A DNA stretch of 64,000 bases from Nitrospira sp. Lineage in GTDB: Bacteria > Nitrospirota > Nitrospiria > Nitrospirales > Nitrospiraceae. Below, one piece after another: positions 1 through 64,000 of this stretch; positions within the stretch are counted from its first letter, which is position 1; the number at the start of each line of letters is the position of its first letter. The notes beneath the pieces were generated by a model. That model worked only from the letters and a program-made list of their open reading frames with translations, had not been told where the DNA came from and did no database searches. The stretch is taken from assembly GCA_013140455.1 (NCBI GenBank), contig JABFSU010000024.1, positions 1 to 64,000 on the forward strand, in the 5' to 3' direction. A program made the position numbers and the translations under genes.

Positions 1-1510
1 GCGTGCGCGACTCCGGGGGGATGCCTTTGGAGAAGTCCAGGCGCGGGAGCGCATGTGGCGTGACCAGCACGGTTGCCAGCCAGTTGACCACTGTGACCGC
101 CAGTTGGCTCGTGCAGAGGAGTGAGAGGAGTCCGACCAGGGCCAGTAACCAGCCCTCCGCGTCCTCGGCATAGGCCTGGAACAGCAAGCCGGCGGTGAAG
201 AGCAGGGACAATAAACCGATCGTGCCGACATAGAGGAGCGACGGACACCGGCGGATCGCCCGCTGTAACACCTCGGCTCTGGAGAGGTGCACTCCGACCA
301 TCTGTTCAAGCTGCGGCGTTCCTCTGCCGATCAGATAAAAACCGACATGCGTTTCTCGACGGTCGCTCCCGTTCTCTGTCGCGCTCTGCTGCGCCAGCTG
401 GATGGCCTGGCGCGCGATGTCGCTTTCCGAGAGCCGGCTGCTTTTGGCCATATGCTCCACCGCGTGGCGATAGCGATCGCGGGTGGCAAAATCCATCGTG
501 CCGTAGGCTGCGGCAGGATCCTCGCGCAGGGTCTGTTCGACCACGCTCATCGTCTCAACGAATGTGCGCCAGTCCATAGACCCCAGAAATCGGAGACTGC
601 CGATGCTGTTGCTGATAGAGACCTGGTCGACGGCCTGCTGTTGGTTTTCCGATTGCACCGACTGCTCGATCGTCAGCCCGGATTCGGAGAGCCGCTGTTC
701 GATCCAGGTGAGCGGCCATGCCAGCGCCGGGCTCTGGCCCTGCAGCCGGCGGGCAAACTCTGCCACAAACGCGCTTGCCATCGGTGGGCTGGACCGTGCC
801 ATGTCGGCGATCACCAGAATGAGACTCTTCGGATCCTGCTCCGCGACCTCCATCATCTGATCCGCCCAGAAGTCGGCGCGGTTGCGGTCGATTCTATGCG
901 CGGCCATTCGCGTCGCCGCGCGCCGGAGATTCTCGATCAATGCCAGGCGGAGCATGATCGGGATCGCCCACAATTCGCCTAATGTAAGGCCGGTCATCGT
1001 CTGGTACGCGGCGACGAAGCTGCTGAGGCTTCCCGGATCGACTCGTCCGTCACCGTGCGAGATTGTTTCGAGCGCGATGTCGTACACGCGCGGAAGCCCG
1101 GCCGATGCGCCATTCAGCAAGTAGGGAAGTTCTCGGCTGTATCCTTTGGGTAGGTGCCGCTTGGCCAGCCGGATCTGCTCTTCAATGAGATAGAAATTAT
1201 CGAGCAGCCATTCCCCGGCCGGCGTAATCCGGCGAGTCGCCTTCACTGCTTCCGCCAACAGATCCCGGACGCCGATCAGGACACCTTCATTCTCAGCCAG
1301 CCGGCTCAGGAGACGGTCCGGAGCCTGGCCCTGGCTTAACTGGTGGAGGCCGGCCAGGGTTTTGCCGTGCTGCTCCATCTGGTCGGCGCTGAAGAGCTCC
1401 GAACGCAGTGGAGGCTCGCCGCCGGCGTACTGTTCGGCTAAGTCGTTTTCGGGGAAGCTGGCCCTCGAATGGAGCAAGTTCCCGAGATTGATCTTGCTGC
1501 GTACCGTCAC
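1..1510 (-). CDS. ndvB: Cyclic beta-1,2-glucan synthase, N-terminal part (runs off window)
   Basis: About 503 N-terminal residues of a very large membrane glycosyltransferase of the NdvB/ChvB family, which makes periplasmic cyclic beta-1,2-glucan from UDP-glucose in the inner membrane. The visible part carries the conserved family start region (LLDNFYLIEEQIR, AKRHLPKGYSRELPYL, LTLGELWAIPIMLRLALIEN) and then two hydrophobic segments near residues 420-485, the first membrane pair. The catalytic GT84 and phosphorylase-like domains lie beyond base 1. The start is GTG at 1510, because an in-frame TAA lies two codons upstream and the family motif begins soon after. The gene is separated from the next coding gene by 650 bp. 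Family assignment is confident; completeness cannot be judged here. Confidence 0.85.
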   Translation of the reverse strand, partial: MTVRSKINLGNLLHSRASFPENDLAEQYAGGEPPLRSELFSADQMEQHGKTLAGLHQLSQGQAPDRLLSRLAENEGVLIGVRDLLAEAVKATRRITPAGEWLLDNFYLIEEQIRLAKRHLPKGYSRELPYLLNGASAGLPRVYDIALETISHGDGRVDPGSLSSFVAAYQTMTGLTLGELWAIPIMLRLALIENLRRAATRMAAHRIDRNRADFWADQMMEVAEQDPKSLILVIADMARSSPPMASAFVAEFARRLQGQSPALAWPLTWIEQRLSESGLTIEQSVQSENQQQAVDQVSISNSIGSLRFLGSMDWRTFVETMSVVEQTLREDPAAAYGTMDFATRDRYRHAVEHMAKSSRLSESDIARQAIQLAQQSATENGSDRRETHVGFYLIGRGTPQLEQMVGVHLSRAEVLQRAIRRCPSLLYVGTIGLLSLLFTAGLLFQAYAEDAEGWLLALVGLLSLLCTSQLAVTVVNWLATVLVTPHALPRLDFSKGIPPESRT

Positions 1511-2161
1511 GTGTTAGGTCTCTTTCTTGGATGAGGGGCGTTGCGCAGGCCAATGTGTGTCTATCGGCGCCCAATGCGAAGCAGAAGATCGAGCCCTGTT
1601 GAGTAAACGGGTATGAGCAGCGGCTGCGAGGCGTTCCTGGACCGCTACCTTTGCGGTGTCTTGGCTGCCTCCATGAGCGGACCACGACATATGGCACCTA
1701 GCCGTCAGAGAACCTCTGGCATCGGAGCGGCGGAGACTGGGGAATCGGTCACGCTGGGAAGAAGTCGGAAGCGCAAGAGACAGGACAGTCAGCGGAGCGC
1801 GTCGTACAGGACAGTTTCACCTTGGACGCATTGAGCGAAGGAGTCAAGCCGTATGGTGCGGGTTTGAATCGTGACATGATACTGGAGTGAAGCGTAAAAG
1901 GTTCTGGCAAGGAAAGAGCGGGAGCCTTGGGATGGAGATTGTGTAAGTGGTGCCGAGGGACAGAATCGAACGGTCGACACCAGCCTTTTCAGGACATGGC
2001 TGCTCTTTGTAACGAGCTGAAACTGCAGGTGTCTTTCTGCCGTGGTGAGCGCGGGCAACCAAATGGACAACCGATCAATTCGTTTGATCCTGTGTCTGCG
2101 TGTAGACCAGCGCAAAACCGGCGCGATGATGAAGGAATAACGCGTTTCGGGAGAGGAAACG
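1511..2161. other. Gene-free stretch holding a tRNA-Phe remnant
   Basis: No convincing coding sequence on either strand; the open frames here have no start signal and no recognisable protein. The one recognisable item is the degenerate tRNA-Phe copy at 1948-2018. Transcription of the flanking genes is divergent from, or away from, most of this spacer. Confidence 0.6.
1948..2018 (-). pseudogene. tRNA-Phe remnant, possible att-site half
   Basis: Bases 1948-1993 match the 3' part of the intact tRNA-Phe at 55226-55271 at 45 of 46 positions (one change, G at 1972 against T at 55250), from the encoded CCA through the T arm to the anticodon loop. Beyond 1993 the match breaks abruptly. The D stem (AGCTC/GAGC) can still be traced to about 2018, but five bases are inserted beside the anticodon stem, the D loop is altered and the 5' acceptor strand is gone, so it cannot make a tRNA. 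It lies in the same orientation as the intact gene and on its 3' side, as expected of the distal repeat left by an element integrated into a tRNA 3' end. Confidence 0.75.
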
Positions 2162-3634
2162 TTACCCCCAGCTATTCTTGCCTTGTTTGAGGAGGCGCTT
2201 TATCAAGGATGTCAGCTCCTTGCGCACGGTCTCGCGCCGAGCGCGTTGGCGTTCGACCAGGCGTCCGATGACGAATCCGTCACGGACTGTCGTTGCGCTT
2301 TTGAGAAAAGCGCGCAGGCTGACCTCAGCCTGGAGCGCATCCTGGTAGGTGCCCAACCGATCTTGGACTGCCCGGGCCCGCTTGATAAACCGCGAGGCCG
2401 GTTTGCCGGCGGACCACAAGGCCAGCTCCGCAGCATATCGCGCCCGCTTGGTCTTAATGCGGACCTCGTGCAGCGCCGCATCCTTCGGCGAGGTTCCCAG
2501 CTGCCGGACGGCCCGTCGCAACTTCTTGAACTCCCCGCTCGCCAGATCATGCAGCGTGAGCGGAGATTCCACCATGGCCGGATCGTGGGCAGCCTGTCGG
2601 ATCCGTCGGATGAGCTCAACATATCGCGCGCTATTGAGCTCGGTGAGCAGCACCTGGTGCACGTGGTCCCGCTGGGAGCGCAGTTGCGTCACAAGCTGCA
2701 CCAACAGCGGTCGGTCGCGGACATCGAGCCCGGCGGCGGCTTCGGTAAAGTGCGCGATCTGCACGTCCAGATCGCGCGCGGGTCCAAGCACCTGGCCGAG
2801 CCAGGACAGTTCGCCTTGAAGCGAGGCCGCCCAGTCGAGCAAGAGCACGGGCCGGGCCGCGCGCAGCACGGCGCGCAACCGGCGTGTGGCGACGCGCATC
2901 TGATGCAAGCTTTCAGGCTCCGTGCCGAGCCTGGTGCCGGGATCGTGCGCCAGGAGCCAGCGGACCTGTTGCGCCAGCGCCCAGCGCACATGCATCGCGA
3001 CCGGGGCGTCCGGGGCCGGCGGCACATCGGGGGCCGGGGACGCCAGGGAGAGCGCGCGAAAGAGCTTGGGCCGGCCGTCGTGATCGCGGGCGCCTGTGCG
3101 ACGGAGCAGTTGTTCGAGCTCCTCCAGCGCCGTAGCGTCGGGGCCCCGTTGCTCGATTTCCAATTCGCGAAATCGTTGGGTCACGCAACCGTTCATCAGT
3201 ACCGCCACACTGTCCAGCGCGATCTCGGCCATCGGCGCGCGGTGGCGTCGGACGCGCAGCCCTGTTCGCCAGACCCGCACGGTGGCGACCGGGACGAGCT
3301 GGCCTGTTCCCAGATGGAGTGCGAGCAGTTCTCGAAACACCGCCGGTGGCTGATCGTGCCGATCGGCGAGTTCCACTTCCTGCCGGTCGAGACCCAGGGG
3401 AATCTTCAGCTGCCAGACCGTTTTGCCCCGCTCTGACCGGTGACGAAGGGTGATGCGTGCCTGTGCGAGATCGTGCGCGGCGGTGTCGTAGTAAGTGGAG
3501 GTCAGACGGCGTCGTGGCAGTACGATTCCGCCGGGTATGTCCGGCAGACGAAAATCGGAGTCAACGCAGAGCTTGATCTCGCGCTCGATGGTTGAAGAGG
3601 GTGCAGTGGAACGAGCGGGACGGGTCTGAGACAT
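2162..3634 (-). CDS. CYTH-CHAD domain protein (inorganic triphosphatase type)
   Basis: 490 aa. The N-terminal CYTH domain (about residues 15-200) has the signature ExExK as EREIKL and further alternating charged strands (RITLRHR, WQLKIPL, EIALDSV, ELEIE) that form the triphosphate tunnel; such domains hydrolyse inorganic triphosphate or related substrates. The C-terminal CHAD domain (about 215-480) has the typical HQMRVATRRLRAVLR helix and a second KTKRARYAAEL helix. CHAD domains are basic helical bundles that bind polyphosphate. The combination resembles E. coli YgiF. It is cytoplasmic, with no signal peptide. It stands alone, with no Pho-type repeat seen upstream, but its polyphosphate link matches the polyphosphate kinase at 50695-52788. 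Confidence 0.88.
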   Translation of the reverse strand: MSQTRPARSTAPSSTIEREIKLCVDSDFRLPDIPGGIVLPRRRLTSTYYDTAAHDLAQARITLRHRSERGKTVWQLKIPLGLDRQEVELADRHDQPPAVFRELLALHLGTGQLVPVATVRVWRTGLRVRRHRAPMAEIALDSVAVLMNGCVTQRFRELEIEQRGPDATALEELEQLLRRTGARDHDGRPKLFRALSLASPAPDVPPAPDAPVAMHVRWALAQQVRWLLAHDPGTRLGTEPESLHQMRVATRRLRAVLRAARPVLLLDWAASLQGELSWLGQVLGPARDLDVQIAHFTEAAAGLDVRDRPLLVQLVTQLRSQRDHVHQVLLTELNSARYVELIRRIRQAAHDPAMVESPLTLHDLASGEFKKLRRAVRQLGTSPKDAALHEVRIKTKRARYAAELALWSAGKPASRFIKRARAVQDRLGTYQDALQAEVSLRAFLKSATTVRDGFVIGRLVERQRARRETVRKELTSLIKRLLKQGKNSWG

Positions 3635-3783
3635 GCGATGAATCCTTCCGATATTGCGGCGGGATCCAGTGTGCTTGTGGCAACGAATGAATGCAAGGGG
3701 TGCTCTACCAATAGTCTGTCATGCAGCGGCGGGAAGAGGATGGCTCGAATCGGGATGGGCATCGGGAGGAAAGGATGTCACAG

Positions 3784-4599
3784 CTAAAAGTGAAAGGATA
3801 CTCCGGCGACGAGATGAAACATGCTGTACATACCGCTGAGGCCGAACGCCGGATCAAAGTTCGTCACATTGGCGAGATTGTATTTGCCTTCGGCAAAGAG
3901 GCCCCATTCTTCCGTGACGAGCAACCTGGCTCCGGCAAGCGCATTGAGGCCAGGATAGACCTGACGGCTCTGGATGCTGCCGTTCGAGGATGAAAAATAG
4001 AAGGCGCCCCCTCCGATTCCGACGTAGGGCTGGAATACCGTTCCCGGATATCGGGCGATGACATTGAACGCCACCGTGGTCACACGCAAAGACGATTCCT
4101 GCAGACTCAAGGTCGATTTGTTGAGTGTATACGCCGGACAGTTAGGGAGAGGATTCGGAGGCTGACACAAAGCGGCGCTGGCTGGAGTATTGGGCTGGTA
4201 GGTGATGTCGTGCGTGGTATCGAGTTGTTGGGCTTTGATGGCCGGATTCGTAGTAAACGCTTCCAGTTCCACCCCCAGCCAGGGCAGCTTCTCGTCGGTA
4301 AAGAAATAGCCGACTTTCCCTCCGAAGATGGCGGAATTCTTCAGCGAGATATCCGAGGTCTTGAAGGTTTGGGTCAGCGTGCCGCGGCCGTTGTTATTGA
4401 GCGCGTCGTTGGCTTGTGGAAATTGCTGTTCGGCGAGCCGTTGTCCCAGCAGAGGCATGGTGCCGTCATTGAGCGATCCGGAGGTGCTGAGTCCCCCGTA
4501 TCCTCCCGCGTACCACTCGGCGCCGACCGGTTGAATCCAGGCCCAGATGCACAGGAACGTCAGAACGCCGATGCGCAGGAAAAGTTGAATGTGAGACAT
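3784..4599 (-). CDS. Outer-membrane beta-barrel protein
   Basis: 271 aa. A signal peptide (hydrophobic LFLRIGVLTFLCIWAWIQ, cleavage after VGA) is followed by EWYAGGYGGLS, the usual first strand of an OmpA/OmpW-like 8-strand barrel. Alternating strands and aromatic ends follow, and the protein ends in VAGVSFHF, a terminal aromatic beta signal for BAM. Two cysteines near residues 145-155 sit in a long loop (CQPPNPLPNCP) and could pair. Function beyond an outer-membrane barrel is unknown. The start at 4599 follows a GAGAGGA stretch. A three-unit Pho-type repeat lies 83 bp upstream, so phosphate control is likely. Confidence 0.75.
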   Translation of the reverse strand: MSHIQLFLRIGVLTFLCIWAWIQPVGAEWYAGGYGGLSTSGSLNDGTMPLLGQRLAEQQFPQANDALNNNGRGTLTQTFKTSDISLKNSAIFGGKVGYFFTDEKLPWLGVELEAFTTNPAIKAQQLDTTHDITYQPNTPASAALCQPPNPLPNCPAYTLNKSTLSLQESSLRVTTVAFNVIARYPGTVFQPYVGIGGGAFYFSSSNGSIQSRQVYPGLNALAGARLLVTEEWGLFAEGKYNLANVTNFDPAFGLSGMYSMFHLVAGVSFHF

Positions 4600-4681
4600 G
4601 CGAGGAAATATCCTCTCTGTTGAGCGTGATCCATGGAGATCGATGATTGCTGAGACGCAAGAATGGCGGGGACTCGTGACG

Positions 4682-4714
4682 CCCCAGTTACGCCGATATT
4701 AAGTTCGGGTAAAT
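4682..4714 (-). promoter_or_regulatory. Candidate Pho box upstream of the barrel gene at 4599
   Basis: Read on the minus strand, three consecutive 11-bp units begin ATTTAC, CTTAAT and CGTAAC, each with the TAAC-like core in the same phase. The 11-bp period equals that of PhoB half-site repeats. The box faces the gene starting at 4599. Confidence 0.6.
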
Positions 4715-4733
4715 TTGAAGGAGGGCGGAGAAC

Positions 4734-5618
4734 TTAGCGCAGTTCATACGTCAACGTGGTGTTCTGAGCTGCGCGAACGACATCCACTTTGACCGTCCGT
4801 TCATTGACGACCTGATTGAACATGCCGAGCAGGCGACCGGGGTCTCGAATTTCCACCCCGTTGATGCGCTGGATCACATCGCCATACTGGAAACCGGCCT
4901 TGTCGAAGAACCCGCTGGGATTGACGAAATCGAGGCGAAATCCCTGCATCGCCCCGTTCTGAATATAGGGGACCGCGTGGGCCTGCAGGAGCAGCTTCGA
5001 GGGGTCTTTCACCGCCTCCACGACTTCCCGCCGGTCGAGCGTGCGCTTCGCGGGGGATACATAATTAGCAGGCGCTTGAGCCGGCATGCGGGACGGGGGC
5101 GGCGCCTCTTCGCTCTGAAGCAACGCCAGTCCGAGAACTTCTTCCTGATCGCCCTGGCGGATCAGAATGCCTTCCCGGCGAAGCTCGCTCACTTCTCCGA
5201 CGTTCTCGATGATTTCACGCAGGCGCACCAGGTTCTGCCGTTTCGAGGCGATGTCTTCAACGACCGCGAATCCTTCCCCGCGAGCGTCGAGCATGGTGCC
5301 GAGCAACCGGAGTTTCAGCCCGATGTTGAGCGGCGGCCTTGCCGGTTTTGCCTGGGATTCGCCGGCCGGACCGGCGAACGCCTGCGCGGGGAGCTGGAAA
5401 AGGCCGCTGTGCGTGATCTGTTCCACAAACTGAATCGGCGTTTCCCCTGATGCGATCGTGCTGTCCGCGGTTACGGGGGGAGTGACCGCGTCCAACGGCA
5501 TCGCCGTCAGCGAATGTGCCACAAAAGCGTTGATCGAATGCGCGACAAAAAAAGTGGCGATCAGAAGATACAGCAGAATCACGCACCGGCGGACAGTGAT
5601 CGAAGGCATGGGCGTCAT
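4734..5618 (-). CDS. Orphan GspC-like type II secretion protein with PDZ domain
   Basis: 294 aa. A short cytoplasmic N-terminus, one membrane helix (residues about 12-34), a Pro-rich linker, then a homology-region domain (KLRLLGTMLDARGEGFAVVEDI, LREIIENVGEVSEL) and a C-terminal PDZ domain (GFRLDFVNPSGFFDKAGFQYGDVIQRINGVEI) give the full GspC/PulC architecture. GspC normally links the inner-membrane platform to the GspD secretin and helps select substrates. No other type II secretion gene is in the window, so partners must be elsewhere. It is divergent from the TPS operon at 5855. The start at 5618 has a weak AGGA four bases away; ATG at 5609 is possible. Confidence 0.82.
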   Translation of the reverse strand: MTPMPSITVRRCVILLYLLIATFFVAHSINAFVAHSLTAMPLDAVTPPVTADSTIASGETPIQFVEQITHSGLFQLPAQAFAGPAGESQAKPARPPLNIGLKLRLLGTMLDARGEGFAVVEDIASKRQNLVRLREIIENVGEVSELRREGILIRQGDQEEVLGLALLQSEEAPPPSRMPAQAPANYVSPAKRTLDRREVVEAVKDPSKLLLQAHAVPYIQNGAMQGFRLDFVNPSGFFDKAGFQYGDVIQRINGVEIRDPGRLLGMFNQVVNERTVKVDVVRAAQNTTLTYELR

Positions 5619-5690
5619 TATTCCTGGTGAATGGCGCGGTCGACATCAACCTAGGGCGAGCCGGGCGCAATAACAAGGGGTGACAGAGCC

Positions 5691-5745
5691 GTTTACGAGA
5701 AATTAACAAGGCCCCAAGTTGTCAGTAACGCCGGCGTAACATGTC
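5691..5745 (+). promoter_or_regulatory. Candidate Pho box upstream of the TPS operon
   Basis: Five consecutive 11-bp units begin GTTTAC, ATTAAC, CCCAAG, AGTAAC and CGTAAC. Four of the five have the TAAC/TTAC core at the same offset. The array ends 109 bp before the start codon of the transporter gene at 5855 and lies between it and the divergent GspC-like gene. Confidence 0.65.
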
Positions 5746-5854
5746 GCCGATACTTTGATCCGCGAACGATGCGAAAGGGCCTTGTTCCAGAGCCGTCCGG
5801 AGTGCATGGCGGCGGGGTGGCCGGGCAAGAATCATCAGAGGAAAGCGATGGCAC

Positions 5855-7684
5855 ATGGGCAAGTGGTCTTGGGGAGCGTCGGTGGCGGGCGGTTTGATCG
5901 TGATCAGTACAGGATTCGGAAGCGCCTGGGGGGCCGCCGAGTTTCCCGTTCGGCCGGTGCTTCCGGAAAAGCCGGTGTTGCCGAGTCCGGCTCGACCGGC
6001 GTCGCCGGCAAAATCGCCCGCGGTGAATCGGGCGGCCGATCCTCTGCCGGCGCCTTCGTCCGGAGGTATCTCCGAGTCGGGCGAGGCCGGCGGGTTCGCC
6101 ATTCGAGAATTCGTGGTTGACGGCAGCACCCTGCTCTCGCCGGCGCAGATCGACCAGGTGCTGGGCAAGTACAAAGGCCAGCACAAGAAGATCGGAGATG
6201 TCGAGCAGGCCCGGATCGAATTGGAGAAAGCGTATCAAAAACTGGGCTATCCGACGGTTCTGGTCGTCGTCCCGGAACAGACGGTTGAGGAAGGTTCGGT
6301 CAGGTTCAACGTGATCGAGGCTCGGCTCTTGCGCGTGGATGTCAAGGGGAACGAGTATTTTTCGCGCTCCAACATTTTGAGCAAGATGCCTTCGGTGCAG
6401 ATCGGGGCCTTGCTCTATGAGCCGGAATTTGTGAAGCAGCTCAATATGGTCAATGCCAATCCTGATTTGAAGATAGCCCCCGTGCTGAAGCCCAGCAGCG
6501 AGCCCGGCATGGTCGATCTGGAATTGAAAGCGAAAGAGCGTATGCCGTTGCACGCCAAGGTCACCGGCGACAACAAGGGCCCGTTCACGACCCCGGCCGC
6601 TCGGGTCACATTCGAAGCGCAATACGCCAACCTGTGGGACGCCGATCATATTCTCACGGTGCAAACGACGCAGACGCCGACGAACTGGGGCGGGGTCCAG
6701 GCCTATGGCTTCAGTTACGTCGCGCCGCTGAGCTGGCCGGATCATCTGTTGGCGGTGTATGCCTCGAAGGTCAGCAGCAACTCGACGCTGGCCGGCACCT
6801 CTCTGCCGATCGGCGGCGGCGGCGATATCGCGGTGGCCGGCAACGCGACCGTCGGCGGCTTTCGATATCTCTTTCCGATTTTCAAGGGCGGCAAGGCGAC
6901 GCATCAAATATCGCTCGGGGTCGACTTCAAACGGTTGGAGAAAACCGAAGCGACATTTCCGGGGAACCTGGGAACGATCATTGTGTTGAGCCCGATCCAA
7001 TATACACCGGCGTCGGTGGGCTATACGGGTACCTATCCCGACGCCCTTGGAACGACCATGTTCACCGTCTCGGCCACCGGATATGCGGCAGGGCTGATTC
7101 CCGGCGGGCGAAAGCGCGACTTCCAGGGAGACCCCAACGATCCCGATAATTTCCCCGGCAACCGCGCCGGATCGACCGGCACGTTCGGCGTGGTCAAGAC
7201 CGGCCTCAGCCGGATACAGCCCCTGCCGATGGACTTTCTGTTCTCGGCCAGGATCGACGGTCAAGTGGCGAGCGAGCCGCTGATTCCGGCGGAACAATAT
7301 TTCGCCGGAGGAATGGATACGGTGCGCGGCTACATTCAAAACGAAGCGCTGGGAGACAACGCCTTGTTCTGGCGCGCGGAACTGTACACGCCGGACCTGC
7401 CGTCCATTCCGATCGATTATTTCTGGCAACGGCGGCGCAGTTCTGAGGTGAAAGCCACCATCAAGCTGGTGGCTTTCTACGACTATGCCAGGCTCTGGAC
7501 GAAAGAGGCGCCGATCGGCCAGCAAGATATCTCACGGCTCGAAGGCGCCGGCGCCGGCCTGCGGATGAAGATCGAGCCGATCAACCTGAGTCTCCAGTTC
7601 GATCATGCTGTGGCGCTGCAGCCGACCGGAACCACCAAGCGCGGCGACATGTTTTCGCATTTTCTGGTCAGCATTGGATTTTAA
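5855..7684 (+). CDS. Two-partner secretion outer-membrane transporter (TpsB/FhaC family)
   Basis: 609 aa. A signal peptide ending about residue 27 (GSAWGA) is followed by a Pro/Ala-rich linker to about 75, two POTRA domains (about 80-150, FAIREFVVDGSTLLSPAQID; about 155-225, RLLRVDVKGNEYFSRSNI) and a 16-strand barrel. The conserved loop-6 motif is present as VRGY in GGMDTVRGYIQNEALGDN. The protein ends in SIGF, a terminal aromatic beta signal. It should export the exoprotein encoded 20 bp downstream. ATG at 5855 is used; an AGAGGAAAG stretch lies upstream. First gene of an operon with the exoprotein, ExbB, ExbD and TonB. Confidence 0.9.
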   Translation: MGKWSWGASVAGGLIVISTGFGSAWGAAEFPVRPVLPEKPVLPSPARPASPAKSPAVNRAADPLPAPSSGGISESGEAGGFAIREFVVDGSTLLSPAQIDQVLGKYKGQHKKIGDVEQARIELEKAYQKLGYPTVLVVVPEQTVEEGSVRFNVIEARLLRVDVKGNEYFSRSNILSKMPSVQIGALLYEPEFVKQLNMVNANPDLKIAPVLKPSSEPGMVDLELKAKERMPLHAKVTGDNKGPFTTPAARVTFEAQYANLWDADHILTVQTTQTPTNWGGVQAYGFSYVAPLSWPDHLLAVYASKVSSNSTLAGTSLPIGGGGDIAVAGNATVGGFRYLFPIFKGGKATHQISLGVDFKRLEKTEATFPGNLGTIIVLSPIQYTPASVGYTGTYPDALGTTMFTVSATGYAAGLIPGGRKRDFQGDPNDPDNFPGNRAGSTGTFGVVKTGLSRIQPLPMDFLFSARIDGQVASEPLIPAEQYFAGGMDTVRGYIQNEALGDNALFWRAELYTPDLPSIPIDYFWQRRRSSEVKATIKLVAFYDYARLWTKEAPIGQQDISRLEGAGAGLRMKIEPINLSLQFDHAVALQPTGTTKRGDMFSHFLVSIGF

Positions 7685-7704
7685 GCCGGTCGAGGAGAAT
7701 CGCG

Positions 7705-10700
7705 ATGAAGATGAATAGGACCACGCGCCGGGTGAATGCCATACGCCGCAAGGCGGCGGTAGGATTGGTTTGGATACTGTCCGCGAACCTGGCGCTGCCG
7801 GTGCAGGCCGCCGTCACGATCACGGAAGTCGTTCACGGCGGGGTGACCGTGCAAGCGCCGGTCACGAGAATCGACGGAAAAGTAGTGACCGAAATCGCGC
7901 AATCGACGGCGAGGGCCATCGTGCACGCGAGCGATTTCAATATCGCGCCGAATCACATCGTCAACATTACACAGCCGGTCGGAGGCTGGATGCTCGCCCG
8001 CGTGTTCGGGCCTGCGACGCAGATAGACGGAGCGCTGAACGCGACGGGGTCGTTCATTCTGCTCAACCCCAACGGGGTCTTCATCGGGCCGGGAGGGCAA
8101 GTCAACGTCGGTGGCATGTTCGCCGCCTCGACGCTCAACCTCAGCAACGGCAATTTCCTGAACGGTATGTACTTATTTCAGGACAGCGGGACGAACGGTG
8201 TCATCAAAAACGCCGGCACTGTCAATGCGGGCATCGAAGGCGTCTATCTGTTCGCGCCGAACGTGGAGAATGCGGCGACCGGCATCATCACCAGCGCGAA
8301 CGGCCATGTGTCGTTGGGAGCGGGAAACACGGCCTTTCTCTCCAATCGCCCGGACGGGAAAGGCTTTCTCTCTCAGGTGACGGCCCCGGCCGGCGAAGCC
8401 TTGAACCTGGGTTCCCTCTTCGCCGACGGCGGTCAGGTGACCATGGCCGGGCGCGTGGTGAATCAGTCCGGCATCGTTCAAGCCAACAGCGTCGTGCAAC
8501 GCAACGGCCGTATCGAGTTGGTGGCGAGCGAACAGGTGGTCTTGGCAGCAGGGAGCCGGACCATCGCCCAAGGAAACGCCGCCGGTGCGCATGGCGGGAC
8601 GGTCATCGCAAAAGCCGCGACTCGCGATCAAAGCGGTAATCGAACCGGCGGAACTGTCGCAGTCGAATCCGGCGCGACGGTCGATGTGACGCCCGGCGCC
8701 GGAGGCGTGGCCGGTGAGGTCTGGCTGGGTGGAACCGCCGTGAGCCAGAATGGGATGGTCCTGGGCACGATTCACCGGCTCATTCCCGATCAGGTGACCC
8801 TGTCCGACGGGGAACTCTTTTCTCTCGCGCCGGGCGTGGCGCGCGGAGAAGTCAACGTGCTGGCGATGGACGATATAGACGTTGAGACCACCGCTCCCCT
8901 CGATGTGCTGGGGCTTCCGTTCGGTCAGGCAGCGACGTTTCATCTGGACGCAGGCCGCCACCTGAAGTTTACCAACAGCGATTTTAAATCGTTCGGGGGC
9001 CAATGGCACATAGTCGGCCGCGCGGGGAAAGATGTCACTATCACGGCCTCGGAGATCAGCGCCGCTTCGCGCGGGAGCATCCATCTTCATGGGGGTGGAA
9101 GTTTGTCGCTCGTCGACGCGTCGGGCAGGACGGCAAAAGTCAACACGGCCTCCGGTGGCGGCGATGTCAGTCTGACCGCCGTCGGGGATGTGGTGCTCCC
9201 CGGTCCGTTTGGAACCGTCAGCGACGACGGACTCACTCTGCCGGGAGTGCACATTGGTATTCCGGGCAACCTCACGGTCCGGGCCGGAGGAGATATCCGT
9301 GGATCGGGCGGCAGCCGCGACACGCGGGGCCCGGGCTTCACCTTGCAGGGTGGTACGGCGGATCTGGCGGCAGGACGGGACATCGGATCCGAGCAGACTC
9401 CCTTAAGCATTGTGGTGGGGGGGCTGGTGACGAACCCGGACGGCTCATCCGGCGTGACGAAAACGGACGTGTCCATCAAGGCCGGCCGGTCGTTGTATTT
9501 CGGATTAGCGGAAGACTACGGCCTCCGGGAGTTCCAGACCTTGACGGCCGACAGCCGCTTGACCCTCATCGCCAGGACCGGAGACATCCTGATAAAACCG
9601 GGAAAGGTCACCGGAAGCTTCGCGCAAGCGAGACGCATTTTCCCGGCCTCCTTTACCGCGCAAGCTGACGAAGGCAGTGTGATTTTTGAAACCGGAACGA
9701 CGCCACTTTCCTTCTGGCCTTCCAGCACCGGGGACATCAGGATTCATGCGAAGCAGGACATCAGGGGGCAGGGATCGGTCGAACAGGTGATCGATTTCAA
9801 TTCGGTCTTGATCTTTGTGGGGACCCCGGGAGATCCAGCGGCCCACTATGTCCGGATCGGCCGGGACGAGGCGCTGGCTGACCCGATTTTGGCCCGCTGG
9901 TTTGCGCAGTATGGAGACCTGAGTTTCGTCAACGGGGCTCCGCTCAATCCGCTTCCCGGCAACATCGTGCCTCCGGCGAATGTGCAGAACAAGCCGACGG
10001 TCACGGTGCGAAGCCAGACCCCGGCGGTCATTCGGCTGAACGGGGGAGACGTCGATGCGTTGATGGGAACCACCTTCAATACCGAATCCGAGCTGTCTGC
10101 CGTGTTGAATCCCAACCCGCCGCTCCCGGCTTCTGCGGCGCCTGCCCGGTCGGTAAGCCTGACGACGGAGACCGGGGATATCAGCCGGCTGCAGCTGGAT
10201 TTTCTGAGCTACCGATTCTGGAAAGAGGTCGTGCTCTCCGCCGGTCGGGACATCCAGGGATTGTTTGCCAAGTTCCTCGTCCCGCTCCTCTCTGGGGGAA
10301 ATCCAGCGGTGCGGGTCCATGCCAAAGGCAACATCGATATGAAAACGGAGAACGGCAACGCCGGCATGATCTTTGTCGGTCAGGGGACGGGAGAGATCCG
10401 GGCCGGTGGCAACATCGATCTCGCGAACAGCGCCGGTATCGAGCACAAGTCGAGAGATGGAGTCAGGTCCGAGGAGCTACAAGGAGGTCTGCTCGACATC
10501 GGTGCCGGCGGCAATATCGAAATGACTGAATCGCGGCTCTCGACGGTCAACGGAGGGAGCATTTTTATCCATGGAGCGGACGGAGTCCGGATCGTCGACG
10601 CAGCAGGACGGCCGATCCAGGGAGCGGTGGAGACGAAGGCGGTGCTGATCGATCACGCCGGGACGAAAGTCCTGGCCCTGCCCGATCAGCAGGGAACCGC

Positions 10701-12054
10701 GGCGCCGGTTCAGGCCTACAAGACGAACCTTCCCGTGGATCAGGCCAATCCGGGCCAAGCGCTGTTCACGCCTCAGGACGTGACCAATGGCCAGGTCGAA
10801 TTGGTCTGGAAGCCGCTCTTTGTTGAGCAAACCGGCCAGTTGTTTCTGGTCGGCGGAGAGCGGGTAAAACAGGGAGATCAAATCGGCTTCAATCAGAAGG
10901 TCGTTCTTGTGGATCTCAACCCGGCTCGCGCGGCCGACGGCAGCGCCATCCTGGCGAACGGCCGTCCGGCGCTCATCGACGGCAAGCTGGCGCTGCGCGT
11001 CGATGGACAGACCGTCGCGATCGTCTCCCCGGTCGGCGGCAAGGTCAACGTCGGAGGGAACGCCGGGAACCGGGCGGAACAGACCGGCATCACCACATTA
11101 CGCGGCGGCAACATCACGCTCCTTTCTACAGGTGATGTAAATGTGAATAAGTCGCGGGTTGGTACTTTCAATACGGGCGACATCATAATTAAATCAACCT
11201 CGGGAACGATTAATGCCGGCAGTGGCAGCAAGAATGAAAGTTCGATCTTTCTCATTGATAACGGAGACGGGACTAATACGGTTGCCACGGTTCCGGGCAG
11301 CGGGATCTTTACCTGGCATCGGGATGATCCAGACTTGACGAAATTGCCGTTTCCTTCGTTCAACACCCCCCAGATGGACGCGCTCTTTGCCCGCATTACC
11401 AAGCGCAGGTTTCTCGGTCGGGATGCAAGCGATCTGGTAGTGGAATTTGATCGGCTGACGGCCCTCCGCAAGGTGGAATACGACGTGATCTTCGAGAATT
11501 TCATTACGACGCCGAGAGGTCCGAAAAACCTTCCGTTGCAGCTTGGGGATATCTCCTTGATTGCAGCGAAGGACATTGATGTTCCAGAGGCAGGCATCAG
11601 GGGAAGGCGAATCAATTTGGAGGCGGGAGACGCCCTCAATCTCCTGGGTGGGTCGATCATCGGAAAGACCACGTTCAGCGCGTCGTCGGTATCCGGATCT
11701 CTCGGCGCCTTCGCAGGCGCCGCGGCGGGTTCGGTCGGCGGCGCCTCCGTGTCGGCGGCCGGCGGCGCGGGTGGCGGCTCGGTCGGCGGATTGAGCGGGG
11801 CCACCTCGACCGTGTCGGCCACGGCATCCAGTACCAGCAGTACGTCCTCCTCGGCGTCGAAGGCTGTGGAACAGGTACAGCAAACTGCTGCGGAATCGAC
11901 TGGATCATCGGCGTCGAATCCCGGGAAGCAAGTTGCGTCCAACGACAGTGGAACGGACAAGAAAACGCAAATGGCCAGGTCGGTGCAAATGAAACGGGGT
12001 GTGGTGATTCAGGTAGACGTGAAGCCGCAAGCCCAACCGCAACCGGGCAGCTAA
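7705..12054 (+). CDS. Filamentous-haemagglutinin-type TPS exoprotein (TpsA)
   Basis: 1449 aa. After an extended signal peptide (basic NRTTRRVNAIRRK, hydrophobic core, VQAA) comes the TPS secretion domain (about 35-170) with FNIAPNHIVNI and the hallmark NPNGVFIGPGGQVNVGGMFA. The body is Gly-, Val- and Asn-rich beta-helix sequence with recurrent NITLLSTGDVNV-like and GGNIDL-like turns. The C-terminus (from about residue 1310) changes to a low-complexity Ala/Ser/Gly tract and then a Ser/Thr/Gln-rich tail, perhaps a surface stalk. No toxin, RGD or anchoring domain is evident. GAGGAG precedes the start. Likely a secreted or surface-held adhesin or scaffold; ligand unknown. Confidence 0.88.
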   Translation: MKMNRTTRRVNAIRRKAAVGLVWILSANLALPVQAAVTITEVVHGGVTVQAPVTRIDGKVVTEIAQSTARAIVHASDFNIAPNHIVNITQPVGGWMLARVFGPATQIDGALNATGSFILLNPNGVFIGPGGQVNVGGMFAASTLNLSNGNFLNGMYLFQDSGTNGVIKNAGTVNAGIEGVYLFAPNVENAATGIITSANGHVSLGAGNTAFLSNRPDGKGFLSQVTAPAGEALNLGSLFADGGQVTMAGRVVNQSGIVQANSVVQRNGRIELVASEQVVLAAGSRTIAQGNAAGAHGGTVIAKAATRDQSGNRTGGTVAVESGATVDVTPGAGGVAGEVWLGGTAVSQNGMVLGTIHRLIPDQVTLSDGELFSLAPGVARGEVNVLAMDDIDVETTAPLDVLGLPFGQAATFHLDAGRHLKFTNSDFKSFGGQWHIVGRAGKDVTITASEISAASRGSIHLHGGGSLSLVDASGRTAKVNTASGGGDVSLTAVGDVVLPGPFGTVSDDGLTLPGVHIGIPGNLTVRAGGDIRGSGGSRDTRGPGFTLQGGTADLAAGRDIGSEQTPLSIVVGGLVTNPDGSSGVTKTDVSIKAGRSLYFGLAEDYGLREFQTLTADSRLTLIARTGDILIKPGKVTGSFAQARRIFPASFTAQADEGSVIFETGTTPLSFWPSSTGDIRIHAKQDIRGQGSVEQVIDFNSVLIFVGTPGDPAAHYVRIGRDEALADPILARWFAQYGDLSFVNGAPLNPLPGNIVPPANVQNKPTVTVRSQTPAVIRLNGGDVDALMGTTFNTESELSAVLNPNPPLPASAAPARSVSLTTETGDISRLQLDFLSYRFWKEVVLSAGRDIQGLFAKFLVPLLSGGNPAVRVHAKGNIDMKTENGNAGMIFVGQGTGEIRAGGNIDLANSAGIEHKSRDGVRSEELQGGLLDIGAGGNIEMTESRLSTVNGGSIFIHGADGVRIVDAAGRPIQGAVETKAVLIDHAGTKVLALPDQQGTAAPVQAYKTNLPVDQANPGQALFTPQDVTNGQVELVWKPLFVEQTGQLFLVGGERVKQGDQIGFNQKVVLVDLNPARAADGSAILANGRPALIDGKLALRVDGQTVAIVSPVGGKVNVGGNAGNRAEQTGITTLRGGNITLLSTGDVNVNKSRVGTFNTGDIIIKSTSGTINAGSGSKNESSIFLIDNGDGTNTVATVPGSGIFTWHRDDPDLTKLPFPSFNTPQMDALFARITKRRFLGRDASDLVVEFDRLTALRKVEYDVIFENFITTPRGPKNLPLQLGDISLIAAKDIDVPEAGIRGRRINLEAGDALNLLGGSIIGKTTFSASSVSGSLGAFAGAAAGSVGGASVSAAGGAGGGSVGGLSGATSTVSATASSTSSTSSSASKAVEQVQQTAAESTGSSASNPGKQVASNDSGTDKKTQMARSVQMKRGVVIQVDVKPQAQPQPGS

Positions 12055-12071
12055 TCGAAAGGACAACGCAG

Positions 12072-12854
12072 ATGGAAACGAGTTCAGGAGGCGTAGCGTT
12101 CGCGCTGAGCCATGCGACGCTTGAAGGGAAGATTACGATCTCCGTGCTGCTGTTTTTCTCGCTGGTGAGCTGGACGGTGATCATCAACAAGTTCCGGCAG
12201 TTGAGCAAAGCGAAGAAGCGGAACGGGCTGTTCCTTGGCTACTACTCGAAGTCCAAAGGTCCCCTGGTCGTGTTCGGCAAGGGCCCGATCAAACAGCTGC
12301 AGGGATCGCCGATGTACGACGTCTATTATGGCGGCTGCGAAGAACTCAAGGTGCAGCAGGAAAAGTATGAGGGGGACAAGATTCCGCATCACGGCATGAG
12401 CGCCGTGCGGATTGCGTTGGAGCGCGTGCTTGGTGAGGCGGCGGTCAGCCTTGAGTCCGGCATGATCGTGCTCGCGACGGCCATCAGCGGCGGGCCCTTT
12501 ATCGGACTGCTCGGCACCGTCTGGGGCGTTATGGATACCTTCGCCGGCATCGGCAAGGCGCAGTCGGCTACTCTTGCGACCATGGCGCCGGGAGTCGCGT
12601 CCGCGCTTATCGCGACGGTCGCCGGCCTGATGGTCGCGATCCCCTCCCTCTTTTGCTACAACTTTCTCGTGACCAAGACGAAAACGCTGACCATGGAACT
12701 CGATAACTTCGCGGCGCATCTCGAAACCGTCTTCATGACGGACTATCTCCAGGAGAAAAAAGGCGCCGCGGCCGAAGCGGAAGATCCCGAAGACTACCGC
12801 CCGGGGGGACACCGCCAGGAGGCCGAGCCGTCCTCAGCGGCGACAGGACACTAA
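12072..12854 (+). CDS. MotA/TolQ/ExbB proton channel family protein
   Basis: 260 aa inner-membrane protein with three predicted helices: about 22-40 (ISVLLFFSLVSWTVIINKF), about 134-160 and about 178-205. The family core is clear: SGGPFIGLLGTVWGVMDTFAGIG and MAPGVASALIATVAGLMVAIPSL. ExbB/TolQ with ExbD/TolR forms the proton-driven motor that energises TonB/TolA at the outer membrane. The acidic C-terminal tail is not conserved. It starts 17 bp after the exoprotein stop with a good AAAGGA site, so it is cotranscribed with the TPS pair. A repeat element begins at the base after its stop codon. Confidence 0.9.
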   Translation: METSSGGVAFALSHATLEGKITISVLLFFSLVSWTVIINKFRQLSKAKKRNGLFLGYYSKSKGPLVVFGKGPIKQLQGSPMYDVYYGGCEELKVQQEKYEGDKIPHHGMSAVRIALERVLGEAAVSLESGMIVLATAISGGPFIGLLGTVWGVMDTFAGIGKAQSATLATMAPGVASALIATVAGLMVAIPSLFCYNFLVTKTKTLTMELDNFAAHLETVFMTDYLQEKKGAAAEAEDPEDYRPGGHRQEAEPSSAATGH

Positions 12855-13116
12855 CAGGATGCTGAAAAAGTCCGCCAGCGGCGTTCCCTGCCTTCGCCGA
12901 AGCGCTTCGCGCAGGCAGGTCGCGTCGCTCAGGGGCTCAACGTATACAAGAGTCGACTTGAGGCAAAGGGCCTATCCGCTCGCATGAGATCGAAGCGAGC
13001 GGGTCAAGCGAGCTTGGTATGTACCTCTTCGCTCGCTGCCGCCTTGCCCGCGGAACGGCGCGTCTCGGCGCGCCGGGGTTGGGCGGGTGAGAACAGCAGC
13101 CATTTTGAGCATCCTG
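12855..13116. repeat. Inverted-repeat element, family A copy 1
   Basis: Terminal arms CAGGATGCTGAAAAAG (12855-12870) and CATTTTGAGCATCCTGT (13101-13117) are near-perfect inverted repeats around about 230 bp of palindrome-rich DNA. The left arm begins at the first base after the TAA of the ExbB gene. It fills nearly the whole ExbB-ExbD spacer and has no coding capacity that I can support. Confidence 0.85.
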
Positions 13117-13154
13117 TGCGGTGTGACCCACTCGCCGATGTCTGAAAGGAAGAT

Positions 13155-13571
13155 ATGAGACGATTTTCACGAAAAAGTCACGGCGCCGTTGCCGATATCA
13201 ACATGACTCCCTTGCTCGACCTGGCCTGGGTGCTGCTCGTGATTTTCATCATCACGACGACAGCGGCGGTACAGGGGATCGAGCTGAAGTTGCCGGAATC
13301 CACTCCGCACGAAACGGAAATGGAGACCACCACGCCGACGCTCTCCGTGAAGAAAAACGGCGATATTTACATGGATGAAGAGAAGGTCAAGATCACGGAA
13401 CTGGAAAAGTTGATTCGCGATCTGAAAGCCGCCAAAGGCGGCAAGTTGCCGCTCGTGCTCCGCGGCGATTCCGGCGTGGAGTACAAACATGTCGTCGCGG
13501 TGCTCGACATTCTCCAGCGGATTCCAGTCGAGGATTTGGCCATCGCCACGAAACCATTCAATGAACCGTAG
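13155..13571 (+). CDS. ExbD/TolR family biopolymer transport protein
   Basis: 138 aa. A short cytoplasmic N-terminus, one membrane helix (about 20-42, LDLAWVLLVIFIITTTAAVQG) and a periplasmic domain (about 60-138) with VKKNGDIYMDEEKV and KLPLVLRGDSGVEYKHVVAVLDIL, all typical of ExbD. The essential membrane aspartate is visible as PLLDLAWVLL. It works with the ExbB-like protein encoded upstream. AAGGAAG precedes the start codon. Although the order ExbB-ExbD-TonB implies one transcript, each junction holds a repeat element of about 140-260 bp. Confidence 0.9.
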   Translation: MRRFSRKSHGAVADINMTPLLDLAWVLLVIFIITTTAAVQGIELKLPESTPHETEMETTTPTLSVKKNGDIYMDEEKVKITELEKLIRDLKAAKGGKLPLVLRGDSGVEYKHVVAVLDILQRIPVEDLAIATKPFNEP

Positions 13572-13724
13572 CAGGATGCTGAAAAAGTCTGCCAGCGTTA
13601 ATGGAAGGTTAAGGCTGAGGCTGAGTTCAGAAAGTCTGGATTTTGCTCAACCTTAACCTTGACCTCAGCCTAGTCTCATCTCGCTCGCTACGGCCTTGCT
13701 GCCCAGTCTTTTTGAGCATCCTGC
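13572..13724. repeat. Inverted-repeat element, family A copy 2
   Basis: The left arm CAGGATGCTGAAAAAGTC starts at 13572, the base after the TAG stop of the ExbD gene; the right arm AGTCTTTTTGAGCATCCTGC ends at 13724. An inner pair (AAGGTTAAGGCTGAGGCTGAG against TCAACCTTAACCTTGACCTC) makes the element one long imperfect hairpin. Confidence 0.85.
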
Positions 13725-13746
13725 GGTAGTCCACGAGTGACGGATC

Positions 13747-14385
13747 ATGGCTGGTTATAAGGGATTTGAAAAAAAGAAGAGCAAGCTCGGTACGACGCTG
13801 TTGATCGTCGGGCTGGTGCATGTCGGCATCGGTGGCGGACTCTATTGGGTGGCGCAGACCCAATGGGGGCAAGACCTGATCAAGGTCTATAAGCTCAACG
13901 CGTTTAAGAAGGAAGAGCCGCCGCCCCCGCCGGAAAAGGAACCGGAGCCTGAGCCGGAACCGGAGGCGCCCAAGCCGGAGCCGAAGCCGCAGGAAGCGCC
14001 GCCTCCACCGCCCCCTCAGCAGGCCGACGCGCCACCGCCCCCTAAAGCGTCCGACGCGCCGGGACCGCCGCCGGTGAGCACCGATCCGTTTGCCATCGGG
14101 AAAGGCCGGGGCCGCTTCGCCGGCTACACGGACATTTTGACGGCATCGATTCAATCGAAGTATCAGGCGCCCCCGTCGCTCCCGGACGATCTGGAGTATG
14201 CCGTGCTGTGCGAATTGGTGATCGATGAGCAGGGGCGGGTGTTGCAGTTCCGCCTCATCAATTCGTCCGGCAGTCTCCTCTTCGATCAATCCGCTCTCGA
14301 TGCGCTGGCCAAGGTGACGGACGTGCGTCCGCCTCCGCCGGGGATGGATCATACGATCGTTGTCAAATTCTTTCCGCCGACATAG
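13747..14385 (+). CDS. TonB-family energy transducer
   Basis: 212 aa. A basic N-terminus, one membrane helix (about 16-36, TTLLIVGLVHVGIGGGLYWV), a long Pro/Glu/Lys-rich periplasm-spanning stretch (about 55-110), then a TonB C-terminal domain (about 125-212) with YTDILTASIQSKYQAPPSLP and VLCELVIDEQGRVLQFRLINSSG. It should couple the ExbB-ExbD motor to an outer-membrane partner. No TonB-dependent receptor is nearby; the adjacent outer-membrane proteins are the TPS transporter and other barrels. The ribosome site is weak (GAGTGACGG). Confidence 0.85.
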   Translation: MAGYKGFEKKKSKLGTTLLIVGLVHVGIGGGLYWVAQTQWGQDLIKVYKLNAFKKEEPPPPPEKEPEPEPEPEAPKPEPKPQEAPPPPPPQQADAPPPPKASDAPGPPPVSTDPFAIGKGRGRFAGYTDILTASIQSKYQAPPSLPDDLEYAVLCELVIDEQGRVLQFRLINSSGSLLFDQSALDALAKVTDVRPPPPGMDHTIVVKFFPPT

Positions 14386-14544
14386 CAGGATGCTGAAACA
14401 GCCCGCCAGCGGCGTTCTTATCATCCGTGAAGCGTTCCTCGTGAAGCGTATCTCGCGAGCGTGCCTCCGCCGATCTTACAGTGAGAGACGAACGACGCTT
14501 CACGAACCACGGGCACAGCAGGCGGCCTTGCTGGAGCATCCTGC
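14386..14544. repeat. Inverted-repeat element, family A copy 3
   Basis: Begins CAGGATGCTGAAACAG at the base after the TAG of the TonB gene and ends CTGGAGCATCCTGC at 14544. The interior carries GTGAAGCGT and ACGCTTCAC arms, so it also folds back on itself. Sequence between the arms differs from copies 1 and 2, whereas the arms are conserved. Confidence 0.82.
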
Positions 14545-14681
14545 AGTAGTTCATCGGCCGGTTGTTTCCCAGTCTTTATCTAAAATTTACCCTTCCCACA
14601 AGCTCCGTTGATCGCTCGGTAATCCCACCCGCGTACAACTCCTCCTGTGCAGGCGGATGGCCTTTTGGGCTTCGCCCGATC

Positions 14682-14747
14682 CGCAACACAGCGGCAACGC
14701 ACTGTTAACGGCTCTCGAATAGGGGGATGACGTGGCTGTAACACGAG
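14682..14747 (+). promoter_or_regulatory. Candidate Pho box, six phased units, upstream of VPLPA-CTERM gene
   Basis: Six consecutive 11-bp units start CGCAAC, GGCAAC, GTTAAC, TCGAAT, GATGAC and TGTAAC, with the YAAC-like core at a constant offset in at least four. It lies in the gene-free spacer 14545-14894, about 150 bp before the start codon at 14895. Confidence 0.6.
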
Positions 14748-14894
14748 TAGGAGAGAAGGGTAGTGCGATCCAGAGACGGATCGCGCCCCGTTCTCGATCA
14801 GAGAGGGGGTGAGCGGCGCAAGGCATGCGACGTGTCGATTGAAGACAGGTGTGGATCGGTCGGACAGATTCATTTTTCACTGAGGAGGAGCGTT

Positions 14895-15653
14895 ATGCAA
14901 AGACAGGGTACAGTAAAGCGGCTGGCGGCTGCCGTCATCGCCGTGACTGCCATGGCCGTAATGGGCGGGCCATCAAGCGCCTTGGCCCTCGGGTTCAACT
15001 TCGGGGACCTGGGTTTCTATGTGTATGGAGGAAACGATCAGCGCTACGAGAGCTTCGGGACCGGATCGAGCAGTCCGGTGTTGGAGGGAACCTCCACGAC
15101 CACTCGCAACATCAGTAGCGACCTGTCCACCTTGAACGCCGGCGCGGCGACCGGGTTGCGGTATTCGGTCATCGGCTCGTCGACGGACGGCCTCACGTTC
15201 TATGTGTCGTCGCCCAACGCCACGATTACGGCGTCACAAGCCAATAACAGCTTTGCGGCGAACGCGCAGGGCGAATTCCTCTTCTGGGCCGGGCAGCATG
15301 CCGCTCAGACCGGCGGCGTCGGAAACCCGCTGGCCAACAATCCGTCGATCACCGCGGCTTCCGCTCCCCATTCGTTCACGAGCATTCTTGGAACGGCCGG
15401 GGTGCTCAACGGCCAGGTCGGGTTCAATACCCATGGGACACTCGGACAACTGTTGAATATCTTCGCCGTCAACGTCGATGGCGCGACCACTGAAACCTAT
15501 ACGCGTATTGCCACGGCGCTCCTGACGCCGGAAGGCGCGCTGACGATCACGCCGACGGCTGTGCCGGTGCCGGCTGCGGTGGTGTTGTTCGGGACCGGGC
15601 TGGTCGGACTCGTGGGTCTGGCTCGCCGCAAGATGCAGGGGCTGGCCGCCTAA
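14895..15653 (+). CDS. VPLPA-CTERM sorting-domain protein
   Basis: 252 aa. A signal peptide (basic MQRQGTVKRL, hydrophobic stretch, cleavage near SALA) leads into a Gly/Ser/Thr/Asn-rich beta protein of unknown fold. The C-terminus is a tripartite exosortase sorting signal: VPVPAA motif, hydrophobic AVVLFGTGLVGLVGLA and the basic RRK end. VPLPA-type signals are recognised by exosortase XrtD, encoded at 29526. Processing would leave the protein at the cell surface, probably linked to extracellular polymer. A strong GAGGAGGAG site fixes the start at 14895. First gene after the six-unit Pho-type array. Confidence 0.82.
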   Translation: MQRQGTVKRLAAAVIAVTAMAVMGGPSSALALGFNFGDLGFYVYGGNDQRYESFGTGSSSPVLEGTSTTTRNISSDLSTLNAGAATGLRYSVIGSSTDGLTFYVSSPNATITASQANNSFAANAQGEFLFWAGQHAAQTGGVGNPLANNPSITAASAPHSFTSILGTAGVLNGQVGFNTHGTLGQLLNIFAVNVDGATTETYTRIATALLTPEGALTITPTAVPVPAAVVLFGTGLVGLVGLARRKMQGLAA

Positions 15654-15723
15654 GCGGTACCGCCTCGCTGTGAATCGGATATCCGAAAATTCATTGAGAC
15701 AGAATAACAAGGAGCAACTCAAT

Positions 15724-17325
15724 ATGAAGTCCATGAAGACATCTTTGGCGATCGTTGCCGGGCTGGCGTCGATCGCGGGCATGGCAGTGTCGGCTCACGC
15801 CCAAACCGCGTTGAATATCGCCGGCGCCTCCGCCGCGAAACCTTTCGTCGAAGAAACTCCGATCACCCTCTGCGATAACCCCACCGGGCCGGCCCCCACT
15901 CAGGTGGGAGGCGCGGTCGCGCCCCGTATTTATATGGACGGCTCGTTGGGTCCGGCGGGAAACCGTCTGGCGAACGCCAAGTTCATTACCTGGGTCTGCG
16001 AAGCCACCAACGCCAATGTCGGTTTACCGAGCATCGTGGTGCGGTATCAATCGACCGGCTCTTCCGATGGCATCGATAAGCCGAACGCATTCCCGACGGT
16101 CAATAATGACGGCGTGACGCCGAACCCGGTCGCCCGTCAGGTGTTTGTGCTCGAAAATCCTGCGTCCTGCGGCGCGCCCACGACGGATTTGGATGCGCTG
16201 GGGCGGACCAGGCAATTCTTCCCGAGCTGTACACAGTTCAGTGCGAATCCGACCACGAATCCAGCCGGGGCTTTGGTCGTGAATTTGGGTGTGTCGGATG
16301 TGGCCGCAAGCTCATTCGGTCAGACTTCCGCCGGATGGAACGGCGGCACTTTGCAGGGTCCTATCGTCGTCGGTCCCCGCGCCGACGGCAACATTACGTC
16401 AAGCCGTCCGGTCGTCGTGCCCTTTTCCATCGTGGTTGGCAGCGCGGTCAAGGTGATTAATCCAGGAACCGGTTCCGTGATCGGCCCGGTGCGCAACCTG
16501 ACCCAATTGCAAGTCGAGGCCCTGTTCTCCAGGAACGTGACCCGTTGGACCCAACTGAACGGGCTTGGCGCGGACACTAACGGAGATGGAATCGTCAACG
16601 GCGGTGATAACCAGACTGTCATCCTATGCACCCGCCGCGCCGGATCGGGCACCAAGGCAGCCTTCGATCAGACCCTGATGAAGGATGCGAACGAGCATAC
16701 CGGCCAGTCGCCGGTGAACAGCGGAACCTTCAACCTGACGCTGGGCACGCCGGCGACTCCGACGGCCGGACCGACCACTTTGTCCGGCATCTCCAATAAC
16801 GATGTGCGCGACTGTGTCCAGGGCAATCCCAGCCCGACCATTCCGTCGAACGATCCGTTCCCGTTCCCCGGAGCGCGCCCGGCCCATCCCAGCGCCGTGG
16901 CCTATATGGAAGCTGAGCAGGCGGCCACAGTGAGCCCGGCCGCCGGTTATGTCGTAGCGGTGGATGGCGGCAAAGCCCGCCGCAATGATACGTTCAACGG
17001 GCATGTGCCCCCGGCTGCCGAAGCGGTCTATGCCGGCAACGAAAAAGAAAATCTTCGTTGCGGCAAGGCGCAATACTGGGTGTTCGAATCATTCAACACC
17101 CGCAACGTGCCTCCGGCTCCGGCGGCGGAGCAGCAGTTGATCACGGCGTTTCTGACCCAGGCGGAGAGCCCGAACATCATCAACAATCTCCCCAACGTCG
17201 GACGCTACTGGGTCTCGCCGCAGGAAATGCATGTGACGAAGACTCAAGACAAGGGCCCGATGAACTGGAAGGCGAACGTTTCCGGTGTGCCGGCCTGCCT
17301 TACCGCTGTAAACGATCAACCGTAA
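15724..17325 (+). CDS. PstS-like periplasmic-binding-fold protein, enlarged
   Basis: 533 aa, longer than a usual phosphate-binding PstS (about 320-370). A signal peptide (SLAIVAGLASIAGMAVSAHA) is followed by LNIAGASAAKPF, the position where PstS proteins have their first phosphate-loop strand, and later VILCTRRAGSGTKAAFDQTL, like the PstS SGT segment. Several long Asn/Pro-rich inserts and a calcium-loop-like stretch DTNGDGIVNGGDN (about residues 289-301) are extra. There is no membrane anchor or sorting signal. AAGGAG sets the start at 15724. It lies between VPLPA-CTERM genes and downstream of a Pho-type array, which supports a phosphate-related or secreted binding role. The ligand is inferred only. 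Confidence 0.65.
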   Translation: MKSMKTSLAIVAGLASIAGMAVSAHAQTALNIAGASAAKPFVEETPITLCDNPTGPAPTQVGGAVAPRIYMDGSLGPAGNRLANAKFITWVCEATNANVGLPSIVVRYQSTGSSDGIDKPNAFPTVNNDGVTPNPVARQVFVLENPASCGAPTTDLDALGRTRQFFPSCTQFSANPTTNPAGALVVNLGVSDVAASSFGQTSAGWNGGTLQGPIVVGPRADGNITSSRPVVVPFSIVVGSAVKVINPGTGSVIGPVRNLTQLQVEALFSRNVTRWTQLNGLGADTNGDGIVNGGDNQTVILCTRRAGSGTKAAFDQTLMKDANEHTGQSPVNSGTFNLTLGTPATPTAGPTTLSGISNNDVRDCVQGNPSPTIPSNDPFPFPGARPAHPSAVAYMEAEQAATVSPAAGYVVAVDGGKARRNDTFNGHVPPAAEAVYAGNEKENLRCGKAQYWVFESFNTRNVPPAPAAEQQLITAFLTQAESPNIINNLPNVGRYWVSPQEMHVTKTQDKGPMNWKANVSGVPACLTAVNDQP

Positions 17326-17437
17326 ACAGCGCTCACTTTGAAGGGAAGTCCGATGCACCCGCATCGGGCTTCCCTCTCAACCCTTGGGCTTATTTACGGT
17401 GTGCTGGGTATCGGCCCGGCAGAGGGGAGCAGAGACC

Positions 17438-18070
17438 ATGACGGCCAAGCGTCAGCGAAGTATCACAGGGTGCGTGACGGCGATTTTGATGGGGGTCGTG
17501 CTGTGGATTAGTGCAGCTCCCGCGCAGGCGGCGTCGGTGTCGCAGCTCGATATCACTGGCGGATCGGTCAATCTAAATTTCGGCGTGCTGGGGTCGGTCT
17601 CCGGCACCTTCACGCAGAACGGGCAGTTGGTCATGGGGCAGTATCAGCCTCTACCGAACATCTTCCAGCCGGTCACCATTGCGGGCCATACGTTTTCGAT
17701 TTTTACCAGCAGCCAGGCGTTTCCCGGCACTCCGGGCGGAGCGCCGGTGCCGACCGGCTCGACGGCGGGATCCACGATAGCGGTCGATCTCACTGCGCTG
17801 TTCGCCGGTGTGACGGGTCCATATATGAATGAAGCGTCGCTGAATGTCGGCGGCAACGCCGCCGGCACGTTTAATGAACTGACGAACGCCTTCAATGTGT
17901 CTTGGACCAAGTCGTTTACGGGATACAACATTCCGTTCTTGCAGTCCGGCACGTTTTCTCTCCAAGGCTCTGCCCAGCTCGCGGCAGTGCCGCTTCCCGG
18001 TGCGCTGTTGTTGTTCGGCAGCGGCCTGATGGGAATTCTGGGCTTCCGCAAGACCCACCAAGTCCTCTAG
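17438..18070 (+). CDS. VPLPA-CTERM sorting-domain protein
   Basis: 210 aa. An N-terminal signal peptide (ending AQAA), a beta-rich middle beginning SVSQLDITGGSVNLNFG, and a C-terminal exosortase signal VPLPGALLLFGSGLMGILGF followed by RKTHQ. It is a paralogue of the protein at 18713-19363: both start SxxQLxxTxGxVN, both have an FSIF/FSLF-TS stretch and a VDLTALF/VDLSSLF stretch at similar positions. Predicted XrtD substrate at the cell surface; molecular function unknown. GGGGAG lies upstream of the ATG at 17438. A strong hairpin terminator follows at 18100. Confidence 0.82.
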   Translation: MTAKRQRSITGCVTAILMGVVLWISAAPAQAASVSQLDITGGSVNLNFGVLGSVSGTFTQNGQLVMGQYQPLPNIFQPVTIAGHTFSIFTSSQAFPGTPGGAPVPTGSTAGSTIAVDLTALFAGVTGPYMNEASLNVGGNAAGTFNELTNAFNVSWTKSFTGYNIPFLQSGTFSLQGSAQLAAVPLPGALLLFGSGLMGILGFRKTHQVL

Positions 18071-18099
18071 TCTCTCGGGCCACGATCGGCCCGCTTGTC

Positions 18100-18145
18100 C
18101 CGGCCCCCGTCGCAGCGATCCTGTAGCGGGGGCCGGTGTCTTTTT
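18100..18145 (+). terminator. Rho-independent terminator after the VPLPA-CTERM gene
   Basis: Stem CCGGCCCCCG (18100-18109) pairs with CGGGGGCCGG (18127-18136), followed by TGTCTTTTT. It lies 30 bp past the stop codon at 18070. Confidence 0.85.
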
Positions 18146-18321
18146 CCGCCACTCCAGCTTCTGCATCTCCTCCCGGACACTTTAAGCGATGAACGGTAGA
18201 TTGTTCCTACGAGTGGCCAGTCTCGTGTGGACTGCTGCCATTTGTGCGAGAGCGACCAGCGGAAGGGGTTGCTGGAACACATTGTGCTTGGCCGGGCCGT
18301 GCGAGGGCGGGTGTTCGCGCC

Positions 18322-18387
18322 GATGACAAAATCTTGATCGAAAGTTAATCGAACCAGGATCAAAAGTTTACACGGTTGTTATTCATG
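18322..18387 (+). promoter_or_regulatory. Candidate Pho box, six phased units
   Basis: Six consecutive 11-bp units start GATGAC, CTTGAT, GTTAAT, CAGGAT, GTTTAC and TGTTAT, an NNTRAY-like core at constant phase in most units. It precedes the gene at 18713 by about 325 bp, implying a long leader. Confidence 0.55.
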
Positions 18388-18520
18388 GCTTCCAGAATGG
18401 GTTTGCCGGGATGTTCAGATCCGTGGCTTGTTACGAAATGCAACCTAGAACGGATTCATCGAAGCGCATCGGTTCATTTTTACCCGCCTACGCAGGAAGC
18501 CATGGAGGAATACGAGCGGG

Positions 18521-18691
18521 TGTCCTCCGAAGCCTTGGCGAAGGAGGACATGCTTCCAGCCTTCGTAGCCTTGTCGGCTACTACGGCGGAGTAGGCTCGG
18601 CGGGTTCCGCCGAAGTCATCAACAAAAGGGACCACGGCTGTAAAGCCGTGGGGCTCCACATTCACACCGGGGCGCACTCACAGAGTGCGCC
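18521..18691 (+). repeat. Cluster of five palindromic hairpins (leader of gene 18713)
   Basis: Stems: TGTCCTCC/GGAGGACA (18521-18550), GTAGCC/GGCTAC (18565-18581), TCGGCGG/CCGCCGA (18597-18613), CCACGGCT/AGCCGTGG (18632-18651) and GGCGCACTC/GAGTGCGCC (18671-18691). None has a T-run. They could be REP-type palindromes or a structured 5' leader; the last ends 21 bases before the start codon. Confidence 0.7.
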
Positions 18692-18712
18692 TCACAACAA
18701 AAGGAGTTCGCG

Positions 18713-19363
18713 ATGAAAAGTTTACTCGCAATGACGATGGCGGTGGTCGCAACGGCGGCGATGTCGGTTGTGGGGCTGGAGGGCCGCGCTCACGCGGTCT
18801 CGATCGGCCAATTGGAATTCACCTCGGGCGCGGTGAATTGGACCGGCGAACATGGCCGCACGCTCGACCGGCTGTTCGACCGTGATGGAGTCATCAAGAT
18901 GGGATCGTTTCAGTCGATGACGGAGATCGTGGATCCGATCAGGAAGCAATGCACTACCTTTTCTCTCTTCACCAGCGGCATGACCGGCGCTTCCGCGCCG
19001 TCCGCCACGATCAACGGGTCGTCGCTGAGCGTCGATCTCTCATCGCTCTTTTTCGGCTGGAGCCGCGGTAGCGAGGTGTATGCCTGGAACATCGGCGGTC
19101 TCGCCAAGGGATTGTTCAACCCGGAGACTTCGGAATTCAGCCTGTCCTGGAATCATCTCTTTGAGCGCGGCGCGTTCAAGGGCGAGCACGAGTGGTCGCG
19201 CAAGGGAGGGCAGGACCGGAACGCCACGTTCTTCCTGCAGGGCAAAGCGGTCGGATTGACCCCGGCGCCTGTGCCGGTTCCTGCCGCATTTCTGTTGTTT
19301 GCCAGTGGTGTGATGGGAGTAGGTGGCTTGGCCTGGAAGAAGCGCCGTGAGCTGACGGCCTAG
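18713..19363 (+). CDS. VPLPA-CTERM sorting-domain protein
   Basis: 216 aa. Signal peptide (MKSLLAMTMAVVATAAMSVV, cleavage near AHA), beta-rich domain beginning SIGQLEFTSGAVNW, and C-terminal sorting signal VPVPAAFLLFASGVMGVGGL followed by KKRRE. Paralogue of the protein at 17438 with a more charged middle (RGAFKGEHEWSRKGGQDRN). Probable XrtD substrate at the cell surface. AAAAGGAG precedes the start. The leader is hairpin-rich and carries a Pho-type array upstream. A family A repeat begins at the base after the TAG stop. Confidence 0.82.
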   Translation: MKSLLAMTMAVVATAAMSVVGLEGRAHAVSIGQLEFTSGAVNWTGEHGRTLDRLFDRDGVIKMGSFQSMTEIVDPIRKQCTTFSLFTSGMTGASAPSATINGSSLSVDLSSLFFGWSRGSEVYAWNIGGLAKGLFNPETSEFSLSWNHLFERGAFKGEHEWSRKGGQDRNATFFLQGKAVGLTPAPVPVPAAFLLFASGVMGVGGLAWKKRRELTA

Positions 19364-19395
19364 CAGGACGCTGAAAAAGTCCACCAGCGGCGTTC
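19364..19395. repeat. Family A element, copy 4, left end only
   Basis: CAGGACGCTGAAAAAGTCCACCAGCGGCGTTCC starts directly after the TAG at 19361-19363 and matches the left end of copy 1 with two changes. No right arm was found before the next gene, so it appears truncated. Confidence 0.75.
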
Positions 19396-19443
19396 CGTGC
19401 ACCGTGAAACGTGAAGCGATCGGAAAATGAAGATGATCACTAT

Positions 19444-19470
19444 CGGGAGGAGTGTACAGCGCTCCTCCCG
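19444..19470. terminator. Hairpin between convergent genes
   Basis: Stem CGGGAGGAG (19444-19452) pairs with CTCCTCCCG (19462-19470). It lies between the convergent genes ending at 19363 and 19709. It lacks a clear T-run, so termination is only probable. Confidence 0.45.
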
Positions 19471-19516
19471 GCCCGTTCAGGACGTGGGTTCCAGACGAGT
19501 CGATCCGAGCAGGTTG

Positions 19517-19712
19517 TTAACCCGCATTATTCATGACGGTTCGTCGCGAAATCGTCGAGCCACGTCGCGAGAGCGGCGCGCGGAGCCGTGAGGACCGGAG
19601 GCGTACTCGTGCAGTCCGTCGAGGGTCCGAGGGGCGAGCCCGTCGACCGAAGGCTTGTCGCAGCAGCGGATCGGCGATTGCAGCAGAAACGCTCATGAAT
19701 AATGCGGGCTAA
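19517..19712. repeat. Inverted-repeat element, family B (MITE-like)
   Basis: Arms TTAACCCGCATTATTCATGA (19517-19536) and its complement ending GCGGGCTAA (19693-19712) match at 19 of 20 bases and bound 196 bp. The right arm contains the TAG stop codon (19711-19709) of the minus-strand gene at 19709. There is no open frame that looks like a transposase, so it is a non-autonomous element or a long structured tail. Confidence 0.85.
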
Positions 19713-20737
19713 GGGTTGCTGGCGGCGGTAGAGGAGGGCTTGAAGCAGAATTGCCGATCGGTCGGGCCTCCCGCCGCCGCCCAGAGAGAGACCGCACGTC
19801 CCACTTCCGCCCTGATCCTCAGGCAGACCCACTCGGCGTCGATCTGATTGAAATATCCATAGCCGGTTTGCCAGGGTGGCAGGAGTGCCAGCGTGGTCCA
19901 ATGGGGATCGACGGATCCACTGATCTCGATCCGATAGGAGGGGCCGACAGCGCCGCCAGGGTGGCCCCATGACAACCTGAAGCCACGAGGATATGCCGTC
20001 AATCTAACCGCCTCCGGTTCATACAGGATGGTCGGCGCGAGAATCGGCTGGGCAATCGTCGGAAGTTCCGCCGGTCGCATGCAGAATTGGCGATCGGTTG
20101 GTCCGCCGGCCTGCGCCCACTCGGACACAACCGTACCGCGTTCCCCTCTCATCCGGTAGCAGACCCACTCTGCGCCGGCCAGCGGATAGAACGAAAATTG
20201 GGTAAAGCCTGGCGGCTGAACGATGACCGTCGTCCACGCTGGTTGCAGTGAACTGGAGATTTCCACTCGGTGTGACACCTGAGGCGTATTCATATCGGCC
20301 CAGAGGAGGAGCACGCCGTTCGTCGTATTGGTCAGTCGGGCCGAGGACGGTTCGAGTAGTTGGGCCGGCAGCACCGGGTCCGGCCATCCTACGATTTCAA
20401 AGGGGACGGCCTGCGCCGGGGTGCTTTCGTTCCCGCTGTGATCGTAGGCCGTGACCGTGCCGAACCATTGGCCGTTTTCCGCTGCGTCGCCTTCCGAACA
20501 GCGAAAGGCGGTGCGCAGACCCACGTCTCTCATCCGGGTGAGCTGGTTGAGACTCCGTCCCATATAGACCCGGTAGCCGGCCAGATCGGATTCAGTATTC
20601 GGATTCCAGGCCAGCGCACAGTCCCGATAGGCCACCGGGCCGGCCGCATCGGCTTGGTCAGCGAAGCCTGGGCAGCTCGCGAGCAGGGCGCAGACCGTCA
20701 GAATATATCGCAGAGTCAAGAAGGGTCCAGTGTTCAT
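19709..20737 (-). CDS. Secreted protein with two tandem homologous modules, fibronectin type III-like
   Basis: 342 aa. Signal peptide (LTLRYILTVCALLASCPGFA) then a fibronectin III-like region (LAWNPNTESDLAGYRVYMGR, about 35-115). Two tandem modules of about 95 residues follow, each with an RLT strand, a [HY]RIEIS-type strand, W-TT, AEWVC-R-R and a closing AGGPTDRQFC-P. Each module has two cysteines that could pair. Likely extracellular binding or scaffold role; no enzyme motif. ATG at 20737 with GGAG nine bases upstream is preferred over an upstream TTG at 20767. A two-unit Pho-type repeat lies upstream on the minus strand. Confidence 0.7.
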   Translation of the reverse strand: MNTGPFLTLRYILTVCALLASCPGFADQADAAGPVAYRDCALAWNPNTESDLAGYRVYMGRSLNQLTRMRDVGLRTAFRCSEGDAAENGQWFGTVTAYDHSGNESTPAQAVPFEIVGWPDPVLPAQLLEPSSARLTNTTNGVLLLWADMNTPQVSHRVEISSSLQPAWTTVIVQPPGFTQFSFYPLAGAEWVCYRMRGERGTVVSEWAQAGGPTDRQFCMRPAELPTIAQPILAPTILYEPEAVRLTAYPRGFRLSWGHPGGAVGPSYRIEISGSVDPHWTTLALLPPWQTGYGYFNQIDAEWVCLRIRAEVGRAVSLWAAAGGPTDRQFCFKPSSTAASNP

Positions 20738-20799
20738 ATGTTTCGTCTCCGTACAACCGGTATTCAACGTGGGGGGCGCCGGTTACAGCCGACAGCGAG

Positions 20800-20821
20800 T
20801 CTCTGTAAATAAATCGTTACA
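20800..20821 (-). promoter_or_regulatory. Candidate Pho box upstream of the module-repeat gene
   Basis: On the minus strand two adjacent 11-bp units begin TGTAAC and ATTTAC with the core in phase, about 63 bp before the ATG at 20737. Shorter than most arrays in the window, so less certain. Confidence 0.4.
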
Positions 20822-20955
20822 AAATCTATGTAGGCCGCATCTGCCCGAGGAATTCGCCGTCGAGTTCCAGGCTGAGGGTACTGAAGCCTAGGGGCAGGTC
20901 CCGTGCCGGCCCAAGGCCGGCCGGCTTCCCGGATCGAGTGGAAAGTTCGCTTATC

Positions 20956-20988
20956 TGCAACCAGGCCTTAACGAATCCGTAACAGCGG
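20956..20988 (+). promoter_or_regulatory. Candidate Pho box at the head of the exopolysaccharide cluster
   Basis: Three consecutive 11-bp units begin TGCAAC, CTTAAC and CGTAAC, all with YAAC at the same offset. They end 57 bp before the first gene of the cluster at 21046. The spacer 20738-21045 holds nothing else that I recognise. Confidence 0.6.
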
Positions 20989-21045
20989 GAGCGTAGGGTT
21001 TGCGATTGATTACCTTCGATCGGTCCCGATGAAGGAAGGCGTTCC

Positions 21046-22365
21046 ATGCTCGTCGCATTTGTTCTCTTGATTGTGGCCCTGTTGGCAAAGGATGCGACGC
21101 CGCTCGGCGACCGGTTCGTGCTCCGCGCCTTGTCGGAAGGGACGGCGTTAGCCGTCGGCGTAGGATGGCTCGCTCTATCCGGGGGACGCATCTTCAATCG
21201 GTGGCACATGGTGTTGGGTCTCTATTTCGCCGCTTTGGTGTTTGCAATCCCCCAAGCCATGAGTCCGTTGTTTGTCTCCTTGCAAATTCTAGCTCTGGCG
21301 GCGATCCTCCTGTTCGCGCTGGCCTTTCTGGATGCGGCGAAACTCGACCCTCGACAACCCCTCTTTGTGGCCCGGACGATGCTCATCGCCCTGACAGTGG
21401 TGTGCCTGGTCAGTCTCCTGCTGCGGCTATGGCATCCGGCGCTTACGTTTGAACAGACGTTCGAGGGGCCTCGATTCCGGGGACTTTTCAGCAAACCCGC
21501 GATGATGGGCGCAGCTTCCGGACTCCTGTTCGGACTCTGCCTGTTTGTCCCGTGGCATTGGAGCATACGAGTTATCGGTATCGCCGCAAGCCTCCCCTGT
21601 CTCTTTCTGACCGGTTCACGAACGTTCTGGGTCGCGGCCACAGTCAGCATGGGCGCGGCGGGGATTCGGTATGTGCGCTGGCGCCGGGCGTTCGTGCCGA
21701 TGGTCGCTGCGCTGATTGTGACGGTACTCTGTCTGGGAATCGTGATCGGCACACAAATGACTCCGGCGCAAGGGGCAAAGATTTTCAGGCAGGACTCGAT
21801 TGAAAATCTGTCCGGACGGACGGCGATGTGGGCGCAGGCGCTTCAACGGTACTGGGAGCATCCATGGCTGGGCTACGGGTTCACGGCCGGCGGGGTGGTG
21901 CTCGATGAAAGCGGTTGGAGGGGGGCAGGGGGCGCATCGTCCAACTCGCCGTCGCAGGGAGCGATCACCCTCCACAACGGATATGTGCAGGCCCTCTTGG
22001 ATTCAGGGGGGATCGGCGCGGCGTTGTATGTGGCGGTGATTCTCTCCGCGCTGCTGTGTTTTCTCCGGTACGACGGCGCGAAACAATATGCCGCCGAGTT
22101 CTATTGCCTCCTCTTTCTAGCGATCGCCAACCTCGGTGAAACAGTGATCTTTGGAGCAGCGGTGCTGCACGGGGTGTGGTTTTGGTATGTCACGGTCCTG
22201 GCGCTCACGCTTCCCTCCCTTGCACCCCGATCCCCTTTGCCAGAGCGGGCAGACCCTGTGAGGCGGGAGGCCACACGAGGAGCGGAGGCAGGGTGGGTTC
22301 TCACGCCGGGAGCGCCGGAGCCCAGACGCTTTCCGCTGGTGCAGTCGAGGGAGACCCGGTTATGA
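21046..22365 (+). CDS. O-antigen ligase/polymerase family membrane protein (Wzy-like)
   Basis: 439 aa with about ten membrane helices and a large periplasmic loop (about 245-310). Family signals: LTGSRTFWVAATVS, LSGRTAMWAQALQRYWEHPWLGYGF and LHNGYVQALLDSGGIGAALY, as in the Wzy_C/O-antigen ligase family. It would polymerise or transfer lipid-linked repeat units on the periplasmic side, here in the exopolysaccharide pathway. The last 45 residues are hydrophilic and Arg/Pro-rich. Its stop overlaps the next start (ATGA), so translation is coupled. First gene of the cluster, downstream of a three-unit Pho-type repeat. Confidence 0.85.
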   Translation: MLVAFVLLIVALLAKDATPLGDRFVLRALSEGTALAVGVGWLALSGGRIFNRWHMVLGLYFAALVFAIPQAMSPLFVSLQILALAAILLFALAFLDAAKLDPRQPLFVARTMLIALTVVCLVSLLLRLWHPALTFEQTFEGPRFRGLFSKPAMMGAASGLLFGLCLFVPWHWSIRVIGIAASLPCLFLTGSRTFWVAATVSMGAAGIRYVRWRRAFVPMVAALIVTVLCLGIVIGTQMTPAQGAKIFRQDSIENLSGRTAMWAQALQRYWEHPWLGYGFTAGGVVLDESGWRGAGGASSNSPSQGAITLHNGYVQALLDSGGIGAALYVAVILSALLCFLRYDGAKQYAAEFYCLLFLAIANLGETVIFGAAVLHGVWFWYVTVLALTLPSLAPRSPLPERADPVRREATRGAEAGWVLTPGAPEPRRFPLVQSRETRL

Positions 22366-23501
22366 GCAGGCTTGCGATCGTGCTATGGCTCGCGTTGATG
22401 GCGGCTGCGGGTCCCACGAGTGCGAATGCCCAACCGCCGCAAGGAATCGCGGGAGGACCGATGGCCGGGAAGCGCGCGATTCTGGATGAAACGTTTCAAT
22501 TCTGGACGACCCGCGATGCTGCCGATCGCACCCTGGGTCGCATCAAAGAGGCCGGATTCAATGTGTATATTCCGGTCGTGTGGTATGGAGCAGGCACGAC
22601 GTGGCCTTCCCGACTGGCTCCCTGGGATCCCGCGCTGACGGCGCAGACAACAACAGGATTCGATCCGCTTCGCTATGTGATCGAGAAGGCGCATGCGCTG
22701 GGGATCGAGGTGCATCCCTGGTTCACGGTCGTGCTGCGCCGGTCCGATCTTTCCCCTGATTTTGCGCTGCAGGGAGTGCTGGAGGGCGGCAAGCTTGGCA
22801 TGTTCGACGTGCACAATCCCTATTTCCAATCTTGGATCACGGATCTGATCGTCGAGGTTGCGAACCGCTACGATGTGGACGGCATCAATCTCGACTACAT
22901 CCGCGCCATGGGGATGTGTCGTACGACCACGTGCGGGGCCGAGTATCACGCCCGGTATCAGCGAGACCTCGAGAAAGACGCGTTGTTGTTTCGTGTGGCG
23001 CCTCGCATGGTTCCATCCCTGATCGAGTATCAAGAATCAGCCGTCACCGGCCTGGTTCGGAAGATTGCCGGGGCTGTGCGGGCCGTCAAGCCACGCGTGG
23101 TCATCAGCGCCGATGCCTATCCGGACCTGACGGATTATCTCAACGGACAGAACGGTGTGGAGTGGGTGAATCGCGGGTATATCGACGTCCTTTTCCGCAT
23201 GGACTATGACAAGTCCATCAACGGTATCGGCACAGAGGCGGTTCGGTCGCGCCTTAAGAATCCGGACCGGCTGACGGTTATCGCCGGCAACTATGACCTC
23301 GTTCAAGAAGGCGCGTTGCCGCGGTCGGGACGATGGCTTGTAGACACGTTGCACGGGATCGCGTCCCGCTGGCCTCAATCCGGCGTGGCCCTGTATCTCT
23401 ACAATCAACTGTCCGACGAGCAGGTAGAGGCCTTGAAGTTCTTCGATCGGCGCAGGCCGGCCAATGATCTGGACGCGCCGAGGAATGTCCAAATCCGTTG
23501 A
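22362..23501 (+). CDS. GHL10-type putative glycoside hydrolase, secreted
   Basis: 379 aa. Signal peptide (LAIVLWLALMAAAGPTSANA) then a TIM-barrel resembling GHL10/DUF187 proteins: GRIKEAGFNVYIPVVWYGAGTTWPS, HALGIEVHPWFTVVL, YDVDGINLDYIRAMG (Asp at the end of a beta strand, a likely active-site residue), VVISADAYPD and DVLFRMDYDKS. It lies inside the exopolysaccharide operon, so it may trim or edit the polymer; the substrate is unknown. ATG at 22362 overlaps the previous stop by four bases. Confidence 0.78.
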   Translation: MSRLAIVLWLALMAAAGPTSANAQPPQGIAGGPMAGKRAILDETFQFWTTRDAADRTLGRIKEAGFNVYIPVVWYGAGTTWPSRLAPWDPALTAQTTTGFDPLRYVIEKAHALGIEVHPWFTVVLRRSDLSPDFALQGVLEGGKLGMFDVHNPYFQSWITDLIVEVANRYDVDGINLDYIRAMGMCRTTTCGAEYHARYQRDLEKDALLFRVAPRMVPSLIEYQESAVTGLVRKIAGAVRAVKPRVVISADAYPDLTDYLNGQNGVEWVNRGYIDVLFRMDYDKSINGIGTEAVRSRLKNPDRLTVIAGNYDLVQEGALPRSGRWLVDTLHGIASRWPQSGVALYLYNQLSDEQVEALKFFDRRRPANDLDAPRNVQIR

Positions 23502-23524
23502 GGCCGCGGCGAAGGGGAGTCGAG

Positions 23525-24631
23525 ATGTTGACGATGCTGCACATAGTTGAAGTCTTGACGCCCTTCGGCGGTGTGCCTGTCAAGTTGCTCCGGCTTGCTG
23601 AAATGATCGATCAGGAGCGGAGCCGGTTGGTATTCTCTGTGTTTCAGCCGGCGACGCTCGATGATGTCATCAGCCGCTTAGGTTCGCGTGTCCGTCAAAT
23701 CGGCTCGGTCTCGCCGGTGCGGATTGTTCGAGCGCTCGACCGGGCGATCGAGGAAGAACGACCGGATGTAGTGTGTTCTCATCACACGCGCGGCTTGGTC
23801 ACAGGCTACCTGGCGGCGAAGCGGCATGGCCTCCCCCTCGTTCATCATGAGCACAGCAGCGCGCACTATCGTCAGGGCATCGGACGGCTTGCGGCCCAGG
23901 CTATTATGCCCCGGGTCGACCGGGTCATCTGCAATTCCCTCTATACGCTGCGCACAATTCAGGCGGCCTATCCCGGTATTGCCGGCAGGCTCTGCCATAT
24001 CCATGATCCTGTGGTGGAACGCCTGGCGACCACGCCTGCGCAAGCGGTTCGGGAGGAACTCGGCCTGAGTGAGACCGATCTGGTCATCGGACATATCGGC
24101 GGGCTGATTCCTGAGCGCGATCAGTCGTCGTTGATTCGGGCGGTTGATTTGTTGAGACCGTCCAACCCTCGCGTCAAGCTGGTGCTGGTCGGCGACGGGC
24201 CGGAGCGCGCACGGCTGGAGGCGCTCGTGCGAACACTGCATCTGGACGCGCTGGTGCGGTTCGCCGGGTATCGGGAGCCCGGAGATCTGCTTGGGGTGAT
24301 GGATCTCTATGTCAATCCCTGTGTCGATGAAGGATTCGGCATCGCGGTCGTAGAGGCTATGCTCGCGGGGCTTCCTGTCGTGATCGCCGATGCCGGCTCC
24401 CATCCCGAGTTGATCATCGACGGAGAGTGCGGAGTTTTATATGAGCCGGGCAATCCGGAGGAACTCGCCGCACGGCTTCAATGGCTGATCGACCACCCGG
24501 TCGATGCGAGGCGTATGGGCGCGCGCGCGCGGCTGCATGCGCAACGGCAGTTTTCCCCGGGCCGGTTCATGAACGGCTATCTCGATGCGATGCGACCGGT
24601 TGTTGGCTGTCTTGATCCGGTACTCCAATGA
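23525..24631 (+). CDS. Glycosyltransferase family 4 protein
   Basis: 368 aa cytoplasmic or membrane-associated GT-B enzyme. N-terminal domain: VEVLTPFGGVPVKLLRLAEMI and ICSHHTRGLVTGYLAAKRHGLPLVHHEH-like positions. C-terminal donor domain: VLVGDGPERARLEALV, DLYVNPCVDEGFGIAVVEAMLAGLPVV (the E-x7-E signature region) and LIIDGECGVLYEPGNPEELA. It transfers a sugar from a nucleotide donor to the growing lipid-linked unit. ATG at 23525 with AAGGGGAG is preferred to the TTG at 23498. It overlaps the flippase start by four bases. Confidence 0.88.
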   Translation: MLTMLHIVEVLTPFGGVPVKLLRLAEMIDQERSRLVFSVFQPATLDDVISRLGSRVRQIGSVSPVRIVRALDRAIEEERPDVVCSHHTRGLVTGYLAAKRHGLPLVHHEHSSAHYRQGIGRLAAQAIMPRVDRVICNSLYTLRTIQAAYPGIAGRLCHIHDPVVERLATTPAQAVREELGLSETDLVIGHIGGLIPERDQSSLIRAVDLLRPSNPRVKLVLVGDGPERARLEALVRTLHLDALVRFAGYREPGDLLGVMDLYVNPCVDEGFGIAVVEAMLAGLPVVIADAGSHPELIIDGECGVLYEPGNPEELAARLQWLIDHPVDARRMGARARLHAQRQFSPGRFMNGYLDAMRPVVGCLDPVLQ

Positions 24632-26145
24632 ATGTTCCTGCGCTCCAGCAAAAGCTGTTTCATGGATCAATGGCAGGCCTCGTGCGGGTCGCCTTGGCGA
24701 TTCCGGTCTATCTGGTGCTCACGCCGGTGGTTCTTCACGCCTTGGGTCCGGAGCAGTTCGGCATCTGGGCGTTCAGCACACTCGTCATCAGTTTAATGAA
24801 CGTCACAGACTTCGGTCTCAAGGACAGTCTGGTCTACCACGTCGCGAAGCATAACGAGCAGCCGGACGAAGCCCGGCAGTGCTTCTCCGTCACGCTCTGG
24901 AGCTATGTTGCCATCGCGCTGTTGCTGGTGATCGGCACAGCGGCATGGGGAGCGAAGGCGTTTCCGGTTCTACTCAATGTCCCGGCTTCTCTTCACGAGG
25001 CCGCCGTATTTGTCTTGTGGGTGACGATCGCCGGATTGGTTTGGCGCCTTCTCGCATTGCCGTATCAGGCGGTTGTCGAAGGGTATCAGGAGCTCTTCCG
25101 GTCTCAACTGATCTTTCTCGCCTGGCTGGGCGTGCATTTCTTCGGCACGCTCCTCGCCCTGGCCATCAGTCCAACGGTGTACGGGCTCGGGTGGGCCGGT
25201 CTCTTCGGGAATATGTTTATCTTTGCGGCGTTCTTCTGGACGGTACGAAGGCGGTTCCCGCATATCACCCCCCGCTGGTACGGATTATTCACCGGGTCTG
25301 TGCGTTCCATGGCTGGATTCGGTCTGGGGATACAGATCGCTTCAATCTGTATTGCGATGCGAGAACCGATCTACAAAGTCCTGATTGCGCGATCCTCCGA
25401 TCTGGCATCGGTGGCGAGCTTCGACATTGCCTACAAGCTCTGTACGCAACTCATGTCGGTCATGACGACTCCGCTCCTTGGTCTCTTCGGCGCTGCGGCC
25501 GTATTGGCCGGACGGCATCAGGATCTCGCCAACCTGTTGCGTCCGCTGATCGGCTGGACACTCGGGGCCTTATTGCCCGGCGCAATCGGCGTTGCCGTAT
25601 TCGCCGAGCCGCTGATGCAGCGCTGGTTGGGCGGGGGCGATCTTGCGTCCGGCCTTTTTCTTCCGGTGATGTGCGTCGGGTTCGCCGTGTATTACGCGAC
25701 GGAGGCGCTCTATAAGACAATCGAAGGATCCGGGCGGTCCTGGTATAGCGCCGCCGTCCAGGTAACGGTCTTGCTCGTGCAGGTCGGGATGTTTTGGCTG
25801 TTGGCCCCAAGCCAGCCCCAAGCTGCAGCCTGGTCTCTCGCTGCAGGGTATGGGCTTTTCTCGCTCTTGAACCTCCTCATGTTTCGATCGCTGTTCCCCG
25901 AGATTCGTGTGTTCACTTGTCGGCAATGGGTGGCGTTGCTTGTGCCCTCCTGTGTCTACGTGATCGGCATCAGGATGTTTCCGCTTGGCGCCGATCCGTT
26001 GCTGTTCGGCAGCTATGTCCTGGTGCATCTGGCGGTTTTGGCCATGACCGGAATTATCGACGTTGACACAATATGGAGATGGCTAACGGCGGCGGGAACC
26101 GGATTTCGATGGGCCCTCCAGGCCGCGAATAGGGGAACGAAATGA
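24628..26145 (+). CDS. Polysaccharide flippase (Wzx-like, MOP superfamily)
   Basis: 505 aa, about 12-14 membrane helices. The start shows the family pattern (GLVRVALAIPVYLVLTPVVLHALGPEQFGIWAFSTLVISLMNVTDFGLKDSLVYHVAK). It would flip undecaprenyl-linked repeat units across the inner membrane. It is translationally coupled to both neighbours (ATGA overlaps at 24628 and 26142). No frameshift or oddity was seen. Confidence 0.88.
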   Translation: MNVPALQQKLFHGSMAGLVRVALAIPVYLVLTPVVLHALGPEQFGIWAFSTLVISLMNVTDFGLKDSLVYHVAKHNEQPDEARQCFSVTLWSYVAIALLLVIGTAAWGAKAFPVLLNVPASLHEAAVFVLWVTIAGLVWRLLALPYQAVVEGYQELFRSQLIFLAWLGVHFFGTLLALAISPTVYGLGWAGLFGNMFIFAAFFWTVRRRFPHITPRWYGLFTGSVRSMAGFGLGIQIASICIAMREPIYKVLIARSSDLASVASFDIAYKLCTQLMSVMTTPLLGLFGAAAVLAGRHQDLANLLRPLIGWTLGALLPGAIGVAVFAEPLMQRWLGGGDLASGLFLPVMCVGFAVYYATEALYKTIEGSGRSWYSAAVQVTVLLVQVGMFWLLAPSQPQAAAWSLAAGYGLFSLLNLLMFRSLFPEIRVFTCRQWVALLVPSCVYVIGIRMFPLGADPLLFGSYVLVHLAVLAMTGIIDVDTIWRWLTAAGTGFRWALQAANRGTK

Positions 26146-27314
26146 AGCTCGCAATCGTTACCAATATTCTGACGCCCTATCGTATCCCGCTGTTTGCGGC
26201 GATGGCCGAGCAGGTGGACAGTTTGACTATCCTGCTGATGGCCGAACGGGAGGAAAATCGTCAATGGGAGCTGGGATCGATTCCGTTTACGGTGCAGATG
26301 CTGCCCGGATTCCACATTCGTCCGCGCCGGGCTGATGTCTCGATTCATCTTAATTACGGGGTGATTCGGGCGCTAAGGAAGCTGAATCCTGACGTGGTGT
26401 TGAGCGGAGGATTTGCCGCGGCGAACGTGGCCGCGTTCGTCTACTGCCGGCTGTTTCGAAAAAAGTATGTGGCCTGGACGCATCTGACTCTGCAGGACGG
26501 CGCGGAGTCATCTCGAATCCGGCGCTGGATCCGGCATCTGGTGATCGGGTCTGCCGATGGAGCGATTGCGGAATCTTCAGTGGCGCGGGATGCCTTCGTG
26601 CACTATGGGGCTCCGCCCCGCCGGGTCTTGCGGGCCGTCATGCCGCTCGATGTGTCTCGGATTCATGAACGTACTGGAGGTATCCGGCGGAGTCCCGGCC
26701 ATCAGGTTCTCCGTGGCCGCTACCCCGGTGTCGTGCTCCTTTCTATCGGCCAGCTTATTCCCCGCAAAGGTTATCGGGAAATGCTGGAGATCTATCGGCG
26801 GGTCGCGCTGGTTCGCCCGGACGTCAGTCTGGTGATTCTCGGCGACGGGCCGGAACGGGCTTCGCTGGAACGGATGGTTAGCGACCAACGCATCCCTCAT
26901 GTCTTTTTCGAAGGCTACGTGCAGGCGGAAGAGCTGCCGCAGTACTTCGCCTGTGCGGACCTGTTCGTCTTTCACACGTTGTACGATGCCTTCGGGCTGG
27001 TGCTCAGTGAAGCCATGGCCGCAGAACTGCCCGTCGTATCGTCCGTGCATGCCGCCGCCACGCGCGACCTGGTCAAAGAGGGAGTGACGGGATTTTCTAT
27101 CGATCCCCATGCTGCGGACGCATCGGCGGCGACAATTGTGAAACTTCTCAACCTTCCTCATAGAGACCGAATCAGCATGGGACGTGCCGGATATGAACAT
27201 GTGCGGGCGTTCGACGCCGTGCCTTCTGCCGCACGTATCGTGGGATTTATGCGAAGCCTCACGGAGCAATCTGATCAGCTCTCCTTGGGAGAAGGGTGGG
27301 AGGGAAATCCTTGA
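26142..27314 (+). CDS. Glycosyltransferase family 4 protein
   Basis: 390 aa GT-B fold. MKLAIVTNILTPYRIPLFAAM at the N-terminus is the common start of GT4 enzymes. The C-terminal half has LLSIGQLIPRKGYREMLEIY, VILGDGPERASLERMV, FFEGYVQAEELPQYFACADLFVFHTLYDAFGLVLSEAMAAELPVV and LVKEGVTGFSIDP. It probably adds a sugar to the repeat unit; donor and linkage cannot be told. It overlaps the flippase stop and is separated from the next gene by 16 bp. Confidence 0.88.
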   Translation: MKLAIVTNILTPYRIPLFAAMAEQVDSLTILLMAEREENRQWELGSIPFTVQMLPGFHIRPRRADVSIHLNYGVIRALRKLNPDVVLSGGFAAANVAAFVYCRLFRKKYVAWTHLTLQDGAESSRIRRWIRHLVIGSADGAIAESSVARDAFVHYGAPPRRVLRAVMPLDVSRIHERTGGIRRSPGHQVLRGRYPGVVLLSIGQLIPRKGYREMLEIYRRVALVRPDVSLVILGDGPERASLERMVSDQRIPHVFFEGYVQAEELPQYFACADLFVFHTLYDAFGLVLSEAMAAELPVVSSVHAAATRDLVKEGVTGFSIDPHAADASAATIVKLLNLPHRDRISMGRAGYEHVRAFDAVPSAARIVGFMRSLTEQSDQLSLGEGWEGNP

Positions 27315-27330
27315 TCGGGCTAGGGGCGAT

Positions 27331-28494
27331 ATGTCTGACAAACCGAAACTGCTGATCATCGGTCCGACCCCACCGCCCTATCACGGGGTGGCGGTGGCGA
27401 TTCGGACCCTGCTCGACTCGAAACTGACGGAGTCGTTTGATGTGAGCCATCTGGATCTGGCTGACCGCCGAGGCATCGGGCATGTCAACAATCCAGATTG
27501 CCACGATGTCGTGCTGTTTGTGCGGCAATGGCTGCGTCTCTGGCGTCTGCTGCTGACCCGCCGTCCGCACGTCGTCTATCTCGTGCTCTCGCAAACCACG
27601 CTGGGCTTTATCCGGGACAGCCTGCTCATCTGGCCTGCGGTGCTGACGGGGGCCAAGATCGTGGCCCATCTGCATGGCGGGGCATTGCGCGACTGGTACG
27701 AGTCCAGTTGGGCCCCGATCCGCCTCTATGCCCGCGCGGTGTTGGGCACAGTCGCCAAGATGATCGTGCTAGGGGAGACTTTCCGTGGGATGTTTACGGG
27801 CCTCATTCCGGACGAGCGGATCGCCGTAGTGCCGAACGGGGTTGAGTTGTCGTGTGATGAGCCGAGACGGAATCCACCGAGCGGGACCCGGCCCTGGCGC
27901 CTGTTGCATCTGAACACGCTGAACCGGATGAAGGGCACGCTGGTGCTGCTGGCAGCGCTCCCGACCGTCCTCAGGCATCGCCGCGATGTGGCCTTCATCT
28001 TCGCCGGGAGCTGGTCGCATCCACTTCACCGGCAGGTGGCGGAATGGTACATCGCGCAACACCGGTTGGAACCGTACGTCACGTTCGTCGGCGAGGTGAC
28101 CGGGTTGACGAAAGACGCGGTGCTACAGTCGTCCGACATCTTTGTCTTTCCGGGAATCCAGCAGGAAGGCCAGCCGATGGTGGTGCTGGAAGCGATGGCC
28201 GCCGGCCTGCCGATTATTTATACGAATCAAGGCTGTCTCAGGGAAACGGTCGTCAACGGGGAATGCGGCGTCGAAGCCTATACAAACGATCCCTATGACC
28301 TGGCGCTGCGCATCTGCGCGATGCTGGACCACGCCGAGGACCAGCGGCAGTTCGGGACCAATGCCCGCCGCCGTTGCGAGTTGCACTTCAGCAAGGATCG
28401 GCATATCGAACGGATGATCCAAACGTTTCAAGAGGTTCTCGCCGATGCCTCGGCGGATCGCCGTCCCTCCCTCAGCGCCTCCCGGCCTGGTTAG
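27331..28494 (+). CDS. Glycosyltransferase family 4 protein
   Basis: 387 aa GT-B enzyme: KLLIIGPTPPPYHGVAVAI at the start, VAHLHGGALRDWYESS in the acceptor domain, and RLLHLNTLNRMKGTLVLL, FVGEVTGLTKDAVLQSSDIFVFPGIQQEGQPMVVLEAMAAGLPIIYTN in the donor domain. Third GT4 enzyme of the cluster, last gene before an internal Pho-type repeat. ATG at 27331 follows AGGGGCG; a longer upstream frame would overlap the preceding gene by 130 bp and is not needed. Confidence 0.87.
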   Translation: MSDKPKLLIIGPTPPPYHGVAVAIRTLLDSKLTESFDVSHLDLADRRGIGHVNNPDCHDVVLFVRQWLRLWRLLLTRRPHVVYLVLSQTTLGFIRDSLLIWPAVLTGAKIVAHLHGGALRDWYESSWAPIRLYARAVLGTVAKMIVLGETFRGMFTGLIPDERIAVVPNGVELSCDEPRRNPPSGTRPWRLLHLNTLNRMKGTLVLLAALPTVLRHRRDVAFIFAGSWSHPLHRQVAEWYIAQHRLEPYVTFVGEVTGLTKDAVLQSSDIFVFPGIQQEGQPMVVLEAMAAGLPIIYTNQGCLRETVVNGECGVEAYTNDPYDLALRICAMLDHAEDQRQFGTNARRRCELHFSKDRHIERMIQTFQEVLADASADRRPSLSASRPG

Positions 28495-28563
28495 TTTTCG
28501 CCTCCCCCCTCTTTTGGTGGGTCTGTCCGCGACATAAATTCATGCGCGCCGCCCCCTTCACAG

Positions 28564-28585
28564 TTTAACGATTCGTTAACACAAA
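28564..28585 (+). promoter_or_regulatory. Candidate Pho box inside the exopolysaccharide cluster
   Basis: Two adjacent 11-bp units begin TTTAAC and GTTAAC (a weaker third, CTTGAG, follows) 91 bp before the start codon at 28677. This suggests that the second half of the cluster has its own promoter. Confidence 0.5.
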
Positions 28586-28676
28586 CTTGAGCTTGGCGTG
28601 GCCTGTCGATCGGGCGGACTCGCTAGACTTGGCCTCCCATGGATCCGGCGTCGTGCGTATCACCAGGAGGTCTGTG

Positions 28677-29477
28677 ATGGCGTCAGCGATGGTTGAGCAG
28701 GAGCAAGCGAGTCGATTCTGCCAGGTGCCGATTCTCGGGCTTCCCGTCCATATGATTCAGATTCCCGACGTCGTGGAAGTGATGACGCATTGGGTCACGC
28801 ACGAGCGCTTCCGTCCTCATTGGGTGGTGGTGGCCGACATGCACGCGGTGGTCGAGGCGCATAACCGGGCCGACTTCCGGCGCATGGTCCGGCAGGCGGA
28901 CCTGACCGTCCCTGACGGTATCTCTCTGGTGAAAGTGGCGCAGTGGAAGGGCGGCGCGGTGCGGTCCCGCGTGGCAGGCACCGATCTGATGAAAGCCTTC
29001 TTTTTCGGCACCCAGGGGCTTGGCTTCCGACACTATTTCTACGGCGACACCGATCTCACCCTTGAGCGTCTCGCAGGCAATCTGACGCGGCAGTACCCGG
29101 GATTGACGGTGGCCGGAGCCTACTCGCCGCCGTTTCGCCCGTTGACGGAAGAAGAAGACGAGGCCGCGATCCGGCGCATCAACGAGGCGAAGCCGGATGT
29201 GTTGTGGGTCGGGCTGGGGCTGCCCAAGCAAGAGCAGTGGATCTATACCCATCGTGATCGGCTGAATGTTCCGCTGGTGCTCGGGGTCGGCGCCGCGTTC
29301 AAGTTTCTGGCCGGAACGGTGCAGCGCGCGCCCGATTGGATTGGCGACATGGGATTCGAATGGTTGTGGCGGTTTGCCTGCGAACCGCGCCGGCTGTGGA
29401 AACGTGTGTTGGTCGAGGGGTCGCAATTCGTCGGACTGGTCGCGCTGGAACTGGCCGGCTGGAGAGATTTTTCCTGA
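28677..29477 (+). CDS. WecG/TagA/CpsF family glycosyltransferase
   Basis: 266 aa GT26 enzyme. Signatures: HWVVVADMHAVVEAHNRADF, LTVPDGISLV, RVAGTDLMKAFF, YFYGDTDLTLERL, NEAKPDVLWVGLGLPKQEQWIY and LVLGVGAAFKFLAGTVQRAPDWI. These enzymes add the second sugar to undecaprenyl-pyrophosphate-linked GlcNAc or similar, so this protein fits directly after the WecA-like enzyme encoded at 31140. Start ATG at 28677 with AGGAGG. C-terminal hydrophobic and basic stretch (GFEWLWRFACEPRRLWKR) suggests peripheral membrane binding. Confidence 0.9.
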   Translation: MASAMVEQEQASRFCQVPILGLPVHMIQIPDVVEVMTHWVTHERFRPHWVVVADMHAVVEAHNRADFRRMVRQADLTVPDGISLVKVAQWKGGAVRSRVAGTDLMKAFFFGTQGLGFRHYFYGDTDLTLERLAGNLTRQYPGLTVAGAYSPPFRPLTEEEDEAAIRRINEAKPDVLWVGLGLPKQEQWIYTHRDRLNVPLVLGVGAAFKFLAGTVQRAPDWIGDMGFEWLWRFACEPRRLWKRVLVEGSQFVGLVALELAGWRDFS

Positions 29478-29525
29478 GGCTCGATGGGACAGCAGCACGA
29501 AATAGAATTCTCCGGAGTGACGTCC

Positions 29526-31121
29526 ATGCCGACTAGTGAAATGGTCTTATCCGAATCCGAAGTCGGCGTTCCCGGACTGCATGGTCGCCGGCCGATCGTG
29601 CTCTGGGGAACGGCGGCGGTCATCGCCCTTCTGTTCGGCATCGCTTATGCCGAGAGCCTGGCGTATTTGGTGACGCAGTGGATGGAGGACGATAATTTCA
29701 GCCACGGGTTCTTTGTGCCGGTCATCTCGGCGGGTCTGATCTGGTGGCGCCGTGAACAGATTGTGGCGGCGGGCCTCGTCCCGTCCTGGTGGGGCCTCGG
29801 TCCGGCTGTGCTCGGTCTCGCGCTCTACGTCGTCGGTGAACTCGCTACTATTTATTTTCTTCAGCATCTCTCATTGTGGCTGGTGATCGTCGGGTTGGCT
29901 CTGGCGATCGCCGGACCGCGCGCGACCCGTGAGATGGCGTTTCCTCTCGCGTATCTCCTGACCATGATCCCTCTGCCGCAGATGCTCCAATCCAGTTTGT
30001 CGTCCTCGCTCCAACTCATGTCCTCGTCCTTGGGCGTCGGATGTTTGCAATTGATCGGGGTGACGGCATTCCGTGAAGGCAATGTCATCGACCTTGGCCC
30101 GATCCAGTTGCAAGTCGTCGAAGCCTGCAGCGGTTTGCGCTACCTGATTCCGTTGATCGCCCTGACCTTGTTGAGCGCCTATTTGTTTCAGAATCGCCTG
30201 TGGAAGCGAGTGGTGCTGGTTGCCTCGGCGATCCCTTTAGCCGTGCTCTTGAATGGTCTCCGGATCGGATTGATCGGTGTCCTTGTCGATCGATTCGGTC
30301 AGGGAGCGGCCGAAGGGTTTATGCACGCGTTCGAGGGCTGGCTGCTCTTTGTCTTGAGCCTAGCGATCCTCGGCGCGGAAATGTGGCTGTTGGGGAAGGT
30401 CGGCACTGGATCTGCGCCGGACGTTGATCGGATTGTAGCGCGCCCGAGTACGGTGTCTTTCGGTCATGACGCGTTTGTCGTGAGCGGCCCGGTTCTCGCC
30501 TGCATCGGATTGTTGGCCGTGACGACCTCGATGTCGTTTCATGTTGCGGGGCGCGACAGCACGCCTCCTCCGCGCCAGAACTTTGTCGATTTTCCCATGC
30601 ATGTGGCGGGATGGCAGGGGGAACCGGTGGTGATGGAGCGACAGTATGTGGATGTGTTGCGTTTCGACGACTATCTGCTGGCCAACTATCAAGGACCCGG
30701 TGGCCCGGTCAATGTGTATGCTGCGTACTATCGTTCCCAGGAGAAGGGGCGTGCGACGCATTCTCCGAAGACCTGTATTCCCGGAGGTGGGTGGGAGATC
30801 ACGTCGCTCGATGAAGTGGTCGTGCTCGGTGACGACGTGGCCGGGAGCGGGTTTCGAGCGAACCGGGTCATGATCCAGAAGGGCGAGCAGAAACAAGTGG
30901 TGCTCTATTGGTTCAAGCAGCGCAGCCGAGTGGTGACGAGCGAGTATTTGGTGAAGTTCTTCCTGCTCGTGGACGCGCTCACAATGAAACGGACTGACGG
31001 GGCCCTCATCCGGCTGGTGGCCGCGGTGCAGCCGGGGGAAGCGGAGGGGGCCGCCGATCAGCGGGTCATGCAGATGGCGGCGGCCGTCCAGCCTCTCCTG
31101 CCGGCCTATGTGCCCGATTGA
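29526..31121 (+). CDS. xrtD: VPLPA-CTERM-specific exosortase fused to EpsI domain (XrtD type)
   Basis: 531 aa. The first part (about 20-310) is a multi-helix exosortase with the catalytic set visible: Cys201 in EACSGLRYL, Arg246 in LLNGLRIG and His267 in MHAFEGW. After a further membrane helix near 326-340, the C-terminal part (about 350-500) is an EpsI-type periplasmic domain (PMHVAGWQGEPVVMERQY, VYAAYYRSQEKGRATHSPKTCIPGGGW). This fusion is the layout of XrtD, which processes VPLPA-CTERM proteins; three candidate substrates lie at 14895, 17438 and 18713. ATG at 29526 (GGAG eight bases upstream) is preferred; ATG at 29484 is possible and would add 14 residues. Confidence 0.88.
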   Translation: MPTSEMVLSESEVGVPGLHGRRPIVLWGTAAVIALLFGIAYAESLAYLVTQWMEDDNFSHGFFVPVISAGLIWWRREQIVAAGLVPSWWGLGPAVLGLALYVVGELATIYFLQHLSLWLVIVGLALAIAGPRATREMAFPLAYLLTMIPLPQMLQSSLSSSLQLMSSSLGVGCLQLIGVTAFREGNVIDLGPIQLQVVEACSGLRYLIPLIALTLLSAYLFQNRLWKRVVLVASAIPLAVLLNGLRIGLIGVLVDRFGQGAAEGFMHAFEGWLLFVLSLAILGAEMWLLGKVGTGSAPDVDRIVARPSTVSFGHDAFVVSGPVLACIGLLAVTTSMSFHVAGRDSTPPPRQNFVDFPMHVAGWQGEPVVMERQYVDVLRFDDYLLANYQGPGGPVNVYAAYYRSQEKGRATHSPKTCIPGGGWEITSLDEVVVLGDDVAGSGFRANRVMIQKGEQKQVVLYWFKQRSRVVTSEYLVKFFLLVDALTMKRTDGALIRLVAAVQPGEAEGAADQRVMQMAAAVQPLLPAYVPD

Positions 31122-31139
31122 AGAAGGGGATGTGAGTCT

Positions 31140-32774
31140 GTGGTGATGTCGACCGCATTGTTCTTCAGTTTTATCGGCTCGCTGCTGATCTGCATGGCGC
31201 TGATTCCGGCTCTGACGGCCTCGGCCTGGCGTTTTCAGTTCATCGATGTGCCGCGCGATCGCCGGATGCATGCGGAACCGATCGCCAAAGTCGGCGGGAT
31301 TGCATTTGCGGCCGGCACGATCGCGGCGGTGCTGCTCTGGGCGCCTCAGGACCGGATGATACTTGCCAGCCTCCTGGGCGGCGTGGTGATTCTGCTGTTC
31401 GGGATGTGGGACGACCGGGTGGGGCTCGACCACCGGATGAAATTCGCCGGACAGATTTTAGCGGCGGCGATCGTCGTGGCCTATGCCGGCGTGCGAGTGA
31501 CCGCGATGCCATTCGCCGACGATCAGGCGCTTCCGCTCTGGGCCGCGGCGACGGTCACCATGATCGTTATTGTGGGGATGACGAACGCCGTGAATCTCGC
31601 CGACGGGCTCGACGGGCTGGCCGGTGGATTGTCGTTGATCAGTTTCGCCGGGATCGCCTATTTGGCCTACCAGGCTAACGACCAGATGCTGATGCTGCTG
31701 ATGGTGTCGGTGCTGGGCAGTCTCCTGGGATTTCTCCGGTTCAACACCTATCCGGCTCGCGTGTTCATGGGCGATGCAGGCAGCCAGTTTCTCGGGCACT
31801 ACCTCGCCGTGGCCGCCATCCTGTTGATCGATCCGGCCCGTGCTCCCTACAGCCCGCTGCTCGTGCTGTTTCTCTGGGGCATTCCGCTTCTCGATACCGT
31901 CGGGGTGATGGGCCAGCGCATCTGGCAGGGGCGCTCGCCCTTTGTCGGCGACCGCAATCATCTGCATCACAAACTCCTGGCCACGGGTCTATCGCACCGG
32001 CAAGCCGTGACGGTTATCTACCTGGCCCAGGGGTTGTCGGTCGTATGTGCCTATCTGCTGCGCTGGCAGAGCGATGCGGTTCTGATGAGTGTTTATGGAG
32101 TGTTTGCTATGTCGGTGCTGTCCGTATTCGTCTGGTCATCCTGGCGGCCGGCAACTCCATGTCCTGTGGTTATCCCGTCGGGAGGGCATGCGCCGGCGGC
32201 CGGCGTTGCGCCCGCCATCATGCGTCCATGGCCGCTGCGAGCGCTCACGCTGCTCGTGCCGTTGTATCTCCTCGCGTGTCTGGCGACGCCGGGGGGCATC
32301 CCTGCGGAAGTCGGCGTGATCGCGGCCGGACTCGGCGCCGCGGTGCTGGGGAGTCTGGTGATCGGGCGGGGCACGGCGCTCGCCGTGCGGGTCGGTCTCT
32401 ATATCGGGAGCACCTGTGCGGTGTACTACGCGCAGATGTCGTCACGCCAGTCGCCGGCCGACTGGCTGTCGCCGCTGACGCTGGGGGTTGTCGCGCTGGC
32501 CGTGCTCGTTGTCCTCGCCATTCGATGGATGGGCGATGCGCGATTCCAGACGACTCCGTTGGATTATCTGATCGTCCTCCTGGCTGTGGTGATGCCGTTT
32601 CTCTCGGATCTGACGGTCGGCGCCGTCCATCTGAGCGTGGTGACGGCGACGCTGGTTGTGTTGTTCTTTGCGTTTGAGCTCCTGCTCCAGATGCACCAGG
32701 CCATGGTTGTCCGGCTTGGATGGCTGACGGCCGGGATGTTGGCCGGCCTGGCCGTTCGGGTGTGGTGGGCGTGA
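31140..32774 (+). CDS. WecA/MraY-family undecaprenyl-phosphate sugar-1-phosphate transferase, C-terminally extended
   Basis: 544 aa membrane enzyme that would start lipid-linked unit synthesis by moving a HexNAc-1-phosphate to undecaprenyl phosphate. Motifs: DVPRDRRMHAEPIAKVGG, FGMWDDRVGLDHRMKFAGQ, NAVNLADGLDGLAGG, FLRFNTYPARVFMGDAGSQFLGH and FVGDRNHLHHKLL. The family core ends near residue 325; the remaining 220 residues add about seven more helices of unknown role. GTG at 31140 is nine bases from AGGGGA and is preferred to ATG at 31146. It works ahead of the WecG-type enzyme at 28677. Confidence 0.88.
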   Translation: MVMSTALFFSFIGSLLICMALIPALTASAWRFQFIDVPRDRRMHAEPIAKVGGIAFAAGTIAAVLLWAPQDRMILASLLGGVVILLFGMWDDRVGLDHRMKFAGQILAAAIVVAYAGVRVTAMPFADDQALPLWAAATVTMIVIVGMTNAVNLADGLDGLAGGLSLISFAGIAYLAYQANDQMLMLLMVSVLGSLLGFLRFNTYPARVFMGDAGSQFLGHYLAVAAILLIDPARAPYSPLLVLFLWGIPLLDTVGVMGQRIWQGRSPFVGDRNHLHHKLLATGLSHRQAVTVIYLAQGLSVVCAYLLRWQSDAVLMSVYGVFAMSVLSVFVWSSWRPATPCPVVIPSGGHAPAAGVAPAIMRPWPLRALTLLVPLYLLACLATPGGIPAEVGVIAAGLGAAVLGSLVIGRGTALAVRVGLYIGSTCAVYYAQMSSRQSPADWLSPLTLGVVALAVLVVLAIRWMGDARFQTTPLDYLIVLLAVVMPFLSDLTVGAVHLSVVTATLVVLFFAFELLLQMHQAMVVRLGWLTAGMLAGLAVRVWWA

Positions 32775-32799
32775 CAGGGGAAATGAGGAGGGATCGGTC

Positions 32800-35187
32800 A
32801 TGAATCGATACTGTATAGGCGCGATGGCGGCGATTATGGCGGTCAGTCTGGTGGCCTGCGGCGGTCCGGAAGAACGCAAGGCGAAATACCGGCTGCGCGC
32901 GCAGGAATATTTTCAAGAAGGGAATTATCCCAAGGCCCGGGTGGCCTTGCGGAATGTCCTCAAGATCGACCCCAAGGATGCGGAGGCCTACTTCCTCTAC
33001 GCGCAGGTTGAGGAAAAGGAAAAGAACTGGCGCAACGCGGTGACGGGATATCAGCAGGTGGTGGAGTTGAATCCCGCGCATGATCGCGCCTGGATCAAGC
33101 TGGGGAAGTATTTCCTTGAAGCGCGGGCGATCGAGCGGGTGGATCAGGCGGCCGACCGCGTGCTCGCCTTGCATCCCGACCATGTGGGAGCCCGGTCGCT
33201 CAAAATCGCTGCGCTGGCCGTTGGCGGACGGGTCGAAGAGGCGATCGCGCAGGCGGAACAGCTGCGGACCGGCGCTCCGGCCGATGTCGATGCCGCCTTG
33301 TTACTGGCCTCGTTGTATGCGTCACGCGAGCGGACGGCGGACGCGGTGCCGGTGATCCGGCAGGTGTTGGACACGCACCCCGACAGCGTCGAGCTGCTCG
33401 GAGCGCTGGCTATGATCTATGTGCGCGCCGGTAACTCGGCCGAGGCGGATCGGGCGTTTCAGCGCGTGATTGCGCTGGAACCGAAGGTGCTCGATCATCG
33501 CCTTCGTCGAGCCGCCCTCTTCGATCAACAGCAACAGTATGAGCAGGCCGAGATGGTCATGCGCGAGGCAACGCAGCTCGATCCGGACAGCGACGACCGT
33601 CGTCTGGCTCTTGCGGAGTATTTGGCGAAGCGGCGTGGCCCCGCCGAGGCTGAAACCGCGTTGCAGAAGGCCCAGGAAGATCTGCCACGCTCCGCGAAGA
33701 TCCGGTTTGCGCTGGGGAGTTTGTATGAGCGGACACAACAACCGGCGAAAGCTCAGTCGGTCTACGAGGCGATCCAAAAAGAATTTTCAGGGAAACCGGA
33801 AGGCCTGGACGCGCAAGTGAAACTGGCCGGTCTGGAATGGGCGGCAGGACGGCAGGACAAGGCCGAGCGGGCGTTGGAGCAGATTCTCAAAGACAATCCT
33901 CTTTCATCGGATGCCCTGCTGTTGCGCGGGAAGATCGCGTTACAGCGCGGGAACGGGAAGGCGGCGGCCCAGGATTTTCGATCCGTTTTGAAGGATGCGG
34001 CGGAAGCGGCGGAGGTCCACGCGCTCTTGGGGCGTGCGCAATTGTTGAACGGCGATCTCGCGCTGGCGCGTGAAAGTCTGGAAAAGGCCGTCGCTCTGGC
34101 GCCGGCTCTCTCCGAAGCCCAGATTGTGCTGGTCGGATTGGACGTGACCGGCGGCCAGCTGAAGGAGGCGAAGAAGCGGCTCGACCCGTTGTTGGCCCGC
34201 GATCCCGGTAATCTCACGTTTCTGGGCCTCCTCTATCAGATCCAAATGCAGGAGAAGGATTGGGACCGTTCGCACGACACGCTGGCTCGCCTCCGTTCCG
34301 CCGGGGCCGATCGTGCCAAGGTCGATTTGGCGGAAGGGCAGACGGCCGCGGCGCAGCAACAATGGGATCACGCGGAGGCGGCCTTCAACCGGGCGTTGAT
34401 ACAACAGCCGCTCGCGGCCGAGCCGCTCCTTGCGCTGGTCCGGCTCGGGGTGCAGCGCGGAGCCCTGCAACAAACTCAGACCCGGCTGGAGACGATCGTC
34501 GCCGAACAGCCGGGCCATCCTTATGCGGCAGGTTTTCTCGGCGAGGTGTTGCTGATGAAGGGGGAGTCCGAGTCTGCCATGGGGCGGTTCGAAACGGCCA
34601 CGCGGTTGAATCCGTCGTGGACGACCCCCTGGGTGCATCTCGCGCAGTTCCGCTATGCCAAGCGGGATATGACCGCCGGGGATGCGGCCCTCAAGAAAGC
34701 GCTGGAAGCGAGCCCGGACAATGAACAGCTGCGGGTGATGCTGGCGACGAGCCTGGAAGGACGGGATCTCATCGACGAGGCGATGGCGCAGTATGACCTG
34801 GCGCTCAAGTCCAATCCGAAATCGCTCCTGGCGGCCAACAATCTTGCGGCGCTCCTGGCCGATCGGAAGGGCGATGCGGACAGTTTGCAGCGGGCGCTTC
34901 TGTTGAGCCGGGATTTCGAAGCTCAGACCGCGAACGCCTATCTCCTCGACACGCTCGGATGGGTGCATCTCAAGCTGGGGCATCGGCCGGATGCGCTCAG
35001 ACTGCTCAAGCAAGCGCTTGCCAAGGCGCCGAGCCATCCGGTGCTCACCTATCACCTGGGTGTGGCCTATGCCCAGTCGGGTGAGAAGACGGAGGCGCGA
35101 CAGTTATTGAGTCAGGCGCTCCAGTCCAAGCAGTTCTATCCCTGGTTTGAAGAGGCCAAATCCATGCTGGCGAAGATCGATGGGTAA
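32800..35187 (+). CDS. prsT: PEP-CTERM/exosortase system TPR-repeat lipoprotein (PrsT family)
   Basis: 795 aa. A lipoprotein signal ends LVAC (Cys20). From about residue 28 to the end there are some twenty TPR units (for example YFQEGNYPKARVALRNVLKIDPKDAEAYF and ELNPAHDRAWIKLGKYFLEA), the architecture and length of the PrsT family that accompanies exosortase-linked exopolysaccharide loci. Presumably a periplasmic scaffold for polymer secretion. A strong GAGGAGGG precedes the start. Its stop overlaps or abuts the next gene. Confidence 0.9.
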   Translation: MNRYCIGAMAAIMAVSLVACGGPEERKAKYRLRAQEYFQEGNYPKARVALRNVLKIDPKDAEAYFLYAQVEEKEKNWRNAVTGYQQVVELNPAHDRAWIKLGKYFLEARAIERVDQAADRVLALHPDHVGARSLKIAALAVGGRVEEAIAQAEQLRTGAPADVDAALLLASLYASRERTADAVPVIRQVLDTHPDSVELLGALAMIYVRAGNSAEADRAFQRVIALEPKVLDHRLRRAALFDQQQQYEQAEMVMREATQLDPDSDDRRLALAEYLAKRRGPAEAETALQKAQEDLPRSAKIRFALGSLYERTQQPAKAQSVYEAIQKEFSGKPEGLDAQVKLAGLEWAAGRQDKAERALEQILKDNPLSSDALLLRGKIALQRGNGKAAAQDFRSVLKDAAEAAEVHALLGRAQLLNGDLALARESLEKAVALAPALSEAQIVLVGLDVTGGQLKEAKKRLDPLLARDPGNLTFLGLLYQIQMQEKDWDRSHDTLARLRSAGADRAKVDLAEGQTAAAQQQWDHAEAAFNRALIQQPLAAEPLLALVRLGVQRGALQQTQTRLETIVAEQPGHPYAAGFLGEVLLMKGESESAMGRFETATRLNPSWTTPWVHLAQFRYAKRDMTAGDAALKKALEASPDNEQLRVMLATSLEGRDLIDEAMAQYDLALKSNPKSLLAANNLAALLADRKGDADSLQRALLLSRDFEAQTANAYLLDTLGWVHLKLGHRPDALRLLKQALAKAPSHPVLTYHLGVAYAQSGEKTEARQLLSQALQSKQFYPWFEEAKSMLAKIDG

Positions 35188-35188
35188 G

Positions 35189-35803
35189 ATGATGCAGTTC
35201 TCATACGTCACGCGAGTGCTGTCCTGGACGTTTATAGGCGGGCTGCTGCTTTGGCTCGGCGGATGCAGTGTGTTCGAGTCTTCGAGTAAGTCAGGATCGA
35301 CGCCCGCAACCGGGTCGGGCGCCGAGTATCTTCTGGGGGCGGAAGACGTGCTTGCGATCGCCGTCTGGAAGGATGAACACCTGACCAAAGAGGTCGTCGT
35401 CAGGCCTGACGGCTTCGTGTCGTTTCCCCTCGTGGGTGAAGTGCAGGCGGCGGGGCGGACGGTCGAAGAGGTGCGCGCGGAGATCGCCAAGCGGCTGGCG
35501 AAGTTCATTCCCAACCCGAATGTGTCGGTCGCAGCGATCAAAGTATTGAGCTATCGGGTCTATGTGCTGGGCCGCGTCAATAAACCCGGCGAGTTCATGA
35601 TCGGCCACACGACGGATGTCCTGCAGGCGTTGAGTCTTGCCGGTGGGCTGACGCCGTTTGCGTCTGAAAACGATATTCGAATCATCCGGCGTATCAATGG
35701 CGGGCAACAGGTGATTCCCGTTCCCTATGGTGATCTCAAACGGGGCAAGAGCCTGGAGCGCAATGCGTTGTTGCAGCGCGGTGATGTGGTCATGGTGCCT
35801 TGA
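35189..35803 (+). CDS. Polysaccharide export lipoprotein (Wza/BexD family)
   Basis: About 204 aa. Lipobox LGGC, then a polysaccharide export domain (YLLGAEDVLAIAVWKDEHLTKEVVVRPDGFVSFPLVGEVQAAGRTVEE) and one SLBB-like beta-grasp domain (YRVYVLGRVNKPGEFMIGHTTDVLQALSLAGGLTPFASENDIRIIRR). It is short, as in exosortase-linked export proteins, and lacks the C-terminal transmembrane helix of E. coli Wza. It forms the outer-membrane exit with the Wzz-like protein at 37045. The start is uncertain among ATG at 35180, 35189 and 35192; the first overlaps the PrsT stop. Confidence 0.88.
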   Translation: MMQFSYVTRVLSWTFIGGLLLWLGGCSVFESSSKSGSTPATGSGAEYLLGAEDVLAIAVWKDEHLTKEVVVRPDGFVSFPLVGEVQAAGRTVEEVRAEIAKRLAKFIPNPNVSVAAIKVLSYRVYVLGRVNKPGEFMIGHTTDVLQALSLAGGLTPFASENDIRIIRRINGGQQVIPVPYGDLKRGKSLERNALLQRGDVVMVP

Positions 35804-35835
35804 GGGATCACCCTTCGTCGCAACGATGTAGATGT

Positions 35836-37032
35836 ATGATGTGGCGATGGCTTGTGGCGGCGGCGTTTGCGGGAAGCAGTCTCTGCATGGACGGGCTTGT
35901 CATGAACGGGCACGCGGCAGAATGGTCGGCTGAACCGTCGTTGGGGGTGAAAGGTGAGTACAACAGCAATCTGCTGCTGGTGGCCGGTCCGCAAAAGCCG
36001 GTCTACGGGCATTGGGTCTCGCCGGGCGTCAAGTTCGCCGGGTCGACGGAAAACCTGGACGTCAGCGGGAGAGCGGCGGCCGATCTGGTGCGCTACTACG
36101 GCGGCCGGAATCAGGACCTGCTGAACCTCTATTTCCCGCTCTCCGTGAAGTACGGGCTGGCCCGGGAGACCTTCGGCTTCGACGGCGGGTTTACGAGAGA
36201 CAATACGTTGATGGGGGAACTGTTGCAAACCGGAGTAAGGTTGAGCTTCACGCAGCGCAATATGTGGAACCTGGCCCCCTCGTGGTCCCACGCGTTCACG
36301 GAACGGCTGTCTCTCCAGAGTTCCTACCAGTATTCCAACGCCACGTACGAGGACGGCACGCGGCTGGGGCTGGTGGATTATCAGGTGCAGGGCGGATCTA
36401 CCGGACTGGCGTATCAACCGACAGAGAACGATCGCATGCAGCTGACGGGAAGCTATACGAACTTCAGCGTGCCCAACGCCAGCGCCCTACGATCCCATAT
36501 CGTCGGGGCGCAGGCTTCGTGGTCCCATGCCTTTACTGAAACATTGACGGCGACTGTGTCTGGAGGGCCGCAGCTGGTGTCTTCCAGCATCTCGTTCGGA
36601 CCGGTGCGGCTCACCGATACGCAAACCCTGTGGGTGGCCAGCGCCAATGTCAAAAAACAATGGGATGCCGGGTTTGCGGAAGTTGTCGTGGGCCGGGAGA
36701 TCAATCCCAGCGGATTCGGTCTGCTACTGAAGACGGAACGGGTCGGCCTCACCCTCTCTCAGGATCTGACGGACCGGTTGACCGTTTCGGTGAATGCGCA
36801 GGTGCTTCTGGCCTCCTCCATTGCCTCAAAAGCGGTCCCGTTCACGTTCCCGGAAAACCGCTATATCAATGTGACGCCGCGGTTGACCTGGAAATTCGAC
36901 CAATGGTGGTCGGTGGATGCCGCCTATACGTACGGGCGGCGTGAGGTGGAGAGTTTCGGCGAACGGGCGTTGGGAAACGCGACGACCGTGATGCTGACGT
37001 ATTACCCGCCCAAGTGGTCGGTCGGGCGTTAA
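35836..37032 (+). CDS. Outer-membrane beta-barrel protein of the exopolysaccharide cluster
   Basis: 398 aa. Signal peptide (MMWRWLVAAAFAGSSLC, cleavage near AHA is not clear; GHAAEWSAEP follows). The rest is amphipathic beta strands with long polar loops (GVKGEYNSNLLLV, FGFDGGFTRDNTLMGELL, LSLQSSYQYSNATYEDGTRLG), closing with NATTVMLTYYPPKWSVGR. It resembles the barrel protein commonly encoded beside PrsT-Wza-Wzz in exosortase loci. Possibly the polymer exit channel, or an exopolysaccharide modifier. ATG at 35836 or 35839. Confidence 0.7.
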   Translation: MMWRWLVAAAFAGSSLCMDGLVMNGHAAEWSAEPSLGVKGEYNSNLLLVAGPQKPVYGHWVSPGVKFAGSTENLDVSGRAAADLVRYYGGRNQDLLNLYFPLSVKYGLARETFGFDGGFTRDNTLMGELLQTGVRLSFTQRNMWNLAPSWSHAFTERLSLQSSYQYSNATYEDGTRLGLVDYQVQGGSTGLAYQPTENDRMQLTGSYTNFSVPNASALRSHIVGAQASWSHAFTETLTATVSGGPQLVSSSISFGPVRLTDTQTLWVASANVKKQWDAGFAEVVVGREINPSGFGLLLKTERVGLTLSQDLTDRLTVSVNAQVLLASSIASKAVPFTFPENRYINVTPRLTWKFDQWWSVDAAYTYGRREVESFGERALGNATTVMLTYYPPKWSVGR

Positions 37033-37044
37033 GGAGAGGTCTTT

Positions 37045-38823
37045 ATGGCGATCGCACAGTCTATCGGAGCAGATCGGTCGGTCGAAGCAGGTCATGCCGT
37101 GAAGGATTTCCGGCAGATGGTTCGCCGCCGCCGGTCGGTTATTTTTGCCGTCGTGTCCGTGATCGCGCTCATCGGTCTGGCGACGGTATTCCTGTGGCCT
37201 CCGGTGTACCGGTCGAAGGCGACGATCCTGATCGAGGAGCAGGAGATTCCCACGGATCTCGTCCGTTCGACGATCACCAGTTATGCCGATCAGCGGATTG
37301 AAACGATCAAGCAGCAGGTCATGAGCCGGGCCAGTCTGTGGAGAATTGTGGAGCAGTACGGGCTGTACCAACGGCTCCGGAAGGGCAGTCCGACCGAGGA
37401 GATTTTGCAGCAGTTCGTCAAAGATATTCAGATCGAAGTGATCAACGTCAAAGTGGTCGATAAGCGCACCCAGACTCCCACACAGGCGACGATCGCGTTT
37501 ACGCTGGCCTATGACGGAGAAACCCCAGCCCTGGCCCAGAAGGTGACGAACGAGCTCACGGATTTGTTTTTGGGGGAAAATCTGAAGTCGCGGGAGCGCC
37601 ACGCGCAGCAGACGACGGCGTTCTTGAAACAGGAAGCCGAGAATCTCGCGCATCATATCGAAGTACTCGAAAGCAAAATCGCGGTGGTGAAACAGAAGGC
37701 CGACGGAGCCCTGCCCGAACTCACCCAGCTCAATATGCAGATCATGAACCAGGCGGACCGGGAACTCATCGACGTCGACCGGGATATTCGGAGCCTCGAA
37801 GAGCGCAAGGCGTTCCTGGATGGCGAGCTGGCGACGTTGAAACCCAACACACCCATGATTGCCGCCAGCGGCGAGCGGATCTTCGATTCGGGGGAGCGAC
37901 TCAAGGCCTTGCGCGCGCAATACGCCAGCGCAAGCGGGTACTTGTCCGAGGACCATCCTGACATCATCAAGATGAAGCAGGAGCTGGCGTCCCTGGAGCG
38001 AGAAACTGGAGCAGAGGCGCAGGGAGACGATGTGCCCAAACGGCTGGAGGGAGAGAAGGCAGGTCTCGCGGCCATGCTGGAGCGGTATGGGGCGGATCAT
38101 CCGGACATTGCGCGCGCGAAGCAGACGATCGCCGCATTGGAGCGTGAATTGGCCCAGCTGGCGCAACAGCCGCCGAAGAAGCCTTTATTCAAGCCGGAGA
38201 ATCCGGCCTATATCAATATCCAGTCCCAACTCGCGTCGACGACGGCGTCGTTGGGAGCCCTGCGTCAAACGAAAATCTCGCTGAAGAAACGCGCCGGTGA
38301 AATGGCGAGGCGGGTCGAGCGGTTGCCGGAAGTGGAACCGGAGTATCTGGATCTCATGAGAGACCGGGAAAATGCCGTTCGGAAGCATCAAGAGATCACG
38401 TCGCGGTTGATGGAAGCCCAGGTCTCGGAAGGCCTGGAAGTCCAGCGCAAGGGCGAACGATTCTCCCTGATCGATCCCGCCGATCTTCCGGAGCGGCCGG
38501 AGCGTCCGAACCGGCCGGTCATATTGATTCTCACCGGGCTGCTCGCCGTGGTCGGCGGCGTGGGAGCCGGAGCGGCGGCCGAACAGCTGGACGAGACCAT
38601 CCGCACTCCCTATCAATTGAGTCTGGCGGCCGGGATGGCCCCGCTGGCGGTCATTCGCTATCTCCCGATGGAAGAGGAGGTCCTGAACGTGATTCGCCGC
38701 CGCCGCTATTGGCGGTGGGCGGGAGCGGGGGCGGTAGTCGTGGCCGCGGTTGTGGCGCATTACCTCTGGCTGCCGCTCGATATCGTCTGGTTTGCCGCGC
38801 TCAGGAAACTCGGTCTGGCCTGA
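37045..38823 (+). CDS. Wzz/BY-kinase modulator-type chain-length determinant
   Basis: 592 aa. Membrane helix 1 (about 34-54, SVIFAVVSVIALIGLATVFLW), a Wzz domain start (PVYRSKATILIEEQEIPTDLVRSTI), two long coiled-coil regions (about 180-260 and 320-400), the GNVR-like stretch ending PEVEPEYLDLMRDRENAVRKHQ, RPERPNRPVIL, and two more helices (about 493-512 and 556-585). Controls chain length and spans the periplasm toward Wza. The kinase is a separate gene immediately downstream, as in Gram-positive-like split systems. AAGGAGAGG precedes the ATG. Confidence 0.88.
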   Translation: MAIAQSIGADRSVEAGHAVKDFRQMVRRRRSVIFAVVSVIALIGLATVFLWPPVYRSKATILIEEQEIPTDLVRSTITSYADQRIETIKQQVMSRASLWRIVEQYGLYQRLRKGSPTEEILQQFVKDIQIEVINVKVVDKRTQTPTQATIAFTLAYDGETPALAQKVTNELTDLFLGENLKSRERHAQQTTAFLKQEAENLAHHIEVLESKIAVVKQKADGALPELTQLNMQIMNQADRELIDVDRDIRSLEERKAFLDGELATLKPNTPMIAASGERIFDSGERLKALRAQYASASGYLSEDHPDIIKMKQELASLERETGAEAQGDDVPKRLEGEKAGLAAMLERYGADHPDIARAKQTIAALERELAQLAQQPPKKPLFKPENPAYINIQSQLASTTASLGALRQTKISLKKRAGEMARRVERLPEVEPEYLDLMRDRENAVRKHQEITSRLMEAQVSEGLEVQRKGERFSLIDPADLPERPERPNRPVILILTGLLAVVGGVGAGAAAEQLDETIRTPYQLSLAAGMAPLAVIRYLPMEEEVLNVIRRRRYWRWAGAGAVVVAAVVAHYLWLPLDIVWFAALRKLGLA

Positions 38824-38843
38824 TTGGGATAAGGAGAAGAGCC

Positions 38844-39671
38844 ATGGAAGAACTCTCGCAAGCCATCGAACAGTATAAGCAGGAGTCCAGGCAGGGGGCC
38901 GGGGGGCGTTCCGAACCCTATCCGTCTTCCCGACAGAACCCTCCGCCGATCGTGTACTCCAAGACGCGGGTAGTGGAATGCCGGGAAGAGGTCTTGCGGC
39001 GTCACCGCGTCGTGGCGGCGTTTGACCGGGGGGAGTTTGCCGACGGGTATCAGCTCTTGCGTACGCAGGTGCTGCATCGCCTGCGGGAGAACCACTGGAA
39101 TGTCCTCGGTGTGACGAGCCCGCGAGCGCAGGAAGGGAAGTCGCTGACGGCGTTGAATCTCGCGATTACCCTGGCAATGGAAACGACGCAAACCGTGATG
39201 TTGATCGATGCCGACTTGAAACATCCGACCATCCATACCTTGCTCGGATTCGGGAAGTGTCAGGGCCTGGCGGACTATGCGTTGGAAGACTGTCCGTTGG
39301 AGGATATCCTCATCCATCCGGGGTTGGGGCGCCTGGTGGTCCTGCCAGGTGGTCGCCCGATCCAGCGCTCCGCCGAGGTGCTGACCTCTACGCGGATGTC
39401 GGGGCTGATTACGGACGTGAAGCATCGCTATCCGGCTCGGGTCATCGTGATCGATCTGCCTCCGCTGCTGGTCAGTTCGGATGTGCTGGCCTTCGCGCCC
39501 TCGCTGGACGCGCTCTTGCTGGTGGCCGGGGAGGGGATGACCACCCGCCAGGATATCAAAGAGTCGCTGGCCTTGGTGCGGGGGGCGGTCCCGGTGCTCG
39601 GGACGGTCTTGAATCAATCGGGGAAAGACCAACGTAACGTCAATGCCATGCGCGCGCTGGCTGCAAACTAA
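38844..39671 (+). CDS. Tyrosine-kinase-like CpsD/CapB family ATPase
   Basis: 275 aa cytoplasmic P-loop protein. Walker A is atypical, TSPRAQEGKS (about 91-100, the usual Pro-Gly replaced); Walker A' is VMLIDADLKHP (about 118-128) and Walker B is VIVIDLPPLL. The C-terminus (NQSGKDQRNVNAMRALAAN) has no tyrosine cluster, so autophosphorylation as in Wzc or CapB is unlikely and it may act as an ATPase regulator. It follows its Wzz partner by 20 bp and has AAGGAG before ATG 38844. Confidence 0.85.
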   Translation: MEELSQAIEQYKQESRQGAGGRSEPYPSSRQNPPPIVYSKTRVVECREEVLRRHRVVAAFDRGEFADGYQLLRTQVLHRLRENHWNVLGVTSPRAQEGKSLTALNLAITLAMETTQTVMLIDADLKHPTIHTLLGFGKCQGLADYALEDCPLEDILIHPGLGRLVVLPGGRPIQRSAEVLTSTRMSGLITDVKHRYPARVIVIDLPPLLVSSDVLAFAPSLDALLLVAGEGMTTRQDIKESLALVRGAVPVLGTVLNQSGKDQRNVNAMRALAAN

Positions 39672-39692
39672 CCGACTGGCTGCGAGGCTTGC

Positions 39693-41087
39693 ATGTACGA
39701 ATCGTTTTACGGATTTCGAACCAATCCCTTCACGCTGGTGCCGGATCCCCGGTTTCTCTATCTAGGGAAACAGCACAAGACGGCTCTCAATCTTTTAGAG
39801 TACGGATTATTCAACCGGGCCATTTTTACGGTCATCACCGGCGAGCCGGGAACCGGCAAGACGACCCTTCTGAACACGATCCTGGAGCAGTCCCAGCATG
39901 AAGTGACTCTGGGGGTGCTCTCGCACACGCACGCCGGCTTGGGGAGTCTGATGCCCTGGGTCTTGATGGCGTTCAATCTCGACGGCAAGGGCATGGACAG
40001 CGTCGAACTGTTTAAGACGTTCACTGCCTTTATCGGCCGTGAACATCAGCGCCAACGGCGGGTCGTCCTGGTGGTGGACGAAGCGCAGAATCTCGGCGCG
40101 GCGATGCTGGAGGAGTTGCGTCTCTTGTCGAACGTGAACAACGGGCGGAATCAGCCTCTGCAGATCGTGTTGTCGGGGCAGCCGGGCTTGCGCGGCCTGC
40201 TCCAACGCGGCGACCTGATCCAATTCGCTCAGCGCATCTCCGTCGATTACCATTTGCAGCCGCTCGGTGAGGATGAGACTCCGGCCTATATCCGGCACCG
40301 CATGTCGATGGCGGGCGGCGCCCGATCGGTCATGACTACCCAGGCGTCGGTCATGGTGCATCGTCTGACCGGCGGCAACGCTCGTTTGATCAATCAGGTC
40401 TGCGATGTGTCTCTTGCCTATGGCTATGCGGAACGCGCGCCGCTGGTGACCGCCAACATTGTCTGGCGCGCGACCAACGATCGTCGGGCAGGCGGGATTT
40501 TGCCCGTCGCACAGCATGCGTTGTGCGATCTATTGAGTCAGGAGGAAGTTGTTGCTGAAGAACTGGAGGTAGCCGCGGCTGCGTCTCCTGCGCCGCCACA
40601 AACCGCCGCGCTTCCCCTGCCGTCGGCTGAGCCCGCAGCGCAATCCCAGCAATCGTATTACGAACAGGGACTCGCTTTGAAACAGGCCGGATCCTACAAG
40701 CAAGCGATTGCTGCGTTTGAACGGGCGGCGACGGATGTATTGCAGCAGGTGCGGGCGATGTCCCAAGTTGCGTTGTGCCTCAGCGCGGTCGGCCGGCATG
40801 AGGACGCGGCCAAAGAACTTGTCGCACTCTTGAAAAGCAGGCAAGGCACGGATATTGAGCGTCTCAATATCCGGTATTTTCTCGCCCGTACATTGGAAAC
40901 CCTCCAACGAAATCAGAAGGCCTGTGAGCTGTATATGGTTATTCACAAGCAGGATCCTGGATTCCGCGATGTCGGGACCCGCCTCCGCCGCCTCTCCCCC
41001 GGGTGGAGCCTGGCCTCCTTCAGTTCACCGACATGGATCAAAGGCTTTGCAAAATACTATAGCCAGCGCCTGCGGGCCTGCTTTTAG
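39693..41087 (+). CDS. ExeA-like AAA ATPase of the exosortase locus, with C-terminal TPR region
   Basis: 464 aa. MYESFYGFRTNPFTLVPDPRF is the conserved start of the ExeA/exosortase-linked ATPase family. Walker A GEPGTGKTT (50-58), Walker B VVLVVDEAQNL (124-134), sensor region LQIVLSGQPGLRGLL. A Pro/Ala linker (about 290-320) leads to a TPR-like region (YYEQGLALKQAGSYKQAIAAFERAATDVL) to about 440. The TPR extension is not part of the usual family length (about 270-350). Last gene of the 20-kb plus-strand cluster. Confidence 0.87.
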   Translation: MYESFYGFRTNPFTLVPDPRFLYLGKQHKTALNLLEYGLFNRAIFTVITGEPGTGKTTLLNTILEQSQHEVTLGVLSHTHAGLGSLMPWVLMAFNLDGKGMDSVELFKTFTAFIGREHQRQRRVVLVVDEAQNLGAAMLEELRLLSNVNNGRNQPLQIVLSGQPGLRGLLQRGDLIQFAQRISVDYHLQPLGEDETPAYIRHRMSMAGGARSVMTTQASVMVHRLTGGNARLINQVCDVSLAYGYAERAPLVTANIVWRATNDRRAGGILPVAQHALCDLLSQEEVVAEELEVAAAASPAPPQTAALPLPSAEPAAQSQQSYYEQGLALKQAGSYKQAIAAFERAATDVLQQVRAMSQVALCLSAVGRHEDAAKELVALLKSRQGTDIERLNIRYFLARTLETLQRNQKACELYMVIHKQDPGFRDVGTRLRRLSPGWSLASFSSPTWIKGFAKYYSQRLRACF

Positions 41088-41148
41088 CTTCCTCTCGGTC
41101 CTATCCCGCCAGGTTGCCCGGCGCCGCTAGCCTGCCCCTTCCTGATGA

Positions 41149-41192
41149 GTTAACGGAGACCGGAACTGATCGTAACCCGGCTGTAATCGTCT
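41149..41192 (+). promoter_or_regulatory. Candidate Pho box upstream of the OprP-like porin gene
   Basis: Four consecutive 11-bp units begin GTTAAC, CCGGAA, CGTAAC and TGTAAT; three share the TAAC/TAAT core at the same offset. The array ends 49 bp before the start codon at 41242. Confidence 0.65.
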
Positions 41193-41241
41193 CGACCTAT
41201 TCTGCCGGTCTCTGTATGTGACCGTGACGGAAGGGATGTGC

Positions 41242-42681
41242 ATGAAGACGAGAGCGGCGGGCTGGTTGTGTCACTCTGCATGGGCCTTTGTGTGTTTGGG
41301 CTTGTTCGGTTCCCCGGTCATGGCCGGTCAACTCGAAGATCTGTTGCTCGAAAATAAGCAGATCTCGATCGACCAGTGGGTCAAGCTGAAAGCCGAGGAA
41401 GAGAAGCGTGAAGCCAAAGCGCAACAGGAGAGCCGGGGCGTCGGCGATGTGCCGGTGAACGAACGCTGGTATGAAAAGATCAGTATCCGGGGCTATACCC
41501 AGTTCCGGTACAACCATACGATCAACAATAACCAACTGATCAATCAACAGGGCGACCGTTCGATCGGCAAGAATAATGAGTTTTCCCTTCGGCGAGGTCG
41601 CGTCATTATCAGTGGACAGCCACATGAGCGGGTGTTCGTGTACATCCAGCCGGAGTTTGCTTCGTCCGTGGAAGGGTCGAACAATGTCGCGCAGCTTCGG
41701 GACTGGTATGCCGATCTATTTCTGACCGAGAATAAAGAGTGGCGCATTCGCGCCGGGCAATCGAAAGTACCCTTCGGGTTCGAGAACTTGCAATCCAGTC
41801 AGAATCGGCTCGCCCTGGACCGTAACGACGCGATCAACAGTGCCGCTTTCAACGAACGCGATCTCGGCCTGTTTCTGTACTATGCGCCTACCAGCGTGCG
41901 AGAACGGTTTCGCCGTCTCGTGGACAGCGGACTAAAAGGGTCCGGCGATTACGGGATGCTCGGTCTCGGGGTCTATAACGGCCAGACGGCCAATCAGCGG
42001 GATCAGAACAAAAACAAGCATGTAATCTTTCATTCCATGTATCCCCTGGAATTTCCGAACGGACAGATTTTCGAAGTCGGGTTGGACGTCTACACCGGTC
42101 AATTCAATGTGGCGACGTCACCGGTGGTGCCTCTCAATCCCTCAGCCGCCTCGGCGGGCGCTCCGCTGGCCCCGATTGTGAGGAACGGCGGGAACTATGT
42201 CGACGAGCGAATCGCCGCGCACTTCGTGCTCTATCCGCAACCGTTCGGACTGCAAGGTGAATATACGTTCGGGCGCGGTCCTGAATTGAACCAGGCCCGG
42301 ACTGAAGTCACGACAGGAAGTCTGCGCGGGGGGTATCTGCAGTTGTTCTACAATTACCGCTGCGACAGTCTGTGTGAGAGCATTATGCCGTTTATCCGAG
42401 TCCAGGAGTACTACGGAGGCAAGAAGCATGAGGCGAATGCCCCGCGGAACATGGTGCGGGAGGCGGAGTTCGGTCTCGAATACCGGTTCAATCAGGCGCT
42501 TGAATTGACGATGATGTATACCTGGACCCAGCGAACCTCGGCGGACGGCAGCACAGTTCCCGCATCCTGTGCCGATACCTCGCTGTCCGGAGCCGGGCTG
42601 TCGACGCCCCCTTGTGTATTGACACCTTACCAGCGCCAGTCTGGCAACCTGGTGCGCTTCCAACTCCAGTGGAGTTTCTGA
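41242..42681 (+). CDS. Phosphate-selective porin O/P family protein
   Basis: 479 aa. Signal peptide (WAFVCLGLFGSPVMA), a short helical N-terminal region (LEDLLLENKQISIDQWVKLKAEEEKREAKA), then the barrel: ISIRGYTQFRYNHTI, NNEFSLRRGRVIISGQPHERVFVYIQPEF, WRIRAGQSKVPFGFENLQSSQNRLALDRNDA and the terminal VRFQLQWSF beta signal. This matches the OprO/OprP family of Pseudomonas, which imports phosphate or polyphosphate when phosphate is scarce. The upstream Pho-type array agrees. ATG at 41242 is set by GGAAGGG six bases ahead. Confidence 0.88.
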   Translation: MKTRAAGWLCHSAWAFVCLGLFGSPVMAGQLEDLLLENKQISIDQWVKLKAEEEKREAKAQQESRGVGDVPVNERWYEKISIRGYTQFRYNHTINNNQLINQQGDRSIGKNNEFSLRRGRVIISGQPHERVFVYIQPEFASSVEGSNNVAQLRDWYADLFLTENKEWRIRAGQSKVPFGFENLQSSQNRLALDRNDAINSAAFNERDLGLFLYYAPTSVRERFRRLVDSGLKGSGDYGMLGLGVYNGQTANQRDQNKNKHVIFHSMYPLEFPNGQIFEVGLDVYTGQFNVATSPVVPLNPSAASAGAPLAPIVRNGGNYVDERIAAHFVLYPQPFGLQGEYTFGRGPELNQARTEVTTGSLRGGYLQLFYNYRCDSLCESIMPFIRVQEYYGGKKHEANAPRNMVREAEFGLEYRFNQALELTMMYTWTQRTSADGSTVPASCADTSLSGAGLSTPPCVLTPYQRQSGNLVRFQLQWSF

Positions 42682-42759
42682 CCGGCGTGTGTACGCACAC
42701 TGGTCGGGACATGGTGCGAGCCGGCTTGGCGGTGGACACCGGCAGGGTTTGCTCTGCGA

Positions 42760-43479
42760 TCAGCGTGTCCGGCTGTCCTTAGAAGGCTCTGTCGGAACCG
42801 GAAGAGGCAAGCGCCCGACTTGAACAATCAGTTCGCGACGGTCCCAGTGGAACAGCCGACCGGCGCCCTGGAGCGTTGCGGGGCGCTGGAACTCGGACGG
42901 CTCGAAGTGCAAGGTTCCCTTCTGAGGCGCCAACGAGCGAAGCGGAGTGAGCCGGTCATCCTGAGTGTCCGCCGTGCCGATGTCGGCAGCGGAGTGGGTA
43001 CTCGATCGGTAATTGCTCAGGATCACGTGCAGATCCGTTCCCGCCATAAAGAGACCGCCGGATGTGACTTCTCGTTTAGCGCCAGAGACCCGCCGCGATT
43101 GATAAAACGTGACCACTTCTTCCGGTGTGGCTTTCTGCAGGGCCAGGCTTAGGAGCGGAGCCCAGAAGGCAATCTCTTCTTCGTTGAATGCCTGGTGGCG
43201 CCGGGGGACTGTGAGATCGTCGTAGAGCGGCAATCTCGTCAGCGGTTCCTTGACAAGGATTCCTCTGAGGACCGCCCCGATCTGCTCAACCGGCACCTGT
43301 GCGGGGTGGCTGTGTCCGGCGCTCTGTCCGGCCTGGGGATCGGTCTGGAGTCGAACGAAGGCATTCGGCGTCTCATAGATCGTCAGCGTGGGGAATTGCC
43401 CTGCCGTACAGCCGACGAGCGCTATGACTCCCAGTGAGAGCCATACCGGCCGGCGAAAGCATGCCAACAATCGATTCAT
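42760..43479 (-). CDS. Lipoprotein of unknown function next to pstS
   Basis: 239 aa. Signal with lipobox LVGC (Cys24). The mature part has FPTLTIYETPNAFVRLQTDP, AVLRGILVKEPLTRLPLYDD and FWAPLLSLALQKATPEEVVTFYQSRRVSG, and a well-ordered C-terminal beta region (GTLHFEPSEFQRP, WDRRELIVQVGRLPLP). I do not recognise the family. It lies 35 bp after the PstS-like gene and is surely in its operon, so a role in phosphate scarcity is the best guess. Ends in a basic, Pro/Ser-rich tail. Confidence 0.65.
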   Translation of the reverse strand: MNRLLACFRRPVWLSLGVIALVGCTAGQFPTLTIYETPNAFVRLQTDPQAGQSAGHSHPAQVPVEQIGAVLRGILVKEPLTRLPLYDDLTVPRRHQAFNEEEIAFWAPLLSLALQKATPEEVVTFYQSRRVSGAKREVTSGGLFMAGTDLHVILSNYRSSTHSAADIGTADTQDDRLTPLRSLAPQKGTLHFEPSEFQRPATLQGAGRLFHWDRRELIVQVGRLPLPVPTEPSKDSRTR

Positions 43480-43514
43480 GCGGGTCGTCTGTTCTCAACG
43501 AGGTGGATGGAAAT

Positions 43515-44555
43515 CTACTCCGCGATCGGCCGGTTAGGCCCTTCTACTTTGGCCGCTTTGACGGACGAGGACCACTTGGATGCGAGCCGTGTAATTTCGG
43601 TCAGAGAGAGCGGAAAATATCCATGCTCGAGGGCCAATTGCTGGCCTTGATAGCTCAGGGCAAACCGCACAAGTTCAGACAGGAACGGCGGCGGTGATGA
43701 TTTCGGCGGCCTGGCGATATAGAGATAGAGGTTGCGCCTCAGGGGATACGAGCCGTCCATGGCCGTTTGAAAGTTCGGCTCCACATAGCGGCCGCCTTTT
43801 ACCGAAGCGATGGGAACCGGTCTCACTGCGGAGGTCCTGTACCCGATGGCGCTGAATCCGATGCCGTGGGGATCCTTGGCGACATCCAAGATGACCGAGG
43901 CGGATCCCTGGGCGTTGACCATCTGAGGGCGAAACGTGCCCCCTTTACACACCTCTTCTCTGAACAGATAACTCGTACCGGATTTGCCGTTCCGCCCGTA
44001 CAGTCGAATCGGGGCCTCGAACCATTCGTCGATCAGTCCGACGAGGCCCCAGGAATCAACGGCATAACTCAATCCCCGCAGTCGTTCCCGGCAGAAGATG
44101 GCGTCCAGTTCATCCAGAGATAAACCGGATACGGGGTTATCCTTATGAACAAAGACGGCCAGCGCGTCGTTCGCTACGGGCACTTCCATCGGTTCGTAGC
44201 CGTATTCCCTGACGAATACGGAAATCTCCGCGGCCGTCATGCGGCGGGACATGGCGGCGATCTGGGTCTGATGAGCCAGCAGAGCCTCCAGCCCTGTTTG
44301 AGAACCGGCTCCGGCTACGGCTATTTTTAATTCGGGATGCCGGCGGGTAAAGTCTCCCATCCATGCTTCGATCAACGGTTTCATCGTGTCGGAGCCGGCT
44401 ATCTTGAATTTGCCCGATACCATTTCCTGCACGGTATAGACGGGGATTTGCGCATCCAATTCAGGGCGGACCTGGCCCCATGTCCCAGGGACCAACCAGA
44501 GGGAGGCTGCGAGAGTGATCAGGTAACATCGTGAAATTAAGCGATTACAGCGCAT
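43515..44555 (-). CDS. pstS: Phosphate-binding protein (PstS family)
   Basis: 346 aa. Signal peptide (LISRCYLITLAASLWLVPG), then a two-lobe binding fold: FKIAGSDTMKPLIEAWMGDF at the first phosphate loop, AVAGAGSQTGLEALLAHQTQIAAMSRRMTAAE (the SxxxT and S-R loop), LDELDAIFCRERLRG, RNGKSGTSYLFREEV (SGT phosphate-binding loop) and GIGFSAIGY. Binds inorganic phosphate in the periplasm. No pstCAB genes follow; the next gene is the lipoprotein at 42760. Start ATG 44555 has AAGGA ten bases upstream; ATG 44564 would add three residues. A three-unit Pho-type array lies 70 bp upstream. Confidence 0.85.
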   Translation of the reverse strand: MRCNRLISRCYLITLAASLWLVPGTWGQVRPELDAQIPVYTVQEMVSGKFKIAGSDTMKPLIEAWMGDFTRRHPELKIAVAGAGSQTGLEALLAHQTQIAAMSRRMTAAEISVFVREYGYEPMEVPVANDALAVFVHKDNPVSGLSLDELDAIFCRERLRGLSYAVDSWGLVGLIDEWFEAPIRLYGRNGKSGTSYLFREEVCKGGTFRPQMVNAQGSASVILDVAKDPHGIGFSAIGYRTSAVRPVPIASVKGGRYVEPNFQTAMDGSYPLRRNLYLYIARPPKSSPPPFLSELVRFALSYQGQQLALEHGYFPLSLTEITRLASKWSSSVKAAKVEGPNRPIAE

Positions 44556-44624
44556 CTTATGCATATCCTTATGCGAAGTGGGTATTCCAATAAACAGGAA
44601 TAACTATATGAATAAGGCGTTTCT

Positions 44625-44657
44625 GCCGTATTAGCAGCGTGTTAACTCAAAGTTAAC
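44625..44657 (-). promoter_or_regulatory. Candidate Pho box upstream of pstS
   Basis: Minus-strand units of 11 bp begin GTTAAC, GTTAAC and GCTAAT with exact phasing. The array is 70 bp before the pstS start codon at 44555. Confidence 0.7.
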
Positions 44658-44691
44658 TTGCTGGAGCCCGGCCGCTGGGAAGAGTGTAGGA

Positions 44692-44735
44692 GTTAACCGA
44701 CAATTTACATGTCCATAAGGGCAGGTTAACTCCGG
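44692..44735 (+). promoter_or_regulatory. Candidate Pho box upstream of the divergent PhoB-family regulator
   Basis: Four consecutive 11-bp units begin GTTAAC, ATTTAC, CATAAG and GTTAAC at constant phase, ending 20 bp before the start codon at 44756. Together with the array at 44625-44657 it fills the divergent promoter region. Confidence 0.68.
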
Positions 44736-44755
44736 GTCAGTATTGTGACGACGCG

Positions 44756-45463
44756 ATGCATGCAACCATGTCGAGCCCAGCCCACGTTCCGGAATCTATC
44801 CTCATCTTCGTTCGAACGGATTCTTTCGCGCAATCGCTGAAGAAAGCGCTGGAGAGTAACGGCTACCGCGGCACGGTCGTGACGACTGAGTCCGCGGCGT
44901 TTACCGAGGCGAAAGCGTCGGTGCCCTCCCTGATTGTCATTGATCGTCAAACCGGGACCACCTCGAATCTGCGTAACCTTCGGACCTTGGCGACCGTTCC
45001 CATCGTTGCCATAGATGACACCGTGCCGGCTTGCAGTGAAGACGAATGCGTGCAGGACTACGATCGCGGGATCGATCTGGTCGTGTGCAGCCAGAGTACT
45101 CGTGAACTGGTGGCTCGAGTGCGTGCCATTCTAAGGCGGCGTGAAGCGTCGAGCGGCACCACGACACACTATGGGGTCGGCGATGTGAAAATGGATCTCG
45201 ATCGGCATGAGGTGACTGTGCAAGGGCGTCAGGTTGAACTCACGCCGAAGGAATTTCAAATTCTCCGCCAGTTTTTAGAGTCTCCCAGCCGTGTGTTTTC
45301 ACGCCAGGAAATGCTGAATCGCGTGTGGGGCGAGGGCTATGCGCTGGAAGAACACGCGCTGGACGTCCACATCCACTCTCTCCGCCACAAAATCGAAACC
45401 GATCCGACTCATCCTGCCCTGATCGTGACGGTGCGTGGTGTCGGGTATAAATTGCGGACTTAG
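44756..45463 (+). CDS. PhoB/OmpR-family response regulator with degenerate receiver
   Basis: 235 aa. The C-terminal winged helix is intact (LTPKEFQILRQFLESPSRVFSRQEMLNRVWG, HIHSLRHKIETDP, IVTVRGVGYKL). The receiver (about 14-125) keeps an aspartate at the phosphorylation position (SLIVIDR, Asp63) but lacks the usual acidic pair (IFVRTD instead of a V-D-D-D type) and the conserved Lys-Pro (VVCSQS in place of a T/A-K-P-F). It may therefore act without phosphorylation. It has its own Pho-type array and is divergent from pstS. No adjacent histidine kinase. Start 44756 has no clear ribosome site; 44768 is an alternative. Confidence 0.8.
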   Translation: MHATMSSPAHVPESILIFVRTDSFAQSLKKALESNGYRGTVVTTESAAFTEAKASVPSLIVIDRQTGTTSNLRNLRTLATVPIVAIDDTVPACSEDECVQDYDRGIDLVVCSQSTRELVARVRAILRRREASSGTTTHYGVGDVKMDLDRHEVTVQGRQVELTPKEFQILRQFLESPSRVFSRQEMLNRVWGEGYALEEHALDVHIHSLRHKIETDPTHPALIVTVRGVGYKLRT

Positions 45464-45645
45464 GAGCCTGTCCGACACTGACCGTTCTACTGCGGCGAAT
45501 GATCTGTCACCATCTGCGTCGTTCTCGGCCAGAAAAAATCCTCAGCGTATTCGGCGAATACGCCTCCGGTTTTTCCCGGCCTGCGGCCTCGCAGCTGATC
45601 ACGTCTCCTTCGCCTCGTCACGAAGGCAATGTCGGACAGGCTCCT
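45462..45645. repeat. Inverted-repeat element, family C
   Basis: Perfect 16-bp arms AGGAGCCTGTCCGACA (45462-45477) and TGTCGGACAGGCTCCT (45630-45645) bound 184 bp with an imperfect palindromic interior. The left arm starts at the second base of the TAG stop of the regulator gene (45461-45463). The rest of the spacer to 45767 holds nothing recognised. Confidence 0.85.
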
Positions 45646-45767
45646 CGCCCTGCCTGCGTCATTCCTTTCCAGTATCCATGGTCCACTATATAGATAGACT
45701 GCGCTCTCCCGCGATTGTCGCGGAAGAGTCGGCATGACAAAATTGTGTCGGGGGAGGATTGAGAGCG

Positions 45768-46151
45768 TTAGAATTCGTCGATGGAAACCGGTTGGAGTAA
45801 GTCACGGACGGACAAAATTCCGATGACCGATCCACCCTTCATGACCCCCAGGTGGCGGGTCCGGTGCTTGTTCATCAAGTCTGCCGCTTCTGTGAGAGGC
45901 CTTCGTTCTTCAATCCCGACGACCGGGGTACTCATGATGTCTTCCACCGGAACGAAGTACGGACCGCGGTCAGAGCCGATGACCTTCTTCACGATATCCG
46001 ATTCCGTGACAATGCCGATAATGCGCCCCTTCTCCGCGATCAGCACACTGCACACGTTGCAGGTTTTCATGAGCTTCGCCGCGTCGATGACCGATGTCCC
46101 GGCGTCAACAGTAATCAGTTCTTTCTTCATCAATTGTCCGACTGTGAGCAT
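45768..46151 (-). CDS. CBS-domain protein
   Basis: 127 aa, consisting only of two CBS motifs (about 8-60, VGQLMKKELITVDAGTSVIDAAKLMKTCNVCSVLIAEKGRIIGIVTESDIVKKVIG; about 70-122, VEDIMSTPVVGIEERRPLTEAADLMNKHRTRHLGVMKGGSVIGILSVRDLL). CBS pairs bind adenine nucleotides and regulate partners. No fused effector domain. GGGAGGAACAG precedes the start. The residue pattern is typical of stand-alone CBS proteins that act in stress or energy sensing; the partner is unknown. Confidence 0.88.
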   Translation of the reverse strand: MLTVGQLMKKELITVDAGTSVIDAAKLMKTCNVCSVLIAEKGRIIGIVTESDIVKKVIGSDRGPYFVPVEDIMSTPVVGIEERRPLTEAADLMNKHRTRHLGVMKGGSVIGILSVRDLLQPVSIDEF

Positions 46152-46303
46152 CTGTTCCTCCCTTTGTATTGTTGTATTATTCGCATTCTACACACCCGAG
46201 GTTGCGGCAGAGTTAGAGGTGGATTACCGATGCGTAAATTTCAAGTAGAGCGGGCCTGGTCTTGGGCCATGCCGGCGCCGGCCTTGGGAGGCCAAGACGG
46301 AAG

Positions 46304-48166
46304 ATGTTGCAAAACTATTGTTTGAGAGCGAAGAGTTCAGGCCCCAGGTCTGCTTCGGTGTTCCTCATGGGATTCTTGGCGCTTCTCCAGGGTCTGATCT
46401 TGTTGTTCGATAATTCCACAGTTCGAGCGGAGCTCTCCCCGAATCAGGTCGTGATTGTGGCCAACGCGTATAGCCATGAGAGTCTCTCGGTTGCGCAACA
46501 TTATGCGACGCGGCGGAAAATTCCCGCGCAGCACATCGTCGAACTGGATCTTCCTCTCGATGACACCATGAGCCGGGAGGACTACGAGCGCCGGCTGGCG
46601 GCGCCTCTCCGGCAGGCACTCCACGCGCGGGATATTCATAAAACGATTCGTGTCGTCGTGACGGTCTTCGGTGTTCCGCTCCGCGTCGCCGCGCCGAGAC
46701 TCACGGACGACGAAGAGCGCTGGCGTCGCGATGCAACTGCCAGGCTCGGTGCCGCGCGGGTGCGGCTGGAGGATCTTGAGCGCCGGGCCGGGGCCATCGC
46801 GGCGAGTTCCGGCTCTGCGCCTGCTTCTGCTCAGGCCGTGCCGCAGGTAGAAAGCCCCGTCACCTATGAGCGCCATATCGCCTTCTTGCTGCGCGTCGAT
46901 GAGGCCGTTCAGGCTTCCACCAAGCGGGTGCGACAGCTGAAGGCACCCGCCGATGCGCAGTGGGCGTCAGGATTGGAAGCCATCGTCAGGGACCATCAGG
47001 GCGTGGCCGGGCTTTCGCAACTGCAGCACGAGTTTCCCCGCAATGGACAGGATTCCTGGAGTGAGGCCGCTACACAGATGCGGGCGCAGCAAGCGGAGGG
47101 ATTGCAATTGCTGCTCGGATCGTTGGAACTTCCGATTCGAGACCGGCGGAGCGATCTCTATCAACAGGTCGAGCAGGTGTACGGAGCCTATGGTGTATTC
47201 GGTCTGGCCGCGATGGAACAGAACTGGTTGTCGGAGGAACATGGCGACGCCAGTGTCGATAGTGAGCTAAGTCTGCTCTGGTGGGATCGGTCGCTGTACG
47301 GCGCGGCCTGGCGCCGGGCGAATCCGCTGTACCATGCGTTCAAGAAATCCGGCGGCGGGCGTCGAGAGATCCCCGTTCTCATGGTGGGCCGGCTCGATGC
47401 CTCGACCGCCGATCTGGCGAGCCGCTTGGTGGATCGCGCGATGGAAGCGGAGCGGCAGGGGCTGAACGGAACGGTCTATCTGGATGCGCGCGGAATGCCG
47501 GTCAAGGATCCGTTCGATACGTATGGCCGCTACGATCAAAGCCTGCGGGACTTGCATCAGTTTGTCACGCAGCACACGACGTACCGCTCGCAACTGGACA
47601 ACACGGAGGCGCGGTTTGAGCGTCCCGGCGCAGCGCCGGACGTCGCGTTCTATACGGGCTGGTACCGGCTGAGACAATATGAAGATGCCTTTACCTTCCG
47701 GACCGGCGCGATCGGATACCACATGGCTTCCGGTGAAGCCGTGAGTCTCCACCGCCACGGAGAGGCAGGCTGGTGCAAGAATGCGTTGGATCGCGGGATT
47801 ACCGTGACGCTCGGCTCAGTCGGGGAGCCCTACCTGGATGCGTTCCCAGAGCCGCTCGAATTCGCTGCGCTGCTCATGACCGGCCAGTACTCCCTGGTCG
47901 AGTCCTATTATCTGACCAGCCGTTGGGTGAGCTGGCGTATGGTGCTGGTCGGCGACCCGCTCTATACCCCCTGGAAAACCAGGCCGGCTGCGAAGCGATC
48001 CGCTTTGAGCATGTTTCCGCTGGCTCCGATCGCACCGTCCGACCGGGCGTTTGCCGATCCGCTCCTTGCGATAGATGACGTGAAACGCCTTCAGAGCCAA
48101 TCCCGAATCAGGCTTGACGCAATTCTGCAGCACCAGGCTCGAACGTTAGGACCGGCAGGACACTGA
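46304..48166 (+). CDS. TIGR03790-like secreted protein of unknown function
   Basis: About 620 aa. A signal peptide (hydrophobic VFLMGFLALLQGLILLF) precedes LSPNQVVIVANAYSHESLSVAQHYATRRKIPAQHIVELDLPLDDTMSREDYE, the pattern of the TIGR03790 family. The middle is coiled and acidic/Arg-rich, followed by WDRSLYGAAWRRANPLYH, EIPVLMVGRLDASTAD and a C-terminal domain with VTLGSVGEPYLDAFPEPLEFAALLMTGQYSLVESYYLTSRWVSWRMVLVGDPLYTPW. Possibly a caspase-like or peptidase-like fold, but no catalytic residue can be assigned. The start is uncertain (46304 or 46367). Confidence 0.7.
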   Translation: MLQNYCLRAKSSGPRSASVFLMGFLALLQGLILLFDNSTVRAELSPNQVVIVANAYSHESLSVAQHYATRRKIPAQHIVELDLPLDDTMSREDYERRLAAPLRQALHARDIHKTIRVVVTVFGVPLRVAAPRLTDDEERWRRDATARLGAARVRLEDLERRAGAIAASSGSAPASAQAVPQVESPVTYERHIAFLLRVDEAVQASTKRVRQLKAPADAQWASGLEAIVRDHQGVAGLSQLQHEFPRNGQDSWSEAATQMRAQQAEGLQLLLGSLELPIRDRRSDLYQQVEQVYGAYGVFGLAAMEQNWLSEEHGDASVDSELSLLWWDRSLYGAAWRRANPLYHAFKKSGGGRREIPVLMVGRLDASTADLASRLVDRAMEAERQGLNGTVYLDARGMPVKDPFDTYGRYDQSLRDLHQFVTQHTTYRSQLDNTEARFERPGAAPDVAFYTGWYRLRQYEDAFTFRTGAIGYHMASGEAVSLHRHGEAGWCKNALDRGITVTLGSVGEPYLDAFPEPLEFAALLMTGQYSLVESYYLTSRWVSWRMVLVGDPLYTPWKTRPAAKRSALSMFPLAPIAPSDRAFADPLLAIDDVKRLQSQSRIRLDAILQHQARTLGPAGH

Positions 48167-48201
48167 TGGCGCTCGCAGGAAAACAGATTCTTCAGGAGTC
48201 T

Positions 48202-48231
48202 GCCGGGTGAGCAGGACTGCTCCTCGCCGGC
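48202..48231. terminator. Hairpin between convergent genes at 48166 and 48272
   Basis: GCCGGGTGAGCAG (48202-48214) pairs with CTGCTCCTCGCCGGC (48217-48231), with a mismatch. It probably serves both converging transcripts. Confidence 0.5.
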
Positions 48232-48271
48232 CTTCTTGGGTCCTTCCCGGTCATGCTGATTGTGGCAGGAA

Positions 48272-48865
48272 TCAGAACAGATCGAATCGTATGTAGTCGG
48301 TCCGCGGACTTTGCCCGGCGCTATTGAAGGCGAATAGGGTTGCGTAGTAACTCTCCCCTTTCGGGAGGTCTACGGTGAGGCGGGTTTCAGGGCCGGTTTG
48401 GAATGTATATTGGGTTGTGGCAGACATCGTCGAGATCAGGATCTTGTATCCTACTGCATCGCCGGAAGGGCTCGGGTTCCATTCGAACGTGACCGGCTGA
48501 GTCTCAGGCTTTTCCAACGCCAGGGTTTGAGGCGGCGGGCCGGGGGGCATCTCTAAGGGCACCTCCATTGGAAGCCGGGTGGTCTCCGGTGATGGGAGTG
48601 AGGGAGCTGGCTCAGCGGGAACTGCGGAGGCCTCATCGCCGGGCGTCGCGGTATCTCCGGTCTGTTGTCCGGAGACCGGGGTGACGGACGGTTGTGTAGA
48701 AGAGGCCCCTTTCGCTCCGGAGGCCGGATCCTGCAAATCCCCGCAGGAAGCAGTGACGAGCAACAACCCGGTGAGAAGCGGCCATAGGATGGCACGAAGG
48801 GAGCCCTGCCGGTGCGGGATACCTGTAGGTGGGATGAATCGGGCCGTCGGTTGAGTCGTAGACAT
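48272..48865 (-). CDS. Fibronectin type III-like lipoprotein
   Basis: 197 aa. Long N-terminus with hydrophobic stretch and lipobox VTASC (about Cys41). A Pro/Glu/Ser-rich linker (about 45-115) leads to one beta-sandwich domain (TFEWNPSPSGDAVGYKILIST ... YYATLFAFNSAGQSPRTDYIRFDLF). Fibronectin-III modules usually mediate binding to other proteins or glycans. No enzymatic motif. The start codon at 48865 has only a weak ribosome site; a methionine further in would remove part of the signal. A four-unit Pho-type array lies directly upstream on the minus strand. Confidence 0.72.
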   Translation of the reverse strand: MSTTQPTARFIPPTGIPHRQGSLRAILWPLLTGLLLVTASCGDLQDPASGAKGASSTQPSVTPVSGQQTGDTATPGDEASAVPAEPAPSLPSPETTRLPMEVPLEMPPGPPPQTLALEKPETQPVTFEWNPSPSGDAVGYKILISTMSATTQYTFQTGPETRLTVDLPKGESYYATLFAFNSAGQSPRTDYIRFDLF

Positions 48866-48887
48866 CGCGGAGAGATATATAGAGGAG

Positions 48888-48931
48888 AAGCTGTTACGCG
48901 CCGCTCGGGTTGTTGTAACGGATGTGTTAAT
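48888..48931 (-). promoter_or_regulatory. Candidate Pho box upstream of the fibronectin-III lipoprotein
   Basis: Minus-strand 11-bp units begin ATTAAC, CGTAAC, CCCGAG and CGTAAC, three with the TAAC core in exact phase. It is 23 bp from the start codon at 48865. Confidence 0.65.
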
Positions 48932-49023
48932 TGTTCTCGGGGACCCTGGAATGCGGACGATTAACGCGATCTTGAGCCGGCGGCAACCTGGTGGTGATGC
49001 GTGCTCGATAGGATGAGGCCATC

Positions 49024-49824
49024 ATGTTCGGAACGTTGATCGGCATCTTTCTGACCTCCACCGGCATCATGATTGGTGCCGATACCGTGCTCTGGGGATC
49101 CAGCGCGCCTCACCCCTCCCGAATAGAAAAAACCTGTATGTCTAGCCAGCGGAGTGTGGCCGCCTTTGAGGGGTGGTATGGCGAACGGCTCTCCCTGCAT
49201 CAGCAGTTCCAATCTGTCTGTAAGACCCTCTCCAGGTCGCGTAAGCCGCTGTCGGTCGATGCGCAGGCGGACCTCCTCATTCGCAAACTGTTCGACAAGT
49301 ACCGGGAGCAGGGACCGCTCACAACCCCGGCAGCCGCATTGCCGGCGCCGGAAAATCCTCACATCGCGTTCGTCGCAGTGGCAGGGTTTGACGGAACCAT
49401 GCCGATGGTCGCCGTTCGTGAATTGCGGTGGGAGAAGACCCGCAAAGGGCAGTGGAGCGTCAAGACAGCGCCGGTCGGGAAGCTCAGTTTCGACGGCTGC
49501 GGGGTACGATTCTTGGGGGACGAGCGTGTTGCGGCGCTCTTGCTGGATACGAGCGGCCACTTTGAACGGGACAAGCAGCGACCCGAAGTCAGCCGTGCGA
49601 TCGAGGCGAATCGCCTGCGCGCAGAGGACAATTGCTTCTTGTCGGCATTCAGTGTTGACGATGCGAAGGTCTTATACAAGCTTGCGGTTCGGGCGACGAT
49701 CGATCACGCAGAGACCTTCCAGATGGAGAACGGCGCGGTGGGCGGCCAGCTCCATCTTCTGACGATTCCGATGGATGGACCGATCCACAAGGCCATCCTC
49801 GATCCTGAGCAGTATGTGGAATAG
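49024..49824 (+). CDS. Uncharacterised protein with a proteasome-like N-terminal pattern
   Basis: 266 aa, no reliable signal peptide despite a hydrophobic start. MFGTLIGIFLTSTGIMIGADT ... RIEKTCMSSQRSVAAFEGW resembles the opening strands of 20S proteasome or HslV-type Ntn hydrolases (a G-I-V-x-A-D strand, then K-x, then a glycine turn), but the catalytic N-terminal Thr is not exposed at position 1 or 2. The rest (FVAVAGFDGTMPMVAVRELRW, KLSFDGCGVRFLGDERVAALLL) alternates beta strands and helices. A catalytic role is a guess. GATGAGG precedes the start. It stands alone on the plus strand. Confidence 0.6.
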   Translation: MFGTLIGIFLTSTGIMIGADTVLWGSSAPHPSRIEKTCMSSQRSVAAFEGWYGERLSLHQQFQSVCKTLSRSRKPLSVDAQADLLIRKLFDKYREQGPLTTPAAALPAPENPHIAFVAVAGFDGTMPMVAVRELRWEKTRKGQWSVKTAPVGKLSFDGCGVRFLGDERVAALLLDTSGHFERDKQRPEVSRAIEANRLRAEDNCFLSAFSVDDAKVLYKLAVRATIDHAETFQMENGAVGGQLHLLTIPMDGPIHKAILDPEQYVE

Positions 49825-49900
49825 GTCGACAGCAAACGTGTACTGGCAGGGAGATCGGTCAGTGCGAAAAACGTTTCAAGCGGCAAGGAGGTGAGCCTGT

Positions 49901-50035
49901 ATGCTTCCCAATCTGCGCGGTACGTTCTTTCTCATGGTGACGCTGGTCCTCTTCGCAGGCATCATCGCTATTCTGGCCATGGGCACGGTCATGAAGCCGG
50001 GCCGGTGGTGTGAACGTCCCAAGCCGCTCAACTGA
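49901..50035 (+). CDS. Small single-span membrane protein (44 aa)
   Basis: A 44-residue frame starting at 49901 with an AAGGAGG site nine bases ahead. It has one hydrophobic helix (about 9-32, FFLMVTLVLFAGIIAILAMG) and a basic tail ending ERPKPLN. Too short for most gene finders. The function is unknown, but the strong ribosome site and clean membrane helix argue for a real gene. It lies 76 bp after the gene ending at 49824. Confidence 0.6.
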   Translation: MLPNLRGTFFLMVTLVLFAGIIAILAMGTVMKPGRWCERPKPLN

Positions 50036-50186
50036 CGGTCAACGGTCGCTCATGGTCGCCTGGCACTCGCGTAAGTGCTTGATGCCGCAGCGGGGTCTGG
50101 CATGAAATTCATTCGTAACAAGAGCCTGCCATACTGCGGGGAGAACGGCGCTGGAAAGTCCGTAGACTTATGACCGAGGAGGAGCC

Positions 50187-50657
50187 ATGAACAACAATAC
50201 TGTGTCGATGGCGGACGAAAAAACGATCGCGATTGTGGCACACGATAATAAGAAACAGGATCTCCTGGCGTGGGCGAAGTTTAACCGTGAGGCGCTGGCC
50301 GGGCATCATCTCATCGCAACCGGGACGACCGGAAAGTTGCTCGCGACGGAACTTGAGCTGTCGGTGACTAGGTTGCAGAGTGGTCCGCTGGGCGGGGATC
50401 AACAGATCGGCGCAAAGATCAGCGAGGGCGAGATCGATGTTCTGATATTTTTCTGGGACCCGCTCGAACCGCATCCGCACGATCCGGACGTGAAAGCGCT
50501 GCTCCGCATCGCCGTCGTCTGGAATATTCCGATCGCCTGCAACCGAGCATCGGCGGATTTTCTTATCTCTTCCTCACTGATGCCGAAATCGTACGAGCGT
50601 CTTGTGCCGGATTATGAAGGGCACCGGAATCGGTTGGTGCGATTGGACGTAGCCTAG
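50187..50657 (+). CDS. mgsA: Methylglyoxal synthase
   Basis: 156 aa. Converts dihydroxyacetone phosphate to methylglyoxal and phosphate, a bypass that releases phosphate. Family motifs are complete: [76 protein letters not shown] (catalytic Asp region) and [18 protein letters not shown]. Cytoplasmic. GAGGAGG precedes the start. Its phosphate-releasing reaction is consistent with the phosphate theme, but no Pho-type array was found upstream. Confidence 0.94.
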
Positions 50658-50694
50658 CCCCGGCGCTCACGTCGCGGTCCCATCCGGTGCAGCA

Positions 50695-52788
50695 TCATCG
50701 CTCAAGCGGAGTCTGATTCCAGGTACCGGCCTGGTCGAGCATCAGTTGCTGGGAGTCGAGCGGCGTGTCGTTCGGCGGTGGCAGGACGCGCTCGTACAAC
50801 CCCTGCTCATTCATCCGGCGCAGGTGCGTCGTGTCGCGTAAATGCGGGAACAGAATGTGGTCGCGAATGGCCTGGCGCAGGTGCGCGGCTTCGATCGGGA
50901 ACACCGATTCGACACGCCCATCCAGATTGCGCGGCATGAGATCGGCGCTCCCCATCCATAACTCCTCTTTTTCCCGGTCGAACCGGAAATAGAAAATCCG
51001 GCTGTGTTCGAGAAAGCGGCCTACCAGCGACGTGACGGTGATTCGATCGCTGACGCCGGGGACGCCGGGGCGCAGTCCACAGACGCCTCGTATTTGCAGA
51101 TCGACGCTGACACCCGCCTGGGAGGCCCGATAGAGCGCCTGAATGCAGGCCGGATCGGTGAGGGCGTTGAGCTTCAAGGCGATATAGCCCTGTCCTGTCT
51201 GCAGGTGTTGAGCCGTGACCCGTTCGATGCGCTCGAGCATGCCGCTGCGCACTCCGCTCGGGGCGACCATCAGGCAGCGATAGGGATGCTCTCCGGCGTA
51301 TCCGGTCAACGCGTTGAAGAGCATGGCGACGTCGGAGGCGATGGCCGGATTGCTGGTCAGGAGTGCGAGATCGGTGTAGACGCGCGCGGTCGCAGGATTG
51401 TAGTTGCCGGTGCTGAGATGGATATATCGCGCGAGCCCGTGATTCTCACGGCGCACAATCAGGCACATCTTGGCATGTGTCTTCAATCCGACCAGTCCGT
51501 ATGCGACGTGCACGCCCGCCCGCTCCAATTCTTTGGACCATTGAATGTTGTTTTCTTCGTCGAAGCGAGCCCGCAGCTCGACCAGCGCGGTGACCTCTTT
51601 CCCGTTGTCCCTTGCCTGCATGAGGGCCTGCACGATGGGCGAAGCGAGCCCGACTCGATACAGGGTGATCTTGATGGCCAAGACCTGAGGATCGGCTGCC
51701 GCATTGCGGAGAAGATCGACTACCGGCTGGAAGCTGTCGTAGGGATGATAGAGCAGCAGATCGCGTTCTTGCATGACGGTGAAGAGATCCTGGCGAGCCA
51801 GGAGCGGTGAGACTTTTTGCAGCAGCGGTGCATCTTTCAGATCGGGCCGATCCAACTTGGTGAGTTCGATGAGATCGGCCATGCCGAGAGGGCCGTCCAC
51901 GGCGTCGATCTGGTCTGGGCCGAGGTGCAGGTTCTTCGCCAGAATCTCCCGGATCTGTTCCGGCATCGCCGCGCTGACTTCCAGGCGCACGGCGGAACCG
52001 AAATGCCGCTGACGAAGACTTTCCTGAATGGCTTGCAGAAGATCGGCGGCTTCGTCCGCTTCAATGTCGGGGTCTGCGTCGCGTGTGACCCGGAACGGAT
52101 AGGCCGTTGCGACTCGGCAGCCGGGAAACAGGAGATCCAGGTTGGCGGCGATGACTTCCTCGATCCATACAAAGCTGCCGGAGTTTCCGTCGGAGCCGCT
52201 CGCCGGTTGGACTTCACGCGGCACAGGAAGAAGACGTGGAAAGAGGCGCGGGACTTTCAGGCGCGCGAACCGTTCATGGTGCTCGCCGTCGTGCACCACG
52301 ATGGCGAGGTTCATGCACAAATTGGAAATATGCGGAAACGGATGGACGGCGTCGAAGGCCAGCGGGGTCAGGGCCGGGAGAATGGCGGATTTGAAATAGT
52401 CCCGGAGTCGCGCGATCGCTTCACTCGGAATCTCAGAGAGAGGCTGTACCTGAATGCCTGTCTCGCGCAACTTCGGCAGAAGATCGTCTTGCCAGCAGGC
52501 CATCTGCCGGGCCAGGAGGGGGGCAAGGGCCTGATGAATCGCCAAGATCTGTTCCGCCGGTGTGCAGCCGTCCGGCGGGGCTTCGACGGAGCCGGTTTGC
52601 TGCTGCCAGTAGAGTCCGGACATCCGGATCATAAAAAACTCATCCAGATTGCTGCTGAAGATAGAGAGGAATTTCAGCCGTTCGAGGAGGGGATGGCGCT
52701 GATCGAGCGCCTCTTCGAGCACGCGTTCGTCGAAACGAACCCAGCTCAGTTCTCGGTTGATGTAGAGAGACGGGTCCGTCAGGCTCAT
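50695..52788 (-). CDS. ppk1: Polyphosphate kinase 1
   Basis: 697 aa, normal length for PPK1. Reversibly transfers the gamma phosphate of ATP to polyphosphate. Signatures in order: YINRELSWVRFDERVLEEA (N-domain), FSSNLDEFFMIRMSGL, LLYHPYDSFQPVVDLLRNAAADPQVLAIKITLYR, the phospho-histidine site GLKTHAKMCLIVRRE, RYIHLSTGNYNPATARVYTDL (second active-site region) and DREKEELWMGSADLMPRNLDGRVE. Start ATG 52788 has AGAGGG upstream; 52821 would add eleven residues. A two-unit Pho-type repeat is upstream. Confidence 0.96.
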   Translation of the reverse strand: MSLTDPSLYINRELSWVRFDERVLEEALDQRHPLLERLKFLSIFSSNLDEFFMIRMSGLYWQQQTGSVEAPPDGCTPAEQILAIHQALAPLLARQMACWQDDLLPKLRETGIQVQPLSEIPSEAIARLRDYFKSAILPALTPLAFDAVHPFPHISNLCMNLAIVVHDGEHHERFARLKVPRLFPRLLPVPREVQPASGSDGNSGSFVWIEEVIAANLDLLFPGCRVATAYPFRVTRDADPDIEADEAADLLQAIQESLRQRHFGSAVRLEVSAAMPEQIREILAKNLHLGPDQIDAVDGPLGMADLIELTKLDRPDLKDAPLLQKVSPLLARQDLFTVMQERDLLLYHPYDSFQPVVDLLRNAAADPQVLAIKITLYRVGLASPIVQALMQARDNGKEVTALVELRARFDEENNIQWSKELERAGVHVAYGLVGLKTHAKMCLIVRRENHGLARYIHLSTGNYNPATARVYTDLALLTSNPAIASDVAMLFNALTGYAGEHPYRCLMVAPSGVRSGMLERIERVTAQHLQTGQGYIALKLNALTDPACIQALYRASQAGVSVDLQIRGVCGLRPGVPGVSDRITVTSLVGRFLEHSRIFYFRFDREKEELWMGSADLMPRNLDGRVESVFPIEAAHLRQAIRDHILFPHLRDTTHLRRMNEQGLYERVLPPPNDTPLDSQQLMLDQAGTWNQTPLER

Positions 52789-52895
52789 TGCGCATGGCCC
52801 TCTTTTGAGTGTGAACGGCACTGCCGGCGCGTGAATGTTCAGCCGGACATCGGTCGGCGCTAGGATAGTCAGGTCTCATCCGCTGCCTCAAGAGC

Positions 52896-52917
52896 GCACG
52901 GTTAATTGTGTGTTAAC
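52896..52917 (-). promoter_or_regulatory. Candidate Pho box upstream of ppk1
   Basis: Minus-strand 11-bp units begin GTTAAC and ATTAAC with the core in phase, about 108 bp before the ppk1 start codon. Confidence 0.55.
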
Positions 52918-52994
52918 TTTTTTCGGGAAGCACACAGCGTCTCTCATTGCGGGCAGATCGGCATCCGTCGAAACTCAGTGCCCCTAGTGAGGAG

Positions 52995-53252
52995 TCAGGA
53001 GAGCTGCAGTCTCTTCTTTTTCCACCGGTCGCTTCCATAGATCGGGGTGCGGGGCCGCCTCGTGAGCGGGTCGCGCCGGCGGGTCCGGTTATGGGCGATG
53101 AGCCGGTCAGTGATATCGCCGCAGTGAACGCATCGGAGTGCCAACACTCTCGTTCCTCCGTCGCTCATGATTTCCGGAACTCTCAATCCGGCACAGCGGA
53201 CACATTGGGTATCGCTTCCTTGACGGGTGTGGTTTTTAGAAATTCTTGCCAT
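52995..53252 (-). CDS. Small zinc-ribbon protein
   Basis: 85 aa. Two Cys pairs, CVRC (about 17-20) and CVHC (about 40-43), spaced about 20 residues, a classic zinc ribbon, followed by GDITDRLIAHNRTRRR and a basic tail. Such small proteins are common in Nitrospirota-like genomes; function unknown. GGAGG lies three to four bases from the ATG at 53252. Similar but distinct from the protein at 56860. Transcribed convergently with nothing; stands between spacers. Confidence 0.6.
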   Translation of the reverse strand: MARISKNHTRQGSDTQCVRCAGLRVPEIMSDGGTRVLALRCVHCGDITDRLIAHNRTRRRDPLTRRPRTPIYGSDRWKKKRLQLS

Positions 53253-53790
53253 ATTCCTCCGGTAGTCAGGTGATGTTCATGGTGGAGTGACCGGGGCTCG
53301 TCCCTTCTCCTGGCAGGAAGAGACGAGCGCGGGGGCCAGGTGCGTGAGAGGCGCAGCTGGGCTCCAATAGGGTGTCGTTGTTGTGCAGGGTGGCATGGCG
53401 TTAGTTCTGAGCTGTCTTTTGTTCGACCGTTGCTCCAGTGAGTCCGGCCGGGTGTCTACGTCGCAGAGAGATGGTTTGGGCCATTGGCTTGTTCCCCTTT
53501 CCAGGAGAAGTTGTACTAGATCAAAAGCACGATTAGATCACGACGGCCTCAATTCTTGGTTACAGGAGTTTGGGCATCAGCGCGCTGGTGCTGTAAAGGG
53601 ACGGAATGGGAGAGATGTAACCGGATTGCAATAGAATCTTGGTTCGCCTGTGATCTGCGTGAGGATGTGAACGAACGCGATTCTTTGGAATGCTTTGCGT
53701 GTTTAGCAGGAGAAACAATAGAGAGGAGAGGGAGTCCGGTCTTAGATGTGTATGAGATCCGCGCGGTGGCTGGGTGTGATGTCTGCGGCC
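53253..53790. other. Gene-free stretch
   Basis: 538 bp in which I see no supportable gene, RNA, repeat or Pho-type array. Open frames lack ribosome sites and recognisable protein features. Confidence 0.55.
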
Positions 53791-54111
53791 TTACCGACAG
53801 GCAATAGATTCCCATTTCTGCGAACGCAGCTCGGTGTCGAAATAGACACGATAGCCGACACAACGTGATTGTCCCGATAAAAATTCGTACTCCCAGGCTT
53901 CGGCTCCGTTCGACAGACGCTTGAGCCGTTGGGGATAGCCGAATTGGCGGGTCAGTTCGCTCTGCGTCAGTTGTCCGATGCTGGTTTCAAAATCATCTAC
54001 GCGAGGATGATGAGTGCAAGAGACGAGCAAAAGAAGGATCAGGAAGATCAGGCTGCTCTCTAGGCGGGGCCTTGTCTCGAGCTGTTGATAGAAGACGCGC
54101 ACAGAAATCAC
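53791..54111 (-). CDS. Small lipoprotein, OmlA/SmpA-like pattern
   Basis: 106 aa. GTG start at 54111 overlaps the stop of the regulator upstream (GTGA), so it is cotranslated with it. A membrane helix (SSLIFLILLLLVSC) ends in a lipobox Cys. Mature part: LTQSELTRQFGYPQRLKRLSNGAEAWEYEFLSG, similar in spirit to SmpA/BamE domains (G-x-P followed by W-x-Y), and SRCVGYRVYFDTEL. Perhaps an outer-membrane assembly or stress lipoprotein. Moderately sure that it is a gene; function inferred weakly. Confidence 0.6.
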   Translation of the reverse strand: MISVRVFYQQLETRPRLESSLIFLILLLLVSCTHHPRVDDFETSIGQLTQSELTRQFGYPQRLKRLSNGAEAWEYEFLSGQSRCVGYRVYFDTELRSQKWESIACR

Positions 54112-54818
54112 TTTGTCAGGGCCTGATCAGACAACTTATAGCCCAGCGATTTTACCGACACAATCGCATCATTCAGCGCAGGCAGTTTCTGTTTCAGGCG
54201 ACGGATGTGCACATCCACGGTTCTTGTGGTGCCATAATAATCATAGCCCCACACGGAATTCAGCAATACATCGCGTGTAAGCACTCGACCGGGGTTTCGC
54301 AGCAGATGTTCCAGGAGCCCGAACTCCTTGGCCGTCAGACCGACTTCTTTCCCATCGACCATGACTTCATGTCGTGAGAGGTCCATCAGCAGCGGGCCGT
54401 AGTGGTAGGACGTTTGGTGGGTGTCGTTGGCCCGCTCGATACGGCGAAACAAGGCTTTGGCCCTTGCGACGAGGTTCTTGGGGCTGAACGGCTTGGCGAT
54501 ATAGTCGTCGGCGCCGAGTTCGAGGCCGACAATGGTGTCGGACTCCTCCGCTTTGGCCGTTAACATGATAATGGGAAGAAGGGCGGTTTCCTGCTCGCTT
54601 CGGAGTTTCTTGCAGAGTTCCAATCCGTCCATCTCAGGAAGCATGAGATCAAGGATGACCATGTCAGGATGTTCGCTCTTGGTGAGCCTCAGGCCTTCGC
54701 TTCCCGTTTTTGCATGGACGGTACGAAATCCTTCTTTCTCGAGGTAGATCTTCACCAACTGTGCAATGTCAGTCTCGTCTTCCACGATGAGAATTTTCTT
54801 AGAAGCGTTTGTAGACAT
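54108..54818 (-). CDS. phoB: PhoB-like response regulator
   Basis: 236 aa. Complete receiver: ILIVEDETD acidic cluster, MVILDLMLPEMDG with phospho-acceptor Asp57, LTAKAEESD and Lys109 in DDYIAKPFSPKNLVARAKAL. Winged helix: LTAKEFGLLEHLLRNPGRVLTRDVLLNSVWGYDYYGTTRTVDVHIRRLKQKL, VKSLGYKL. This is the standard PhoB layout and the likely reader of the phased TAAC arrays in the window. No PhoR-type kinase lies nearby. It has its own upstream array, so autoregulation is likely. Symbol by similarity. Confidence 0.85.
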   Translation of the reverse strand: MSTNASKKILIVEDETDIAQLVKIYLEKEGFRTVHAKTGSEGLRLTKSEHPDMVILDLMLPEMDGLELCKKLRSEQETALLPIIMLTAKAEESDTIVGLELGADDYIAKPFSPKNLVARAKALFRRIERANDTHQTSYHYGPLLMDLSRHEVMVDGKEVGLTAKEFGLLEHLLRNPGRVLTRDVLLNSVWGYDYYGTTRTVDVHIRRLKQKLPALNDAIVSVKSLGYKLSDQALTK

Positions 54819-55225
54819 CGTGTGTTAACCGCTAAGTATACGCACTTGTAACTTCTCTTCGCTCTGCCAGCTCTTGCAGGATAATCCTCCAATGTTACAA
54901 ATGTATTAACTGCATGCCCGTTTGAATTGGAGGAATCACCGGTCATGTATGTAATGGCCGGTCATATGAATCGATGGCAATCCACTCTTGCTAAGTATGG
55001 GAGCAATTTCTGATTTTTCAGAGATTTCTGCCGGGATTGTCGTGAACGAAGCCGATTGATCAACGTCGTTCCATGCCCAGCCCTTGCCCGCTGATGTCAG
55101 GGGGCGGCTCAGAGCATGGTGCGGTCTAGGACAGCAAATTGTGCGAAAGAGACTGAATAGGCGGAAAGGGTGGTTTTTGAGTGAATTGAGAGGAGTGGAA
55201 GTGTAGTAAGTTTTTGAAGGGAATA
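54819..55225. other. Gene-free stretch upstream of phoB and downstream of tRNA-Phe
   Basis: About 400 bp. It contains the Pho-type repeat at 54889-54910; the rest shows no recognisable gene. A 116-codon frame running into the tRNA is an artefact of the tRNA sequence. Confidence 0.55.
54889..54910 (-). promoter_or_regulatory. Candidate Pho box upstream of phoB
   Basis: Minus-strand 11-bp units begin GTTAAT and TGTAAC with the core in phase, about 70 bp before the start codon at 54818. Short array; consistent with autoregulation. Confidence 0.5.
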
Positions 55226-55301
55226 TGGTGCCGAGGGACAGAATCGAACTGTCGACACCAGCCTTTTCAGGGCTGTGCTCTACCAACTGAGCTACCTCGG
55301 C
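55226..55301 (-). tRNA. tRNA-Phe (anticodon GAA)
   Basis: 76 nt. Acceptor GCCGAGG pairs with CCTCGGC, discriminator A, CCA encoded. D arm AGCTC-GAGC, anticodon stem CAGCC/GGCTG with loop CTGAAAA (GAA anticodon), T arm with GTTCGATTC. All cloverleaf elements are visible. Its 3' part is duplicated at 1948-1993. Confidence 0.96.
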
Positions 55302-55405
55302 ACGACGCGGGGGCTTGCTTCAGGAAAGTGGTGGACGATACCGCAGAAGCCGTGATTGGGTCAAGGCCAATTGACGGTATCGTGTGATCTTTTCGCGAAA
55401 ATGAA

Positions 55406-55438
55406 GGGGCGGTGACCCATGATGCAAATCACCGCCCC
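55406..55438 (-). terminator. Terminator of the FKBP gene
   Basis: Stem GGGGCGGTGA (55406-55415) pairs with TCACCGCCCC (55429-55438), followed on the minus strand by a T-rich stretch. It lies 17 bp past the FKBP stop. Confidence 0.7.
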
Positions 55439-55454
55439 GTGAATATCTCAGTCG

Positions 55455-56135
55455 TTATTTTGCGGCGACGATTTCCAATAGTTCCACTTCAAAAATGAGC
55501 GTGGCGCCTGGCTTGATGGCGGGTGGTGATCCACGATCGCCGTAGGCCAGATTGGCCGGGCAGACGAGTCGGCTCTTGCCGCCGACCTTGATTTGCTGCA
55601 CGCCTTCAGTCCAGCACTTGATCACTTGGCTCAAGGGGAAGGTGGCCGGCTCACCACGCTTCACGGAGCTGTCGAAGACGGTGCCATCGAGCAGTGTTCC
55701 ATGATAATGCACCTTGACGGTATCGGTCGGTTTTGGAGTGGCGCCGGTTCCGGGCTTGATCGAGGTGATGACGATTCCGGATTCCGTCTTTATGGAGCCT
55801 TTTTCGGCTGCGGCTTTCGTGAGATAGGCTGCGCCGGATTTCTTTTCAGCGTCCGCGACCACAGCTGCCCGGGCTTGCTGGAGCTGCTGGATTTTCGGGC
55901 CGAATGTTTGGAGATCGGCTTTCGGTGTGCGCTTCAAGGCGCCATCGGTGAGGCCGGACTTGACGAAATCCAATTCCGATTCGGACAGCGCGAAGGTGCC
56001 AAGCGATTGGCTAATAGCCAGGCCGAGGGCATACAACGTCTTTTGGTCGTCATTGGTTGGCTCTCCCGATGCGGCAAACGCCGATGGGCTGCCCAACAGG
56101 GCAATGGTTACGGCAAATACTGCGAACATGCGCAT
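55455..56135 (-). CDS. FKBP-type peptidyl-prolyl isomerase
   Basis: 226 aa. Signal peptide ([22 protein letters not shown]), an N-terminal dimerisation-like domain (about 30-105, [39 protein letters not shown]) as in FkpA/Mip, then the FKBP domain (about 120-225): [83 protein letters not shown] and [11 protein letters not shown]. It accelerates proline isomerisation during periplasmic folding. AAAGGA precedes the start. Confidence 0.93.
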
Positions 56136-56247
56136 GAGTCATCCTTTCTTGATGGTGGCGGTGAGAGCGGTCGACTGATCTTACCTTACGATATGAAGGT
56201 GCTTCGCACAACTGGAAATAATTGAGCGGGGGAGCTGCGGCGCTGGA

Positions 56248-56340
56248 TGGCGGAGAGGGAGGGATTTGAACCCTCGGTAAGGATATTCTCCCTACGACGG
56301 TTTAGCAAACCGTTGCCTTCGGCCACTCGGCCACCTCTCC
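56248..56340 (-). tRNA. tRNA-Ser (anticodon GCU)
   Basis: 93 nt class II tRNA. Acceptor GGAGAGG pairs with CCTCTCC, discriminator G, CCA encoded. The anticodon loop TTTGCTAAA gives GCT, and a long variable arm is present, as expected of tRNA-Ser. Confidence 0.95.
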
Positions 56341-56859
56341 ACGACCAGTTGCATAGGGGTCTGTCCGCAGGCGGGCAGAGTCGTCAGCGCAGTTATGTCG
56401 CTTACGAGCGGGCTGATATTACCTCAGCCGGTGCAAGAGGTACAAGTGAAAGGTCTTAGGCGGCGGGGTAAAAGTTTAGCCGGGTTATGCGGCGTTCCTG
56501 GTATCCCATTGAAGGCTTTGGATGTGACGTCTGGACTTAGCGAGAAGCATGAAGGCTGTCGAGTAGAGGTGTTGCGCCAGGTGAGTCGTTTCGGCTGAGC
56601 GCATGGGAAATGTGGAGAAGGCGGGTGCGGACGCATTCTGAGCGATGGATGTCTGCTCATTACACGAAGGCTCTGTGGGGATATGGGAGAGAGGGGCGGT
56701 GTAGCGCAGTTCGATGGTGCTTGGCCGAACGACTCCGCTCAGCGCGAGCAGGTGCAGGGCTTTCTTCTTTTGGGCGCGCGCTTGCCGATAGTGAGTCCAT
56801 CGTGTCAATGGCATGGATCTATCTCCTGTGTTGCGTCAGCTGCGATGATGTGCCGTGCG
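56341..56859. other. Spacer with one uncertain open frame
   Basis: No gene that I can defend firmly. A 109-codon minus-strand frame (56485-56814) has an AGGAGA site and a plausible basic N-terminus (RWTHYRQARAQKKKALHLLAL), but no recognised family and no conservation evidence. Confidence 0.4.
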
Positions 56860-57060
56860 CTACATCCAAAGTACTTTTCCGAAATCTTTATCGATGCCTC
56901 TGGGATGATGGCAATGGGTACATCGCGCAAACAGTGTCGCGTCTTCCGGGGTCAGCGACGAGCGAAGGACGATTTGATAGATGTGTCCGCCGCAGGACGT
57001 GCAGGCTTTGCCCCGGATCTCTCTGCGAATAGCTCCGATTTTGCCGACTTGTTTTTGCAT
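56860..57060 (-). CDS. Small zinc-ribbon protein
   Basis: 66 aa with a strong AAGGAGGAGG site before ATG 57060. Zinc ribbon pairs CTSC (about 20-23) and CTHC (about 47-50), followed by HHPRGIDKDFGKVLWM. Basic N-terminus. Function unknown; related in type to the protein at 52995 but not clearly homologous. Sits between the two tRNA-Ser genes. Confidence 0.65.
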   Translation of the reverse strand: MQKQVGKIGAIRREIRGKACTSCGGHIYQIVLRSSLTPEDATLFARCTHCHHPRGIDKDFGKVLWM

Positions 57061-57377
57061 CTGCCTCCTCCTTGTCCCGGACTATTCCCGATGTCGTATC
57101 CGCTGTGCGCAAGTGGTGTCAGGATAGGCGAGGCCGTGCGGGCTGGAAATACCGTAGAGGTAGGAGTGCACCAACCGAAAGAGGGAGATGTGCTAGATAT
57201 CAGGGAATCGAGCGCTCTTTATTGAAGTTGTAAATATTCATCTATATCAACATGTTAATTTGTTAAACATAATGATATTGATTTGATTTCTGGCGAGCCT
57301 GATTTTGGCCTGATGAAGAAAGAGGGCTGATGCACTCGGGATTTCAGAGAGGGGCTGTGGCTGTTTGGGGAGAACTA
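57061..57377. other. Gene-free stretch with AT-rich patch
   Basis: 317 bp without a supportable gene. Bases about 57222-57295 are strikingly AT-rich against the 60% GC background. No Pho-type array was seen. Confidence 0.5.
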
Positions 57378-57467
57378 TGGCGGAGGGGGCGAGATTTGAA
57401 CTCGCGGATAGGTTGCCCCATCTCCAGTTTTCAAGACTGGCACGTTCGGCCGCTCCGTCACCCCTCC
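57378..57467 (-). tRNA. tRNA-Ser (anticodon UGA)
   Basis: 90 nt class II tRNA. Acceptor GGAGGGG pairs with CCCCTCC, CCA encoded. The anticodon loop TCTTGAAAA gives TGA, with a long variable arm. It lies 23 bp downstream of serS. Confidence 0.95.
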
Positions 57468-57490
57468 GAGCCGTAGGAAGATATGTGGCA

Positions 57491-58774
57491 CTACTTTCTG
57501 ATGCAGTCAAGCCCTCCCATATAGGGGCGGAGCGGCGTCGGCACGACAATGCTCCCATCCGCCTGCTGGTAGTTTTCCAAAACAGCGAGCAGCGTTCGGC
57601 CCACTGCGAGACCGGATCCATTCAAGGTGTGGACAAATTCTGTCTTGGAGTCCTTCTTATTGCCCTTGGTGCGATAGCGAATATTGGCGCGACGAGCTTG
57701 AAACGCGTCAAAGTTGCTACAGGAGGAGATTTCACGGAAGTGTTGTTGCGAGGGGAGCCAGACTTCGATGTCGTACGTTTTGGCCGCTGAAAATCCCATA
57801 TCTCCGGAGCAGAGCGTCACGACGCGATAGGGCAATTCCAATCCCTGCAAGATGCTTTCTGCGTGACCGGTGAGGCGCTCAAGTTCAGCGTGCGACTGAT
57901 CCGGAGGACAGAACGAGACAAGTTCGACTTTATTGAACTGATGGAGTCTGATCAAGCCGCGGGTATCTTTCCCATAGGACCCGGCTTCGCGGCGGAAGCA
58001 GGGCGTATAGGCGGTATAGCGGATCGGCAATACTTCTTCGTCCAGCAATTCATCTCGGTGGAGATTCGTGAGCGGCACTTCAGCTGTAGGAATGAGAAAA
58101 TAATCTTCGTCTTTCAGACGGAACAGATCTTCTTCAAACTTAGGCAGTTGCCCTGTGCCGGTCATCGTTGCCCGATTGACCAGCAGGGGAGGGAGCACTT
58201 CCCGGTATCCGTGCTGCGCTGTATGGCGGTCCAGCATGTAGTTGATGAGGGCGCGCTCAAGCTGGGCTCCGGCGCCGGTCATGACGGCGAAACGGGCCCC
58301 GGCGAGCTTGGATGCCCGGTCAAAATCGAGAATGCCAAGAGCCTCACCGAGTTCCCAATGGGGCTTTGCTGGAAAATCGAAGGAGGGGTGGGCGCCCCAT
58401 TGACGGATCTCGACATTATCCGAGGCATCCTGCCCGGCTGGCACTGATTCATGCGGCAGATTGGGAATACGTAAGTTCAGATCGGCCAGGGAATCTTCGA
58501 CTCCACGCAGGGTGCCTTCAATTTCACGAATGCGATCGCCGAGCTGCTTCATTGATGTCACTGCATCGTCAGCCGGCTCCTTGGCCCGTTTCAACCGGGC
58601 GACCTCGTCAGAGCCTTTCTTGAGGTCGCTTCGAAGCTGTTCTACCTGCATGGTCAGATTGCGGCGCTCCTCGATCAGTGCCTTCAAGTTGTCCCAGGGG
58701 ACGTCGGTTCCCCGGCGACCGAGACGTTCGCGGATTGAGTCGAGATGGTCCCGCAATTGGCGTAAATCGTACAC
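57491..58774 (-). CDS. serS: Seryl-tRNA synthetase
   Basis: 427 aa, normal length. N-terminal coiled-coil arm (about 1-105) that clamps the long variable arm of tRNA-Ser, then a class II catalytic core with motif 2 ([30 protein letters not shown]) and motif 3 region ([29 protein letters not shown]). The start is GTG at 58774 with GAGGAG upstream, giving [18 protein letters not shown]. Neighbouring tRNA-Ser genes at 57378 and 56248 form a serine-charging neighbourhood. Confidence 0.96.
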
Positions 58775-58914
58775 GTGGTACTCCTCAGAAAGTTTGAGGA
58801 ATCTAGCATCGGGTTTAGGTAGAGTCAACGAAACGCGTGAGGCAACGTGAGCTGCAGCCGTGGAGTGGATTCCCGTGGATTGACAATCGCCATTCGTGTC
58901 GCCACGATGACGCC

Positions 58915-59946
58915 ATGCGAACGGTGTCGAATCCTCCAAATCCATTTGAATCGACGTATCGTGAATTGTTGGAGCCTGCTCCCACAGCAACCGTGGAGAT
59001 CTTTCGCGACGCCAGCCGGGAAATTCTGAGTCGCAATGACAGCCCCGATCTTCCCTTTCGCTGGAGCGTCAATCCCTATCGTGGCTGTTTTCACGGGTGT
59101 GCCTATTGTTACGCACGTCCCTCGCACGAGTATTGGGGATTTGGGTCCGGAACTGATTTTGAGACCAAGCTGGTGGTGAAGGAGGACGCGGCAACTCTGT
59201 TGCGTCAGGCGTTTGAACGGCCTTCCTGGAAGGGCGAGCTGATTGTATTTTCCGGAAATACCGATTGCTATCAACCGCTGGAAGCCTCGTACGGGCTGAC
59301 GCGCGCCTGTTTAGACGTCTGTGCTGATTATCGGAACCCGGTGGGGATTATCACGAAGGGTGCATTGGTGCTTCGCGACGTGGATGTGTTGGCGAGGCTG
59401 CATCAGAAGGCCTGGACGAGGGTCTACTTCAGTATTCCGTTTGCCGATGAAGAGGTGGCCAGAAAGATGGAGCCCCATGCTCCTTCAATCAGTAAGCGAT
59501 TTGAGACGATGAAAGCACTCTCCGACGCGGGGATCCAGACGGGCATTTCGATTGCGCCGGTGATTCCCGGGCTCAATGATGAGGCGCTGCCAGAGCTGCT
59601 TGAGCGGGCACGGGCTGCCGGCGCACGCATGGCGACGTTTAGTTTGCTGCGGCTCTCCGGTAGTGTTGAGTCCGTTTTCCTGGAGCGCATCAAGGACGTA
59701 TTTCCGGACCGATTCGCGAAAATCACCAATCGACTGCGCGAGGTACGGGGAGGCCGGCTTTCCGAATCAGCGTTCTTTGATCGCCATCATGGAACAGGAA
59801 CCTATTGGCAGATGATCGAGCAGTTGTTCGAGGTGGCCAGGCGTCGGGCTGGTTTTGCCTGCGATCGCGAGGAGGTGGTCCCCGATACCTTCAGGCGACC
59901 TGGCGGGGCGCAGATCAGCTTGTTTGACCAAGAGGAGGAAGGATGA
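58915..59946 (+). CDS. Radical SAM protein, PA0069 family
   Basis: 343 aa. The 4Fe-4S cluster motif CX3CX2C is present as CFHGCAYC in [22 protein letters not shown]. Further SAM-barrel segments: [48 protein letters not shown] and [27 protein letters not shown]. The reaction is unknown; family members resemble SplB-like or molybdenum-cofactor-type enzymes. ATG 58915 fits the family start; an upstream GTG at 58837 is less likely. Overlaps the rhodanese start. Confidence 0.88.
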
Positions 59947-60323
59947 AGCACAATCCCGGGTTTCTGAAGTTAGTGGATCAAGCCAGGGCGCGCGTCAAGG
60001 AATGTACGGTGGCGGATGTCCAGCGCCGCATGGTTCACGGCGAAAAGTTTTACTTCGTCGACGTACGAGAAGACCATGAGTTTGCCAAGGATCATGCCAA
60101 AGGGGCCTGTCACCTGGGCAAGGGAATTATTGAGCGTGATATTGAAACAATGATTCCTGAGAAGCAGGCAGCGATTGTCTTGTATTGCGGAGGCGGGTTT
60201 CGCTCGGTCCTTGCGGCAGATGCGCTGCAACAGTTGGGTTATACGAACGTGCTCTCGATGGATGGAGGAATCAAAGCCTGGAAAGAAGCCGGCTGTCCAC
60301 TTGAATGCGGACAGCCGGCCTAG
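59943..60323 (+). CDS. Rhodanese-like domain protein
   Basis: 126 aa single-domain rhodanese. Typical elements: YFVDVREDHEFAKDHAKGACHLGKG, then the active loop YCGGGFRS with catalytic Cys near residue 80, and VLSMDGGIKAWKEAGCPLE. Probably moves sulfane sulfur. It overlaps the radical SAM gene by four bases (ATGA), so a joint role is likely. GAGGAGGAAGG precedes the start. Confidence 0.92.
   Translation: MKHNPGFLKLVDQARARVKECTVADVQRRMVHGEKFYFVDVREDHEFAKDHAKGACHLGKGIIERDIETMIPEKQAAIVLYCGGGFRSVLAADALQQLGYTNVLSMDGGIKAWKEAGCPLECGQPA
60289..60320. terminator. Hairpin at the end of the rhodanese gene
   Basis: Perfect 11-bp arms GCCGGCTGTCC (60289-60299) and GGACAGCCGGC (60310-60320) overlap the last codons of the rhodanese gene and face the convergent Skp gene. 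No T-run on the plus strand. Confidence 0.4.
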
Positions 60324-60333
60324 TCAGAGAACC

Positions 60334-60885
60334 CTACTTGTTCACACGGTCGAATTCTTTAATGACCTGGTCGGTAAGATCAACCGTGTCCTTGTTGTAA
60401 ATCACGATTTTCACGGTCTGTTCGCTTCCGCGGTCGACCACAATCGAGAAGCCTCCCTTCTCGGCCACCGTTTGTGTGGCTGAGCCGATGCGCTTCATAT
60501 AGTCGTCGACGAGTTCTTTCTGCTTGCCCTGAAGTTCCTGATTAAAGTCTTGAGCCCGCTTTTGGTAGTCCTGGATTCTTGTGCGGAACTGCGCTTCCTT
60601 GTCCTTCTTCTCAGCATCGCTCAGCTTGGCGACCTGCTCTTTGAGCTGCTTTTCATAGTTCCGCAATTCTTCTTCGTCCCGGGAGAGCAATTTCTGTCTC
60701 GTGGTGACGTATTCCTTGAGTCCATCAAGGGCTTTCTTGCCGGCTTTCGACTTCTCCAAGACCATCTGCGGGTCGACCACCCCCATCTTAAAGGCGTCCG
60801 CAGCCTGCACGGCCGTCGAGAGCGGGCCCAGCAGCAGAGAGAAGAGGGCGGTGGCAATAAGCGTCTGTACGACGGGGATGCGCAT
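60334..60885 (-). CDS. skp: OmpH/Skp family periplasmic chaperone
   Basis: 183 aa. Signal peptide (VVQTLIATALFSLLLGPLSTAVQA), then FKMGVVDPQMVLEKSKAGKKALDGLKEY and a long coiled-coil (about 65-140) that forms the tentacles of the Skp trimer, and a C-terminal beta part (GGFSIVVDRGSEQTVKIVIYN). It keeps outer-membrane proteins unfolded on the way to BAM. AAGGAG lies before ATG 60885; ATG 60909 is a poorer choice. Confidence 0.9.
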   Translation of the reverse strand: MRIPVVQTLIATALFSLLLGPLSTAVQAADAFKMGVVDPQMVLEKSKAGKKALDGLKEYVTTRQKLLSRDEEELRNYEKQLKEQVAKLSDAEKKDKEAQFRTRIQDYQKRAQDFNQELQGKQKELVDDYMKRIGSATQTVAEKGGFSIVVDRGSEQTVKIVIYNKDTVDLTDQVIKEFDRVNK

Positions 60886-60984
60886 GTGAACACTCCTTAG
60901 GCTAAGCATGAAACGGATGTGTGGCTTTAAGCGTTTGTCAGAATAACGAGGTGATGAGGGCCTGTCAAGGCAGTGCGAGGGGGG

Positions 60985-62559
60985 CTAGACGAAGTAGCGA
61001 CTGGTGTCGAATTGATGCTCCGTATTGTCGATGAGCCGCACGATGCTGTGACGATAGTCGCCGGATGCGTCTTTGCCGGTGAGGTCCAGCTCCGGGCCGC
61101 TATCCATCAGATTCCCTTCGGGGTCGGCAATCACTTTTACCAGAGGTCGTTCGGCATCGGCTCGTTCGACGGCAGGTTTGAGGACGACGGCCAGTTCGTC
61201 GGTATCCAGCATAACGAGGCTTCCAATGGGCACGATGCCCACGCAGTTGACGAACAGCTTCAAGAGCGTCGCGTCAAAACTTTTTCCCGATTTGCCGAAC
61301 ATGATGTTCAGCACCTTGGAGGGGGACATCGGTTCGCGCCGGTAGACGCGTGAGGAGGTCATCGCATCGTAGCAGTCGGCAATCATCAGGATGCGACCGG
61401 TGAGCGACAGTTTCCAGGGCGTTTTCAACTTGGGATAACCGGAGTAATCGAGATTCATGTGATGTTCGAATGAAGCGGCGGCCATGCGGGCGGGGAGATT
61501 GGTGATCCCGCGCAACTCCGCGAGACTCAGCACGCCTTCAGTCGGATGATTCCGCATCGCGACCCATTCCTCATCGGAAAACTCGCCGGGCTTATTCAGG
61601 ACTTCAAGGGGGATCGTCGATTTGCCCATGTCGTGAAACAGCGCGGCCAATCCGAGATCTGCCAGCGCGACCTTGGGATAGCCCGTACGGTTGGCCAAGG
61701 CAATGGAGAGCAAGGAGACGTTGACCGAGTGATTGTGGGTGTATTGGTCGTGGCATCGCAGAGTGGTCAATCCCAAGAGGGTCGCCTCGTCCTGCATCAT
61801 CAAATCTACGATGTTCTGGATAGCTCGCTTGGCCTGCTTGAAGTTGACCGTGCCGCCATCCCGCACAGATTTCTCGAGTCCCCCGACGGCGCTGGCGGCT
61901 TTGGCATAGGCATTCTTGGACTGGATCTTATGCTGGACTTTGAGGTCTGTCGGTGTGTCGCCGGCCTTTCCCGAACTGGATTCGGCGGTCTGATCTTCTT
62001 TTAGCTCCAGCTTGCGGGGATCTTCCAAGGCAATGCCGTTGACTTCACGCGCTGTCAGTTCTTGCCGGAAATCGTCCACGGATTTTGTGGCGGGATCCAG
62101 GCTTACGAAGAGGTAGGCGAACTCACGGAGGTCTTTTGAGGTGACCGCAGAAGCAAATGTGAGTCCTCCAATCCTCCATTTATTGAGCGAGTCGATGATG
62201 CTGCCGATGACGGCCATCTGTTGGGCGTTGACCTTCAGGTGACTTTCGCCGAGGAACAGGAAATCGTTTTGTAACCGTAAGGTGACTGGCTGATCGTGGG
62301 CCAGCGTTTGAATCAGTGTCAGCATGGTCTCAACCGGCTTGTCCAGCGCGGCATTCGTCCGGCCATGAATCTTTGAGGTCTTGATGAGCGTGTTGAGCTG
62401 GGTAATCAGCTGGAAGCCCAGCATGACGAGTTGCTGATCGAGAATGTCGCCGGCCTCGGATCCGTGGCCGATTTTTTGAGACAGAGATTTTTCGTGGGTC
62501 AGCAGCGGCTGCGCCGAATCGTCTTTGGCCGCAGATTGAACGAGCTTGAAATCACTCAC
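60985..62559 (-). CDS. HD-GYP-like phosphohydrolase domain protein
   Basis: 524 aa, cytoplasmic. N-terminal helical region (about 1-180) with no known domain, then an Asp/Ser-rich linker, and an HD-GYP-type domain from about 255: HNHSVNVSLLSIALANRTGYP, LFHDMGKSTIPLEVL, NHPTEGVLSL, EHHMNLDYSGYPK and RILMIADCYDAMTSSRVYR. These enzymes degrade cyclic di-GMP. HD is HD in LFHDMGK and GYP is intact. It overlaps the gene at 62556 (ATGA), so the two are cotranslated. Confidence 0.85.
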   Translation of the reverse strand: MSDFKLVQSAAKDDSAQPLLTHEKSLSQKIGHGSEAGDILDQQLVMLGFQLITQLNTLIKTSKIHGRTNAALDKPVETMLTLIQTLAHDQPVTLRLQNDFLFLGESHLKVNAQQMAVIGSIIDSLNKWRIGGLTFASAVTSKDLREFAYLFVSLDPATKSVDDFRQELTAREVNGIALEDPRKLELKEDQTAESSSGKAGDTPTDLKVQHKIQSKNAYAKAASAVGGLEKSVRDGGTVNFKQAKRAIQNIVDLMMQDEATLLGLTTLRCHDQYTHNHSVNVSLLSIALANRTGYPKVALADLGLAALFHDMGKSTIPLEVLNKPGEFSDEEWVAMRNHPTEGVLSLAELRGITNLPARMAAASFEHHMNLDYSGYPKLKTPWKLSLTGRILMIADCYDAMTSSRVYRREPMSPSKVLNIMFGKSGKSFDATLLKLFVNCVGIVPIGSLVMLDTDELAVVLKPAVERADAERPLVKVIADPEGNLMDSGPELDLTGKDASGDYRHSIVRLIDNTEHQFDTSRYFV

Positions 62560-64000
62560 GGGGCGTCCTCATGTCGCGTGGGTTGAGGCGTGCTTGCCTT
62601 GGACTGCTTATGCAGTTGTGTGAAGGCCATCGTGCAGGCCTGGCGGACCGCGGCGCTTCCCTTTTTCTTCCCCAGCTCTAAGGTCGCGATCGCGGCAGGG
62701 GTGGCCAGCTTCCCAAGTGCTTCTGCCGCCAGCACGGCACACTCTTCCTTTTTCTTCCGATTGGTCCAGGCCCATTCCGTGAAGAGTCCCTGCCAGTAGG
62801 GAATGGCTTCATCTCCGCAGGTGGCGCGGATGGCTTGATACAGTCCGCGCTTCTCGCTCAACGGGCGTTCCAGAAAGGTGTCGTCGGAGAGGATCGGGGT
62901 CCACTGAGGAAACGGAGCGGTGTATTGTCCGGTGGCCAATAGCTTCAGTGCGGCAATACGGACAGAGTCATCAGAGTCTGAGAGGCAGAGGATGAGCCGG
63001 GCGCCGTTGCCGTTGGGTTTAAGGTGGCCGAATACCCGGATCGCGTCTTTGCGAACCTGTGCATCCGGGTAGCGTACGAGTTTTTCAACGGCTTCGGCGA
63101 ATGTCGGATTATTCCACTTGGCGACAATCGTGAGGAGGTTTCTGACGTAGGCCGGTCGTCGGTCGGTAAGGCCGCGGAGCAACGGTTCGGAGTGGTCTTT
63201 GGCTAATGTGTGGAGTGTTTCGGAGACAATTGCCTGATGGGTTGAGTGCTCAAGATTGGCCAAGAGCGAGCAGAGAAGGGATACAGCCTCTGTGCCCATT
63301 AGGAGGAGCACGGTTGAGAGTCCCTCGGTATTGGGGTTCGAAGTCCGATTCAGATACGACTCGATGGCTTTGATGTGTTCCGGTTTGCCCAGGCCGGTCA
63401 GGAGGGTCGTCAGCTGTTGCTTATGGTCGTCGGCAATATCCGGACGGACCGCCTCAGTTTCGTGGAGGATGCTGAGGACGGATTCGAGCACGGCCCATCT
63501 CCCCGCTTGAACCAGAGCCGTGATGACGTGGCCCCAGAGGGAAAAGAGCTTCGTCAACAGGGCCGGAGATTGCTCTGATGCCAGAATCGCGGTGAGTACA
63601 TCGAGGATATATGTCGTACTGTCCTGCCGGCTCTCCAGCTCGATTTCTTTGGCCAGCGCAGCGATCTCGGCTTCCGTGACCTCGTAGCCCACCAGACCCG
63701 ACTGGAATCGCGCTTTTTGCTGGGCCGCACTCTGGGTCTCGCTGTTTCCGGATTGCGCGTCTTTCTTCTTGCGTTCTTGATCGAGCAGTTCCCGGAGGGT
63801 TGAGTCTGATGTCGTGAGAGGATCCAGCTTCAGGAAAGCATCCGACCCTCCGGACGCTTTCGCAATTTCTTCCGCCGTGACCAGTGTCAGCGCCGCCATG
63901 TTCTTTTGCCAGAGGCGGGTGACGATATCGTCGTCGTTCTCTTTGTCCTGGCTCGCCCAGAGGGCATCGAGAAAGAAGGCGAGGTCTTCCTCCGTCAGGC
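62556..64000 (-). CDS. HEAT-repeat-like protein, partial (runs off window)
   Basis: At least 481 codons; the frame stays open to the window edge. An ATG lies at 63899, but sequence upstream of it is in frame and protein-like (LTEEDLAFFLDALWAS), so the true start is beyond 64000. It consists of paired helices; the clearest HEAT-type unit is KLVRYPDAQVRKDAIRVFGHLKPNG, followed by LCLSDSDDSVRIAALKLLATGQ. Probably a scaffold for the HD-GYP-like protein encoded directly downstream. Basic, Ala-rich C-terminus (KQSKASTPQPTRH). Confidence 0.75.
   Translation of the reverse strand, partial: LTEEDLAFFLDALWASQDKENDDDIVTRLWQKNMAALTLVTAEEIAKASGGSDAFLKLDPLTTSDSTLRELLDQERKKKDAQSGNSETQSAAQQKARFQSGLVGYEVTEAEIAALAKEIELESRQDSTTYILDVLTAILASEQSPALLTKLFSLWGHVITALVQAGRWAVLESVLSILHETEAVRPDIADDHKQQLTTLLTGLGKPEHIKAIESYLNRTSNPNTEGLSTVLLLMGTEAVSLLCSLLANLEHSTHQAIVSETLHTLAKDHSEPLLRGLTDRRPAYVRNLLTIVAKWNNPTFAEAVEKLVRYPDAQVRKDAIRVFGHLKPNGNGARLILCLSDSDDSVRIAALKLLATGQYTAPFPQWTPILSDDTFLERPLSEKRGLYQAIRATCGDEAIPYWQGLFTEWAWTNRKKKEECAVLAAEALGKLATPAAIATLELGKKKGSAAVRQACTMAFTQLHKQSKASTPQPTRHEDAP

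Follow-up and report, generated by a model that had tools for sequence, protein, structure and literature searches.

In Escherichia coli, the last unit of the PHO box, built of CTGTCAT direct repeats, precedes the −10 hexamer by about 10 bp, and the phoB promoter itself carries a box. The units bound by E. coli PhoB are arranged head to tail every 11 bp (PMC4415409). The SphR box of cyanobacteria is given as CTTAACCT, in which units of 8 bp and linkers of 3 bp produce an 11-bp period (PMC1906773). Sigma-54 control of PEP-CTERM/exosortase systems by PrsK/PrsR from a −24/−12 promoter was described in Proteobacteria (PMC1569441), and in rhizobia the regulators listed for an exopolysaccharide gene include a phosphate-responsive PhoB (PMC4415409; PMC3131613).

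The window, a stretch of 64 kb from a Nitrospira genome, contained arrays of 11-bp-spaced TAAC units that look like Nitrospira Pho boxes and form a candidate phosphate-starvation switch (Table 1). With a probability of roughly 85%, the arrays would be Pho operators and the window a Pho island joining phosphate genes and surface genes. The system would then be a Pho regulon, which is a known kind, and its new element would be the inclusion of an exosortase/exopolysaccharide system. The arrays shared with the E. coli PHO box the head-to-tail 11-bp units, an identical PhoB recognition-helix string, and the location at pst genes and in the vicinity of a psiE-family gene; an end 10 bp before a putative −10 hexamer was seen in about half of the cases. 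Unlike in E. coli, the main core was GTTAAC. In many pstS operators, the third unit was TGTCAC or TGTCAT, resembling the E. coli half-site. The core was nearly the same as that given for the SphR box and had the same period; the phylum is different, and an exosortase/exopolysaccharide cluster and a second PhoB belong to the Nitrospira set. As with PrsK/PrsR, exosortase-dependent surface genes would be under two-component control, and a putative PhoB-type control tied to exopolysaccharide is shared with rhizobia. The rhizobial case concerns another gene cluster and, to our knowledge, involves no exosortase or PEP-CTERM-type proteins. No Pho-box consensus for Nitrospira was found in the literature searched.

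Table 1. Arrays and associated features in the window. Units are separated by slashes and followed by the distance to the putative −10 hexamer.
Feature	Position	Strand	Units and hexamer	Target or remarks
Array	4660–4714	−	ATTTAC/CTTAAT/CGTAAC/CGTCAC, 10 bp, CATTCT	Before outer-membrane beta-barrel-like gene 3784–4599; recurs in G029, G032, G093
Array	5691–5756	+	GTTTAC/ATTAAC/(CCCAAG)/AGTAAC/CGTAAC, 10 bp, TACTTT	Before TpsB; architecture recurs in G029, G032, G093
Two-partner secretion system	5855–12054	+		TpsB transporter 5855–7684, TpsA exoprotein 7705–12054; Pfam ShlB and TPS domains
Extra pair	13597–13613	−		Strong; absent from original prediction; outside any clear promoter, target not clear
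Array	14682–14742	+	Six weak units, no clear −10	Before VPLPA-CTERM-like gene 14763 and PstS-like gene 15670
Array	18322–18398	+	Six weak units, 10 bp, CAGAAT	Before VPLPA-type gene 18713
Array	20805–20821	−	TGTAAC/ATTTAC, no clear −10	Before fn3-like gene 19709–20767; recurs in G029, G032, G093, G065, G025
Array	20956–20999	+	TGCAAC/CTTAAC/CGTAAC, 10 bp, TAGGGT	Promoter of first exopolysaccharide operon (from 21046)
Array	28564–28629	+	TTTAAC/GTTAAC/CTTGAG/CGTGGC; TAGACT 60 nt from first base	Promoter of wecB-xrtD-exopolysaccharide export operon; wecB probably starts near 28677, not 28587
XrtD	29484–31121	+		VPLPA-CTERM-specific exosortase; NCBIfam TIGR04152, 525 bits (cut-off 400)
Array	41149–41203	+	GTTAAC/CCGGAA/CGTAAC/TGTAAT, 10 bp, TATTCT	Before OprP-like porin 41218–42681 (Pfam Porin_O_P)
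Array	44603–44657	−	GTTAAC/GTTAAC/GCTAAT/AGAAAC, 10 bp, TATAGT	Before PstS-like gene 43515–44564 (TIGR02136, 194.5 bits, under cut-off 206.6)
Array	44692–44746	+	GTTAAC/ATTTAC/CATAAG/GTTAAC, 10 bp, TATTGT	Before RR2
RR2	44756–45463	+		OmpR-family protein, degenerate receiver; divergent from PstS
Extra triple	46212–46237	−	Three-unit pattern	Absent from original prediction; no trustworthy gene
Array	48876–48931	−	ATTAAC/CGTTAC/CCCGAG/CGTAAC, 11 bp, TATATA	Before fn3-like gene 48272–48865; recurs in G029, G032, G093 and, at 15.4 bits, G065
Array	52862–52917	−	GTTAAC/ATTAAC; TATCCT 33 bp past second unit	Before PPK1 50695–52821 (Pfam domains)
PhoB2	54108–54818	−		Second PhoB-type response regulator; no kinase-like ORF adjoining
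Array	54878–54910	−	GTTAAT/TGTAAC, 10 bp, TATCCT	PhoB2 promoter (putative autoregulation, or PhoB1 control)

All 13 arrays named in the original prediction were found, but six were better read on the minus strand: those it placed at 4682, 20800, 48888, 52896 and 54889, and that at 44625, which read best toward PstS. The neighbouring arrays at 20800 and 20956 were assigned to separate targets, the fn3-like gene and the exopolysaccharide operon, respectively. At least three related Nitrospira carried each array at the orthologous promoter. The TAAC cores were identical at 608 of 628 positions compared with 858 of 1099 for other array positions (Fisher 2e-30). This comparison was made in near relatives with the arrays as anchors, a design that is in favour of the core. 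Three arrays, at 14682, 18322 and 41149, were weak (12–14 bits) and would not stand out by themselves; they are credited because of their conservation in relatives, not their score.

A TANNNT hexamer was located exactly 10 bp past the last unit in 6 of the 13 arrays (TpsB, first exopolysaccharide operon, OprP-like porin, PstS, RR2, and PhoB2). Two of the other seven had a poorer hexamer at that place, and the array of the fn3-like gene at 48272–48865 had one shifted by 1 bp. The two strong units of PPK1 and XrtD ended 33 and 43 bp before the −10, respectively, and the hexamer of XrtD was in phase in spite of the distance. No recognisable −10 hexamer was present at the arrays at 14682 and 20800.

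The link to pst genes was found across the genus. In 76 Nitrospira genomes, 27 of 35 GTTAAC-N5-GTTAAC sites preceded a PstS-type gene by no more than 700 bp, whereas none of the 29 GTTAAC pairs at other spacings was so located; the remaining eight gap-5 sites were apparently one element near the pst operon. From the best PstS hits of 79 genomes, 30 loci were scanned for arrays of at least 17 bits within 450 bp upstream. An array was present at 26 of these loci, and at a 27th (L199) about at the edge of that limit. Of the three misses, L210 is at a contig edge and L211 and L213 are fragments of genes, and one of the 27 boxed loci (L215) encodes a distant PstS paralogue. Besides tandem 11-bp direct repeats before high-affinity phosphate transport genes in its own and related genomes, the genome carries a PhoB with the conserved recognition helix, an adjacent kinase, and PhoU. 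The pst link in the genus, the low density of arrays outside the window, and the conserved targets support the proposed phosphate regulon.

The proposal that the two-partner secretion system, the VPLPA-CTERM proteins, and both halves of the exopolysaccharide cluster share the motif was borne out, all 13 arrays being present at orthologous promoters. The surface link was conserved. In one XrtD clade, 23 of 23 genes had a box at a fixed distance from the −10, compared with 0 of 32 in the sister clade, a pattern with one change on the tree. In G060, the region within 1.3 kb of XrtD had no box, and one was located about 5 kb upstream. The presence of the motif before phosphate-uptake genes and, in many relatives, before matrix genes suggests that phosphate shortage may help decide the timing of surface change in these bacteria. 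Control of the surface genes of this genome by PrsK/PrsR and sigma-54 was rejected: the best PrsR match scored 467 bits, under the cut-off of 502.6, in an assembly that is 95.5% complete, and −24/−12 sites were not in excess in the window (5 weak matches compared with 10.7 expected). PrsR was above the cut-off in 7 of 33 genomes, and the three of these that have a boxed XrtD (G003, G007, and G011) carry it on another contig.

Of the two PhoB-family regulators proposed in the window, only the protein at 54108–54818, PhoB2, was recognised as PhoB. PhoB1 is encoded on another contig (C120) and is followed by a histidine kinase, called PhoR only from its position and domains. The recognition-helix string RTVDVHIRRL was common to PhoB1, PhoB2, and E. 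coli PhoB. PhoB2 scored 244 bits with the NCBIfam PhoB model, under the cut-off of 296.2. In a PDB search, RegX3 ranked first for the whole protein, and E. coli PhoB entries such as 1gxp also matched the DNA-binding domain alone. Unlike E. coli phoB, the PhoB1 promoter had no box, and the second paralogue was boxed. On the tree of 57 PhoB paralogues, 16 had boxed promoters: none of 33 on the PhoB1 side, and all but 8 of 24 on the PhoB2 side.

We infer that PhoB1 and/or PhoB2 binds the arrays. Because their recognition-helix strings are identical, one operator could serve both, and it is quite possible, if doubtful, that the housekeeping PhoB1 is the sole reader and that PhoB2 is a further target or a feed-forward amplifier without its own specificity. 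Genomes such as G022, G010, and G014, where pstS was boxed and the hits examined included no boxed PhoB2, are consistent with such an arrangement. However, a boxed PhoB2 was present in 12 of 14 genomes with boxed XrtD compared with 2 of 21 others, and in 9 of the 12 both were on the same contig, 12–43 kb apart; this co-occurrence is expected if PhoB2 serves the XrtD cluster. In G025, PhoB2 was likewise near XrtD and its box was only degenerate (9.4 bits), and in G031 XrtD was boxed with no boxed PhoB2 among the hits examined.

The other proposed regulator, RR2, did not hold up as a PhoB, with its degenerate receiver and a different recognition helix, HALDVHIHSL. It is improbable that RR2 reads the boxes and integrates a non-phosphate signal, even though relatives of RR2 are divergent from PstS, with arrays between them, in seven genomes (G029, G032, G093, G065, G063, G003, and G060). 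Its helix and receiver argue against this role, its own gene is preceded by an array, and RR2 is more likely a target of the boxes. The CtrA consensus TTAA-N7-TTAAC also has an 11-bp period, and both spacing and core of the arrays fit it. A CtrA-type site is nevertheless very improbable and was rejected, since the host is a Nitrospira, not an alphaproteobacterium, and the gap-5 sites cluster at pst genes across the genus; PhoB2 scored 153 bits with the CtrA model, the cut-off of which is 350.

The 11-bp period was evident in the window itself. Same-strand TAAC pairs were most frequent at 11 bp (7), followed by 33 (6), 34 (3), and 22 bp (2), with at most one at each remaining distance from 4 to 39 bp, palindromic sites being entered on both strands. 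A unit matrix trained on 12 arrays gave, at 17 bits or more, eight clusters of 11-bp pairs in the window compared with a mean of 0.1 (maximum 2) in 40 Markov shuffles. None was found in 380 kb of other genome stretches, a contrast that is overstated because this background holds no exact TAAC-N7-TAAC sites, the places of which were scanned apart. That separate set, 186 kb comprising the surroundings of the exact sites and the remainder of the window's contig, contained seven clusters, giving 7 in 566 kb outside and 8 in 64 kb inside. A matrix from the pstS operators of other genomes alone gave, at 10 bits or more, 9 clusters in the window; the corresponding numbers were 6 for the 380 kb and 14 for the 186-kb set, which was mostly picked for containing pairs.

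At the genome level, covered by pattern matches and matrix scans of about 0.6 Mb, three of five matches to a three-unit pattern (binomial 5e-5) and four of six matches to two units plus 10 bp plus TANNNT (1e-6) were inside the window, which is 1.7% of the genome and from which both patterns were derived. An equal density of arrays at unrelated genes was not found: an upstream array of at least 12 bits was present at 11 of 45 ORFs in the window and at 3 of 419 ORFs in the 566 kb outside, two of these three encoding an OprP-like porin and PstS; another strong site outside was near pstB, phoU, and psiE. The 11 are not all of the boxed window genes, since the choice of ORFs by length skipped TpsB and the gene at 18713. 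Bare 11-bp TAAC pairs were unspecific, with 20 of 26 distinct genome sites outside the window. Near those 20, arrays of at least 15.5 bits were found twice on C1 (porin and PstS), near pst genes on C53, beside a probable ArsR-type gene on C26, before an unknown gene on C128, and within genes on C15, C36, and C142. The strong arrays on C15, C36, C26, and C128 lie at non-Pho places and count against the Pho reading. Some weak arrays score only 12–14 bits and the arrays were first chosen by eye, but chance or AT-rich upstream composition as the source of the periodicity is practically negligible, being refuted for the strong arrays by the shuffles, the other spacings, the other upstream regions, and the recurrence in relatives.

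If the arrays are Pho operators, each would consist of head-to-tail 11-bp units with the core NKTWAY (best GTTAACA), often two strong units and another one or two that are degenerate (NTTGAT or TGTCAY, followed by a GGAAC-like unit), with the last ending 10 bp before the −10 hexamer in about half of the cases. Low phosphate, the presumed signal, would be sensed by the Pst/PhoU/PhoR branch, and the PhoB-type response regulators would be phosphorylated, bind the units head to tail, and activate transcription by recruiting RNA polymerase, a role otherwise played by a −35 element. The same operator would govern PstS, the OprP-like porin, PPK1, and the XrtD/exopolysaccharide operons, as well as the VPLPA-CTERM-type surface proteins, the two-partner secretion system, and PhoB2. 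More tentatively, and at slightly less than even odds, part of the genus may control its exosortase-anchored matrix by a Pho branch dedicated to it, in which PhoB2, a duplicated, kinase-less, box-activated PhoB usually encoded near the xrtD-exopolysaccharide cluster, would turn phosphate shortage into a change of surface and aggregation and replace the PrsR/sigma-54 control of proteobacterial exosortase systems. The PhoB2 switch may be damped or locked by RR2, the receiver of which looks inactive.

Nitrospira, which are major nitrite oxidisers, form flocs and biofilms. A chemostat culture of N. moscoviensis is reported to have turned irreversibly to biofilm after 159 days (PMC6606698). A conserved Pho-type operator before the exosortase/exopolysaccharide operon would predict that the phosphate level controls the matrix. 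If true, the arrays would provide a Pho-box consensus for Nitrospira and an exosortase system under non-PrsR control.

The 13 upstream arrays of 11-bp-phased TAAC-type units in the window (C90:1–64000 of a 3.79-Mb genome in 143 contigs) were read as predicted Nitrospira Pho boxes. TAAC pairs on one strand of the window were spaced by 11 bp (n = 7), 33 bp (n = 6), 34 bp (n = 3), and 22 bp (n = 2), and no other spacing between 4 and 39 bp occurred more than once. A seven-column unit matrix, trained on 34 units from 12 arrays, detected 8 clusters of 11-bp pairs of at least 17 bits in the window against a mean of 0.1 in shuffles, which upheld the original prediction of phased TAAC arrays. The same matrix found none in another 19 genomic stretches of 20 kb each, which were no fair sample because exact TAAC-N7-TAAC places had been set apart beforehand. 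The 186 kb around those places, including the rest of contig C90, contained 7 clusters. Overall, 8 clusters were located in the 64-kb window and 7 in the 566 kb outside. Of the window's 45 ORFs of at least 150 aa, 11 had a pair of at least 12 bits within 300 bp upstream; the same held for none of the 279 such ORFs in the 19 stretches and for 3 of the 140 in the 186 kb. A second matrix, independent of the window and composed of 32 pstS-operator units from other genomes, gave 9 window clusters of at least 10 bits; outside, it gave 6 across 380 kb and another 14 across the 186 kb, which was mostly chosen for pairs. Genome-wide, TWAY-N7-TWAY-N7-TWAY matched five times (three in the window and one at pstS), and the combination of two units, a 10-bp spacer, and TANNNT matched six times (four in the window). 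A strong two-unit pair outside any clear promoter was partly kept in genome G029, and one phased array of three units had no trustworthy gene downstream.

The units were linked to the pst genes both within and beyond this genome. Two arrays on contig C1 preceded a porin gene (Porin_O_P) and a PstS gene, which were two of the three ORFs with an upstream pair in the 186 kb. A search for GTTAAC-N{2,12}-GTTAAC in 76 Nitrospira genomes returned 64 distinct sites; the gap was 5 bp in 35 of them, and the other 29 were spread over the remaining gap lengths, none of which accounted for more than 7. A PstS-type gene lay within 700 bp downstream of 27 of the 35 gap-5 sites, compared with 0 of the 29 others. 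Six of the remaining eight gap-5 sites shared a contig with pstS1 and were 5–6 kb away from it; the last two (C53 of the own genome, and G032) had sequence common to some of these six. The genes pstA, pstB, and phoU were near this non-pstS site in the two genomes inspected, and in the own genome it preceded an apparent CBS-domain gene, identified by eye, and a PsiE-family gene. An array of at least 17 bits was present within 450 bp at 26 of the 30 loci with the best PstS matches. The array of L199 (21.8 bits) lay at about the edge of this limit, and the three misses were L210 at a contig edge and the gene fragments L211 and L213. The third unit at pstS operators was often TGTCAC or TGTCAT, resembling the E. 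coli PhoB half-site CTGTCAT given in PMC4415409. The SphR box of cyanobacteria, CTTAACCT plus a linker of 3 bp, was nearly the same as the Nitrospira box (PMC1906773). On contig C26, three phased TTAA units adjoined a probable ArsR-type regulator, identified by eye; they could be either a Pho box or an operator for ArsR.

Features of the window and related loci, with the −10-like element following the last array unit
Feature	Coordinates (strand)	Assignment	Element and distance
TpsB and TpsA (two-partner secretion)		Pfam or NCBIfam	TACTTT, 10 bp (TpsB array)
Exopolysaccharide operon 1			TAGGGT, 10 bp
xrtD operator	28564–28602		
XrtD (exosortase)	29484–31121 (+)	above its family cut-off	TAGACT, 43 bp, in phase
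OprP-like porin	41218–42681	Porin_O_P, Pfam or NCBIfam	TATTCT, 10 bp
PstS-like	43515–44564	Pfam or NCBIfam	TATAGT, 10 bp
RR2 (atypical regulator)	44756–45463 (+)	OmpR family	TATTGT, 10 bp
fn3b (fn3-like)	48272–48865		TATATA, 11 bp
PPK1	50695–52821	Pfam or NCBIfam	TATCCT, 33 bp
PhoB2 (response regulator)	54108–54818 (−)	Pfam or NCBIfam	TATCCT, 10 bp
Two-unit pair	13597–13613 (−)	17.1 bits	
Three-unit phased array	46212–46237 (−)		
PhoX alkaline phosphatase, G003	L277:7379–9388	Pfam, 511 bits	
TTAA units, C26	L055:437–464		

All 13 arrays were found again at orthologous promoters in G029, G032, and G093, and the tabulated further recurrence comprised 8 in G065 and 3 in G025; the fn3b array was also present in G065 (15.4 bits). 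Identity to the window was 608/628 in the TAAC core, 858/1099 in the rest of the array, and about 50% (ungapped) in the flank, figures in which the core was somewhat favoured because the relatives were close and anchored on the arrays. By phase, core identity was highest (0.97) at the true phase and lowest (0.73) about half a period off. TANNNT was positioned exactly 10 bp past the last unit in 6 of the 13 own arrays and in none of the other 7, two of which had CATTCT and CAGAAT in its place; in two more of these 7, nothing after the last unit was recognisable as a −10 element. The VPLPA-CTERM-type genes were weakly supported, with one of three scanned (14763) matching TIGR03370 at 21.6 bits, below the cut-off of 25.35.

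The PhoB gene on contig C120 (PhoB1) was followed by a histidine kinase and had PhoU_div and PHO4-family genes as neighbours. PhoB2 was 76% identical to it and, by eye, had no adjoining kinase-like ORF of at least 150 aa. After one of 58 PhoB paralogues was dropped at a contig edge, 16 of 57 had a boxed promoter. All 33 on the PhoB1 side of the tree were unboxed, and the other side held 16 boxed and 8 unboxed copies, with weak support for the fork between them. By hand count over 35 genomes of the genus, leaving out four partial XrtD matches (G010, G024, G028, and G034), a boxed PhoB2 was present in 12 of 14 genomes with a boxed XrtD versus 2 of 21 others. A PhoB2-side gene and XrtD were 12–43 kb apart on one contig in 10 of these 14, the box being degenerate in G025, and the same arrangement was present in G093 and G065. 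PhoX was encoded close to PhoB2 in G003, and a similar PhoX-like gene was seen by eye near PhoB2 in G007. The sequence RTVDVHIRRL was common to E. coli PhoB, PhoB1, and PhoB2, whereas RR2 had HALDVHIHSL instead and was without the stretch after the phospho-acceptor position. Its receiver was degenerate and its recognition helix changed in the aligned copies (window, G029, G063, and G003), and relatives were divergent from PstS in G029, G032, G093, G065, G063, G003, and G060. RR2 is possibly a phosphorylation-independent regulator.

XrtD-like matches were obtained in 65 of 79 genomes, and relatives of the window gene in Nitrospira sp. were 85, 82, 72, and 60% identical. Upstream regions were inspected for 66 of the 67 matches above 500 bits, with G019:C5 left out. 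Of 56 copies placed in a tree and scanned up to 1.3 kb upstream, 23 had a box, 32 had none, and one was without upstream sequence; boxed and unboxed copies fell on opposite sides of a single branch (support 100/96). The box was located before wecB in 7 copies and 48–87 nt before xrtD in 16, and in all 23 TAGACT or TACACT was found 60 nt from its first base. Ten more copies had no box within 1.3 kb; one of them, in G060, shared the order RR2-PstS-OprP-XrtD and had a box some 5 kb upstream. The second own XrtD (C59) had no box within 1.3 kb. At the xrtD operator and its orthologues, an extension, CTTGA(G/T)-N5-CGTGGC, was largely kept in phase with the units (CTTAAG in G006 and G011; GATGGC in G063), and may either represent degenerate units 3–4 or be bound by a second factor.

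As proposed by analogy to PhoB, subunits bound in tandem along the array units would recruit RNA polymerase, and phosphate would be sensed through the Pst-PhoU-PhoR branch. The boxes would be bound by PhoB1, PhoB2, or both, and their effect would be activation. Pho boxes are already known, as is PhoB among exopolysaccharide regulators; none of the matches listed from the open literature was a paper on a Nitrospira Pho box, which does not prove its absence. Control of PEP-CTERM/exosortase systems by PrsK/PrsR with sigma-54 is described for Proteobacteria (PMC1569441). Among 33 genomes scored, PrsR exceeded its cut-off in 7, the own genome not being one of them. In G003:C56, G007:C37, G011:C18, and G012:C1, it was 1–3 kb from exosortase-type matches other than the boxed XrtD, and this adjacency suggests two separately regulated exosortase systems within one genome.
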